From assembly GCF_016545825.1 (NCBI RefSeq), contig NC_052616.1, positions 7,564,001 to 7,628,000 of the forward strand: 64,000 nucleotides of DNA, in the 5' to 3' direction. Position numbers and translations under genes: made by a program. Source of the DNA: Eucalyptus grandis. Lineage: Eukaryota > Streptophyta > Magnoliopsida > Myrtales > Myrtaceae. The notes under the pieces were generated by a model, which was not told where the DNA came from, did not search any database, and worked only from the letters and a program-made list of their open reading frames with translations. Every line of letters starts with the position of its first letter. The first letter of the stretch is position 1. Positions 1 to 64,000 of this stretch are shown here, in pieces.

Positions 1-2914
1 ACTACCGATCCCGAGGTATGCAAATTCACCCTCTCTTACAAGCCCGACTTGATGGGGCCAAGGAGCTTCATCGAAGTAATTGAGTCGACTGGGTCGGGTC
101 GCTTCAAAGCAGCGATATTTCCCCAGGGTGAAGGAGGGAGAGATGCTTATAGACAGGAGGAGATCAAGCAGTATTACAGATCTTTCCTATGGAGCTTGGT
201 TTTCACTATCCCTGTCTTCTTGCTGTCCATGGTTTTCATGTACCTCCCTGGGATTAAACACGGGTTGGACACCAAAATTGTGAAAATGATGAGCGTAGGT
301 GAGCTTCTCAGGTGGATTTTCTCGAGCCCGGTACAGTTTGTCATTGGACGTCGATTCTACATCGGGTCTTACAAAGCTCTGCGCCATGGTTCAGCCAATA
401 TGGATGTTCTGATCGCCTTGGGGACCAACACGGCCTACTTCTACTCTGTTTACTCTGTGCTGAGTGCCGCGACTTCTACGAGTTTCAGAGGCACGGACTT
501 CTTTGAGACTAGTTCGATGCTTATTTCGTTCGTCTTGCTGGGGAAGTATCTGGAGGTTCAGGCAAAGGGAAAGACGTCTGAGGCCATTGCAAAACTCATG
601 GACTTGGCACCTGAGACGGCGATCTTGTTGACCCTCGATATTGAGGGAAATGTGGTGAGCGAACAAGAGATAGACAGTCGGTTAATACAGAAAAATGACG
701 TGATCAAGATCATTCCGGGCACGAAAGTAGCTTCGGATGGTTTCGTGATTTGGGGACAGAGTCATGTCAATGAGAGCATGATTACAGGAGAAGCGCGGCC
801 CGTGGCAAAGAGGAAAGGGGATGCTGTGATCGGAGGCACTGTGAATGAAAACGGCATCCTGCATATTAAAGCGACTCGGGTAGGCTCAGAGAGCGCGCTT
901 GCCCAGATTGTTCGGCTTGTGGAGTCTGCTCAGATGGCCAAAGCGCCAGTACAGAAATTCGCCGACCGCATCTCCAAGGTCTTTGTGCCCCTGGTATGTC
1001 AATTACCTACACTGCTTCCTTACTGGCCCGTGCTACGTAAATTTCACTAATTTTATCTGGTTTGGCAGGTGATCGTCCTTTCGTTTTCGACTTGGCTCGC
1101 ATGGTTTTTAACAGGAAAGTTCCATGCCTACCCAAAGTCCTGGATTCCATCCTCCATGGACAGCTTTCAGCTCGCTCTCCAGTTTGGGATATCGGTGATG
1201 GTGATCGCCTGCCCCTGCGCACTAGGGCTCGCAACTCCAACCGCAGTGATGGTCGGGACTGGAGTCGGCGCATCTCAAGGAATCCTCATCAAAGGAGGCC
1301 AAGCACTGGAAAGTGCACACAAGGTTCGTATCCAAACTTTTCATGCCGTCAAATTCCGACCACAATCCTAGATAATGCCACACAACCTTAGGTCCTTTCA
1401 AAAAAATTTGTATGTAGTATTTTAGCATCTTGAGATTGTTGATCGTTGCCAGATATGTAATATTACCTTCTATTCTGTCATCTCTCATCTGAAAGTGTGA
1501 AGTGATGATTTCACTCGGTAACCATCTTAGGAAGAAGTTGCCAATCTTATGTCATACATTACACTTCTCCAGGAACATGTTCGAATCGGTTGATTGCGTC
1601 TATTGTCTCTCATGGTAATTCACATCTCAAACCCTTTTCTGTACTTTTCTGCTTCCTCGAAATGGCAGGTTAATTGCATAGTGTTCGACAAGACGGGGAC
1701 GCTCACGGTCGGAAAGCCCGTGGTGGTCAACACGAGACTTCTGAAAAACCTGGTGCTGAGAGACTTTTATGAACTGGCTGCCGCAACAGAGGTATGAGTC
1801 CTTCCATTTTTCCGGTTCTCTATCTTTTTCGAAGGCTGCTTTGTGTTGACTGAGCCGTCAAAGACCCATCAGACTAACAGATGTGTATCAGGTGAATAGC
1901 GAACATCCATTAGCCAAGGCTGTCGTTGAGTACGCAAAAAAGTTCAGGGACGATGAGGAGAATCCCGCCTGGCCTGAAGCCAGCGACTTCGTGTCGATCC
2001 CTGGCCATGGAGTGAAGGCCGTGGTTCATAACCGGGAGATAATTGTGGGAAACAAGAGCTTGATGTCAGAGCACAACGTTGCCATTCCAGTCGAAGCAGA
2101 AGAGATCATGGCCGAGACCGAAGGGATGGCGCAGACTGGGATACTGGTGTCTATAGACCGGGAACTGATTGGAGTCATCGCGATTTCAGACCTGCTGAAA
2201 CCGGGCGCTCACGAGGTGATATCGATCCTCAATTCGATGAAAGTGAGGAGCATCATGGTGACTGGTGATAACTGGGGAACTGCGAATTCCATTGCCAAGG
2301 ATGTTGGGATCGACACCGTGATAGCAGAGGCCAAACCTGAGCAGAAGGCAGAGAAAGTGAAGGATTTGCAGGTGATTGAACATGCTATTCTCATCCCCAA
2401 AAAGGAAGAATTTAATAAAAAAAACTCGGGACATTTTTCCACGCAGGCATTGAGAGTAATATTGTTTGCTTTGGACCACAACCTTTAATATCTGCAGGCT
2501 TCAGGATACATTGTAGCGATGGTGGGAGACGGCATCAATGACTCACCGGCACTCGTGGCTGCGGACGTGGGGATGGCGATTGGTGCGGGCACAGATATTG
2601 CCATCGAGGCAGCAGACATCGTGCTAATGAAGAGCAACTTGGAGGACGTCATAACCGCGATTGACCTCTCCAGAACGACATTCTCCAGGATCCGCCTGAA
2701 CTACATCTGGGCGCTGGGCTACAATGTCCTGGGAATCCCGATCGCCGCTGGGGCTCTCTACCCTTCCACGGGGTTCCGCCTGCCTCCTTGGATCGCGGGC
2801 GCTGCAATGGCTGCGTCGTCGGTCAGCGTCGTCTGCTGTTCGCTGTTGCTGAAGAAGTACAGGAGACCAATGCAGCTTGACAACCTTCAGATACAAGGCA
2901 TAACAGTAAACTGA
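1..2914 (+). CDS. HMA5: Copper-transporting P1B-type ATPase, HMA5-like (5' end outside window)
   Basis: Cu(I)-exporting heavy-metal ATPase, closest in my recollection to Arabidopsis HMA5, which pumps copper out of the cytosol using ATP. The frame is open at base 1, so the N-terminal metal-binding domains lie upstream; 755 residues are in the window. Five exons with GT-AG, phase-0 introns: 1-993, 1069-1323, 1669-1791, 1892-2371, 2498-2914. In window residue numbers: first visible membrane helix from about 61, actuator motif TGEA at 262-265, copper-channel CPC at 379-381, phosphorylation site DKTGT with D423, nucleotide-binding SEHP at 460-463, hinge GDGIND at 627-632, then two final helices and a short tail. 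The LLLKKYRRP tail favours HMA5 over RAN1/HMA7. All catalytic motifs are intact and no frameshift is seen, so the gene looks functional. Family assignment is firm; the exact orthologue is inferred. Confidence 0.95.
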
Positions 2915-3109
2915 TGATGCACCAGTTTGTCTAGTTGATGCGTATTTAGGGATGAATCTGTTTAAAAATAAATTTTGCAGCAAGTTCGTCTGCGTGAAAT
3001 TAGTCAGCTGATTGTAATTGTATTTATGTGGCAGTGTTGTTTGGGATTCCTATGAAGATTCAGAGTGTATTTGAGCAGTGAAATCGGTCATCTTTGCGAT
3101 CTCTATGTG

Positions 3110-3115
3110 AATAAA
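3110..3115 (+). terminator. Candidate poly(A) signal of the HMA5-like gene
   Basis: AATAAA about 195 bases after the stop codon at 2914, in an AT-rich 3' flank. An earlier AATAAA-like stretch occurs near 2966. Usage is inferred. Confidence 0.4.
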
Positions 3116-3526
3116 TAATTCCTTTGCTATTTCTGATTCTGAATCTTACCATTGATCTACAAAAATTAAAACCCATCTGCAAAAATCATCAATATTGCAG
3201 ACCAAATGAATGAAAATGGAAAGAGGGGTCAGGGCTAAGAGAAAGTTTTGGGCCCAAACTCTCAAGAACAAGCGTCTGAAGTCTGAAGAACTTGATGGTC
3301 CACTAGCCAGTCATAGCTCAGCATTCTGGGGGACACGGTTCACCCATTTGCATTTAGAACATGCGTTGATAGATATATTAGTGAAGCTTGGCAGTACAAC
3401 GGTCGGACCGGCAGCTCGATTACCTCAGGGTCCATGTAAATCGCGAGTGGCATCAGCAACAGAAGAAGCAGAAGGTCGATCTCGGTGGTGCAGAAGCTTG
3501 ATTCGGAGCGGGGTACTGTACTGGTT

Positions 3527-3900
3527 GGTAGGGGTGTAAAAAACCGAACCAAAACCGAACCAAACCGAACTTGAAAAATTCGTTTTTTTCGGTTCGATTA
3601 ACCGAACCAAACCGATAAAATCTAAAAATTTTTCTTTTTATTTTTTTAAATCATTTTTAAATTTTTCTTTCCTTTTTTTTTTTTTTTTTTTTCTTCTTCT
3701 TCATTGTCTAGTCGCAGCGGCGGCGACCAGCCATGAAGAAGAAGAAGAAGAAAAGGAAATAAAAGAAAATAAAAGGAATAAAAAATAATTACAAAATTGA
3801 ATTAAAAAAATAAAATTTTATAGAAATGGGTGTATGTAGGGAAAAATAAAAAAACACAAAAGTAAAACTGAAAAATCGAACCGAACCGAACCATTTAACT
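3527..3900. repeat. CCGAACC-rich repeat, probably a decayed hAT-like element
   Basis: Begins with TAGGGGTGTAAAAAACCGAACC, just after the duplicated HMA5 3' block ends, and carries many CCGAACC/GGTTCGG motifs at both ends around an AT-rich, T-run core. The TAGGGGTG start resembles terminal repeats of plant hAT MITEs, but no matching CACCCCTA right end or target duplication is visible. No gene is seen. Confidence 0.4.
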
Positions 3901-4531
3901 GTTCGTACGTCACCTAATCAACAATATTTTTGTTTGGATTGATGTCATTATTGTTGATGGGTAATTATGATCTTAGTGGTTGAACAAACTTTTTTTTTCG
4001 GTATTACTAAAGATTGAAATTTTTCATAAACATCATTTATAGTAAGTGTGAATATATGACATGATCAAAGCTTTGTTGATTTCATGAAATGCGACATTTC
4101 CTTTAACTATTTTTTTAAAAGTAATCTCATTTGATTTTCTTAAATAGATATGCAATATCCATATGCTACTAACTTGAGCATGAATAACCAAAGAAGCCGG
4201 CATGGGTATTGGGATCTCAAGTCCAGATCCCAAGTCCCAAGCATGAGCGCAAACACTGGTCCTGGATCCACTAGAATTGAGGTTGAGCACTCGATGCCCG
4301 TGCTCGGCTCCTCGATACCAAGCCTAAGTTTAGAGAGGTTGAGCCCATGTCCCAATCGCTCAAGCCTGGGTCCATCAAGGCCAAGCCTCGGATCCAAGCG
4401 CCTGGGCATGGGTCAATTGAGGTTAGGTTGGGCCCAGGACTCCAGTGCTAATGCCTATGCTTGAGTCCATCGAGGCAATGCGTTTGACCCCTATGCCGAG
4501 GACCAGGTTCCTACGCCCAAACTCAGGTCCA
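3901..4531. other. Intergenic; GC-rich degenerate repeat at about 4190-4530
   Basis: AT-rich to about 4190. The stretch 4190-4530 then repeats loosely related GATCC, CCAAGC and TTGAGG words. Open frames there are short and unrelated to anything I recognise. It lies between the two copies of the HMA5 3' end. Confidence 0.4.
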
Positions 4532-5162
4532 TTGCTGAAGAAATACAGGAGGCCAAGGCAGCTCGACAACCTTCAGATACATGTCATAACAATGAACTGA
4601 TGATGCGCCTGGTTGTCTATTTGATGCATATATAGGGATGAATCTTTTCAAGAATAAAATTTGCAGCAAGTTCATTGGGGTGAAATTAGTCAGCTGGATG
4701 TAACTGTAGATATGTGGCAGTGTTGTTTGGGATTCCTATGAAGATTCAGTGCGTAGTTGAGTATTGAAATGGGTCATCTTTGTGATCTTTATGTGAATAA
4801 ACAACTTCTTTGCTGTTGTTGGCCACTTCTGATTCTGAATCTTACCATGGATCTACAATAATCATAACCCATCTGCGAAAAACATCAATCTTGCAGACCA
4901 AATGAGCGGAAGAGGAAAGAGGGGTCAGGGCTAAGAGAATCTTGGGCCCAAACTCTCAGAACAAGCGTTTGGAAGTCTGAAGAACTTGATGGTCGGGTCT
5001 ACTAGTTAGTCATGACTCAGTATTTTGCAGTAGGACGATCACACTGGCAGCTCGATCACCTCAGGGTCCACGTAAATCACGAGTGGCGTCAGCGACAGAA
5101 GAAGCAGAAGTTCGATCCGGGTGGCACGGGAGCTCGATTCGGACCGGGGTGCTGTACCGGTT
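4532..5162 (+). pseudogene. Duplicated 3' end and 3' flank of the HMA5-like gene
   Basis: Matches 2846-3526 collinearly with scattered substitutions and small indels. It starts inside the last HMA5 exon (the LLKKYRRP codons), passes through the stop, the AATAAA-bearing flank and on to a shared GGGGT(A/G)CTGTAC end. Only about 22 C-terminal codons are represented and there is no upstream coding sequence, so it cannot encode an ATPase. It is a local segmental duplicate that may still carry a poly(A) region. Confidence 0.85.
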
Positions 5163-5823
5163 CATAACGAAGAGGCCGACGATGTTGGAGCGTCTCGCCC
5201 CGCCATATTCCAAACCTCCTCTTCCGAGATTCCAGTGCCTACTTGCCTCCATAAACATCGGCCTCATGAGATTAAATATGGTCCCCCTCCTGAATCATGA
5301 CTCTCTGGACAAAACAATGTCATGCCTCTGTCCCATGAAGATCGGTTTAAATACTACCTTGTCGCATCGGGTCGGTTTCGCCATAGTACCAAATACATGT
5401 TGAAGGTGGTCCATGTTCTTCGTGCAAATGGGTGACTGGTACAATGATTAGCGATACATTAGTGCAAAAATGACAACAATTGGGAATACATAAATGATTA
5501 ACCATTCGTACGTGCATAATCTACAGTATCTCTTTCTTGTTTTGTTCAGGTTGATGTCATCATCATTGTTGGGTAGTTATGATTATATTCTTGATTATGA
5601 TTTCAACTATATTCTCACGCTTACTTTGATTGTTATTCAATGGGCTTATTATCTAAAATCACTTCGAGTCATAAATAAAAGGGTTCATATCACAAAAAAT
5701 GCTAAACTGATTGAATTGTGACAACTATATCATTTGTTATTACTAGTTTTATGACAAATGACAATTGATGGCTGTAACAACTCTAATTTTTTAATTCAAT
5801 TGAGTGGAAAATAATGATGATAA
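5163..5823. other. Intergenic, no gene recognised
   Basis: AT-rich sequence with only short, low-complexity frames on either strand. I see no motif or homology here. Confidence 0.5.
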
Positions 5824-5839
5824 TTTTGTCAAAAGTATT

Positions 5840-6039
5840 TTTTTTTTTTTTTTTTGTCTGGAGAACTTCTGTGCGCCACTTTGCGGCGAGTAAACCCCGA
5901 AGAAGAGAGAGAATCACCACCACCCTTTCTCGCCCCAAACAAGTCGTGGGTTTTTTTCCAACAAAGGCGGACGACGTAGTGATTCGAACTCTCAGAAAGG
6001 AGCGAAGCTCAACCACTACGCCGCCACCACGGGTGGTAT
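5840..6039 (-). mobile_element. tRNA-derived SINE with 16-bp target duplication
   Basis: On the minus strand the element starts near 6030 with a pol III A-box-like GGCGTAGTGGTTGAG, followed by a B-box-like AGTTCGAATCAC, and ends at 5840 in an A-run of about 18-20 bases. It is flanked by TTTTGTCAAAAGTATT (5824-5839) and TTTTGTCACAAGTATT (6040-6055), a 16-bp target-site duplication with one mismatch. Box spacing, length near 200 bp, poly(A) tail and long duplication together identify a retroposed SINE. I cannot name the family. There is no coding sequence. Confidence 0.85.
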
Positions 6040-6184
6040 TTTTGTCACAAGTATTGATTTTGGGTTTTTTTTTTTTTTTTATATTTATAAAACTCATATT
6101 CAGTAAATTTCGTATCGATTTTAAGATTTTCATTGTAAAATTAATAATTTTAAATAAATTTATCATTAATATATCATGATTTTT

Positions 6185-6340
6185 ACCCACCCCACTGTGG
6201 ATGAGTTGGTTGGGGAGTTTCCCCCTTTTCCGGTTGGGAGGAGGTTCGAGTCATCACAGTTGCATTTGCATGACTTAAATGTGGCGTCGCTAGCTGATGG
6301 GTTCTGTACGTCGATTCCTGAGCCATCAATATATATATAT
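6185..6340 (+). mobile_element. Second tRNA-derived SINE, opposite orientation, with target duplication
   Basis: A-box-like GGATGAGTTGGTTGGGG near 6199 and B-box-like GGTTCGAGTCATC near 6242, then a body of about 100 bp ending in an (AT)n tail. It is flanked by ATATATCATGATTTTT (6169-6184) and ATATATCAAGATTTTT (6341-6356), 16 bp with one mismatch. The body differs from the SINE at 5840-6039, so this is a different family. It lies about 300 bp upstream of the peroxidase start codon. Confidence 0.8.
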
Positions 6341-6504
6341 ATATATCAAGATTTTTTGTGACGTTAACCTAAATAAAATTACACTAAAACGAACTTTGTA
6401 CGAATTCAAGGGAAAAAAAAATGGAAACACAAGCGCTAACGCAGAGCGCGGATCGAACCAACCAAAACCGCGCGCGCGTCTGTCCACGTTCCACCCAACC
6501 GGCA

Positions 6505-6540
6505 CGTCCACGTGGGCGGCTCCACGCTCGCCACGTGCGA
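6505..6540 (+). promoter_or_regulatory. Two G-box/ABRE-type CACGTG cores upstream of the peroxidase gene
   Basis: CCACGTGG is centred on 6509-6514 and CCACGTGC on 6532-6537, 115-145 bp before the first in-frame ATG. Paired CACGTG elements are known sites for bZIP/bHLH factors and abscisic-acid response. A role for this gene is inference. No clear TATA box is seen. Confidence 0.5.
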
Positions 6541-6651
6541 ACGTAATCCCCGCGGCCCCACCCGGAACTACGCTACAAAAAAGAAAAAGAAAAAAGAAGA
6601 GGTGAGAGCCCAGCTGAAATATCCGAAAACCAGCGACGGCTTTGACACCAG

Positions 6652-8791
6652 ATGCTCTGCTCCTCTACAAAAGCTCTGCTCCTCCGCTGCAGAAATCTCC
6701 GCGCCCCTCTCGCCTCCTCTTCTCCTTCTTCTTCTGCTCTGCCGTTTCCCATTCCCTTCTCTCCTTCGGTAGCTCAGCAAACCCTTCTCTCCCCTCGCCC
6801 AATCTCGTCGCTCCCCGCGCCCGGCCCGCCGATCAAGCCGCCGCCGCCTTTCGGTTGTCGGAGCTTCGTCTCGCGCGATCGGAGATCGAGCCGTGCCATG
6901 GCGAGTCAGTCCTCGAAGGGTTCGATTTACGACTTCACCGTCAAGGTCGGTTCTCTCTCGAGGTTTCCCTTTTGTGATTTCGCGGGGGAACTGTGAATCG
7001 GGAGTCGCCCATCACCAGAAATGTCGACCCATATAATAAAGTTCGCCTTCTTTTTTTTTTCAAGTCATTTCTGAGCGAAGATTTTGTTTTTTTATATCCA
7101 CAGCGACGCTTCGATTTTATGTAACTCAGAAAGATGAAATTTTTATTCAATTGGTGTCGAGACTTTCTTGTAATCCATGTAAAGCTGAGGCCTTTTTCCA
7201 AAGCCCCGTATCAGAAATGTTAACCTCTATTATAAAGTTCGCCTTTCTTTTTCTTTTTTGGGTCATTTCTGAGCGAAGATTTTGTTTTTTTATATTCACA
7301 GCGACGCTTCGATTTTTCTAGCTCAGAAAGATGACATTTTTATTGAATTGGTGTCGAGACTTTCTTGTAATCTATGTAAAGCTGAGGCCTTCCAAAGTTC
7401 TTTCTGTAGCCTTGTTTTTGGAGGTTTTTGAAAGTTTAGGTGGTAATCTGAAAATGGACCAATCTACAGCACCTTTGATGTATAAGTTTCCCTTTTATCT
7501 ATGTAATTCGCTCAAATATCGGATTTTGTTGATTCAAATATCGAGTTTTGAGTAAGTTGTTGGGGTAAGTTGGTCAGGGAGCGAGATCATGTGTGTCGTG
7601 CCGTGTGCTGAGAGGTTGTGAATCATTTGAGGACCATGATGTTATGCTGTGCTGAGACTTGGAGATTCGGGTTCCTTTTTTTATTCAGGATGCTCGAGGA
7701 AATGATGTCGATCTCGGTTCCTACAAGGGCAAGGTCTTGCTGATTGTCAACGTCGCTTCGCAGTGGTAATTCTCAGGATTGTGTTTATGCCCCGTAACAG
7801 GGAACATCTGGTTGGACTTTAATCTTGGCCGATCTGGTTAAAAGCAATATCATATTTCATGCCTTTTATCATTTGGAATTCTTTATGCAATTCAGCTTGG
7901 GAGTAGCTCAGTGTTTTAGTAATCGGGTTGGTCCACCATGTTCTAATTTTTTTTATCGGTATGTTTGTTGCAGTGGACTGACCAATTCAAACTACACTGA
8001 ACTCAGTCAGGTCTATGAGAAATACAAGAATCAAGGTCTCCTATGCCTCCCCTGATGCCCCATAGTATCTTGTGTTTTAGTGGAATCCTGGCCTTAACAG
8101 GATAATAAAGATATATCGTATCAGAAAAAGCAGTTGGTTATTGGTATCACTTAGCATATGGAGATTCTAGAAAATTTAAAGAGGATGTCACTCTGATGTG
8201 ATGCAGGGTTGGAGATATTAGCATTCCCATGCAATCAGTTTGGAGCTCAGGAGCCGGGGACAAATGAGCAGATCGTAGAATTTGCTTGCACTCGATTCAA
8301 GGCTGAATATCCCATTTTTGATAAGGTAAAAGATATACATGAGGTCCTTCTCTGAAGATGAAGAGCATATGGTGAACTATCTCTCAAGAGTTTTTTGGAG
8401 TCGTATCTGCAGTTCCCTTATATTTCCTAGCAACTGGCAATTTGCAGTTTGAATTTAAAAAAAAAAAGTGAGGATGAAGAATCTGATTGCTTTTTCTATA
8501 GGTTGATGTGAATGGTGAAAATGCTGATCCTCTTTACAAGTTCCTGAAATCAAGCAAGGGCGGACTCTTTGGGGATAACATTAAGTGGAACTTCTCCAAG
8601 TTCCTCATCGATAAAGAAGGAAATGTCGTCGATCGCTATGCACCCACTACTTCTCCTCTTAGCATCGAGGTGAGAGTCTACTCTTTGATGATCATAGTCG
8701 AAGTTTGTTGACTTTTTTTGGCTATTTGACTGAGGCATTGCGGTTGTTATTGTCGCAGAAGGACATCAAGAAACTGTTGGGAGTGGCATGA
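6652..8791 (+). CDS. GPX6: Phospholipid hydroperoxide glutathione peroxidase, GPX6-like
   Basis: Reduces lipid hydroperoxides and H2O2, in plants mainly with thioredoxin as donor. Exons: 6652-6945, 7689-7765, 7974-8035, 8207-8325, 8502-8669, 8759-8791; all introns GT-AG; 250 residues from the first ATG. Peroxidatic Cys124 (SQCG) has its TGT codon split by intron 2, with no selenocysteine TGA. Gln155 (CNQFG), Trp213 and Asn214 (KWNF) complete the tetrad, and Cys172 matches the resolving Cys of plant enzymes. ATG 6652 adds 82 residues beginning MLCSS, rich in Ser and Arg and resembling the organelle-targeting peptide of Arabidopsis GPX6; ATG 6898 (MASQSS) would give a 168-residue cytosolic form. 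The gene looks intact. A 3' relic of it lies at 30184-30768. Confidence 0.95.
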
Positions 8792-8936
8792 GCGCTGGAA
8801 CTTCTTTTCCCCTGTGAGGATGAGAAGTAATCTGAAAAATAAGCATCCTCTTGACTCATCATGAGGATACCTCTAAGATGTCTACTTCGCATGTTTTGTT
8901 GTTGAATTTGCACTGCGTTAATAATGTAAAGATGCC

Positions 8937-8942
8937 AATAAA
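8937..8942 (+). terminator. Candidate poly(A) signal of the peroxidase gene
   Basis: AATAAA about 146 bases past the stop, in a 3' flank conserved in the second unit (about 30900), where the corresponding hexamer reads AGTAAA. Confidence 0.5.
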
Positions 8943-9633
8943 GTCCAGCTTCCGGTTTCCTACTGCTGTATGAAATCGTTCAGGAAACTAAAGGCGCTAA
9001 TTGCGGATGTAGCAAGCAAGTTATAATATTCTGGTGCTACGATGCTATAAGTTGGTTGATTATTTCTCTGGCGGATAAAAACTTTGAATGAGCGATGCGT
9101 GGTGCTGAAGTTAGATGAGTTTTTGGCTGTTGGAGTAGACTGTTTGTCCGGGGAAAACGGATTTCCTAACCATCGAATCTTCGCGCGGTGATCAAAGTTA
9201 CATTAATAATAAGATCATGCTCAAACAACCAGATGCGTTGACTAGAGGGTCGTCGATCTGAGGGTCATCAATTCATAGCGACATCTTTCGTGGCTTTAGC
9301 TGATGAGAATGAGAGAGAGAGAGAGAGAGAGTGATTAATCTCACTCAGTCACTTGTTAGACGGTCTTGTGTACTCTGGTCTTGTGTACCCTCTGTGAGAG
9401 AGGGAGAGAGTCAAGCTACATTCCACTGGTTACAGAGTCTTTTGACACCCTCCTGTGCTTTTCCTCTCAACGTACAAACCAAAAATTGCCAAAACTCGTT
9501 AAAATATCTACTCATCCCTTTGTGCATTAGCAGCAGGTGGTAACGGCACTGGGTTTCTACCATCGCAATTTGCAATTTACATGCAAGCTATCCTCTGAAA
9601 ATGAAAAAGGCCACCAAAGTTCTCGCATATGTC
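8943..9633. other. Spacer between peroxidase and YqgF genes, with GA microsatellite
   Basis: Collinear with 30920-31747 in the second unit. It contains a (GA)n run at about 9309-9331, expanded in the paralogous position near 31482-31509. No gene is seen. Confidence 0.6.
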
Positions 9634-11999
9634 CTATTCAGAAGACTCTGATCTCTGCTTCTTGTTGGCATAATCCAAATATCCCTGCCCAAAACAATAG
9701 TAGCGTTCAACAACAGACGACGGTGGCCTCAAAATAAAAAGTTCACACACTGTATATAGGATATCTTCAATAAACAATTGAATGCAGAACAATAAGGAAA
9801 AATCCATGTCGCCTTTTTCCTTCTATCTGTTGCAGCCTGGAGGTATTGCTAATTGCTATGCACCAACAATGCTTGAGTGTTGAAGGGAAGCCTGTTCATC
9901 AGCCAAGTCCCGTTTTTCATTCCTATCCTAAAGAAAACCTTCAACTTTGACATTTGTGTACTTAGTCATGAAACGGTGATCTATGCTAGCAAAAAGAAAG
10001 TAAGAGGGATGAGCTACTTCTTCCTAGGAAGATGTGAAAAGCTAATTACCTGGAGTATCCCCATAGCAGCAAACTTGTCCATTATTGTCTTCGCTACTAC
10101 TGGATGCAACGTCAAAGGTTGTAACAGCAATTCCACGTTCTGTAAACAGACAATGCATTAGCACCCCATGATTAAAATAACAACAAGACACTCAATTGCG
10201 AAAAGGAGTTGAATTTAGCTTTCCATTTGTGAACAATGGGAACTGCCGCTGGACCACTTAAGAACACAACCTAGTAATGCTGGAAGCCCAAATGGGAAAG
10301 TAAGGAAGTGAGTCTCGATGAGAAAACCGCCTTCAAATTGTATAGCAGCAGAACTTTTGAGAAGAGGCATTATTTATTTAACATAGGGCTATCGCATTTG
10401 TTGGCAAATCGGCAGCTTTGCGAGCACATCGAATTATGTGGGACATATACTAGAGGATACAAACTTAAAGCTGTACAAACTAAAGCATTATTTATGGTTC
10501 ATGCTGTTCCTTCTACCGTCACAATTCGGACCTTAGTGAAAAAACAGGACGTCAGGCTAAGACTTTGAAAAAGGAGGGAAAGCAACTTGCACCTTTGACG
10601 TAAAGGTTTCTTCCCAATATGTATAACAAACACCTTCAAGTTTTCCTGTTTTAGAAAGCTCGTCAATAAAAACCTTCATTTGCACAGCCTGATTACAGAG
10701 GACAGAAAGGATAGTAATTTATAAATAGCATGACAGAAAAGTTATAGAAAATAATAGTTTAAAGGAGACGTACATCACGATTGGGACTACGAAACCGGTC
10801 AAGAGGGCAGCCAACCACAAATCCAAGTAGCAAGAATTCAGAGACCTGCACATATACAAGGAAACAGGAACTAATCAGGCCCCCATAGAAACTTTTCCAA
10901 GACCATGCAAATTACTGCACATACACATTTAGTAAGGATATTGTGATACGAGACTGAGAAACAATAAGATAATTGACCAAAACCTGGCCATAACTGCCTA
11001 AGAAACCCCTAACTTTAGGTCAAATCTCAATTTTGTCCAGAACTTTTTTTTTTCGTATAGAATAAATTCGCAAATTTCACTTTAGTCCCAAAGCTACCCA
11101 TGCATTCAAAAATCAATGCTAGTTTCTTCAAGATTATTTGAGAGGTTTGTTGTCAAAATTTGCATTTTCATCAACACACTGACCTACATATAGAATAATA
11201 GCAGTCTCCTGATGTTGATTATCTTGAAGAAACCAATAGCGATTTTTGGAAGCATGGGCAAACTTTGAGCTACAGTTAAATCGAGGATTATTTTAGACAA
11301 AAAAATGTTCGGGGCAAAATTGGGATTGGACCTCAAGTTGAGAGTTTTTCAGGAAATTAACCCCCAAAACCTCAGGTATGATCTAATTGAGATACCAGTT
11401 CTGATGATTCTAGCCCAGGTAAACTCAATGCAATAGCAATATCCTGCTTTTAGATAGGAAATAATGAGACAAGAAATTAACAATACTATTTTAGGGAATA
11501 AACAATAACAAACACCAAGCTGTAAGCAGAACCAACACTGAGAACTTACTCTTTGTTGAGGTCGTTCGCACAACTATAGTCATATTTGGAAGCCAGACCA
11601 AGTACGATAAGCAAAATGCTCCAGTCAACCCAAACACTTGGATTGGAAAAGCTTCTTTATAGGAAGCATCCAAACAGGAATTCCCACAGGAAAAATTCCT
11701 CCGAGAAATGGAGATACTAACACAAAAGCAGGCTGAAAGGCAGACTCATCAAACTCTGAAGATCAGTTGCCATTGAGTCAATATTTGTCTTCTTCCTAAG
11801 TAGAACGCTGCAATTGTGGCAACAACAAAGATCATTTCACAGGTGACAACTGTGTGTACCACAACAAGGTTAGGATCCCAAGAAAGAAAATAGAGAAATC
11901 CCCCAGAGGGACAACATCCAAGCCTAGCAAGCGGCCTTTTTTCTTCGTATGAGCCATCAATAAGTCTTGGAACAAGCTCAAAGGTTTCACGCACCTCAT
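9634..11999 (-). pseudogene. YqgF/RuvX-type nuclease, copy A (broken)
   Basis: Paralogue of the intact gene at 31748-34831. Recognisable exons, in transcription order: 11913-11999 (truncated), 11750-11807, 10774-10845, 10593-10688, 10050-10139, 9634-9684. Relative to copy B, about 645 bp is missing, running from inside exon 1 into intron 1. The frame therefore stops after GLDV and loses the GDKYVG...SD half of the first catalytic motif and the exon 1 donor. The exon 2 donor reads AT instead of GT. Exons 3-6 remain open and conserved, which suggests recent inactivation. A transcript might exist, but the product would be out of frame. Confidence 0.85.
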
Positions 12000-13626
12000 C
12001 TACAAACACCATGAAACAGTTGAGAAACTTCACTCAATGATTCAAACTACATGCTTGGAAAAATAAGCAGAGACCAAACAGGAATATCCATCGATTCAAG
12101 CAAGGCAGTGATGTCAGAGAGATGAACTCTCATGAAGCAAATCAAACACCCATCAACATATCCATCACTACCTACGATTCGTATCTTGAGTGATACCCAA
12201 TAAGGTAAAACCATAAACAAGTACTGGAAGCAGCATAAGGAGCAGCTCTACGACTAGCTAGCGGTAGCATCCGCATAGCTGTCACGGGTCAATGCTAAAG
12301 CCCGTAGCTTGCATGAGCAATGAGCTCCAGCGATGACACAAGCTTATGCGGCACGGTGATCTGACTACTTTGATATAAAAAGCAAATGAACGTACGCCCG
12401 GGAGACAGAATGTAGTGGACACCTGTCTCGAAAGTGCTCAGTCAGGCATTAAGACAAACACTTGGTATGGACGACCATATATCAGAGCCACACAAAGATG
12501 GGTCCTTCAGGTAGCGTCACTTCGTCCGCTTATGGTACCGCCCGGACGACACCCCAGATGTCACCTGCTCTTCCTCGTCCTTCCCCAACGGCAAGCTCGG
12601 GATTCAATCAAGAAAGGCGAGCGATTCTCTGGTCAAATTTGTGCTGAGCTTCTTCACACTTGTTGGCCCCCATCGCCTCCTTGGCAAATTCGGGACTTCG
12701 TTTCACTCTTTCTTTGTTCTTTTGGCCGGTTTCGATTTCACCATTGCATGAGCGGACAGTCTCGTGTAAAAACCCAACCCAACCGAACTAAACTATTAGG
12801 AAAAACTTCTAAACCGAACTAAATTCATCGATTTTTCGGTTTTTGATTTTCAACTTTAAGTTTTTGGTTTTTGCATTTATTTTCTTTTTTTTTCGTTTTT
12901 TTGTCTCACTGATATCGAGTGAAGACGGTGAACACTTCCTTGTCACCGACGGTCTCAATACTCTTCTGCTCGCCAACTCAAGGTTGGGCTGGTTTAACCA
13001 TCCTGAGCCTCTGGTTAGACCCGATTTTATTCGAACGACTATTCACGTATAGTTTGTTTTCTCTGAGTTTAAGCTTTTGAAAGAGAAAATGAAACATTCG
13101 AATTGTTATGATAAATACAACGGACCAAAAGAAAGGTTGTTATGATATTAGAAAGGAGCCGGCGTAGTGTGGGAGATATTAAAAAATGAAAAGAAAATTA
13201 CAAAAAAAAAAATCTCATATCTTCATAATATATGCAAAATATAATTTTATGAAGGATACAAAATAAAAAATTAGAACGATATTTTTAGTGGAAGTTAGTG
13301 TTAGTTATTTGTCCCTCTCGGGTGCTTGCTGGGCAGCGGTGGTGATAGATGAGCAGCCAACTAGTAGCGAAAACAAGCGATGCAAATAGTTTTTATTTCT
13401 TATTTCTAGTCCAAGAAATAGAGAAGTTGAAAATTTTATTTCTCATTTATGTTCCAAATTTATTTCTAAACTAAAACTTTGTTCCAATAATAGAAAAATG
13501 AAATTATGTTACTGAATGGAATTCTATTTCAAACCTATCTTCAAGAACAAAAAAATAGTTTTAATAAAAAAAAATGATTATTATACACATCCTAAGATGA
13601 TGTCTGGCTTTGTTTAGTATTTTATG
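12000..13626. other. Upstream flank of YqgF copy A, shared between units
   Basis: Collinear in part with 34832-35775, and from about 12690 with 41110-41590. The stretch 12415-12800 is moderately GC-rich and conserved with 35241-35640, with short open frames that shift between copies. I do not recognise a protein; it may be a 5' UTR/promoter or a gene remnant. 13080-13620 is AT-rich. Confidence 0.5.
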
Positions 13627-16600
13627 TGTAACATCCAGATTTTCGATCCTATGAGAAATGACTATAAGTTCGGTGTGTCAATGATAATAATTGGTCATGG
13701 ATAGTTCTGAGGATCGACCATGGACTAATTGGCTCGACTAGAAGGGAGGCAAAGGATTGGCCATGGATTGATCAAGGGATTAGCCATGAACCAATCCACC
13801 AACCATGTAAGTGGCCCCGAGCCATTTGGCCATGAAACAGCTACTCGACCATAAGGGTTGATCGATGGCGATCATGGATCAATCTAGAGCAGTCATGTGC
13901 TGGTTGTGGGTGATCTTGTTCGGTCATCTACTGACTGTGGATGACCATGACTTGATCCGATGCGACCGTGCATTAGTCACAATCGCCCCCACACAACCAC
14001 ATCAATTGAGAGCCGACTATGGACTACGTATGCTTGATCATGGGCTAGTCATGGACCCATTGTGATGGATCTTGGATCCAGTCAGGACCCTACTGTGTGC
14101 TAGGTTTTGCGCCCGAGCCTACCTCGAGCTTTGAATTAGCTACAAGCCTGTTATTCTCGACCAAAGCCGACCCAAGGGTCAGCAATTAAGCCCATGCCCT
14201 AGGTCACCGACTTAGCCGAAGTAGGCAATTTTGCCTACGACAACCACACCAAGGGTGGCTTTGCCACGGACCTCGGGTGTATCAGAATTGTCAATTAGGG
14301 ATGTACACAAAAAGCCATTGCCCGGTTCTGGATGCACTTGCAATGGCATATTTCCCATGGTTGTCATATTCTTTGGAAATGGACAAAATAGAAGTTTCTA
14401 GAATGTCCTAGGTTATTCTTGAAGAATGATGACTTACCACTTTGTATAGATATTTATAAATTTGGTAATGATTACCAAAGATTCACCTTGGGAATTAAGG
14501 GACTCTTGGACAAATGGACCAATCGAGATAAGATATAATAGAAGATTCTAGAATACCTCATTAACTGCAATGATGAGTCACCCCACTTAGGTGTCCCCTG
14601 AATATTTTGTAATGATGACCAACAGGTTTACCTTAGATAAGAAGCTGATGACTCATTGGCTTAGGTGTCCATTGAAGATATGATCATCATTACCATAAGA
14701 TTCTCCTTGCAAAACAAGTAGGTTAAGTCATGATGGCATGGAGTAGGTGGTCTAATAAGAAGATGACAAGTGTTTTCCTAGGACCCTAGGCATGCCACTT
14801 TGCAAACTAGGCTTGCCACCTTGATGTTATAGCTGTGCCACTTTAAGAAAGATAATTGAGCCACTTGGAAAATGTAATGATGAGTTTTGAGCCTATAAAT
14901 AGGGAAACCACTCCATTTATTCTCGCTTGGAGCCCTCTTCTCCCCTCTTGCCCTTTTACACGCCATTCTTCTATTTCTCTCGACCTCGCACCATCGCCCT
15001 TCATCGAGTCATTCAAACTAGTTCTTGAGGTTCATCCAAGTTAGTAAGATCCCTATGTCTCCTCTAGGGTGATAGTCTCCATTGTCAAGTCTAGTTAGGT
15101 GCTCACCCGTTAAGCTGTGGGTAGGATGTTGGATCTTTTGTATAGTTTTGCTCATGTTTGTGCTTGAGTTGTTCACCTCGGAATGAGGCCGGGGTTCATT
15201 CGAGTTGAGTTCATCGCAAGGCAATGTCGCCCCAAGCCATAAGGCCTTGGTTTTGGCATAAATAGGATGTCAGGTCCAAGTTTCGCTTGGTGCAGGGGTC
15301 ACCCAAGGCTGCAAAGTCTTGAATCGACATTAAGGCGTGTCGATCTTATACCTTGATCGGTATAGGAATCACTCAAATCCACGAGGTCTTGGTAAGGCAC
15401 CAATCATGACGATTTTTATAGTTCAAGTGGACACGGGAGACTTTGTGCTTGGCGTTGAATCAAAACGTGAATCGAGAGTCATTCTCGATACATGTATATT
15501 CACATCAAGTTGGAACCAAGGTCTGTCAAGCTCGGGATCATCACTAAAGCGAGGTGTACCCAAGGCTCAAGGTCTTGGATCGGCATTAAGGCGTGCCGTT
15601 TCTAAGCTTAGTCCGATGCGAGGATCGACGTTAAGTGAATCATGGACCATGGGTTATTCTTGACATATTTGCTGGTGAAGTATCAGAAATTCATAACACA
15701 CACGAAGGAATGAGCATGCCTTCGAGTTATGCATGTGTCAGCTAAGAGAAAATATAAGAACCGCCTTGTATGATACATTTATGCATGCACTTAAAGAGGA
15801 AAAAGCGTTTGTCGCCACACAACATTGGTTGCGATATCTCGTTCATTGAATGGGATGTCTCGGTTGAGTTGGGATACCCTAATTGAGTCAAGATGTCTAG
15901 GTTTTGAACTCGGAAGCCTCGGGAAACTAGCCTCGAGAAGCCTTAGTTGAGCCGAGATACTCTGTTCGAGCCAGGAAGCCTAGCAAGAAGTTGGAAGCCT
16001 CGGTCGAGCCGAGAGGACCTGGTCAAGTCACAACGAAGCTAAATGAATTTGCATGAGTGCTGATTATGCATAAGTATGATATGTTGATTCGTTCATTGAG
16101 AAGCCGAAGGTAAGCATGCATTGAAGCATGTTGTTATGGATATCTGCATGTATTTGAGATGTAACAATAAGTTTGCTATTGATCTACCATCGACACTGTT
16201 TATGAGTATTGTACTTGGTAGGTTTTGATAACAAGATGTTTTCCTAGTAGAGAATTAGGAATTTTCCCCAAAACTCACTCCCTTATCTTTCAGTCTTATA
16301 AGCATAGAAGTCTCACGTTAGTGTTGGGAGCTGCAGTCATGCTAGCGGAGATCGAAAATTCCCGTGGCCTATGTGGAAACTATAGTATGATCTTGTTTAG
16401 GAAGACCATCTAATTCTCCAAAAAGGATCAATTGACCCGTAGAAAAAGAGTTTGTAAAAGTATTGTTATAATATAAACTAGTGTGTTATGTGTGATGTTT
16501 GTCCCAGTCTTCCAACTGTTGTTTGTTTAGGGAGTTGTTTATTCATGTTTCCGTATATACATGATAACAAGATAAAAAAAAATTGGGATGACGACGAGTA

Positions 16601-16711
16601 TGGGATGTTGCAAAAATAACCATTGCCGCTCAAGACCCTAGATATGGAGTTGGGGTCGCGAAAATAACCCCTACCGCTCAAGACCTTAGAAATGGAATTG
16701 GGGTTGTGACA
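13627..16711 (+). mobile_element. 3.1-kb LTR-like insertion, no coding capacity (element X4)
   Basis: Starts TGTAACATCC and ends GGGTTGTGACA (TG...CA). It is flanked by TTATG (13622-13626) and TTACG (16712-16716), a 5-bp duplication with one change. The second unit has the uninterrupted site at about 35778 and the third at about 43575. No gag/pol frames and no internal terminal repeats are visible, so a solo LTR or a non-autonomous LTR element is the best reading. Its ends differ from those of the other three long elements, suggesting a separate family. Confidence 0.75.
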
Positions 16712-17220
16712 TTACGAGTCTTGCTCCTCATGCAATTTATTGGACAGTCGTAGGAAGTTGCAATATTGTAACTTGCCAAAGCTGCTTCGAGAACCTCCAT
16801 TTCCTTTTTCCTTTCTTTGTGCTTTTATAATCTTGTTTGTATTGCTATTACATGCGCCTCATTCTCAATAATGTTTTGCTATTAGTTGTGAGAATCAAAG
16901 GGTACGTAAGTTCACTAATTGACCTCACTTTTCTATGCGCAATGCACATACACAACATTAAAAGAGACACCATTACCTACCATCTATGAGGCACTTGCCT
17001 ATTGAAAATGACATACAAACATGTATGTAACGCAAAAAGAGGCATTAGACCTAAATAAATTTTTAAAAGACTTCATCTTGGTTTAATCTGGACCTCAAGA
17101 CTTCCACAACATAAGGCACTTAGAGGGTATCCATTCCTCCTGGAGAAAACAAATATACAGATAAGAACTTAAGGGGTGTTGGGCGTGCAGGTATCAACGC
17201 ATTAAAGTAATGAACGTAAT
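16712..17220. other. Unit spacer between two insertions
   Basis: Collinear with about 35790-36300 and 43590-44120. No gene is seen. It ends with the GTAAT target duplicated by the next element. Confidence 0.6.
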
Positions 17221-20200
17221 TGTCATGCCTCAAACCCTGGGCACGCGCACATCCCTTGGCGATCAATTAAAAGTGCAACGTCCCAGGATGCGTCGCCGAC
17301 CCATTCTTTTTTTTCTTTTCTTTTCTTTTGATTAAACGCATGCAGAAGCGAATTATATAAACCCTCAACCAACAAACAAACATAGGGATAGTAGAAACAC
17401 AACAAATGTTGCCGAAGACCACATATTCATTTATTCACTGTTACCCTTAGGGAGTTTAATAGTACAAGTCTTTCTACGGCCACTTCCTATCGACCCTATC
17501 AAAATCCTCAAAGATTAGGGTCAACCTACTTTACTAACGGTAGAATCAGCCAAAAAGGTGTCGCATCTTGTGCCCACCACATCCGCACTCAGTAGATATC
17601 CATGCTACGACCCTGAAAAAGGGTTAACCACGACGGGGTGACATAAATCTCAGTGAATCAAAACCCTAAACCCCAATTAAGACGTAAATTCGTCTCGAAG
17701 GCAGTCCTAAACACGCACCACACAAAACTCACATCGCCTCGACGCGTCCCTGCATATTAGTGCATCACATATGCATTTATAGATACAGCATGCATAATTA
17801 ATAACCGGAACACATACTTTTCATCATTTAAACAATCACATGGGTCCCGATTATAAGGTAAAACCATTATGACACGTCTCATACCGCGTCACACAATTTT
17901 GCCCCATAATCAGGCGTAACTGTCACAACCATTCAGGCGTGTTCCAATTATTATGACCTAACGGCCACGACCAACTCAAAAGTCAGCGGTCATCTAGCAT
18001 AACCGGGCATCATCTCACCCCATCGAGCACGGTAATGTCCCGTGTATACGCATCAAGACGGCATTCCTGTAAGGAGCATCATTTTGAAATCCATCCGCGA
18101 ACGACTTCCCGTTGACTTGGGGGCATTCGAACGTAATTAGGTATTGTCCTACGTAAACACATCAGGACAGGTTTTACTACCCCGTGTAAACGTATCAGGG
18201 TATTTAGGTGATCACATGAGCACACCATCACTCAAGTTCATTGTTATCTTCCTCATTAGCCAAGAAACCAAAATCCCTTTTTCAAATAATAAGCCTTGCA
18301 ACTCTTTTTTTTTTTATGTTTGTTCAAAACCTTCTGAAATAAATTTATATGGGGTCATGTATTTGAAATCATCCCGTCAAACTTTGCTTGCATCTAGTTT
18401 GAAACCTTACGGTTTTATTGAGCACATAAAACTTGGCGTCCAAATCCGACACCATATTTCTTTTCTAATTCTTTGTGCAACCCCTTTTTTTGGAAACAAT
18501 TTAGAGTAACCCCATTTTTTTTGTTCAAAACTTTTGGAAATAATTTCGTAAGTGCTCTCATACTCAAAATTAATCGGTCAGACTTTGCACGCACCTACTT
18601 TAAAACCTTATTATTTTATTGAGCAAATAAGTTTTGATGTCCGGACCCGACACCTCATTTATTTTCTATCTAATTGCCCATAAGGTCACATTTTGCAATA
18701 ATAATAAACAACCATCATAGAACAACCATCCACATAATATCATGCATAAGTTCTCAGTATGCCAACAATCAACCAAATCACAAAATGTACATTTTCTAGC
18801 AAGCAAGACACCAAGAACAACCATAAGACCACAACCGGTCCTTACTAGCAGAAACTAGGTCCACTCGCGCATCTCCAAGATTAATTCCAAAAAAATAACC
18901 AAATGAGTTCAGAAAATTCTCAAATTTGAATATGTTATAAAGGACACCTAAACGAATACTTTTCATGAAGAAATATTGACCCAGATCTCCCTATAATAAG
19001 AGAATTAAATCGCTTCAACCGTTACCAAAACTGTATCCGTGTCCAGAAATTATATTTTCCAAAACCAGCTTGGTTTGAAGTCTAAAACTCATCTGTTTGC
19101 TCTGAAGTTTGGATATGTTAAACTTCAAGATATGATGAAAAACTTTTGTGAAGAAAATCTTTCAAAAATCGAACCCTAAGAGTTAATAAAAATCCTTTCA
19201 ACACCAGAAGGTCACTGGTTCCAAAACAAACCGAGATTCTGCTTTGCATGAAACGGAGCTGAAATCTTATTCTTTTAAATCTATAAAATCTTGAGTAAAA
19301 TATATGTCATAAATGAAGATGTTTAGAATATTTTTAAGAATGAAATAACCTCAAAATCATAGTACATTTTAACCAACGAAAATGGCAAATGACGAGTGTC
19401 CAGTAAACAGATCTGAAGAGAAATCCAACTTAATTAACATAACCATGGTTAAATAACCTAACCACGGTTAACTATCCTAACCACGATTAACTATGTGACA
19501 TCACAAAATTTCAGAAAAAGAAATTATCGGATGAAAAATCAGAGATTGGAAGAAAAAGAAAAAAAAACAATAACAATATTGCTATCATTATTTTTCTTCC
19601 CTCTCTCTCTTCTTTCTCCTCTACTTTACGCTCCCTTCTCATTCAGCCGAAAGTCTTCTTCCTCCCTTTTCTTTTTCTCCCTCTCTCTCCCACTTTTCCA
19701 CCCCCACACTTACGGTAACTTCTTTTGCTCTCTTTCTTCTTTTTCTCCCTCTCTTTCCCACTTTTCCACCCCCTCACGTACGCCAACTTCTTCTACTGCA
19801 ATTTCCCCTCAACTTCCTCCCATGACCTTATTGTTTCTCTCTCCTCTTCCCCCTTCCTCCTCATGACAACCCCCTCCCTTCTTCCTCTTCTCTTCCTTTC
19901 TTCAGTTTCTTTTCTGTTTTGCTCCCAAAAAAACAGCACCGTGTGCTGCTGTCCTGTCCCAAACCAGCCACCATCTTGTGCCATGGCCGTGTACCATCAC
20001 TGTCCGCAAACCGCCCGTCCACCGCCAAAGAGCCACACCACTCATCCACGAGCCATCCGCCCGCCGTTCATGCCAAATCAAACCACCGCCGAGACCCATT
20101 TTTGCTGATCGCCTCCATGACATTTTGGACCTAACCGTGAGTAGCCCTCGCCACCGCTATCACACTCATGTCGTCGGAATTGTCGTTAAGTGAGTTTAGC

Positions 20201-23200
20201 TCCTAATTCTTTGATTAATGCCTAAACTTGCTTAGGAGATTGATTTATGCTTAAGGGTTGTTTAGATTAGCTTAAGAATGGATTAATGTTAATATAATTA
20301 GTGAGATTAGTACATTTGAGGTGGATTAGTCCAAATCAGTAGATTTTTTGCAATTCGAACTTCTGGACGCTTGCGGTTTACTAATTTTATAGACTGAGAT
20401 GTGTTGCGATTTTGAAGTGATTTCCTTCTAAAAAAATGTTTTAGACACCTTTAATCATAACATATATTTTTCTCAGGATTTTTTAGTATTAAAAAGAAGA
20501 CGATTTTAGCTCTGTTATCTTTAAACAGAAAGTCGGACTATACTAGAAATCCCGACCTATTAGGATTCTAGGGGTATTTACTGACCCTTAGGGTTCGAGT
20601 TTATAAATGGTTTATTCACAAAAGTTATTTGTTATATCTTCTATTTAACATACTCAAATTTCAGATCAAACAGACATATCTTGAACCTTGAACCAAATTG
20701 ATTTTGGAAAATAGACGTTCGGAAACAGACCCAGTTTCTGGTGCTGCATTGAGCGATTTATTGGGCTGAATCTAAAAAGATTTGGGTTTAGGTGTCTTCA
20801 TAAAAAAAAAAAAAATTACGTGTCCTTTGTCACATATTCAAATTTGGAAATTTCCCGAACTCGATTGGTTAGGTTTATGGATTTAAACTTGGAGACGCGC
20901 GCAAGCCCGATTTCTGCCAATTAAGACCAATTTTAGTTGGGAGATGGTTTTTGATGCTTTGCTTACTTTAATTAGTGTTTTTAATGACTTATGGATTTAA
21001 TTTATTATTTATTTAATTTTGAAATTTCACTGTTCATGACGCATTGTTTACGAGATACTATTCACAAAGCACTGCTCACGCACACTGTTCACGTGCACTG
21101 TTCACCCGAGAATGAAAAGTGGTCTAATTTCATTTGTATTAATTTTATGAAGTGAATAGATGTGTCAATGCATGGGCATTCGTATGAATTGGGTGATATT
21201 TTGTGCAATTGTATGGTGATTGAAAACTGTTGGTATTTAATTAGAAAATATCGGGTGTTAGGTTTTGAATGCCGAAAGTGTTTTTAAATACTATACCAAA
21301 CCGTCAGATTTTAAAAGAGATGACACAAATTTCTGATTCAATCTGACCGTGTCCCCACAAACGATTATTTTACCATGCATTTTTAATATGAAGAAAATAG
21401 GCCGGGATCACCATTTTAATTGAGGTATTTGAGTGCAATACATGATGTCCTGGGCCAAAATTGAATGAATGCGTGGATGATATGAGATGTCGTTACGAGC
21501 CTTTGGAGCCGGACGATGCTCATTCGAGAATACCCCAAGTCAACGGATGCCGGTCGCAGTGGAGGCTGTACCAATACTCCTATATAGAATGTCGTCTAGA
21601 TGTAGACGTTGCCGTGCTCGATGGTGTGAGATGATGCCTGGCTACGCCGGAAAACTGCTGACTGTTGAGTCAGCCATGGCCAGTGGGTCGAAATGAATTG
21701 GAACGCATGAGTATTGAGATGGTTGGGCCTTATTATGGGGTAAAATTGTGTGGTATGGAATATGACATGTCACATCGGTTTTACCTTATAATTGGGATCC
21801 ATGTGATTGATCGATATGTACTGTGTGGCACACTAATATGCAAGAATGCATGAGAATCATGGCATCTTTGGTTCTAGTCATGCATAAGTTGAACATACTG
21901 TTTATGGTATGCGTGCATGAACCAATAACGCATTTCACACATGCTTCCATTATACTGAGAACAAACCCTTGAGGGGTGGCCCAACTGGAATGGCGGTTCG
22001 TCCGCGCTAGTGCTGGGCCCAAAAAGGACAATACTGGGCTGGGATGAGAGATGGCGGTGCATCCACGCCTCTACCCTAGACAATGCATTTGTGTGGCAAT
22101 GGCCAGGTGAGATCGCTTGTAACGCGATTCGTATGTGATTGATGAACCGCATCATCTAATGGCCATGTGCATTGCGTGTATCGTGTTGAGTTATGACGTG
22201 CATGGTATGGCATATCAGGTAAGGATGTATGAGAATCAACTATTGATTGTTGATTGTTAATCTTTGGTTTGTTGTGGGATAGTTCTGAAGAGATACCTCG
22301 AGTTGAATTGGTGTACTAATTGGGGGACTAGGGGAAGAACTCACTGAGATTTACATCTTACTGGTTATTGAATAACCTTTTTCAAGTCTTCAGTGTGAAG
22401 AACCCGGAGTTTGAAGCGAAAGGGTTAGAGCATAGGTGGCTCGGTAGTCTTTTATGAGATAGACCTTCTGTATTAGCTTGAGGTGTTTATGAAAGTGTAT
22501 TTGATTTGAAACTTGTTGTCCTACTTTTCTATCCCATGTTTGTTATTGTTAGGGGATTAGTTAAATTTGCTTCCGCATGTGCAATAAAATGAAAAAGGGT
22601 CGACGACGAGTCCTAGGAATGTCACAAAATTCTATCGACTACCGAGGGATATGCGCGCACTCGAGATTCGAGGCGTGACAAACTAACTTAACCATGGTTA
22701 ACTAACCTAACCATGCTTGATTAAGACTAAACAATCTTAGTACTAATCTAACCATGATTAGCACTAAACTAAACACTCCTTAAGCTCAATTAACAAGCTA
22801 ATCAAGGATTAGGGAGTTAACTCACCGGAATTCGACGGCAGCAGGTTCATGGCGATGGCGGCGAAAACCTAAGACTACTGTGTCTTGCACAGAGGCTCAA
22901 TGGCAGAGGAAATGGCCCTATGCACAGAGGCTCAATGGCGGAGGAAATGGCCCTACAAGCTCTCAACCAAACGAGGGAGGCTCGGCTTGGCTTGGCTGAG
23001 CTCGCTACGAAGTTGGTGGGGCTATTCGGTGGTCTCGGTGAAGTGGACGGTGGCGTGATGGAGTTTCGGTGGGTGCTGGTGGATGTGCTGGACGGTTGAC
23101 GGCGTGAAGGTGGCGGTTGATGAGAGAGTACTGGTGATGGGGTGACGTGAAAGACAAATGGAGTTGCGGCTGCTGAGATGTGGGCGTGAGGAGATGGGAT

Positions 23201-24283
23201 GGTGGGCTGATGGTGGGTGATGGGTGGTGGGGCTGCTTGAGTTGGCGAGAGTGGAGGGGAGGATGAAGATGGGCTGAAGAAAACGTGAAGAAGAGAAGAA
23301 TGCGGGGGAAAGAAGTGGACAGAAGAAATTAGCAGGGAGGGGGAAATGAACGTGAGGGAAAAACAAAAGAAATGGAGAGGAAGGTGGTCTGCTGAAGCAA
23401 GGGGAAGTTCACGCATGAAAGGGGAGAGATGGGAGAGAGAGAGAACAAGGGAGTCAACACAACAACCAATGAGAGACCTAGAGAAATATCAAGCCACTCA
23501 TGACATATGCCCCTAAAGTCTTCATCCATCAAAGTCAATTGGCCAACCAATGGAGAATTAGCTCTAATTTCTCACATATAACCCATTTTGGGCAGCCAAA
23601 TAACTCATTTAATTAGCCCATCCGAATTTCACCTTAATTTCCTTTTTGTCCGAAATCGATTTTCCACAAAAATTCCGGATTCGACGAAATTTCGCCGAAA
23701 GATGAGACAACCTCCTATAAATGAATCGTGACATGTTCGGACGTCCAATTCCCGAAACCGAAATCAATTTTGTGGTTAAAATCGACCAAACTCGATTTTA
23801 GTATGACCTAACTTATTGGGTAGCTTTTATGGATTTTTGTGCGTTTGACCCGTAGTCGATAATTTTCGATCAACGTTTGTGCATCTCTGAGTCGTAGACG
23901 ACCCTCGGTTGTCATAAAATCGAGAGGTTTCAATTACATGTCCCGAGTATAATATTGATAAAAATCGGGTTATCGTTGTTCGACGCAAAAATCGCAATTG
24001 TGCGGAATCACCTGCAATTCGACTACGTGATTCCATCGAATCAACCTATATGCATTCGCTAATCAATTATAACGGTGTTGTATTGTCCATTGCCGATTAT
24101 TATGGTCGAGCAGTCGATTTCCGATCGAATTCTCTAGTCTGTCACGTTTATGTCCCTTAATGGCTTCACTCAGTAGATTAGTTAACTCGTGAGTGATTAA
24201 CTCCGAGTAAATTAACTATAAGCACGTCTACAAAACAACCATTTCATATATCCGAATCCAGGGCCAAATTTCGGGATGTCACA
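17221..24283 (-). mobile_element. Long LTR-like element X1 (about 3.9 kb) interrupted by element X2
   Basis: On the minus strand it begins TGTGACATCCCGAAATTTGG at 24283 and ends GGTTTGAGGCATGACA at 17221. It is flanked by exact 5-bp GTAAT duplications (17216-17220, 24284-24288). The third unit shows the unoccupied site, GAACGTAATCCTAT, near 44117. The 3' section (CGCTTCTGCATGCG, GGGTCGGCGACGC) matches corresponding parts of X2 and X3, so the three are one family. No coding frames of retroelement type are seen. Likely a solo LTR of a large-LTR gypsy lineage (ends like Del/Tekay); the lineage is inference. Confidence 0.8.
19494..22680 (+). mobile_element. LTR-like element X2, nested in X1
   Basis: Starts TGTGACATCACAAAATTTC and ends GATTCGAGGCGTGACA, with exact 5-bp AACTA duplications (19489-19493 and 22681-22685). 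It shares collinear blocks with X3, such as TCGGGTGTTAGGTTTT near 21250 matching TCGGGTGTCGGGTTTT near 56043, and GGTATTTGAGTGCAAT near 21424. It is 3187 bp long with no internal terminal repeats and no gag/pol, the structure expected of a solo LTR. Its open frames at 19495-20190 are pyrimidine-rich low-complexity translations. Confidence 0.8.
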
Positions 24284-24598
24284 GTAATCCTATCAACCCA
24301 CTTGGGTTACAAGCAAGCGGGGCAGCCCCAACATGAAAGCGAACTTCCTACTACTTGGTGAAGTTACCCTGTAACTAGACATTAAGGATCCAGGTAGTAC
24401 CCCAATTACATATTACACTATTCTAAGAGCAAGTGTGCATATAAAACTTAAAAGAGACACCATTATCCGCCAATCTGCAAGGGCACTTGCCTAAAAGCTA
24501 AATGCACAGACATATACAACATCTGGCTTGAAGATGACGTACAAACATGTATGTAACACTAAAACGAGCTAATCTGCGCTCAGAGCAAGGCAAGTTGC
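24284..24598. other. 3' flank of chimera copy 1
   Basis: Collinear with the 3' flanks of the other chimera copies (about 36290-36600 and 44115-44440). It probably contains the 3' UTR; no clear poly(A) hexamer was singled out. Confidence 0.5.
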
Positions 24599-27557
24599 CT
24601 AAAACTTAAGCCATCGGGGCGAGACTTTCCAATTAATACTAAGTGGGGATTGCGGTGACTTCAAGGGGAGCTCGCGAGGCTTTACCCTTGCCTTCAAGTT
24701 CAAAATGGCCATCGCCTCTTCAATCGAAGGCCGAGAAGTAGTAATGGGATGAGCGCACAACAACCCCGCTATTATTAGGGCCTCGGCCTGTTTCTTGTCG
24801 AAATCCTTGCCGAGCTTCTCATCCACCGCATGGACCAACTTCCTGGCCCTATAGTGCTTCAATGACCACTCTATGAGGTCTATTGGGTCTCGTTCCAGGT
24901 CGATGACTCTTCTCCCAGATACTATTTCCAAAAGGACGACTCCGAAACTGTAGACATCAGTTTCTTTACTTGCCCTACTAGTTGTAATATATTCCGGAGC
25001 CATGTAACCCCGTGTTCCTATCAATTCAGTTGTCTTGGACCCTGTGGCATAGTCTACTAGCCTAGCCAATCCAAAATCTCCCAATTTGGCCTCGAACTCT
25101 TCATCGAGCATGATGTTGCTAGACTTGATATCCCTATGGATCACGCATTGACGACATTGTTTTTGCAGGTAGTGCAACACCGAGGCTAATCCTTGAGCGA
25201 TTTTATACCTTGTTTCCCATGTCAATAAGGATTTGCCTTTAAATAGATGATCCTCCAAGCTACCTTCACTCATGAATTCGTAAACCAGGACAAATTTATC
25301 CGCCTCGTGACAATAGCCTATAAGTGGCACCAAGTTTTTGTGCCTAAGCTGGCTCAACGTGATCACCTCAGATTTATACTCATTCATCCCTTGGTGCGAA
25401 TCATAGTTTATAACCTTCACGGCGACCTGTGTGCGAGCTTTTCCTATTCGCCCTTCGTACACCGCGCCGAAACCTCCTTTTCCCAGAATCTTGCGATCTG
25501 CAATCGCTGTCATCAATTCTTCATAGGAGAAGTTCTTTGGTCCACTAAACTTTTCAAACTCCATGGTTAATCCATGGCCGCCTTCTTCTCCACCTCTCAC
25601 GGTCTCGGTGTTGTTCTCTTCGGTTGTCTGAGGTGCATTATTTCCCTCTGGCATATCATTGCTCGGGGATGGACTGGCAACTTCTGACATATGACTTACC
25701 CAAGCAGCACTATCTGCCAAAGATCTCGACGCCGAGAACCTAGCATCCAAACCCCCGTACGAAACACCACCCGTATGAAACCGCCTGGACTGGAAGGCCT
25801 GCTTATTTGCCTCTGGATTATTCTTATGACCTTCAGTCACGTTCGGTCCCCCTATACACACTTCACTGCTCACCCCCACCGCCCTTATGGCCCCATACTC
25901 ATCCGAAATCGCCATCTCCTGCCCTACAGGTCTCCCGACTGAACTGGGCTTATGCTCACCATCTTCGGGCAAGGGGTTTGAAGCCGTCAGGTGAGTAGCC
26001 TCCATCATTGCATAAGCCTCAAGCACGGGTGCACCAAATGCCTCCTCAAGCTGAGCCCGGATAGAGGGCGCGAGTAACGCACCGCAGCTCATTATGAATC
26101 GTAGCTTCGGGTAAGCCGGCTGTGGCTTGCTGAGGTGGTGGTCCAGGATGATCTGGTGGATTCTAGGGATTGCTGTGTACCACGTGGCATTGTATAAAAT
26201 CATATCTGCCCAAAATCTGGATGCTGAGAACCTAACAGCCGCCGGGAGGGCCACGGTAACTCCAGCAGCTAAAGAGCTCAATAATCCAGCAACCAAGCCG
26301 TATACATTGAACATCGGAAGCACAATCACGGTAGAGTCTGAATTTGTTAGTTTGTACACCCGCTTGATGTTCTGAACCGATGAAGCCAAATCGTGCTGAG
26401 TTAGCAGCACGGGTATGGGGTGACTCATATTGCTGGAGGTGTGCAAGAACAGAGCTACATCCGAGGGTTCGTTGACGACTTTGGACATCAAGTCAAGGCT
26501 CGGCTCTATGTTGATCGAAGAGAGAGTGATTTTGGACTTGGCGGAGTGAAGCTTGGCAGTTAGGTGGGGGATGTTAAGCATGGAAGCAGCAAATTGAGCC
26601 TGTTGATTTCCTTCTTGTGGTGTCAATAGGAGCTTCGACCCCGAGTTGGAAAGGCAGAAGCTGAACCGCTCAGCTGTGTAGGTGGGGTTAAGCGGAGCCA
26701 CTATGGCTCGGCAACGGATTACTGCCAGTAGCAGGATTACAAACTGCAAAACAAACGCAGATTTCCAATCAGCAAAGTATCACACTAGTCCCCGTGGAAT
26801 GGAGATTACACGGGGACTAGTGTGATACTAGTTTGTCATTGTTTGATTCCATTAAAAGCATCCTTCTCCTGTTGATAAGCTTTGACTTGTTTTATGACAA
26901 AAGGATTCTTGTACATCCCAAAAACAACCTTTGGACACGACAGAAAATGCTCTTCATGCTCTTCCCAATTGAACTTGTTCCTATTTAATTTGCAGCAGAC
27001 GACAAAACACGTTATCTCAAAGCACTCGCGCTCACAGAAATCTCATGCCTTAGATGCAATTCTATTTTCTTTATCGAAATTGACGCCATTCCCGTTGCTC
27101 TGTTCTCGAAGTACCGTAAAACACCGAGTCCCATCCTCTTTTCAAGCTATTTCCCAGTCGATCTTTCTCATAAGTGATCGATCTCATCGTTAGAAAGTTA
27201 TCGCTACGGCGATCTACCAGATATTGCATTCTCGAGTTCAAGCAGCATCATCAGGAATTTTCGCGTTTGAATTCACATCATCACACAAACGAAAACTCGC
27301 AAACAAGGCATGCCATGCGCCGAACTCGCAGAACAGGCTCGATGATCCGGACATACCTCGACGGTGTTGGGGAAAGTGAGAGCGACGACGTCGCCGGCAT
27401 CGACGCCGGAGAAGACAAGGAGCGCAGCGGCTTCATCGACGCGCTCCCGCAGATGCGCATAAGTCAGTTCGATCTTCCCCCTGACGGAGACGGCTATCTG
27501 GTCGGGGCTAGTCGACGCCACCATCTTCATCAGGCCTGTGAGCGTACGTACTTCCAT
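24599..27557 (-). CDS. Chimera copy 1: AAE3-like adenylating domain fused to LecRK-type kinase
   Basis: Two exons: 27357-27557 (67 codons, start at 27557) and 24599-26743; 613-bp GT-AG intron at the junction used by all four copies (PNTVE|FVI). Product 781 residues. Residues 1-about 395 follow AAE3/oxalyl-CoA synthetase, including the GGPNVTEG...FHTGG region where AAE3 has FHTGD; the Asp is lost. The phosphate loop reads HTSSNMSHPIP (168-178), losing the SGT...PKG consensus, and the YAMTE motif is YAMME. After an acidic Ser/Glu-rich linker (about 400-455) comes EFEKFSGPK, the juxtamembrane segment of L-lectin receptor kinases, then a full kinase: GKGGFG 488-493, Lys510, HRD 603-605, DFG 623-625, APE. 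No signal peptide, lectin domain or membrane helix. Probably a cytosolic RD kinase; its substrate is unknown. Confidence 0.85.
26776..26829. repeat. Perfect 21-bp inverted repeat in the intron of chimera copy 1
   Basis: Arms 26776-26796 and 26809-26829 are exact reverse complements, with a 12-base loop. The left arm matches the same intron position in copies 2-4 (about 38629, 47089, 59739), but the right arm is found only in copy 1. Confidence 0.9.
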
Positions 27558-28460
27558 TGCTAATTACGGAGAACGAATCGACGGAATCAACTCAAGCCCA
27601 TCGCGATTGAATTGAGGAAGGCGCCACAATCGCTGGGCGACACTGGAAGATTCTTAACGAGAAAGATTCGCACGAATGAGGATGACGAGAGAGCTTAGGC
27701 TTAGACCCTTTTTATGAAGTTGAAAAGGGAATGGGACCCTTGTTTCATTACCGCGTCTTTGGACTTTGGAGATTGTCCGCCGACACGGCTTCACAAGTGT
27801 GCGAAGGAGGTCTAGCCTCCCCCGCCCGCCTTCCCCAGCGCCTGTCCACTTGATATACAGCAGTGGCGGTCTGCCTGAATTTTCCCAATACAATGTCTTG
27901 GGGAACACGGCACCGGACTCCCCATGCACTTACCCAAGCTTTTCTTCCCGGGTAGAAGGGAATACGCACCTTGCCAAACGGGGTCTCCCAACTCAGAGCT
28001 CCCGCCGGTTCGGTGCTTGGGCTTTTTTTAAAGTCTTGCTCAGGATCAATATTGAGAACTCGACCAACCAGTCGTTAAGAGTGACCAACTGGTTCAATCC
28101 AGTTAAATGGAACCGATCTCTATAGACTTTTGCAACAAATCACAAATATCCAAAAAAAAAAAAAGCTTAACAAGACCCCTCATCCGCTCCTCTGAAGACA
28201 ATCAAACCATCAAGCACCATGTGAAGCAATAAAAAAGAGTCGCACACAAGAAACAAAGACATATGAAGGGGGGATGGGAAATTGGGAAAGTCAGGGTTTA
28301 CTGAGAAATTAAAATATATAGATATAGCCGGTTTGATCCGGTCGATTCAATTGCAATTTCAGAACTGGAAATCGAATCGTGACTTGTGAGAATCATCCAA
28401 AATTTGGCGGTCCAGTCCGATCCGGACAATTCCCAGTTCGGGTGATTCCCACACCCCTAA
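27558..28460. other. 5' flank of chimera copy 1; hAT-like terminal sequence near 28400-28459
   Basis: 27558-27700 resembles the 5' flank of the other copies. Farther out nothing is recognised until a segment ending CCCACACCCCTA at 28459, which resembles a hAT-type right terminus. I could not find its left end or a target duplication. Confidence 0.35.
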
Positions 28461-28531
28461 GAACCTGTAATTAAAAAGGGAATGGAGGATCAAGGAGTGC
28501 GACTTTGGTGAGCAGGAGCGAACTCGTCCAC

Positions 28532-28728
28532 GAAGGGAGCATCAAGAAAAGTCCACATTTTGAAGTTTTCCGTACCTTGCGTACTTGTTTCTTTGTAGTT
28601 AAATTTAGCCTTCCAGTACCAAGAAAAGTTCACAATAAGTCCACATTGTGAACTTTCCAAGAAGGGAGCATCAAGAAAAGTCCACATTGTGAAGTTTCCC
28701 GTACCTTGCATACTAGTTTCTTTGTAGT
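28532..28728. repeat. 68-bp direct repeat, two copies
   Basis: GAAGGGAGCATCAAGAAAAG... occurs at 28532-28599 and again at 28661-28728 with about five differences, separated by about 60 bp of partly related sequence. Confidence 0.8.
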
Positions 28729-28739
28729 ACCTATTACAG

Positions 28740-30183
28740 AATTTTTCATTAGGTGATAGAATAGAGATCATAAATTTAGGACGTTAATTATTTTTTTCTT
28801 CGATTTTGACCTTTTTTCATATATAAAAAAGAAAAGAAAATTAGTCTCCACTCCCAAATTAGCCGTTGGAAAGTCTTAAGAGGATCGTCTTCCATTCTAA
28901 CCATTGGACATGTTCAAATACCATCGTTGGATCAAAGAGGAATCAATGACCATGATTAGATTCTTTCATGTATAAATAGGGGAATCTCCCCCTCACTTGT
29001 ACACTCTAGTTCACGAGCTAATACAATTTGAGTTTCACTCTCATACTTCTTCTTTGTGAACTAAGTGCATGTGTAAGGCTGACTTGGGATTGAATCTTAA
29101 AGCCGTATGGGTGTGGGATCGTTTATAACTAACCAACCTGTGACAAATGGTATTAGAGCCTTTGTTCCAAGCATAATGGTTGATCCTTATTCCGATGTTG
29201 CAATTGTTCAAGGCAAAGATCGCAAGGATCATGGAAGACCGATCGAGAAGGTCACCCGATCGAAGAAGAATTGTGTTGTCTCGAGCTCGAGGGCCAAAGG
29301 GTGACTTGGAGAACCGAATGATGGTTCTCGAGGAGACTGTCACGGACGTCCAAGGAATGGAGGATGACCTGAACTAGACCGCCAAGGGAGCGAAAGCTGG
29401 AAGGGAGGAGTTCTTGGCCAAAGTGAAAGAACTCACAGTTGGCATGAGAGAGCTATGCGCCGAGGTGTTGAGGTCCCTCACGCACGAGTTGTAGTAGCAG
29501 ATGAGACTTGGGAGGCTGCAATGGCGGCCATGCACATGAAGATTGCCGAGCTCAAAGTCAAGCTCGTGAAGGTTGAAGCAGCATGTGCGAACAGGGGTGT
29601 TCACCGTGTAAGCAAACTCACGTACTGATGCATCCAAGCCAAGGGAGTTCAAGGCTAATGGTGGCCAAGGAAGTGAATAATTTTTCTTGTGGTACATGAA
29701 ACGATACTTCCAGGCCATGGGGATCAATGACGACACATTTAGGTAAACACCGTATCCATGTATTTAGTTGATAATGCATTGTTGTGGTGGATCATCAATC
29801 GTATGATAGGTGTGGCAACATGACGTGGGCACGGTTCATTGAAGAATTTCAACGAAACTACTATTTGGCATATGCAGAAGAGGAAGTGATGAACTCAAAC
29901 GCCTTGGACAAAAGGACTTAGTTCTTAATTATCTAAAGCAATTCTCGGAGCTATTGCTCCAAATCCCGTCCATGAGTGAGAAGGAGGTGTACTACTAGTT
30001 CATGAGTGGGCTCAAGCCATGGGTCAAGCAAGAGCTCAAGCGATGCAACGCAGCGGATCTTGTGACGGCTACGTCCCTGGCTGAGTCTCTTGTGGAATAT
30101 AAGTTGCCCTTCACGATGAAGTCCGATCCTCACCCGAAGGACAAAGCCAATGGTGGGGGAGATTGTGGAAGATTCAATCGCCT
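28740..30183 (+). mobile_element. Relic of a Ty3/gypsy-type retroelement: LTR end, primer-binding site and broken gag
   Basis: A TATAAATAGG box at 28971-28980 lies in the presumed LTR, which ends AACCTGTGACA at 29145. TGGTATTAGAGCC at 29148-29160 is a near-perfect initiator-tRNA-Met primer-binding site. From about 29170 gag-like coding follows in several frames, including WYMKRYFQAMG near 29690 and TWARFIEEFQRNYYLAYAEE near 29826, broken by stops and shifts. At about 30184 gag gives way abruptly to glutathione peroxidase exon 4. No pol or 3' LTR is present. The left edge is uncertain. Confidence 0.7.
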
Positions 30184-30768
30184 TAGCAATCCCGTGCAAC
30201 CAGTTTGGAGCTCAGCAGCCGGGGTGGACAAATGTGGAGATCCTACAATTTGCTTGCACTCGATTCATGGCCGAATATCCCATTCTTGATAAGTTGAAAG
30301 AATAGATACATACGCTGAGCGTGTTGCGAACTACTTTTCGTTCTAGTTCTCTAGAAAGTTTTTCTTGGAGTTGTATCTGGAGTTCCCTCATATTTCCTAG
30401 CGACTGGTAATTTGCAGCTTGAGTCAAAAAAGGTCAAAAAACTAAGTGAGGAGGAAGAATCTGATTGCTTTTTCTATAAGTTGCCGTGAAGGGGCAAAAT
30501 GCCGCCCCTCCCTACGCGTTCCTGAAATCAAGCAAGGGCGGACTCTTTGGGGATGACATTAAGTGGAACTTCTCCAAGTTCCTCATCGATAAAGAAGGAA
30601 ATGTCGTTGATCGCTATGCGCCCACTACTTCTCCTCTTAGCATCGAGGTAAGAGTCTGATCTTCAACGATCATAGTCCTAGCTTCTGGATTTCTTTGGCT
30701 AGTTGACTCAGGCATTGCAGTTGTTATTATCGCAGAAGGACATCAAGAAACTGTTGGGAGTGGCATGA
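30184..30768 (+). pseudogene. 3' half of a glutathione peroxidase gene (unit 2 relic)
   Basis: Collinear with the intact gene from inside exon 4 (8217) to the stop. Relic exon 4 is 30184-30293, with a small insertion after the CCGGGG and its donor changed to TT. Relic exon 5 is about 30481-30647 and keeps the [10 protein letters not shown] and KWNFSKF codons, but its acceptor context is altered. Exon 6, 30736-30768, is identical in sense and ends in TGA. Exons 1-3 and the catalytic Cys are absent, so it cannot make an active enzyme. The upstream neighbour is the gag relic. Confidence 0.9.
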
Positions 30769-31747
30769 GCGCTGGAACTTCTTTTCCCCTGTGAGGATGA
30801 GGAGTAATCTGAAAAATAAGCATCCTCTTGGCTCATCATGAGGATACCTCTAGATGTTTTCTTCACATGTTTTGTTGTTGAATTTGCACTGCGTTAATAA
30901 TGTAAAGATGCCAGTAAAGTCCAGCTCCTGTTTTTCCACTACTGTATGAAATCGTTTAGAAAACTAAAGGCACTAATTATTGCGGGTGTAGCAAGTTCTA
31001 ATATTCAGGTGCTACGATGCTATTAGTTGGTTGATCATTTCTCTGGCAGAAAAAGCTTCGAATGAGCGATACATGGCGCTGAAGTTAGATGAGTTTTTGG
31101 CTGTTGGAGTAGACTGTCTTTGTACAGTCCTTTCCTGTTTGTGATGTTGCCCGGGAAGATGGTTTTCTTAACCATCGAATCTTCGATGTGATTTAAACAT
31201 GAAACTGTTTAGCTAACAGCATTAGGTAACTTCTCTCTACTGAATAATTACGTAAAAAATGACTTGATCAATGAACTGCCACAGGTGATCAAAGTTACAT
31301 TAATAATAACATCATGCTCGAACAAACAAATGCGTTGACTAGAGGGTCATCGATGCTGAGGGTCATCAATCCATAGTGACATCTTTTGTGGCTTTTCCTG
31401 AGGCCGCAGTGTTATGGTGCGGGGAGGGGAGAGAGAGATTAATCTCACTTAGTCACTTGTTAGACGGTCTTGTGTACCCTTTGAGAGAGAGAGAGAGAGA
31501 GAGAGAGAGCAACCAAACTACATTTCACTGGTTACAGAGTCTTTTGACACCCTCCTGTGCTTTTCCTCTAAACATAGAAAACAAAAATTGCCAAAACTCG
31601 TTAAATATCTACTTATCCCTCTTAAACTCTTTATGGTGCTTTAGCAGCAGGTGGTAATGGCACTGCGTTTCTACCATCGCAATTTGCAGTTTACATGCAA
31701 GCTATGCTCTGAGAATGAGAAAGGCCCCCACAGTCCTCGCATATGTC
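30769..31747. other. Spacer between GPX relic and YqgF copy B
   Basis: Collinear with 8792-9633; contains an enlarged (GA)n run at about 31482-31509. No gene is seen. Confidence 0.6.
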
Positions 31748-34700
31748 CTATTCAGAAGACTCTGATCTCTGCTTCTTGTTGGCATAATCCAAATATCCCT
31801 GCCCAAAACAATAGTAGCGTTCAACAACAGACGACAGTGGTCTCAAAACAAAAAGCTCACACACTGTATATAGGATATTTTCAATAAACAATTGAATGCA
31901 GAACAATAAGGAAAAATCCATGTCGCCCTTTTCCTTCTATCTATTGCAGCCTAGAGGTATTGCTAATTGCTATGCACCAACAATGCTTGAGAGTTGAAGG
32001 GAAGCCTGTTCATCAGCCAAGTCTCATTTTTCATTTCTATCCTAAAGAAAACCTTCAACCATGACATTTGTATACTTAATCATGAAACAGTGATCTATAC
32101 TAGCAAAGAGAAAGTGGAGGGATGAGCTACTTCTTCCCAGGAAGAGGTGAAGAGCCAGTTACCTGGAGTATCCCCATAGCAGCAAACTTGTCCATTATTG
32201 TCTTCGCTACTACCGAATGCAACGTCAAAGGTTGTAACAACAATTCCACGTTCTGTAAACAGACAATGCATTAGCGCCCCATGATTAATTAAAAATAACA
32301 ACAAGATACTCATTTGCGAAAAGGAGTTGAATTTAGCTTTCCATTTGTGAACAATGGGGACAGCCGCTGGACCACTTAAGAACACAACCTAGTAATGCTG
32401 GAAGCCCAAATGGGAAAGTAAGGAAATGAGTCCTGATAAGAAAACTGCCTTTAATTTGTACAGCAGCAGAACTTTTAAGTAGAAGCATCATTTATTTCAG
32501 ATAGGGTTTTCACTTTGGTTAGCAAATCGGCAGCTTTGTGAGCACATTGAATTATGTGGGACATATACTAGAGGATACAAACTTAAGCCGTACAAACTAA
32601 AGCATTATTTACAGTTCATGCTGTTGCTTCTACCATTGCAATTCGGACCTTGAAGATTGGATGAAACAAAGAAAGGTAAGGAACCACTTCATTGAGCTAA
32701 TCTTGTGCACAGTGCATAAATACCTTAGTAGAAAAACAGGATGTCAGGCTAAGACTTTGAAAGAAGAAGGAAAGCAAGTTGCACCTTTGATGTAAAGGTT
32801 TCTTCCCAATACGTATAACAAACACCTTCAAGTTTTCCTGTTTTAGAAAGCTCGTCAATAAAAACCTTCATTTGCACAGCCTGATTACAGAGAACAGAAA
32901 AGGATAAGAAATTTATAAATAGCATGCCAGAAAAGTTATAGAAAATAATGGTTTAAAGGAGACGTACATCACGATTGGGACTACGAAACCGGTCAAGAGG
33001 GACGCCAACCACAAATCCAAGTAGCGAGAATTCAGAGACCTACACATATATAAGGAAACAGGAACCAATCAGGCCCTTGTAGAAACTTTTCCAAGACCAT
33101 GCAAATTACTGCACGTACACATTCAATAAGGATATTGTGATCCAAGAGTGAGAAACAATAAGATAATTGACCAAAACCTGGCCATAACTGCCTTAAGAAA
33201 CCCCTAACTTTAGGTCAAATCTCAATTTTGTCCCAATTTTGTTTTTTGTATTAAAAAAATGCCCAAATTTTACTCTAGTCCCAAAGCTACCCCATGCATT
33301 CAAAAATCAACGCTAGTTTCTTCAAGATCATCTAAGAGGTTCGTTATCAAAATTTGCATTTTCATCAACACCCTCACCTACGTATAAAATAACAGCAGTC
33401 TCTTGATGTTGAAAATCTTGAAGAAACCAATGGCGATTTTTGGAAGCATGAGCAAATTCTGGGCTAGAGTTAAATCAAGGATTATTTCAGACAAAAAAAT
33501 GTTCAGGGCAAAATTGGGATTGGACCTAAACTTTAGAGTTTTTTTAGGGAATTCTCCCCCAAAACCTAAGGTGTGATCTAATTGAGATACCAGGTCTGAT
33601 GATTCCAGCCCAGGTAAACAGAACGCAATAGCAATAACCCCTCTTTCAGATAGGAACTAATGAGGCAAGAAATTAAAGATTAGGGAATAAGCAATGACAA
33701 ATACCAAGCTGTGAGCAGAACCAACACTGAAAATTACTCTTTGTTGAGGACCTTCAAACAACTATATTCATAGTTAGAAGCCAGACTGAGGACGATAAGC
33801 AAAATGCTCCAGTCATCCAAACACTTAGGTTGGAAAAACTTCTTTATAGGACACATCCAAACAGTAATTCCCACAGGGACAATTCCTCCAAGAAATGGAG
33901 ATACTAACACAAAAGCAGACTGAAAGGCAGACTCACCAGACTCTGAAGATCAGTCGCCATCAAGTCAATATTTGTCTTCTTCCTAAGCAGAACACTGCAA
34001 TTATGGCAACAACAAAGATCATTTCACAAGTAACAACTGCATATACCACAACAAGGTTAGGATCCCAAGAAAGAAAATAGAAAATTCCCCCAGAGGGACA
34101 AGCCGAAGCAAATTCATGACGTCCAAGTTCCATCCTTCTAAATACCATAAACAAGAATAGTTCTCGTATAGAATCAGAATGAGAAAAAGTACACTGAAAG
34201 TCCTAGATCTTATGTAAAGATTGCCATCAATTGAATCAATTCGAAAGTTTAGAAGTCAATTGCACTTTTTGCTAAAGGTTTAGTACTTGATTGAATCAAT
34301 TGAAAGTTTAGGATTCAATTGTATTCAATACATAAGATTTAGGACTTAGGGTATATTTCTCCTGAATCAGATTTTTACATGGCAACCCTACGAAGTGAAG
34401 CACATATCAACATCATTAAGATCAACAACATCTGTACCAATCATCTATGCAATCATCCTTGGGTTTATGTTATCCACAACTCTATCATCCGATTCATAAG
34501 TGTCACCGTGAATCCTGTGGAAATCTCAAACTCACTGGCCCATGTACAACCTTACGTCCTATGCACCAGAGTGCAATCCGATGCTCAATTTCTATGGAGG
34601 TAAAATGCACAGGAATTGATATAAACATATACTACAATTCGTCTTGGCCAAAGTATGATACAATGCGCATGTATGGAAATACCTCAGGGGTGACGCGACC

Positions 34701-34831
34701 TTGTTGCTTGAATCCGAGACAGCAAGTCCAACATACTTATCGCCAACATCCAAGCCTAGCAAGCGGCCTTTTTTCTTCGTATGAGCCATCAATACGTCTT
34801 GGAACAAGCTCAAAGGTTTCACGTACCTCAT
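31748..34831 (-). CDS. YqgF/RuvX-type RNase H-fold nuclease, copy B (intact)
   Basis: Plant homologue of the bacterial YqgF/RuvX family (pre-16S rRNA nuclease / putative Holliday-junction resolvase). Exons in order: 34683-34831, 33937-33994, 32968-33039, 32786-32881, 32163-32252, 31748-31798; all introns GT-AG, giving 171 residues, a normal family length. Seen motifs: GLDVGDKYVG with catalytic-type Asp28, GFVVGVPLD (77-85), YWEETFTSK (117-125), where the family usually has DER(F/L)(T/S)(T/S), and DKFAA with Asp146. It ends GYLDYANKKQRSESSE. The E119-E120-T121 triplet is a mild departure from the usual D-E-R. This is the only open copy of four in the window. The plant function (often organellar rRNA processing) is inferred. 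Confidence 0.9.
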
Positions 34832-36600
34832 CTACAAACACCATGAAACAGTTGAGAACTTCACTCAATGATTCAAACTACATGCTTGGAAAAATAAGCA
34901 GAGAACAAACAGGAATATCCCTCGATTTAAGCAAGGCAGTGATGTCAGAGAGATGAACTCTCATGAAGCAAATCAAACGCCCATCAATATATCCATCACT
35001 ACATACTATTCGTATCTCGAGTAATACCCAATAAAGTAAAACCATAAACAAGTACATGGAGCAGCATAAGAAGCAGTTCCATGATTAGCAGTAGCATCTA
35101 CATAGCTATCACGGGTCAATGCTAAAGCACGTAGCTTGCATGAGCAATGAGCTCCAGCGATGACACGAGCTTATGCGGCACGGTGATCTGACTACTTTGA
35201 AATAAAAAGCAATGAACGTACGCCCGAGAGACTGAATGTAGTGTACACCTATCTCGAAAGTGCTCAGTCAGGCATTAAGACAAACACTTGGTATGGACGG
35301 CCATATATCAGAGCCACACAAAGATGGGTCCTTCACGTACCGTCACTTCGTCCACTTATGGTACCGCCCGGACGACACCCAGATGTCACCTGCTCTTCCT
35401 CGCCCTTCCCCAACGGCAAGCTCGGGATTCAGTCAATGAAGGCGGGCGATTCTCTGGTCAAATTTGTGCTAAGCTTCTTCACACTTGTTGGCCCCCATCG
35501 CCTCCTCGGCAACTTCGCGACTTCCTTCGTTTCACTCTTTCGTTGTTCTTTCGGCCGGTTTCGATTTCACGAACACAGAGACAAATTGCACGAGCGGACC
35601 GTCTCACCGAAACCGGGTGGAGGCGGTGAACGTTCCTCGTAACCGTCCGTCTCAATGCTCCTCTGCTCGCCGACTCAAGGTTGGGCCGGTTTAACCGTCC
35701 TGGCCCGCCATTCGTTCTAATGAAAAATAAAATGATTATTATACGCGCCCTAAGATCATGTCTGGCTTTGTTTAGTATCTCATGAGTCGTGTTCCTCTAT
35801 GCAATTTATCGGACAGTTGTAGGAAGTCACAACATTGTAACTTGCCGGAGCTGCTCCGAGAATCTCCGTTTTCCTTTTCCTTTCTTTGTGCTTTTATAAT
35901 CTTGTTTGTATCCCTATTATATATAACTCATCCTCAACAATGTCTTGCTATTAGTTGTGAGAATCAAAGGGTACTTACGTTCACTAATTGGCCAGTATCT
36001 TATCACACTTCTCTATGCACAATACACATATACAACATTAAAAGAGACAATATTGCCTACCATCCGTGAGGCACTTGAATATTGAAAATGACATACAAAC
36101 ATGTAGGTAACACTAAAAGAGGCAATAGACCTAAATAAATCCTTAAAAGATTTCATCCCGGTTCAATCTGAACCTCAAGACTTCCATGACGTAAACTACT
36201 TACAAAGTATTCCCTCCTCTTGGAGAAAACAAATATACAAAAGGAATTTAGGGGGTTTTGGATGTGCATGTACCAACGCATTAAAATAAAGAATACAATC
36301 TAGTCAACCCACTTAGGTTACCAAGAAAGCGGGGCGGACTCAACGTGAAAGCAAACTTCCTACTACTTGGTGAGGTTACCCAATAACTAGACACCAAGGA
36401 TTCAAGCAGTACCCGATTTACAAGTTACACTATTCTAAGCACAAGTGTGCATATACAACTTAAAAGAGACACCATTGCCCGCTAATCTGCGAAGCCAAAT
36501 GCACAGACATATACAACATCTGGCTTGAAGATGACGTACAAACATGTATGTAACACTAAAAAGAGTCATCATTGCTTGCGTCAAGAATGAGGCATTTTGC
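34832..36600. other. Spacer between YqgF copy B and chimera copy 2
   Basis: 34832-35775 matches 12000-13626 (unit 1) with deletions. 35776-36300 matches 16712-17220 and contains the empty site of element X4. 36290-36600 matches the 3' flank of chimera copy 1. The frames at 35241-35640 are the counterpart of 12415-12800 and are not recognised. Confidence 0.55.
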
Positions 36601-39358
36601 CTATAACCAAGGCATCCAGGCGGAGACCTTCCGATCAATACAAAGTGGGGACGGCGGCATCTTCGAGGGGAGCTCGCGAAGCTTTGCCTTTGCCTTCAAG
36701 TTCAAAACGGCCATTGCCTCTTCAATCGAAGGCCGAGAATCAGCAATGGGATGAGCGCACCACAGCCCTACAGTCAACAGGGCCTCTGCCTGTTTCTTGT
36801 CAAAATCCTTACCAAGCCTCTCGTCCACCGCATTGACCAACTTCTTGGGTCCATAATGCTTCCGTAACCACTCTGCAAGGCCTATTGGGTCGCGTTTTAA
36901 GTCGATGACTCTTCTCCCAGATCCTAATTCCAAAAGGACGAGTCCGAAACTATAGATATCGGTTTCCTCAGTTGCCTTACCAGTTACACAGTATTCCGGA
37001 GCCACATAACCCATTGTTCCCATCAATTCAGTTGTTTGGGACCCTCTGGCATGGTCTCCTAGCCTAGCCAATCCAAAATCTCCCAATTTGGCCTCGAACT
37101 CTTCATCAAGCATGATGTTGCTAGACTTGATATCCCTGTGGATCACGCATTGACGACATTGTTTTTGCAGGTAGTGCAGCGCCGAGGCTAATCCTTGAGC
37201 AATTTTGTACCTTCTTTCCCATGTCAATAAGGATCTACCTTTAAACAAATGATCCTCCAAGTTACCTTCACTCATGAATTCGTAAACCAGGATGAATTTA
37301 TCCTCCTCGTGACAATAGCCTATAAGTGGCACCAAGTTTTTGTGGCTAAGCTGGCCTAACGTCATCACCTCAGATGTATACTCCTTTAACCCTTGGTGCG
37401 AATGAGAGTTTATTAACTTCACGGCGACCGGTGTGTGAGCTTTTCCTATGCACCCTTCATACACGACGCCGAAACCTCCTTTTCCCAGAATCTTGCGATC
37501 TGCAGTCGCGATCATCAACTCTTCATAGGAGAACTTCGTCGGTCCATTAAACATTTCTAATTCTACGGTTAATTTCAACCTATGGCCCCCTTCTTCTGCA
37601 CCTCTCTCGCTCTCGGTTTTGTTCTCTTCGGTTGTCTTAGGTGCATCATCTCCCTCCGGCGTATCATCGCTCGGGCATGGACCGGCAACTTCTGACATAT
37701 AATGTTCCCGAGCAGCACCATCAGCAGAAGATCCCGACGCCGAGAACCTAGCATCCATAATCGCCATCTCCTGCCCCACAGGACTCCCGACTGACTCAGG
37801 CTTATGCTCGCCATCTTCGGGCAAGGGGTTTGATGCCATCAGGTGAGTAGCCTCTGTCATTGCATAAGTCTTGAGCACGGGTGCATTAAATGCCTTCTCA
37901 AGCTGAGAAATAATAGAGGGCGCGAGGGACGCGCTGCAGCTCGTTATGAATCGAAGCTTTGGGTAAATCCGCTTCGGCTTGCTGAGGTGGTGCTTCAGGA
38001 TGTTCTTGTGGAATATAGCGTCTGCTGTGTACCACGTGGCATTGTATGAAATCATATCTGCCCAAAATGTGGGCACCGAGAACCTAACGGCCGCCGGGAG
38101 GGCCACAGCAGCTCCAGCAGCTAAAGAGCTCAATAATCCAGCAACTAAGCCGTGCACATGGAACAACGGAAGCACAATCACGGTGGAGTCTGACTCTGTT
38201 AGTTTATACACCCGCTTGATGTTCTGAACCGATGAAGCCAAATTGCCCTGAGTTAGCAGCATGCGTTTGGGGCGACTCGTAGTGCTGGAGGGGTGCAAGA
38301 ACAGGGCTACATCCGAGGGATCATTGACGACTTTGAACATCAATTCGAGGCTCGGCTCTATGTCGGTTGAAGAGAGAGTGATTCTGGAATTGGCGGAGTG
38401 AAACTTGGCAGTTACGTGGGGAATGTTAAGCTTGGAAGCAGCGGATTGAGCCCGTTGGTTTCTTTCCTGTGGTGTCAATAGGAGCTTCGGCTCTGTGTCG
38501 GAAAGATAGAACTCGAATTCCTTAGCTGTGCAGATGGGGTCGAGCGGAGCTGCTGTGGCTTGGCAACGGATTACCGCCAGAAGCAAGATCACAAACTGCA
38601 AAACAAACACCTATTTCCAATCAGCAAACTATCATACTAGTCCCAGCGGAATGGAGATAAGAGCAGTCTGTATATCTGCAGAATATGCAGACAACTACTT
38701 CGACGTTTGATTCATCAAAACCATCCATCTCCTTGATGAGCTTCGACTTGTTTTACGATGAATCAATGCTTGTACCTCCCAAAAAAACAACCTTTGGACA
38801 CAACAGACTGTTCTTCGTGCGCTTCCTAATTCAATTTGTTCCTGTTCAATTCGCACCAGGCGCTCACAGAAATTTCCTGCCTTAGATGCAATTTTTTTCA
38901 ATAGAAATTGACACCATTTCTATTTCTATTGCTCTGTTCTCGAAGTACTGTAAAACTCTCAATTTTTTGTCCCCCAAGCTATTTCCCAGTCGATCTTTCA
39001 CAAGTGATCAATACCACCATTAGGAATTCAGCGTTACCTCGAATTTAAGCGGCATCATCAGGGAATCTTTCGCATTTGAAATTCACAACATCGCATTTCA
39101 AAAAAAAAAAACTCGCACCATCGCACTCGCGAGGAGACTCGATGATAGGGGACGTACCTCGATGGTGTTGGGGAAAGCGAGTGCGACGACATCGCCGGCA
39201 CCGATGCCGGAGGCCACAAGGAGTGCGGCGGCACGGTCAACAAGCTCCTGCAGCTGCGCGTGCGTCAGGTCAAGCTCCCCGCAGGCGGAGACGGCTCTCC
39301 CGTCAGGGAAATCCGACGCCGCCTTCTGCAGCAGGCCCGTGAGCGTAAGTTCCCCCAT
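36601..39358 (-). CDS. Chimera copy 2: AAE3-like adenylating domain fused to LecRK-type kinase
   Basis: Exons 39158-39358 and 36601-38595, intron 562 bp; 731 residues. Exon 1 (MGELTLTGLL...FPNTIE) and residues 68-about 347 follow AAE3. The phosphate loop is HPSSTTSRPKR (168-178), with the final PKG glycine replaced by Arg, while YAMTEATH (311-318) is retained. The synthetase part stops earlier than in copy 1, at GQEMAIMDARF, with no GEVCI or FHTGD region. The linker DARFSASGS...MSEVAG...TTEEN (about 346-412) is shared with copy 1 only. Kinase: FSYEEL 421-426, GKGGFG 438-443, Lys460, HRD 553-555, DFG 573-575, APE 599-601, so all catalytic residues are present. Its 5' flank holds a YqgF exon 5 relic about 250 bp upstream. 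No membrane segment or signal peptide. Confidence 0.85.
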
Positions 39359-39609
39359 CGCTAATCACAGGGGACAGACGGACGAAAATCAGCTGAAACC
39401 GATGCCCGATTGAAAACCGGAGAGGGCGCCCCCAGAATCGCTTGGCGAGACAGAGAACGAAGGTCGACGAGAAACGATTGGTGTGGAGAAGGAACGGGGA
39501 AACTGGTAAGGTCCGAAGACGGCTGGAGGGGGAAAAGTCGTGGTGGGTCGCGGCCAATGCGAGCTCGGCGAAGGTGACGACTGAGATCTGATGGGTCAAA
39601 CTCAAAAGG

Positions 39610-40856
39610 CGTGGAACATCCCCGTAGCAGCGAGGACTAGTCTTACCGACATGTGTGCTGCCGCTGAATCGTGGAAAAGTCGACGGGAGATCCCAAGATT
39701 CCACGCCCCGTAAACGGACAGCACTAGCGCCGCCCCTAATCATTAGTTAAATGATCCGCAAAACATCCTGTGAAGTCGGGGGGAGTTAAGAAAGAGTCTC
39801 GAAAAGGGAAGTGGCTGTCAATTTGTCCAGCATCAGAACTTTTTTAAAGTAGTCGCATGGGGCAAATTCGCGGCTTCACGAGCACGTTGAATGATGTGGT
39901 GGGACGTATAGTATAGGATAGGGTCTTGCAAAAGAAATGGGAACTACCCTCCTGGACCACCAATCGGACCAGCCTAGAGTCGGTGGTTCACATGACAACG
40001 GGTCTAGTTCTTGATTCCAATTTAAAGGAATCAATGAGTACTGATCCAGTTATAAGTTCTGAGTATGAAATCGTCCACGCATCCATTTGAATTAGACTGA
40101 TATATATTTAAAAAAATAAATTTTAATCTCAATTACTTAATTATTTTGTAGTTCTTCAAACAAATATATATACACATATATGTGTATTTGTAGCCATTGG
40201 ATATTATTAACTAATTTTGTCTCTTAGATGTGTAATAGGATTAACCCTTTTTTTTTCCATTCTAATAATCCATTTACTTGCTTTCTTAACTAAGAAAAAA
40301 TAAACAAATGAAGAGGAAGAAGAGAACCGATTGGAGATGTCCATAACATGTACGAAATTAAGAGCTGATGGCTTTTTTAAGAGTATAAATAGAAATTAGA
40401 TACACCATAATATTAATTTATGAATGTAATTTGTAGGGATTGGGGATAAGTTCCATAGACTCACTCGGGAACTGAACCCAACTAACGGTTTGGTTCTCAA
40501 GTGAATCCATGGAATTAACGAGTGGTTTCTGGTTCCAATTTTTCAAAACCAGTCCTTAGTAGGTGATTCTTGATTCCAATTTTTCGGAACCAATCCTTAA
40601 TGGATAATTCCCGATTTTAAGATGGAAACGTCCATTCGGATCATGATCACCCCTAGTAGAAGATATGAAGATGAAGCCTTACAAATGCAAGGAATTTACT
40701 TGTTGTTCATGGTGTTGCTTCTACCATCATAATTCGGAAATTAAGAGATTGGATGAAACAAAGAAAGGTAAGGAACCACTTTATTGAGCTCAGAATTGCG
40801 CATAATACATAATACCTTAGTAAAAAAGAAAATAGGACATTAGGCTAATGTTTGGA
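39610..40856 (-). pseudogene. YqgF copy D, remnant of exon 5 and adjacent intron
   Basis: 39610-39713 is a much-mutated exon 5 (ATCCCCGTAGCAGC, then CCACGCCCCGTAAAC against CCACGTTCTGTAAAC in the intact gene). 39714-39918 and 40656-40856 follow intron 4 of copies A and B, interrupted by a MITE. Homology ends just before where exon 4 should begin, so exons 1-4 are gone. It lies immediately upstream of chimera copy 2 and may contribute to its promoter. Confidence 0.7.
39919..40655. mobile_element. hAT-like MITE, 737 bp
   Basis: Left end TAGGGTCTTG, right end GATCACCCCTA, flanked by GTATAGGA (39911-39918) and GTAGAAGA (40656-40663). Copy C of the host intron has the empty site GTAGAGGA near 61776, one change from each flank, which supports an 8-bp target duplication. 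Internally it carries repeats of a GATTCCAATTTTT-type motif and no coding frame. Confidence 0.7.
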
Positions 40857-41703
40857 CAATTGAGCCTCGCCGAGGGCTGGCAACCGGAAGAAGAAGAAAA
40901 TGACAAAAGAAAAGGAAAGAGAAAATGCAATTAGATTATTAAAAAATTAAAAGAGATTCTAAGTAAAAAAAAAAAAAAATTAAGGGTCGTACCAGATCCA
41001 TTTTTATTATGGGAATATAATATTTGTGCAATTATTAAACGCTTTCAAATATTCAGAAACTTGTCCAGGGAACTGAATATGAAAGAATCATTTTTGAATA
41101 AAAATTATTCCCGACAACAATATGGGGTTACTCTTCCTTTGTTTTACTCTTTTGTTGTTCTTTTCACCAGTTTCGACTTTCACTAACAAAGACAGAAATT
41201 GCACGAGCAGACTGTCTCCTTGAAACCAATCATCTTATTGCTCTTCTACTCACCTACTCAAGGTTGGCTGCTTTAAGCATCGTGAGCTGCCGGTTAGACC
41301 CAGTTTTATTCGAATGACTATTCGTGTATAGTTTGTTTTCTTTGAGCTTAAGCTTTTGAAAGAGAAAAGGGAACATTCGAATTGTTATGAGAGAGAGAGA
41401 GAGAGAGAGAGAGAATTTGTTATGAAAGAGAAATGAACCGGCGCAGTGTGGGAGATATTAAAAAATAAAAGAAATTACAAAATCTCTTATCTTCATAATA
41501 TATGTGAAATATAATTTTATGAAGGATACAAAATAAATAAATAAATTTGGAATGATACTTTTAGTTAAAGTCAGTATTAGCTATATTTATTCTGTTTTTG
41601 CTCTAAAGCAATAAAAAGAATGGGGCTAAACGAAATGGACTGAAAATGGAATTAATTAGGATGCTGAAAAAATGGGGCTAGATGAAAGAATTAGATATAC
41701 TTA
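40857..41703. other. Unit spacer with GA microsatellite
   Basis: 40857-41110 is unrecognised. 41110-41590 matches 12690-13320 upstream of YqgF copy A. A (GA)n run lies at about 41389-41414. Confidence 0.5.
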
Positions 41704-41943
41704 GAGCGCATTTGTTTTGTAGAAATGAATGATTTGGAAAATACTTTCCTAAAAATTATTATTTATATTACTTACAAAAATGAATGATAAAAATATTTTC
41801 ATTGTCCACAAAAATATATAAGATATAAATTGTTATTAATAATGAGAACGATTTTCATAGACCTATTATTTCAATTGATATAAATGATTATTTTTAGAAA
41901 AATATTTTCCAAATCATATATTTTCTACGAAACAAACTAAACC
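41704..41943. mobile_element. Tourist-like MITE, 240 bp
   Basis: Terminal inverted repeats of roughly 45 bp sharing TTTGTTT(T/C)GTAGAAA and ATGATTTGGAAAATA, flanked by TTA on both sides (41701-41703, 41944-41946). This is the pattern of PIF/Harbinger-derived Tourist MITEs. AT-rich and non-coding. Confidence 0.8.
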
Positions 41944-42326
41944 TTAATTGATCAAATTTTCGTTTTGAAATACACTAATTTATTTACCAATGTTTGAGGG
42001 TTCAAAAGTTAGATACCAACGTTTTGAGTTAAATAATTAAGGGATAGTCCTAATAGCGGCTGTTATATACATATCTAACACGTATAGCTTTCCTATCAAT
42101 TAATTAGATAAAAAGTTTCTTTACGCATCACCATTTAGCTAGATATCTGATTGGCTTTGAAGTAAATTTTTGGATAGTTTGCTTGAAAGTATTCTCTAAC
42201 AAATTTAGTTCGTGCATCCATTATACAGGAGAAAATAGACAAACACCACCATTGGAAACAGGTAGAATGATCGGCCAAGGATATGAGATGATAAATGTGA
42301 CATATGTAAGTGAAGATATGTCTTAA

Positions 42327-43453
42327 GGCAGCGTTTGGTGGGCCAGATAAAACATCATATAGGATAACTTATATCCTATCTAGCGTTTGGAGTGACACAC
42401 AATCCGGATATGACCGGATATAGCTCGGATATAGTCCAGATAAAAAATCCCACCTAAATGGTGGGATAGACCCGGATGGTATATGTATAATTTGAAAATT
42501 TGATTAAAAAAAATTACATTTTCTTTTCCCACTTTTGCGTCAGTGCCCTTCCTCTCTTTTGCCAAACACCACGATCATCAAACTCCATTGGCCACCGCTC
42601 ATCTCACCGGTGATGACCTGTCCCCACCTTCGGGCCGCCCGGAAAAGCAGTGCCAGAGCTTTCGTGGCCCCCCTCTCCATCTGCACCATTGAAGCGTCCT
42701 TGCAAACTCCCAGCCAACAGCCGGCAATTGCCTACGATAACTGCAGCAACTCCGACAATCTTAGCAAGTCCGGCACTTCCTGAAGAGCCTAGTACTTTCT
42801 TTACTCCTTGTAGGTTTTCCAGTTGAATTCCCCAGTAACACCATTCTTGCTGGAGTGAATTGTCCCTCCACTATCGTTGAAGAATTCGTTCTGGAAAGCC
42901 TCGACCATCTAGGTCGTTTTTCACTGCATCCGCGCCTTCTGTTGCTGCTGGCTGCGCCTCTCTCGCCGGTGGTTCCTCAAGTCTCGGCCACACACTTCAC
43001 TGTCTCCTATTGTCGCTCAACTCCATCCTGGCAGGGAGTTTCGTGATCCTAATCCAAGCTTGGGGCCTCCTTCACGAAGAAGATGATCCGATGGAGGCGG
43101 TAGCTGGCATGACAGAATTCCTTAACCATGTCATTTGAAGTGACGAAATCAGTGGTGGGGCACGGCAAAATCCGTCAGGAAGAGGAGGTGTCCGACATGG
43201 ATGGCGGATTGAGGAAGGATGAATAGTTTTTAGAAACTTCGTGATTTATTTATAAATTTTAATCCTGCAAATCAAATATTCATCTAGATAATATTTATTT
43301 GAATCCAGGCTATATCCATAAAATATTTATATGAATCCAGGCTATATTCAGACGTCAACAAACATTGGATGGGATATTTAGAATCCTATGCTCTCCTTAT
43401 CCTATTCGATGTTTTCCTATCCAGCAAAAATGTCCGGACGACCAAACACAACC
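42327..43453. mobile_element. PIF/Harbinger-like non-autonomous element, 1.1 kb, GC-rich core
   Basis: Left end GGCAGCGTTTGGTGGGCCAG and right end (reversed) GGTTGTGTTTGGTCGTCCGG form imperfect terminal repeats. TAA flanks both sides (42324-42326, 43454-43456). Subterminal GATA/ATATCC motifs recur at both ends. The core, 42535-43200, is GC-richer than its surroundings, with short open frames on both strands; none encodes a transposase. A captured host-gene fragment is possible but not identified. Confidence 0.75.
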
Positions 43454-43456
43454 TAA

Positions 43457-44441
43457 GAGTTTTGATTGGTTTTGGGTTTTCCATATCGATTGATGGTGCA
43501 ATGGTGATGAGAGTGTAGTAGAGCCGAGAGCCTTCAGCATTCTTTTAAGATGACGTCTTGCTTTGTTCGGTATCTAATGAATCTCGTTCCTCATGCAATT
43601 TTTCGGACGGTCGTAGGAAGTCGCAACATTATAACTTGCCAAAGCTGCTCCAAGAATCTCCGGTTCCTTTTTCATTCTTTGTGCTTTTATCCTGTTGTCT
43701 GTATCGCTATTATATTTACCTCATTCCCAATAATGTGTTGCTATTAGTCGTGAGAATCAAAAGGTACTTTAGTTCACTAATTGGCCAGTATCTCATCACA
43801 TTATTCTAAGCACAAATGCACATATATAACATTTAAAGAGACACCATTGCCGCCGTCAGTGAGGAACTTGCCTAAATGCCAAATGCATACAAATGTACAA
43901 CATCTAGCTTGAAGATGACAAACAAACATGCATGTAACACAAAAAGAGGCATATGACATAAGCAAAGCCTAAAAGGCTTCATCTTTATTTAATTTGGACC
44001 TCGAGAGTTGCACGATGTAAAGCACTTAAAGGGCATTCTCTCCTCTTGGAGAAAACAAATATATAGAGGGGAACTTAGAGGGTGTTGGGCGTGTGGATAC
44101 CAGCATGTTAAATAAGGAACGTAATCCTATTAGCTCATTTAGGTTACCAGGCAGGCGAGGCGGTCCCAACATGAAAGGGAAACTTCTTGCTGCTTGGTGA
44201 GGTTATCCTGTAACTAGACATTAAGGATCCAAGCAGTACTCCGATTACAGGTTACACTATTCTAAGTGCAAGTGCACATATACAACATTGAAAGAGACGC
44301 CATTGCCCGCCAATCTACAAGGGCACTTGCCTAAAAGCCAAACGCACAGACATATACAACGCCTTGCTTGAAGATGACGGACAAACATTTATGTAACACT
44401 AAAAAGGCATATTCACTTGCGCTCAGAGCAAGGCATTTTGC
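43457..44441. other. Unit spacer and 3' flank of the kinase relic
   Basis: 43560-44120 matches 35776-36300 and 16712-17220, including the empty site of X4. 44117 onwards shows the uninterrupted X1 target GAACGTAATCCTAT and continues into the chimera 3' flank. No gene is seen. Confidence 0.6.
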
Positions 44442-44942
44442 CTAAAACCCAAGGCATCCAGGCGATACCTTCCGATCAATACTAAGTGGGAATTGCAGCA
44501 TCTTCGAGGGGAGCTCGCAGAGCTTTGCCTTTGCCTTCAAGTTCAAAACGGCCATTGCCTCTTCAATCGAAGGCCGAGAAGTAGCAATGGGATGAGTGCA
44601 CCATAGCCCTACAGTCATTAGGGCCCTTGCCTATTTCCTGTCGAAATCCTTGTAGAGTCTCTCATCCACCGCATGAACCAACTCCCTGGGCCCATATTGC
44701 TTCCATAACCACTCTGTGAGGCCTATTAGGTCTCGTTCTAGGTCGATGACTCTTCTTCCGGATTCTATTTATAAGGATGACTCCAAAACTGTAGACATCA
44801 GTTTCCCCACTTACCTTACCAGTTGCACAGTATCTTGGAGCCACATAACCCAATGTTCCTATCAATTCAGTTGTTTTGGGCCCTCTAGCATGGTCCACTA
44901 GCCTAGCCAATCCAAAATCTCCCAATTTGGTCTCAAACTCTT
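44442..44942 (-). pseudogene. Kinase-only relic of the chimera (C-terminal lobe)
   Basis: Starts abruptly at 44942 in the codons for EFETKLGDFGLARL, runs through the activation loop (GTLGYVAPRY, where the APE Glu is Arg) and the C-lobe, and ends at a TAG at 44442-44444 in the same position as copies 1-2. A frameshift in the VYSFGVIL region and an early stop split the frame. It is followed upstream (44943-45122) by a second copy of the chimera 3' flank, so it is a partial tandem duplicate. Confidence 0.85.
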
Positions 44943-45122
44943 AATTGAGTATCTTATCACACCATTCTAAGCACAAATGCGCATATATAACATTAAAAGA
45001 TACACCGTTGCCTACCATCTACAAGGCGCTTGCCTAAAAGCCAAACGCACAGATACAACATCTTGCTTGAAGATGACATACAAACATGTATGTAACACTA
45101 AAAGAGGCATCATTGCTTGCAC

Positions 45123-47822
45123 TCAGAGCGAGGCATCTGCCCAAAACCCCAAGCATCTAGGCAAGACCTGATCAATACTATGTTGGGACCGTAGCCTCTT
45201 CGAGGGGAGTTTGCGAAGCTTTACCTTTCCCTTCAAGTTTAAAATGGCCATTGCCTCTTCAATCGAAGGCCGAGAAGTAGCAATGGGATGAGCACACCAC
45301 AGCCCCGCAATCATCAAGGCCTCCGCTTGTTTCTTGTCAAAATCCTTGCCCAGCCTCTCGTCCACCGCATGGACCAACTTCTTGGACCCATATTGCTTCC
45401 ATAACCACTCTACGAGACCTATTGGGTCTCGATTCGAGTCGATGACTCTTCTCCCGGAACCTATTTCCAAAAGGACGACTCCAAAACTATAGATATCGGT
45501 TTCCTTACTTGCCTTACAAGATATATAGTATTCTGGAGCCACGTAGCCCCGTGTTCCTATCAATTCAGTTGTTTTTGGCCCTCTAGCGTGGTCTACTAGC
45601 CTAGCCAATCCGAAGTCTCCCAATTTGGCGTTGAACTTTTCATCAAGCATGGTATTATTAGATTTGATATCCCTATGGATCACACATTGATCACATTGTT
45701 CATGCAAGTAGTACACTGCTGAGGCCAATCCTAGAGCGATGTTGTACCTCCTTTCCCACGTCAACAAGGATCTACCTTTAAACAGATGATCCTCCAAGCT
45801 ACCTTCTCTCATGAATTCGTAAACCAAGATAAATTTATTTGCCTCGTGACAATAGCCTGTAAGTGGCGTTAAGTTTCTGTGCCTAAGTTGGCCTAACGTC
45901 ATCACCTCGGATTTGTACTCTTTTATCCCTTGGTGCGAATCAGAGTTTATTATCTTCACGGCGACCTGTGTGCGAGCGTCTCTCAAGTGCCCTTCGTACA
46001 CGACGCCAAAACCTCCTTTTCCCAGAATCTTGCCACCTGCAGTGGCGATCATCAACTCTTCATAGGAGAACTTCTTCGGTCCACTTAACTTTTCAAACTC
46101 CATGGTTAAGTTAGGGTCGCCTTCTTCTCCACCTCTCTCGGTCACGTTCGGTACCCTTATGCACACTTCGTGGCTCGCGCCTGCCGCCGCCTGTATGGCC
46201 CCATGCTCATCCGAAGTCGCCATCTCCTGCCCCATGGGTCTCCCGACTGACCCGGGCTCATGCTCACCATCTTCGGGCAAGGGGTATGAAGCCATCAAGT
46301 GAGTAGCCTCCATCATTGCATAAGCCTCGACCACGGCTGCACCAAATGCCTCCTCGAGCTGAGCCTGGATAGATGGCGCGAGCGACACGCTGCAGTTCAC
46401 TATGAATCGAAGCTTCGGGTAAGCCAGCTTTAGCTTGCTGAGGTGGCGGTCCAGGATGATCTGGTGGAGTGAAGCGTCCGCTATGTACCATGTGGTATTG
46501 TATGACTTCATATCTCCCAAAAATGTAGGCACCGAGAACCTAACAGCTGCCGGGAGGGCCACGGCAGCTCCGGCAGCTAAAGAACTCAATAATCCAGCAA
46601 CTAAGCCGTGCACATTGAACAACGGAAGCACAATCACTGTAGAGTCTGACTCCGTTAGTTCAAACTCCCGCTTGATGTTCCGAACAGATGAAGCCAAATG
46701 GCGCTGAGTTAGCTGCATGCGTTTGCGGCGACTCGTAGTGCCAGGGGTGTGCAAGAACAGAGCTACATCCGAGGGATCGTTGACGACTTTGGACATCAAG
46801 TCGAGACTCTGCTCTTTGTCATTCGAAGAGAGAGTGATCTTGGAATTGGCGGAGCGAAGCTTGGCGGTTAGGCAGCGGATGTTAAGATTGGAAGCAGCGG
46901 ATTGAGCCCGTTGGTTTCCTTCGTGGGGTGTTACTAGGAGCTTCGGTTTTGTGTCGGAAAGATAGAACTTGAACTCCTTAGCTGTGTAAATGGGGTTAAG
47001 CGGAGCTGCTGTGGCTCGGCAACGGATTACCGCCAGAAACAGGATCACAAACTGCAAAACAAACACATATTTTCCGATCAGCAAATTATCACGCTAGTCC
47101 CTGCGGAATGGAGATAACACATACGTATTTGTAGAATGTGCAGACACTAGTTTGTCGCCGTTTGATTTCATCAAAACCATCCATCTCCTTTTGATAAGCT
47201 TTGACTTTTTTGTTTGACGATGAATCGATGCTTGTACATCCCCAAAAACAACTTTTGGACACGACAAAAAACGCTGTTCATTCTCTTCCCAAATCAATTG
47301 GTTCCTATTTATTTCGCAATAGACGATTAAAACTTGCAACGTCAAAGCAACCATGCGCTCATAGAAATTTTATGCCTCCGATGCAATTTCTTTCAATAGA
47401 AATCGACACCATTTCTGTTGCTCCGTTCTCGAAGTACTGTAAAACTCCAAGAAACATCTTTTTTTCCAAGCTATTTCTTAGTCGATCTTTCACAAGTGAT
47501 CAATCTCGAATTTAAATAGCATCACCAGGAATTTTTCACATTTGAAATTCACATCATCGCACAAACGAAACTCACACCGTCGTACTCATGGGGAGACTCG
47601 ATGATTGGGGGGACATACTTACCTCGATGGTGTTGGGAAAAGCAAGCGCGACCACGTCGCCGGCACCGATGTTGGAGGCGGCGAGGAGCGCAGCGGCGTG
47701 GTCAACGAGCTCCTGCAGCCGCGCATGCGTCAGGTCGAACTCTCCACAGGCGGAGACAGCTCTCCCATCGGGGAAATCCCATGCTGCCTTCTTCAGCAGG
47801 CCCGTGAGCGTAAGCTCCCCAT
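45123..47822 (-). pseudogene. Chimera copy 3, long open second exon but frameshifted first exon
   Basis: Exons 47623-47822 (200 nt instead of 201) and 45123-47051 (642 codons plus stop); intron 571 bp. The start reads ATGGGGAGC where copies 2 and 4 have ATGGGGGAA/ATGGGGGAG, a one-G loss that shifts the frame at codon 3. An in-frame TGA lies upstream in the correct frame, so no upstream start rescues it. Exon 2 is fully open: phosphate loop HTPGTTSRRKR, MME for MTE, short linker after VPNVTERGGEEGD, then EFEKLSGPKKFSYEEL and a complete kinase with GKGGFG, VAVK, HRDIKSNN, DFG and APE. A product is possible only from an internal ATG or another first exon. Its kinase half is nearly identical to copy 4. 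Confidence 0.8.
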
Positions 47823-48391
47823 CGCTAAATCACAGGTAACGAATCGACGGGAATCGGCTTTGGCCAGAACCAATCCCCGATGGAGCTGAAGAGGGGCACC
47901 ACGATTTCTTGGCGAGACGGAGAATGAAGAATGGACGTGAACAGGAATTCGCACGAAGGAGAATGGGGAAAACGGGAGCGTTAGCAGGAGGAGACCATAT
48001 GGGATGGAGACGAGACGAGAGGGACCCCATTCATTAAAATTTTCGTACCAAATTTTCCTCCAAAATCTTGTGTAGCAAATCAACTCATACAATCACATCT
48101 CATTCAAATAATATAAGTCGTTAGATGCACAGTGCATGCCAAAAATTACGCGCATTGAGCCATCAATTGAAAAAGCGACATATAATGTCATGAAGTTTCG
48201 ACTAAACTACTACATGATCACGACGTCAAAGAGAAAATCTTATTAGCTATTCGTGATGCCTATTTACTTAGGAGTTACAGCATGATTCAAGACATATCTT
48301 AAACATCATCAAGCTAAGGTACGGACAAAGCAAACGACAACAACATGAGAGAGCAGCAACAAACAACACCTACGCACAAAGTCACATGGAG
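47823..48391. other. 5' flank of chimera copy 3
   Basis: The first 200 bp are like the other chimera 5' flanks; the rest is unrecognised. It ends in the TGGAG target duplicated by element X3. Confidence 0.5.
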
Positions 48392-49838
48392 TGTGACATC
48401 CTGGTTTTCGAGTCTGATTTCGATGAGATGAAATTGACTTTTCATCGACGCATTTATGGCCTTATTCTCGGAGAGCGCCCCTCACGAGATAAGTAGCCTA
48501 TCAAGTGAAACCATTAAGGGATTTTAACGCAATAAAGTTGAAAGTTCGACTAGGAATCGACTGCTCGACCATGTTGATTTGCAAGGATCATTACGACACT
48601 ATCAGAAATCGATCAGAGACCGGAGATAGGTCGATTCGATTGAGATATGTGATCAAAGTATGGGTGATTCCACCTGATTGCAAAATATTCGTCAATCGGC
48701 ACTAAACTGATTTTTCTATTGTTTTGGTACCCGATGCCGTAATTGATACCTCGAGATTTTCACGACAATCAAGAGTCGACAATGTGTCGAAGATGTACAA
48801 TGTGGCTCGAGATAAATCGATCACGGGTCAATTGCACCAAATATTCCTAAAAGTTATCTAGTAGACTAGGTCACGCTAAAAGCGCGCCGGATTGAAATTA
48901 ACCGCGAATTTGAACCTGATTTCAGAAATCGAAAGTTATGTCATATCATGAGCTATTTTAGGAACGTCGATTCATTCTCTGAAGATTTTTCAGAGATTTA
49001 GAGATTTTTTCGGAAAATCGGTTCGGACGTTGCGGAAAATTAGTGGAAATTCAGATTGGCTAAATCAATTTAGTGGAAATTCAGATTAGCTAAATCGATA
49101 GAAATTGAGACTTCTAAACTGAGCCTTTGAGTGTTGGGGACTTACAGAAAATTGTTCAGGCTGTTTCCTTGGCAAAATTGGACCTCAATTGGGAGATTTG
49201 AGTGAAGAATTGAAGTTAATATTGGTGAAATTCGGATTAAGGCATGAGGCAGCATCTTTGGCTTCAAAAATTGGATAATTGGTGGTTTATTTTGTGGATT
49301 ATAAGGAAATGAAAGTATTATGAAACATTAGGATATTTGTGAGGGGTTCGAGGGGACCAAGCAATTAATGGAAGGGATGGAATTGGTGGGCTCCCTCTTC
49401 GGCAGCTTCTTTAGCAAGTCAAGGCCGCCGCCCTCCTCCTTCTTGCGTTTCAATCCGTCGACCCCTTCTGCTTTTGGTCTTGCTTTCATTATTTGCTTTC
49501 TACCTCATCCCCATTTTCATTTATTCCTCACGCCTCTTCCCATCATCATCACCAATCCATCATCCAACGTCCACCAATTTCTCCACTCACTCTCTTCCTC
49601 GCAGCCACAGAAGCCCACGAACGAAGCCTCCATTGAGTCAAACTTCCTTGGCCTATTTTGGTTGTTGACTCCTCTTGCCGGGCATCCTTCAATCCACGAG
49701 ACTGCAGCTCCACCACTTCCTCTCTCTCTCGTTGAACCCTCTGCCATCTCACGTCCAAAGTTCCATCCCTCTTCTCCACCGAAATTCAACCCCAGCTGAA
49801 GACCACCGAAGCCATGAAACAGCTTCCGTTCATCCACC

Positions 49839-50229
49839 TGACGCAGAGAAAGCGATGCTTTGGAAAGAATTCCAAAAGATGGTGTTTATTTTGAATAATG
49901 AAGTGCCGATTACAATATCTTTAGCGCCTATTTATAAGAAGGTCGCCATCTAGAAAATAACAAAATAACTTAAATCTAGTAACAAATTTGAAAAGATATT
50001 GATAAACTAGAAAATCTAAAATCTAATAACAAATTAAAGAAACGATATTGATAAACCAGAATATTTCAGATAAACCAGAATATCTGAAATAAAGGGAAAC
50101 GCGTGAATCAAATATCGTAATCCCTTTTGCAATCTTGAAGATCACACAATCCTCTTTGATTTGTGGGACCGCCCGCTCTTATGACGCTCCATTGTTTCCC
50201 GAAAGGCATTTGCATATTGTTCTACATCG
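49839..50229 (-). repeat. 3' LTR of the gypsy element
   Basis: Minus-strand 3' LTR, 391 bp. Its outer end is intact (TGACGC at 49839 on plus) but its inner end reads ATCG where the other LTR has ATCA, a mutated terminus. A purine-rich GTGGAGGAGC just inside it is a plausible polypurine tract. Confidence 0.9.
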
Positions 50230-53200
50230 CTCCTCCACTTCGAAGAACTCGACCCCGAGTTATGATTAGGATAAAGAGGAGTATCTGAGGATGATACTCA
50301 AATAGGTCCGCTACATTGAATGTCGGGGAGATGTTGAGGTCACTAGGAAGATCAACAACATAGGCATTATCATTGATTTTCTTCACAATTCGACGGGGAC
50401 CAACTTTCTTGTGCTTCAGCTTGTTATATGTATCAACAGGAAACCGTTCCTTGCGGAGGTAGACCATTACTTCATCACCCTCAGCAAAGACCTTGAGGCG
50501 ACGATGTTTATCTGCAGCAACTTTGTAAACTGTAGTGGAAGCTTCTAGCTGTTGCTTCACACCCTCTTGTATCTCTTGTAATTTTGTTGCTAAGTTTTCA
50601 GCCGCAACACTATATCCTCGGGACTTTGGGCAAAGGCACGAGATCCAAGTGTATGTTATGGCGTTCGCCCGTAGATAACCTCAAACGGAGACTTGCCCGT
50701 GGAACGGTTGACAGTGTTGTTAAAAGCAAACTCAGCAGGAGCAAGATACCGGTCCCATTGCTTTGGCATGTCACTACAAAGACACCGAATAATATCCGCC
50801 ATAGTACGATTGACAACTTCAGTTTGCCCATCGGTTTGAGGATGAAAGGAACTGCTATACTGCAAATCCGTCCCAAATAAACGCCTGGGTCCTCCAAAAA
50901 TGACTAAGGAATTTGGTATCACGATCGAGGTGATAGTTTTTGGAACACCATGCAAACGAACTACTTCTCGAAAAAATAAACTCGCTACATGAGAAGCATC
51001 GAAGTCTTCTTGCAAGGGATAAAGTGTGCCATCTTTGTAAACCTGTCCACTACCACAAAACAGAATCCATACCTCGTTGGGTTCGAGGAAGCCCCAACAC
51101 GAAATCCATTGAAATGTCTATCCAAGGTCCGAAGGAATAGGTAGAGGGGTGTAAAGTCCGGTGTTCGAGAATGGCCTTTCGCGTCGACAAATGTAGCACT
51201 TTCTCACAAATCGTCCAACGTCCCGTTTCAATTGAGGCCAATAATACCACTCCTCAACTAAGGCAACGGTTTTATCTCGCCCACAATGTCCTCCAAGGGA
51301 GCCACCATGCAGCTCTCGAATAAGTTGTTCCCGCAAAGAGCTTCGAGGAATGCACAACCCGTTGCCAAAGAATAAAAATTTGTCCCGAACGATCATGTCA
51401 CCGTGAGAACCTGTCTCAAAACATTTTTCCCAAATTTCCTGAAAATCTTCATCATCGGCATAAAGAGCACAAAGGTGGTCAAAGCCCACAACGCCGGTGC
51501 GCATGGTGACAAGTGTTGCAGCACGACGGCTAAGTGCATCGCCGACTTTGTTCAAGTGGCCCGCCTTGTGTCGAAGCACGAAATTGAATTGCTCCAAAAA
51601 GGAGACCCATCGTCCATGCATTCGATTTAGATGTCTTTGGCTCTTAATATATTTGAGTGCCCGATGGTCAGTGTTAAGGACAAACTCATGTTGATAAAGA
51701 TAGGGCTGCCAATGCTTGATAGCTCGTACTACAGCAAAGTACTCTTGCTCATAAGTAGACCATCGCTTGCGAACATCATTAAGTTTCTCGCTAAAATAAG
51801 CAATAGGCTTACCTTCCCCGGAAAGAACAGCACCAATTCCTACACTAGAAGCATCACAGTCTAGTTCGAATACCTTTTCAAAATTCGGGAGCATCAGTAT
51901 TGGTGCCGTGGAAAGTTTTTCCTTGATGAGAGCAAAGCTGGCTTCGTCACCCCAATGAAATTTTCCTTTCTTCAAGCACTCGGTAATCGGAGCCATAATA
52001 GAACTGAAATTCCGAATAAAGCGTCGGTAGAATGTCGCAAGCCCGTGGAAGCTACGCGCCTCCCAACGGTTTGGGGAGTCGGCGATCGCGGATGGTAGCT
52101 ACCTTTTCTGCATCAACTTGAAGGCCTTCGCTCCGACAATATATCCCAAGAAGCGAAGTCGATCAGTCATGAAGCTACACTTCTTCAAATTAATGTACAA
52201 TTGGTTCGCCTCGCAAGGCCGATAAGACGTCCCTTAGATGCTCCATATGTTGTTGGTCATCGAGACTATATATGAGAATGTCATCAAAGTAGACCACCAC
52301 AAATTTGCCAATAAAAGGTTTAAGAACTTGAGTCATCAAACGCATGAAGGTGCTAGGCGCGTTCGTGAGGCCAAACGACATGACAAGCCATTCATACAAA
52401 CCTTCACTTGTTTTAAAGGCTGTTTTCCATTCATCGCCTGGGCAGATGCGTACTTGGTGGTATCCGCTACGTAGATCAATCTTTGTAAAGACCTTTGATC
52501 CCGCAAGCCGGTCGAGCATGTCATCCAAGCGAGGGATTAGGAATCGGTACTTGACAGTAATCCGATTAATTGCCCGGCTATCAACGCACATACGCATGCT
52601 TCCATCTTTCTTCGGAGTGAGGAGTGCGGGTGCATAAGGGCTCATGCTTTCGCGCAAGAAGCCTTTTGAAGCAGCTCTCCCACTTGGTCTTGCAAAATCT
52701 GGTTCTCCTTCGGGATTCATCCGGTAGTGCGGCAAATTAGGGAGGCTCGCTCCTGGAAGAAAGTCAATCTCATGTTGGATATCCCTCAAGGGTGGTAATC
52801 CAACAGGTAGATCCTCCGGAATAACATCGCTGAATGCCCTCAATAAGGGTTGAAGAGCCACCGGAATTGGAATAATGGCTTCTTGATTACCTTTCTCCAC
52901 AATCATATACATGCCCTCACGTTTACGAACGTTTAGCATAATTCCTGCACTTTGCTTCTTTGGGGCCCGGGAGTGTTACTCATCGGCTTCAAAATAATTT
53001 TCGTCTTTTCCACACAAAGAATATGTGTTCTCACGAGCTCTATGAGTGATATCAACATCGTATTGCCATGGTCGCCCCAATAGGACATGACATGCATCCA
53101 TCTCCACTACATCACAAATTATGGTGTCCTTATAGGACTTTCCAATTGAAATAGGTAAATGACATACCAAGCGTCACCTTGAGTTCGGCCCCTTTACGAA

Positions 53201-54612
53201 TCCACCCGATTGTATAAGGGAGGGATGTAACTCTGTCTTTAGTTGTAGATGGTCCACCAAAGCCTTGGACACTATGTTCTCACAACTTCCGCTATCGATG
53301 ATGACATCGCAAACTTTGCCGTTGACGGTACAACGGGCACGAAAAAGACTATTCCGCTGCGTGTCTTCTCTTCGCGGAGCGAGCAACATCTCCTAACAAC
53401 GCAATTGACATGCTCGCCCTCCTCATCCTCCACTTCTTCCTCATCAATCCAGTCATCTTCGTAAATGTCATCGTCGTGCACAACAACATTGGCCATCTTC
53501 CGCCGTGGACAATCACTCGAACGATGTGCTACTTCGTTACACTTGTAGCATTTGATTGGTGGTGGCTTAGCGTATGGGTTCTGGGCACTCTGATTGGCGT
53601 TACGATTGTTTGCGATGACTGGTTCCTTGCGCACCCCAGTACTACTTCCCGGAGTTTGGTTCATAGTGTTGGTTTGCTGGTTGGAGGATTCTGAAACATC
53701 TAGTTGTCTCCCCTTTCCAGATAATCCTCGAGCGGAATAATTGTTAGCCCGATTAATGGGGCTAGTTCTCTCTAATTGCATCTCAACCTTTCGGGCCATC
53801 TCTTGAGCATCCTCAACAGAGAACAAACGATGTAGCGAAACACGATCTTGAATATTAAGTCGCAAACCATTAATGTACCTCGCAGTTTGTTGTGCCTCCG
53901 ACTCAGCCAGGTTGTTACGGGCGGAAAGTCAGAGAAACTCCTCCGTGTAAGCTTGGACTAATCGGCTTAGCTGCTTACAATTTTGAAATTGTTGAAATAA
54001 TTATTGCTCATAATCGGTTGGGAGGAACCGAACCTTCAACATTTCCTTCATCCGATTCCATGTTCGGATGGGAGCTTTTCCTTGTCGACGTCGGGTCAGT
54101 TGCGTTTGCTCCCACCACGCTGAGGCACCGCCCTTCAATTTGTATGCCACCAATTTTACTTGGCGATCCTCTTCAATCTCCATGGCATCAAAGAATTTCG
54201 ACTTCCCAAAGCCAATCCAAAAAGTCTTCAATATTCAAATTGCCATTAAAGGTCGGAAGGTCAACCTTAAGTTGATATTGCTCGGGGTCTCGTCGATATC
54301 CCCGGTTCCGATGGCCTCCACGAATAGGCCGATCCAGAACTCTTCTTCTCCTTCGAGTCCTCGACATAGGCTTGTCGCCTCGTCGGGATTTGCCCCCACG
54401 TTCCATAGCTACTTCCGGGTCGCGAGCTGCCCGATCATGTTCAGCCGAAGAACACCGGGTATGGGGTTGGTAGACAAACGCTGGATGGCGACAAGTAATT
54501 CTTGAAACCTCCGTTCGGTTTGCTCCGCAAATTGGTTGAACTCATCCCGTGTAATAGGCTCGTTTCTGCGGCCTTCAGCTACGGGGAGATTGACATTAAT
54601 GTTATTAGCCAT
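50222..54612 (-). pseudogene. gag-pol region of the gypsy element, interrupted
   Basis: gag starts at 54612 (MANNIN...) and runs in shifting frames to about 53270, with a retrotransposon capsid segment (about 54000-54240) and a zinc knuckle CYKCNEVAHRSSDC near 53520. Protease: DVIIDSGS near 53300. Reverse transcriptase: 52190-52939, with YFDDILIYS; its frame is lost near 52205. RNase H: 51600-51900, with [11 protein letters not shown]. Integrase: zinc-binding H-H-C-C segment near 51190-51310 and catalytic core 50656-51250, also broken near 51050. The C-terminal segment, 50222-50560, ends within the 3' LTR; no chromodomain is seen. Several frameshifts make one functional polyprotein unlikely. 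Confidence 0.85.
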
Positions 54613-54629
54613 CGTCACAGGAGAAACCT

Positions 54630-54641
54630 GCTCTGATACCA
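54630..54641 (-). other. Primer-binding site (initiator tRNA-Met)
   Basis: Minus strand TGGTATCAGAGC, two bases inside the 5' LTR, complementary to the 3' end of plant initiator tRNA-Met. It fixes the element's orientation. Confidence 0.9.
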
Positions 54642-54643
54642 AA

Positions 54644-55034
54644 TGACGCAAAGAAAGCGATGCTTTGGAAAGAATTCCAAAAGATGGTGTTTATTTTGAA
54701 TAATGAAGTGCCGATTACAATATCTTTGGCGCCTATTTATAAGAAGGTCGCCATCTAGAAAATAACAAAATAACTTAAATCTAGTAACAAATTTGAAAAG
54801 ATATTGATAAACTAGAAAATCTAAAATCTAATAACAAATTAAAGAAACGATATTGATAAACCAGAATATTTCAGATAAACCAGAATATCTGAAATAAAGG
54901 GAAACGCGTGAATCAAATATTGTAATCCCTTTTGCAATCTTGAAGATCACACAATCCTCTTTAATTTGTGGGACCGCCCGCTCTTATGACGCTCCATTGT
55001 TTCCAGAAAGGCATTTGCATATTGTTCTACATCA
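54644..55034 (-). repeat. 5' LTR of the gypsy element
   Basis: 391 bp, same length as its partner. It begins TGATGTAGAACA on the minus strand and ends TGCGTCA. Confidence 0.9.
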
Positions 55035-57129
55035 CCACCGAGCTCCCATCTCTTCACGTGCTGCCTACCACTCCACGCCAGCGCCGTTTGAAGACCGAGC
55101 AAACCAACGCCTCCACTATTTCCATTTGTCTAGCAACCGAATCTACACGTCCCAGCTTCTTCGGTCAAAACCCCAAGTCGAAGCCCTTCCATCGTCAACC
55201 GAAGCCATCCCACGAATCGTCCAGCAGCTTCGGTCTTTTTCAGCTCGTGGATCAGCCGCAACAAAGCCCGCAGCACATCCAACCTGTTCTCAGCCCAGTT
55301 GAAGTCTTCAAGTCCAGCAAGTGTCTTCGGCCCATTGGATTTCGGCCCATCCAAATAAGCCCAACAAGAGCGAAGCCCGCAATTTTGAGGCCCAAGCCCG
55401 CGAAGTCAGCCCGCTTCAAGCCCGGTCCAATTCAAAAGCAAATCTCAGCTTGGGCTGAGATTTGTTGGGCCTGTTTTAGGCCCGGCCCGAGTGTTCACCG
55501 ATGCTGCCAAAAATTCGAATTTCAACCACCATCGCGCCGTCGTCGCAATGAACTGGTTTCCACAATTAACCGGTGAGTTTATTTACTAAACTCCTCTTAG
55601 TAGGCTAATGACGTCTAAGGGGTCCTTAGATTTATTTAATTAGGAATTAAGTGGTTAGTTAGATTAATTTAGTGATTTAACTATGCAATTATGCATGTTA
55701 GGTGGTTAGATTAGATTAAGTGAGGCCTAGATAAATGTGTTATTTATCTAGAAGAGTTCGGGAATTTTCCGGGTCCATATTGGTATTTAATTTAGTGATT
55801 TTGGCCTAGGTTGGCATTTTAGTATTTAAATTGATTTATTTAATTAATTTCAGAAATTATTTAATTATTAATTATTTTTGGGAAATTAATCCAAGATAGC
55901 CGGTGACCGGAATTGCGTGCTGATTGCAATGGTGTGTTCAATTTCTGCAATTGGATGTTAATTTGTGCAAATTGAGTACTGATTGGAAATTTGAGTATTC
56001 AATTCCAAAAATTATGAATTTCGATATTTATTCAGAAAATCTCGGGTGTCGGGTTTTAACACCAAAAATAATTTTATACTCTATATAAACCAGTGGGGTT
56101 TTAAATTGGAGAATATCAGTTTTAAAATAGTTGTGTACCCAAACACAACTATTTTACTGTGTATTTCTAATACGAAGAAAATAGACCAGGTTCACTATTT
56201 TAATTGAGACATTTGAGTGCAATGCACAGTGTCCTGGGCCGAAATTGATTGGTCATGTGTTGGTTAAGAGAAACCGTCCTAGGCTGTTAAGCCGTACGTT
56301 ACCCATTCATTGGGACTCGGGTCGTAGTAGATTCTAGACCTACGCCCCTTCGGGGAAACCGTCTAATTGAGAGACGTTGCCATGCTCAAAGGAGGTGAGA
56401 CAACGCTTGGCAATGCCAGAAGACCGCCAATTTTGGAGTTGGCCGTACCCTTAAGAGGTGTAATTAACAATTGGAACGCATGATTGTTGAGTTTGATGCA
56501 CCTAATTATGACACCAAAATTGTGTGACATGGAACAGGTTCCTTGTGATTAATTGAATTGATGAGGTGTTCCGATTGTTATGTGCATTGATTATATGCAT
56601 TGCGTATGAACTGTGCTGACCTGCAGGAAGGAACTGAGGCGAGGTAAGTTCCTTGTTCTAATTGTGTGGTTGTGTGACTAGAATGCCCTGAAGCGTATTT
56701 CCCACCTAATCGGGGTTTAGTCGGTGGACTTGCTGAAACATTGTCCCACTGGTTATTGAATAACTATTTTTAGGTCCTTAGAAGGTGGTCGTGGAAGACC
56801 AATGTCTCGAAGTCTGAGGAGGAGAAGTATGGAGAATCGGTGGATATGTCCTATCAGTATGTCGTAGGACAACCTCTTGTGAGAGCCGACCTTTTTGTAG
56901 GCTTTCGACTAAACTCATTTTGTGCCTGAATCTCGTTATTTATAAAAGTGTGCTTTTATGAATTGATATCCTACTTTTCTATCCCGAAATGATTATTGTC
57001 AAGGGATTTATTTTCGCTTCCGCATGTGCTTAAAAATCAATGGGCCGGCGACTCGTCCTGGGAAGTCGCAAGATTTTATCGACCAAAGAGAGATGGGCAC
57101 GCGCTCGGGGTTCGGGGCGTGACATGGAG

Positions 57130-57745
57130 TACATACGTTCCGGCAACCTCAGCTCGGCCACAGCAATGAGCGGGATCTTCTTCATCCCGTTGTGTGATGG
57201 GTTCGACAAAACATCAATATGCGCACTCGTGAGCCATAGTCATCCAACATATAAGTCAACATTGTGCCTCAGATATAAGGATCTTACACCTGACTAAAGC
57301 TTGAACAATCAGATATTGACCCCGCTAAAAGCTTTCATGTCACCAATCATTCTATGTATGTCACATTCAATGAACTTGTCTGAGACAAGCACCTGTGTTC
57401 TAGTTCAAATATCACTATACCTAATGACTTGTGACTCATCATCCCCTCAAATATCCAGTATTGAACGGTGAAACTTGAAAACACATCAGTCTCAACAGGA
57501 TTATCAATATCCTCTCAATGATCCATAGACCGGGAACTATTTAAAGATTCAGCATAACTGTAAACCCGTCACATATATTCTTAATACCTTAAGAATAAAT
57601 TCAATCATAAGTGATATTATGGACTCATTCATGTAAATTGAACGAATGAAAACTTATTTACAATTAAATAATCCCCAACATATAACTATTACATGGTTGC
57701 TTTAGGGCATATAGCTAACATTAAAAGAGACATCATTGCTTGCAC
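57130..57745. other. Spacer between X3 and chimera copy 4
   Basis: No gene recognised. From about 57715 it matches the immediate 3' flank of the other chimera copies. Confidence 0.5.
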
Positions 57746-60431
57746 TCAAAGTGAGGCATCTGCCCAAAACCCCAAGCATCCAGGCGAGACCTTCCGATCA
57801 ATACTGCGTAGGGACTGTGGCATCTTCAAGGGGAGTTTGTGAAGCTTTGCCTTTGCCTTTAAGTTCAAAACGGCCATTGCCTCTTCAATCGAAGGCCGAG
57901 AAGTAGCAATGGGATGAGCACACCACAGCCCCGCAATCATCAAGGCCTCCGCTTGTTTCTTGTCAAAATCCTTGCCCAGCCTCTCGTCCACCGCATGGAC
58001 CAACTTCTTGGGCCCATATTGCTTCCATAACCACTCTACGAGACCTATTGGGTCTCGATTCGAGTCGATGACTCTTCTCCCGGAACCTATTTCCAAAAGG
58101 ACGACTCCAAAACTGTAGATATCGGTTTCCTTACTTGCCTTACCAAATATATAGTATTCCGGAGCCACGTAGCCCCGTGTTCCTATCAATTCAGTTGTTT
58201 TTGGCCCTCTAGCGTGGTCTACTAGCCTAGCCAATCCGAAGTCTCCCAATTTGGCGTTGAACTTTTCATCAAGCATGGTATTGCTAGATTTGATATCCCT
58301 ATGGATCACACATTGATCACATTGTTCATGCAAGTAGTACACTGCCGAGGCCAATCCTAGAGCGATGTTGTACCTCCTTTCCCACGTCAACAAGGATCTA
58401 CCTTTAAACAGATGATCCTCCAAGCTACCTTCTCTCATGAATTCGTAAACCAAGATAAATTTATTTGCCTCGTGACAATAGCCTGTAAGTGGCGTTAAGT
58501 TTCTGTGCCTAAGTTGGCCTAACGTCATCACCTCGGATTTGTACTCTTTTATCCCTTGGTGCGAATCAGAGTTTATTATCTTCACGGCGACTTGTGTGCG
58601 AGCGTCTCTTAAGTGCCCTTCGTACACGACGCCAAAACCTCCTTTTCCCAGAATCTTGCCACCTGCAGTGGCGATCATCAACTCTTCATAGGAGAACTTC
58701 TTCGGTCCACTAAACTTTTCAAACTCCATGTCTATGGTTAATTCCAAGCTATGGTCGCCTTCTTCTCCACCTCTCTCGGTCTCGGTTTCGTTCTCCTCGG
58801 TCACGTTCGGTCCCTTTATACACACTTCACCACTCGCACCCGCCGCCTGTATGGCCCCATGCTCGTCCAAAATCGCCATCTCCTGCCCCACGGGTCTCCC
58901 AACCGACCCAGGCTTATGCTCGCCATCTTCGGGCAAGGGGTTTGCAGCCATCAGGTGAGTAGCATCTGTCATTGCATAAGCCTCGAGCACAGGGGCACCA
59001 AATGCCTCCTCGAGCCGAGCCCTGATAGAGGGCGCGGGTGATGCGCTGCAGCTTGTTACGAATCGAAGCTTCGGGTAAGCCGGCTCCTGCTTTCTGAGGT
59101 GGCACTTCAGGATTTTCTTGTGGAATATAGCGTCTGCTGTGTACCACGTGGCATTGTATGAAATCATATCTGCCCAAAATGTGGGCGCCGAGAACTTAAC
59201 AGCTGCTGGGAGGGCCACGGCAGCTCCAGCAGCTAAAGAGCTCAATAGTCCAGCAACTAAGCCGTGCACACGGAACAATGGAAGCACAATCACGGTAGAG
59301 TCTGACTCTGTTAGTTTGTACACCCACTTGATGTTCTGAACTGATGAAGCCAAATTGCGCTGAGTAAGCAGCAAGCGTTTGGGATGACTCACAGTGCCGG
59401 ACGTGTGCAACAAAAGAGCTACATCCGAGGGATCGTTCACGACTTTGGACATTGAGACAAGGCTCGGCTTTATGCCAGTCGAAGAGAGAGTGATTCTGGA
59501 ATCGGCAGAGTGAAGCTTGGCGGTTAGGCGGGGGATGTTAAGCTTGGAAGCAGCGTCTTGAGCCCGTTGGTTTTCTTCTTGTGGTGTCAATAGGAGCTTC
59601 GATCCAGAGTAGGAAAGGTAGAACTCGAACTCCTTAGCTGTGTAGATGGGGTTGAGCGGAGCTGCCGTGGCTCGACAACGGATTACTGCCAGAAACAGGA
59701 TCACAAACTGCAAAACAAACACATTTTCCAATCAGCAAAGTATCACGCTAGTCCCCGCGGAATGGAGATAATACACATGTATTTGCAGAATATGCCGACA
59801 ACTAGTTTGTCGCCTTTTGATTTCATTAAAACCATCCATCTCCTTGATAAGCTTCGACTTGTTTTGCGATGAATCGATGCTTGTACATCCCAAAAAACAA
59901 ACCTTTGGACACGACAGAAGACGCTCTTCATGCTCTTCCCAATTCAATTTGTTCTTGTTCAATTCGCACCACGCGCTCACAGAAATTTCATGCCTTAGAT
60001 GCTATTTTTTCAGTAGAAATCGACACCATTTCCGTTGCTCTGTTCTCAAAGTACTGTAAAACTCAAAGAAACATTTTTTTTCCAAGCTATTTCCTAGTCG
60101 ATCTTTCACAAGTCATCAATCTCATCATGAGGAATATATCGTCACCGTGATCTTCCAGATATTACATTCTTGAATTTAAATAGCATTATCCGTGCTCGCA
60201 GACAGACTCGAGATGATCCAAACATACCTCAACAGTGTTGGGGAAAGCAAGTGCGACGACGTCACCGGCACCGACACCAGAGGCGGCAAGCAGCGTGGCG
60301 GTGTGGTCAACAAGCTTCTGCAGCTGCGCATGCGTCAGGTCGACCTCCCCGCAGGTGGAGACGGCTGTCCTGTCGGGGAAATCCGATGCCACCTTCTTCA
60401 ACAGGCCCGTGAGCGCAAGTTCCTCCCCCAT
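57746..60431 (-). CDS. Chimera copy 4: AAE3-like adenylating domain fused to LecRK-type kinase
   Basis: Exons 60228-60431 (68 codons, MGEELALTGLL...) and 57746-59707; intron 520 bp; 721 residues. Of the four copies it keeps the best phosphate loop, HTSGTVSHPKR (169-179), but still has Arg for the PKG glycine. The YAMTE motif is YAMTD. The synthetase part continues through GEVCIKGPNVTE (about 361-372), where the kinase juxtamembrane segment takes over after a short Glu/Thr-rich join: TIDMEFEKFSGPKK. Kinase: FSYEEL 406-411, GKGGFG 422-427, Lys444, HRD 537-539, DFG 557-559, GTRGYVAPEY. The C-terminal hinge-and-lid domain of AAE3 is absent. No lectin, signal or membrane segment. A YqgF exon 5 relic lies about 300 bp upstream. 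Confidence 0.87.
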
Positions 60432-60725
60432 CGCTAAATACAGAGAACCAATAGACAGAACCGGCCGGAACCGATCGCGATTCCGGTTGAAGACAACACC
60501 ACAATCGCTTGGCGAGACTAAGAACCAAAGATATAGCGAGAGCACGATTCCCACGAAGGAGAATGGGGAAACCGAGAGCGTTCGATGACGGAGGAGGAGC
60601 GTGGAGGGTTCGTATGCATATGCGATGGAGACAAGACGTGAGGGAGGGAGGGTAGCTGGAAGAATCGAGGTGGCTTCGCGGCCAGTGCGAGCTTGGTGAA
60701 GGTGACGACTGGGATTTAACGGGTC

Positions 60726-60795
60726 AAAGGCTGGAACTAGCCTTACTAAAGTCTTCGCTGCTGCTGGATCATGCAAAAGTCAAAGGGAGTATGCA
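60726..60795 (-). pseudogene. YqgF exon 5 relic upstream of chimera copy 4
   Basis: Resembles the exon 5 relic upstream of copy 2 (ACTAGYCTTACYRA, GCTGCTG, GGATCATG, AAAAGTC). Heavily mutated; it marks the junction between the YqgF and chimera parts of the unit. Confidence 0.5.
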
Positions 60796-60813
60796 CAATC
60801 CCACCACGTGTAC

Positions 60814-61490
60814 AAAATTAATGATGTCAATGGTTGGGTTTTGGTTTGGATTTTTTAATTTTTTTAATTTTTTTAAGCTCAAACTCACTTCCTTACGGAT
60901 CAAGAAAACTCTCTTTCCTTCTTTTTTTCTTTTTCTTTTATTTCTTTTTTTCTCCGCAAAATATATTTCTCTCTAGTCGTCGTCTTCTTCTCCGTCTTGC
61001 TTCTTGAACGCGACTCTCTCCTCCCCACTCCAAGGCCTCACCTACCACTCCACCAGGTCCAACCCAGAACCTGTCCTCCTTGGCAAGATCGCCGGGCTGA
61101 AGCTTCGGATTCAGGCCCTACAGCGCGGAATATCAGATTCCGGGAGGCGATCCGAGGGAAGTGGCAAACGCGGCTGCACCGTTGCAGGTTTTGCAGGAGA
61201 GGAATTTAATCGCTGGAGAGGGGGTTGAGCGCGAGTCTGATGCTATTGGAGGTGAGAGAGGAGAAGGCGGTGGAGGAGAAGGAAACTGTGGCGGAGGAAA
61301 AGAGAGATGGAGATTAGGGCTTTCAGTGGCAATTTTGAGAGAGGTGAGAAAGAAGGGAGATTTCTGTTAACTAATCGAATTAAAATAATCTAAACCAAAA
61401 AATAAGAACAGTTATTTTTTTTCAATCCGAATAGAAAATGCATGAAATTTCAGCTTGGTTCGTTTTTCTCAATTCGGTTATGACAACCCT
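60814..61490. mobile_element. Probable insertion splitting YqgF copy C, with a coding-like core
   Basis: Interrupts homology to the YqgF exon 5/intron boundary: left flank ...CCACCACGTGTAC, right flank TATAAACGGAGAGCAC. The ends carry GGTTTGG and AACCG-type words as in the 3527-3900 repeat. The core at 61010-61370 is purine-rich and open in more than one frame, with no recognised protein. Boundaries and class are uncertain. Confidence 0.4.
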
Positions 61491-61492
61491 AC

Positions 61493-64000
61493 TATAAACG
61501 GAGAGCACTATCCCCTCATCATTAGTTAAATGATTTGGAAACTTCTGCGAAAAGGAGTCAACATTTAGCTTTCCAGATGGGAACAATTGGGACTGTCATT
61601 GGACCGCTCAAGAAAACAAGCTACTATATTGCTGGAAGCCCAAATGGGAAAAGTATGGAAATGAGTCTCTACAAGGGAACTGGCCATCAAATTGTATAGC
61701 AGCACAACTTTATAAGTAGAAGCATCGGCAAATTGGTAGCTTTGCGAGCACGTTGAATGATGCGGGACATATAGTAGAGGATGTAAAAATGAAGCCTTAC
61801 AAAATCCAAGAATTTATTTACTGTACATGATGTTGCTTCTACCATCACAATTCGGACCTTAAAAATTTGGATGAAACAAAGAAAGGTATGGAACCACTTT
61901 ATTGAGCTAACTACTGTGCATAATACATAATGCCTTAGTAAAAAAAAAAGGACATCAGGCTAAGATTTCGATAGAGGAAAACAAGTCGCGCCTTTGATGT
62001 AAAGGTTTCTTCCCAATATGTAGAACAAACGCCCTCGAGTTTTCCTATTTCAAAAAGCTTGTCCATGAAAACCTTCATTTACACAACCTGCTTATAGACA
62101 ACATAAAGGATTAAAGAAATTTATAAATAGCATGTCAGAAAAGCTATAGAAAATAATGGTTTAAAGGAAACGCATGTTAGGATTGCTACTACGAAACTGG
62201 TCGAGAGGGCAACCGACCACAAATCCAAGTAGTGAGAATTTAGATACCCGCATGTACACAAGGAAACGAGAACCCCATTAGGCCCCAAGCAGAAACATTT
62301 CCAAGACAATGCAAATTTACTTCATGTACACTTATCGGTAAGGATATTGTGACCCAAGACTGAGAAACAATAATATAATTGACCAAAACATGCCTAACTC
62401 TCTAAGAAACCCCAAAAAGCCTTAGGTCCAATCTCACTTATGCCCGGAATTTTTTTGTCTAAAAAAATCCCTAAATTTCACTTTAGTCCCATATCCATCC
62501 ACACATCCAAATATCAATACAAATTCTTCAAGATTATCCACATCAAGGCCAATTAAAAGTTCATCATCAAAATTTGTGTTTTCATCAACACCCTCACCTT
62601 TGTATGCAATGGCAGTAATCTCTCGATGCTAATAATCTTGAAGAAACCAATGGCAATTTTTTGGAAGCATTGGCAAATTTGACACTAGAGTTAAAGTTGG
62701 GATCTTTTTTTAAACCATAAAAGGTTCAAGACAGAATTGAGATTGGACCTAATGTTAAGAGTCTTTTTAGGGAATCAACCCCCAAAACCTAAGGTCTAAT
62801 CTAATTGAGAAACCAGGTCCGATGATTCTAGCCCTCTTATAGATGCGAACTAATGAGGCAAGAAATTAAAGATACTAATTTAGGGAATAAGCAATAACAA
62901 ATACCAAGCTTTAAGCAGAACCAACACCGATAAATTACTCATGGTTGAGGTCCTTCGCACAACGATACTCATGGTTGGGAGCCAGACCAAGTACGACAAA
63001 CAAAATTCTCCAGTCAACCCAAACACTTAGGTTGGAAAAACTTCCTTATAGGATGCATCCAAACAGTAATTCCCACGGGAGCAATTCCTCCAAGAAATGG
63101 AGATACTAACACAAAAGCAGGCTGAAAGGCAGCTCGCCAGACTCTGAAGAACAGTCGCCATCAAGTCAATATTTGTCTTCTTCCTAAGCAGAATGCTGCA
63201 ATTATGGCAACAACAAAGACTAATACCCCAACAGCAGAATACTGCAATTATGGCAACAACAAAGACTATTTCACTGGTGACATTTGTGTATACCCCAACA
63301 AGGCTAGGATCCCAAAAGAGAAAATAGAAAGTTCCCCCAGAGGGACAAGCTCCGGCAAATTCATGACTTCTAAGTTTCATCCTTCTGCATACAAAATAAC
63401 AAGAACAGTTCTCGTAAAAAATCAAATTGGGAAAAAGTACACCAAAAGTCTTAAATCTTATGTGATCAATTAAACGTTTAAGATTCAATTGTATTTCATA
63501 CATAAGATTTAGAACTTATAATACACATTTTGCAAATCAGATTTTTACATGCCAACTCTACAGAGTGAAGCGCATACTAACATCATTAAGATAAAAATCT
63601 GTACCAATCATCAAATGCAATCATCCTTTGATTTATATCATCCACAACTCAGTTATCTGATTCATTGAGTGTAACTGAGAATCATATAGAAATCTCAAAG
63701 TCACTGGCCCATGTACAACTTTACGTTCTATGCACCGGAGTGCATTCCGATGCTCAATTTCTGTGGAGGTAAAAACGCAAAGGAATTGATAAAAACATAA
63801 TATTGCAATTCATCTTCCCAAAGTATGATACAATGTTCATGAATGGCAATGCCTGGAGGGCGATCCAATCTTGTTACCTGAATCCGAGACATCAAGTCCA
63901 ACATACTTTTCGCTAACATCCAAGCCTGGCAAGCGGCCGTTTTTCTGCCTATGCACCATCAATACGTCCTGGAAGCCTGGAACAAGCTCAAAGGTTTCGC
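61493..64000 (-). pseudogene. YqgF/RuvX-type nuclease, copy C (broken, 5' end outside window)
   Basis: Exon 1 lies at the window edge: an 8-base duplication near 63970 shifts its frame into an early TGA, and the catalytic motif reads GLDVSEKYVGLDVSD instead of GLDVGDKYVGLAVSD. Exon 2, 63138-63195, has a GC donor. Exon 3, 62176-62247, has its acceptor AG changed to GG and its donor to AT. Exon 4, 61992-62087, contains an in-frame TAA at its second-third codon and a GC donor. Exons 5-6 are missing beyond an insertion. A 35-bp tandem duplication (63188-63222, 63234-63268) repeats the exon 2 acceptor region. Clearly non-functional. Confidence 0.9.

Follow-up and report, generated by a model that had tools for sequence, protein, structure and literature searches.

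In the Triticeae, kinase fusion proteins (KFPs; Sr43, Lr9, Pm4, Yr36 and others) carry an apparently active kinase and another domain in one chain; they are reported to be lineage-restricted, and an integrated-decoy model has been proposed for them (PMC10260397, PMC10260399, PMC12830362). According to this model, the kinase signals and the extra domain is the proposed integrated decoy (PMC10260397, PMC10260399). Pm4 is described as binding and phosphorylating its effector, and also a non-recognised variant (PMC12830362). The class has been called 'specifically found in cereals' (PMC12830362), so that an example from the Myrtaceae would be notable. The other system of interest here is the oxalyl-CoA synthetase AAE3, which is reported to be cytosolic in rice (PMC5222848) and Medicago (PMC4763187). 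Over-expression of OsAAE3 reportedly leads to higher susceptibility to rice blast (PMC5222848), and knock-down of Mtaae3 to higher susceptibility to Sclerotinia (PMC4763187); by these accounts AAE3 bears on disease in both directions.

In the window (the whole 64-kb stretch of DNA that was analysed), four genes forming a tandem cluster on the minus strand were distinguished. Each of them (C1-C4) encodes, in this order, an AAE3 N-terminal module, a lectin-receptor-kinase juxtamembrane linker and a kinase domain, and each contains one GT-AG intron. The following features were identified:

27357..27557, minus strand: C1 exon 1, AAE3 N-terminus, 67 codons with ATG start, 97% identical to exon 1 of P0006
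25730..26743, minus strand: C1 exon 2, AAE3-derived module, residues 68-405
25538..25729, minus strand: C1 linker, lectin-receptor-kinase juxtamembrane segment
24653..25537, minus strand: C1 kinase domain, residues 470-764; gene stop at 24599
39158..39358, minus strand: C2 exon 1, 67 codons with ATG start, 100% identical to exon 1 of P0004
37708..38595, minus strand: C2 exon 2, AAE3-derived module, residues 68-363
37540..37707, minus strand: C2 linker, juxtamembrane segment
36655..37539, minus strand: C2 kinase domain, residues 420-714; gene stop at 36601
47623..47823, minus strand: C3 exon 1, homologous frame; ATG in another frame, in-frame ATG absent
46137..47051, minus strand: C3 exon 2, AAE3-derived module, lower end approximate; groups with P0003/P0005
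46077..46136, minus strand: C3 linker, juxtamembrane segment (approximate)
45192..46076, minus strand: C3 kinase domain, 96% identical to the C4 kinase; frame stop at 45123
60228..60431, minus strand: C4 exon 1, 68 codons with ATG start
58796..59707, minus strand: C4 exon 2, AAE3-derived module, residues 69-372
58703..58795, minus strand: C4 linker, juxtamembrane segment
57818..58702, minus strand: C4 kinase domain, residues 404-698; gene stop at 57746
44445..45006, minus strand: two overlapping extra pieces of a fusion-type kinase 3' part, just downstream of C3

The long minus-strand frames of the four genes extend over 24599-26779, 36601-38610, 45123-47093 and 57746-59731. All four second exons match both Pfam AMP-binding (E 1.1e-42 to 1.7e-53) and Pfam Pkinase (E 1.2e-43 to 2.9e-48). 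Exon 1 measures 201-204 nt in every copy, and the intron (GT...CAG, 520-613 nt, phase 0) lies in the same place in C1-C4, after codon 67 or 68. The translated products of C1, C2 and C4 have 781, 731 and 721 residues, respectively. An earlier note on this DNA had described four fused paralogues with a shared intron, and the domain matches and the intron bear this out for all four copies; C3 (45123-47823) departs from it, as the ATG of its exon 1 is in a different frame and exon 1 has none in the frame of the fusion. C3 is probably not translated as a full fusion. Three copies (C1, C2 and C4) therefore look intact, and it is these that occupy the spans 24599-27557, 36601-39358 and 57746-60431 named in the earlier note.

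The AAE3-kinase fusion is real. Tandem near-copies are error-prone in assembly, which might favour an assembly or annotation artefact, but the two modules lie within a single uninterrupted exon (exon 2) in four diverged copies, and the fusion recurs in gene models of four Myrtaceae species from three genera (Eucalyptus, Corymbia and Syzygium) as well as in contigs of 2.1-2.2 kb. These separate species records and contigs largely refute an artefact, short of a cause shared by all of them, and we consider this explanation hardly credible. Three protein searches were based on the best 120 matches each (7994-7996 candidates scored); the third yielded no additional fusion. Among the 247 distinct database proteins listed, 130 match the fusion-kinase profile, and they include the two-module proteins, of which there are at least 15: four from Eucalyptus globulus, four from E. 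grandis, two from Corymbia citriodora, two from Syzygium oleosum and three from short 'lgn' contigs. The combination of AMP-binding and Pkinase in one plant protein, for which the earlier note had proposed a search, is thus found repeatedly. Gene C2 corresponds to P0004 of E. grandis over both domains (363/363 and 295/295 residues identical), while C1 and C4 are 97.6-99.7% identical by domain to P0006 and P0001 of E. globulus; P0001 shares 383 of 384 residues with C4 in the AAE3 half and 293 of 295 in the kinase. By these identities the window probably belongs to a Eucalyptus. The 'lgn' contig proteins P0020, P0023 and P0028 (646, 543 and 543 residues, from contigs of at most 2233, 2152 and 2121 bases) have frames that cross the exon junction, at the intron site of all four window genes, and continue into the kinase. 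They are probably spliced transcripts, a reading that depends on the source type ascribed to the 'lgn' contigs and concerns genes other than those of the window; origin from a processed gene copy is a possible alternative.

Similarity to the AAE3 enzyme profile stops at position 352 in C2, 371 in C3, 374 in C4 and 396 in C1. Between this point and the kinase lies a stretch that resembles lectin receptor kinases of the Myrtaceae in their juxtamembrane segment. The alignment of the C1 linker starts at residue 331 of P0122 and residue 318 of P0106, and the most hydrophobic 19-residue segments of these two receptors are residues 315-333 and 302-320, respectively. Since the linker similarity begins at about the end of this hydrophobic segment, the enzyme piece has taken the place of the ectodomain and the membrane segment. 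No Pfam lectin match was obtained for C1-C4, and a tblastn search of the window (E up to 0.01), for which two lectin receptor kinases from Myrtaceae supplied their N-terminal parts as queries, gave no lectin-ectodomain hit. By hydropathy, none of 10 fusions checked contains a hydrophobic segment beyond that of soluble AAE3. These results support the absence of lectin and membrane parts stated in the earlier note; the legume-lectin ectodomain and transmembrane helix that characterize L-type lectin receptor kinases were thus not found. The kinase and the juxtamembrane linker are shared with class IX of this family (class by database names), and the best solved kinase match to P0001 (residues 404-698) is the plant kinase 6cth, which bears the title kinase domain of cacao PR-1G protein, its chain being named concanavalin-A-like lectin protein kinase. 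The cacao PR-1 receptor kinase (PR-1G) is said to be a precedent for a kinase of this type with a swapped N-terminal domain; its PR-1 domain is reportedly extracellular and its membrane helix present, whereas the partner in the fusions is an enzyme remnant without a membrane helix. The linkers of Corymbia P0007 and P0008 (108 and 104 residues) are longer than in the Eucalyptus proteins measured and look internally repeated by eye. In a same-family kinase of Syzygium oleosum, P0024 (515 aa), the N-terminus looks by eye like a series of juxtamembrane-like repeats, in place of a lectin or AAE3 domain.

The closest solved structures to the AAE3 half of P0001 are the oxalyl-CoA synthetases 6qjz (residues 5-373) and 5ie0 (residues 6-382). 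Erosion of this half was measured against 92 full-length AAE3 proteins, which share 296 conserved columns (≥95%) out of 525. The comparison took in 13 of the 19 fusion rows, i.e., 12 of the 15 database proteins (all except P0002, P0010 and P0011) and C3, with P0006, P0004 and P0001 as near-identical stand-ins for C1, C2 and C4. Motif names (A8, A10) are used in what we take to be the AAE3/ANL convention. None of the 13 fusions retains the A7 aspartate, and neither A8 nor A10 is present in any of them, save one stray aligned residue in P0003 and P0005; the synthetase C-terminal domain is thus missing, in agreement with the earlier note. The complete N-terminal domain plus C-terminal lid with the catalytic lysine (A10) that marks an ANL enzyme is lacking. 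In the eight long fusions, an average of 72% of the 42 active-site motif columns is retained, as against 84% of the 147 other conserved columns as far as position 345, while three control enzymes, themselves among the 92, keep 100% and 97-99%, respectively; taken protein by protein, the contrast between the two column classes gives Fisher p <0.05 in only three of the eight. The gate motif is changed in all eight and the A3 motif differs from that of the enzyme in all eight (in P0007 by the first residue only), A4 is eroded, and A5 is unchanged in four, with one change in each of the other four. In the five short fusions (Syzygium and 'lgn' contigs) the AAE3 part is cut down to roughly its first 190-260 positions, with hardly anything left past about position 280; they keep 70-95% of the filled conserved columns within the first 160 positions.

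Given the losses of the A7 aspartate, A8 and A10 and the trimming of the short fusions, the module is almost surely not a synthetase, and sensing of a bound ligand is unlikely. An active oxalyl-CoA synthetase was rejected on the grounds of the absent A8 and A10, the lost A7 aspartate and the eroded active-site motifs. A pocket that binds oxalate, ATP or an acyl-adenylate and thereby switches the kinase could be argued from the parent enzyme, which uses oxalate and ATP, from the largely preserved A5 and from the A3 motif of P0007; set against the loss of A7, A8 and A10 in every fusion, the changes of A3 and the gate motif in every long one and the missing second half of the domain in the short ones, such a switch appears very improbable. 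The earlier proposal of a synthetase-derived sensing or scaffold module thus holds in part: a scaffold or decoy fits, while the state of A7, A8, A10 and the gate motif offers little support for a sensor of oxalate or an acyl-adenylate. Two AF2 models were of low to medium confidence (pTM 0.45-0.46) and weak over much of AAE3 positions 200-390, and PDB matches of the AAE3 half of the first model had an rmsd near 20; statements on pocket integrity are therefore not based on structure.

Within the kinase half, 17 of the 19 fusion rows have a complete signature of glycine loop, lysine, HRDxKxxN and DFG, and the kinase catalytic signature is present in C1-C4. P0010 (HKD for HRD, DFG lacking) and P0011 end early, part of the kinase is missing from P0002, and P0020, P0023 and P0028 have an altered APE motif. 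By its motifs the kinase looks intact, with putative activity. Between the window copies, kinase dN/dS is 0.22-0.40 by NG86, with a bootstrap upper bound (200 codon bootstraps each) below 1 in all six pairs, and 0.47-0.60 by YN00 (five pairs, C3-C4 not among them). For the AAE3 half, NG86 gives 0.40-0.76, with the upper bound below 1 in five of six pairs and reaching 1.08 for C1-C2, and YN00 gives 0.57-1.03. Gap events number 11-22 in 468-542 aligned nt of intron vs. 4-7 in 2100-2184 nt of CDS. From these dN/dS values and gap densities, the kinase is clearly kept by selection and the AAE3 half is under looser constraint, some of its parts perhaps being relaxed or diversifying; given its YN00 values, part of the AAE3 half may be a passenger.

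A decaying tandem array, in which local recombination of lectin-receptor-kinase and AAE3 copies produced chimeras that are becoming pseudogenes, would account for the missing start of C3, the kinase fragments downstream of it, the early ends of the P0010 and P0011 models, and the gene conversion between the C3 and C4 kinases (dS 0.033 in the kinase vs. 0.316 in the AAE3 half). It is at odds with the occurrence of joined frames in both Eucalypteae (Eucalyptus) and Syzygieae (Syzygium), with the scarcity of gaps in CDS relative to intron and with the low kinase dN/dS. In addition, in a simulation of 400 runs with random substitutions at 5%, the frame remained open in only 0.75% (C1), 1.5% (C2) and 2% (C4) of cases, whereas the copies themselves differ by 9.7-17% in CDS. 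Decay of the array is thus improbable. More plausible, though still less likely than not in our judgement, is the capture of a promoter and leader: the AAE3 5' end would supply a promoter, a first exon and a soluble N-terminal leader to an ectodomain-less receptor kinase, which would work alone, its AAE3 residues being mostly passenger and trimmed over time. The weaker constraint on the AAE3 half, its shortening in Syzygium and the three 'lgn' contigs, where about 190-260 positions are left, and the presence in the same species of same-clade kinases with other short N-termini agree with such a capture, but the NG86 upper bounds below 1 in five of six pairs, the 84% of non-active-site conserved columns kept in the long fusions and the 70-95% kept at the start of the short ones do not.

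The AAE3 tree was built from 42 rows, comprising 18 of the 19 fusion rows (not P0002) and 24 hand-picked enzymes cut to the first 405 residues. All 18 fusion AAE3 halves form one clade (support 100/99), which is sister to two intact 'lgn' enzymes, with Melastoma AAE3 next, a placement indicating common descent with AAE3; their branches are longer than those of the enzymes, indicating faster evolution. One capture event is thus the simplest reading. The kinase tree comprised 40 rows, i.e., the same 18 fusion rows and 22 hand-picked non-fusion kinases. Sixteen of the 18 fusion kinases form one clade (support 99/96), and the two Syzygium fusion kinases group with Syzygium kinases without an AAE3 half; a tree in which all 18 are held together scores 32 log units lower but is not rejected (AU p 0.068). 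By this tree and the linker matches, the kinase belongs to the LecRK clade. The simplest account is that a single fusion was followed by exchange of kinases; the Syzygium line may have undergone a second fusion. Such module exchange between C3 and C4 is seen directly in the window, where the AAE3 half of C3 groups with P0003/P0005 and its kinase with C4 and P0001. The double parentage proposed in the earlier note, AAE3 and L-lectin receptor kinase, is supported by the trees, the linker matches and the structure matches alike.

We tentatively propose, with confidence a little short of even, that these are soluble kinase-fusion proteins whose dead AAE3 module offers a surface for docking or acts as a decoy. 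The fusion would have arisen in a Myrtaceae ancestor when an AAE3 gene contributed its 5' portion (exon 1, the intron and the larger part of the adenylating domain, from exon 2) and an L-lectin receptor kinase everything from about the end of its membrane segment onwards, the enzyme domain taking the place of the ectodomain and membrane anchor. The join itself is seen in the sequence, and the AAE3 tree suggests that it was a single event. After the join, the AAE3 half would have lost its catalytic parts, while the kinase, judging by its motifs, stayed intact. The fusions would be located in the cytosol, since AAE3 is cytosolic in rice and Medicago. The dead module may be a docking surface inherited from cytosolic AAE3 and may act as a bait or decoy for a partner, or for a pathogen factor that targets AAE3; binding could trigger phosphorylation by the kinase, either of itself, of the partner it has bound or of an immune component further downstream, in line with what has been proposed for wheat kinase-fusion proteins. 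It is possible, although we hold it with less confidence than the docking or decoy role as such, that the Myrtaceae independently evolved kinase-fusion immune receptors, with a dead oxalyl-CoA synthetase as bait and a cytosolic LecRK kinase as output, before the split of Eucalypteae and Syzygieae, and that these have been retained since and diversified by tandem duplication and module exchange. If the fusions act in immunity, this route to intracellular receptors would have arisen outside the grasses as well, and AAE3 would deserve attention as a candidate host target of pathogens.

Like the Triticeae KFPs, the proteins described here have an apparently functional kinase (activity predicted) and a different domain on one polypeptide; they resemble KFPs by architecture, and membership in the functional class is putative. 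They differ from the Triticeae proteins in their AAE3 adenylating partner domain, their Myrtaceae host and their occurrence as a tandem family in three genera, and are known from sequence alone. Compared with AAE3 oxalyl-CoA synthetases (5ie0-5ie3, 6qjz), to which P0001 aligns and intact members of which are sister to the fusion halves, they lack the C-terminal part (A8, A10) and have eroded A3, A4 and gate motifs. The earlier note knew of no described plant protein with this architecture. A description of an AAE3-kinase fusion was indeed not found in the literature searched (often the top entries of much larger result sets, with subscription papers and preprints outside its scope), nor were six gene identifiers, and the term AMP-binding is absent from the main text of a genome-wide lectin-receptor-kinase study covering Eucalyptus (PMC5007699). 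The proteins themselves are already deposited in databases for four Myrtaceae species under misleading names: 'oxalate--CoA ligase' (P0003) and 'L-type lectin-domain containing receptor kinase' (P0009, P0016) are each incorrect for the protein in full.

Rfam and tRNA scans of the window gave no matches. An LTR retrotransposon (49839-55033, minus strand), presumably Ty3/gypsy-like by its domains, lies between C3 and C4; it has terminal repeats of 390 bp that are 98.7% identical, and matches to reverse transcriptase, RNase H, integrase zinc-binding and zinc-knuckle domains. Exon-like pieces of a P-type ATPase (1051-2914, plus strand) match E1-E2 ATPase and HAD hydrolase, the last piece falling just under the Pfam cut-off. 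Repeated blocks flanking the fusion genes (8218-12741, 30183-35570 and 61546-63998) show large direct matches of 73-93% identity, which suggests segmental duplication around these genes.
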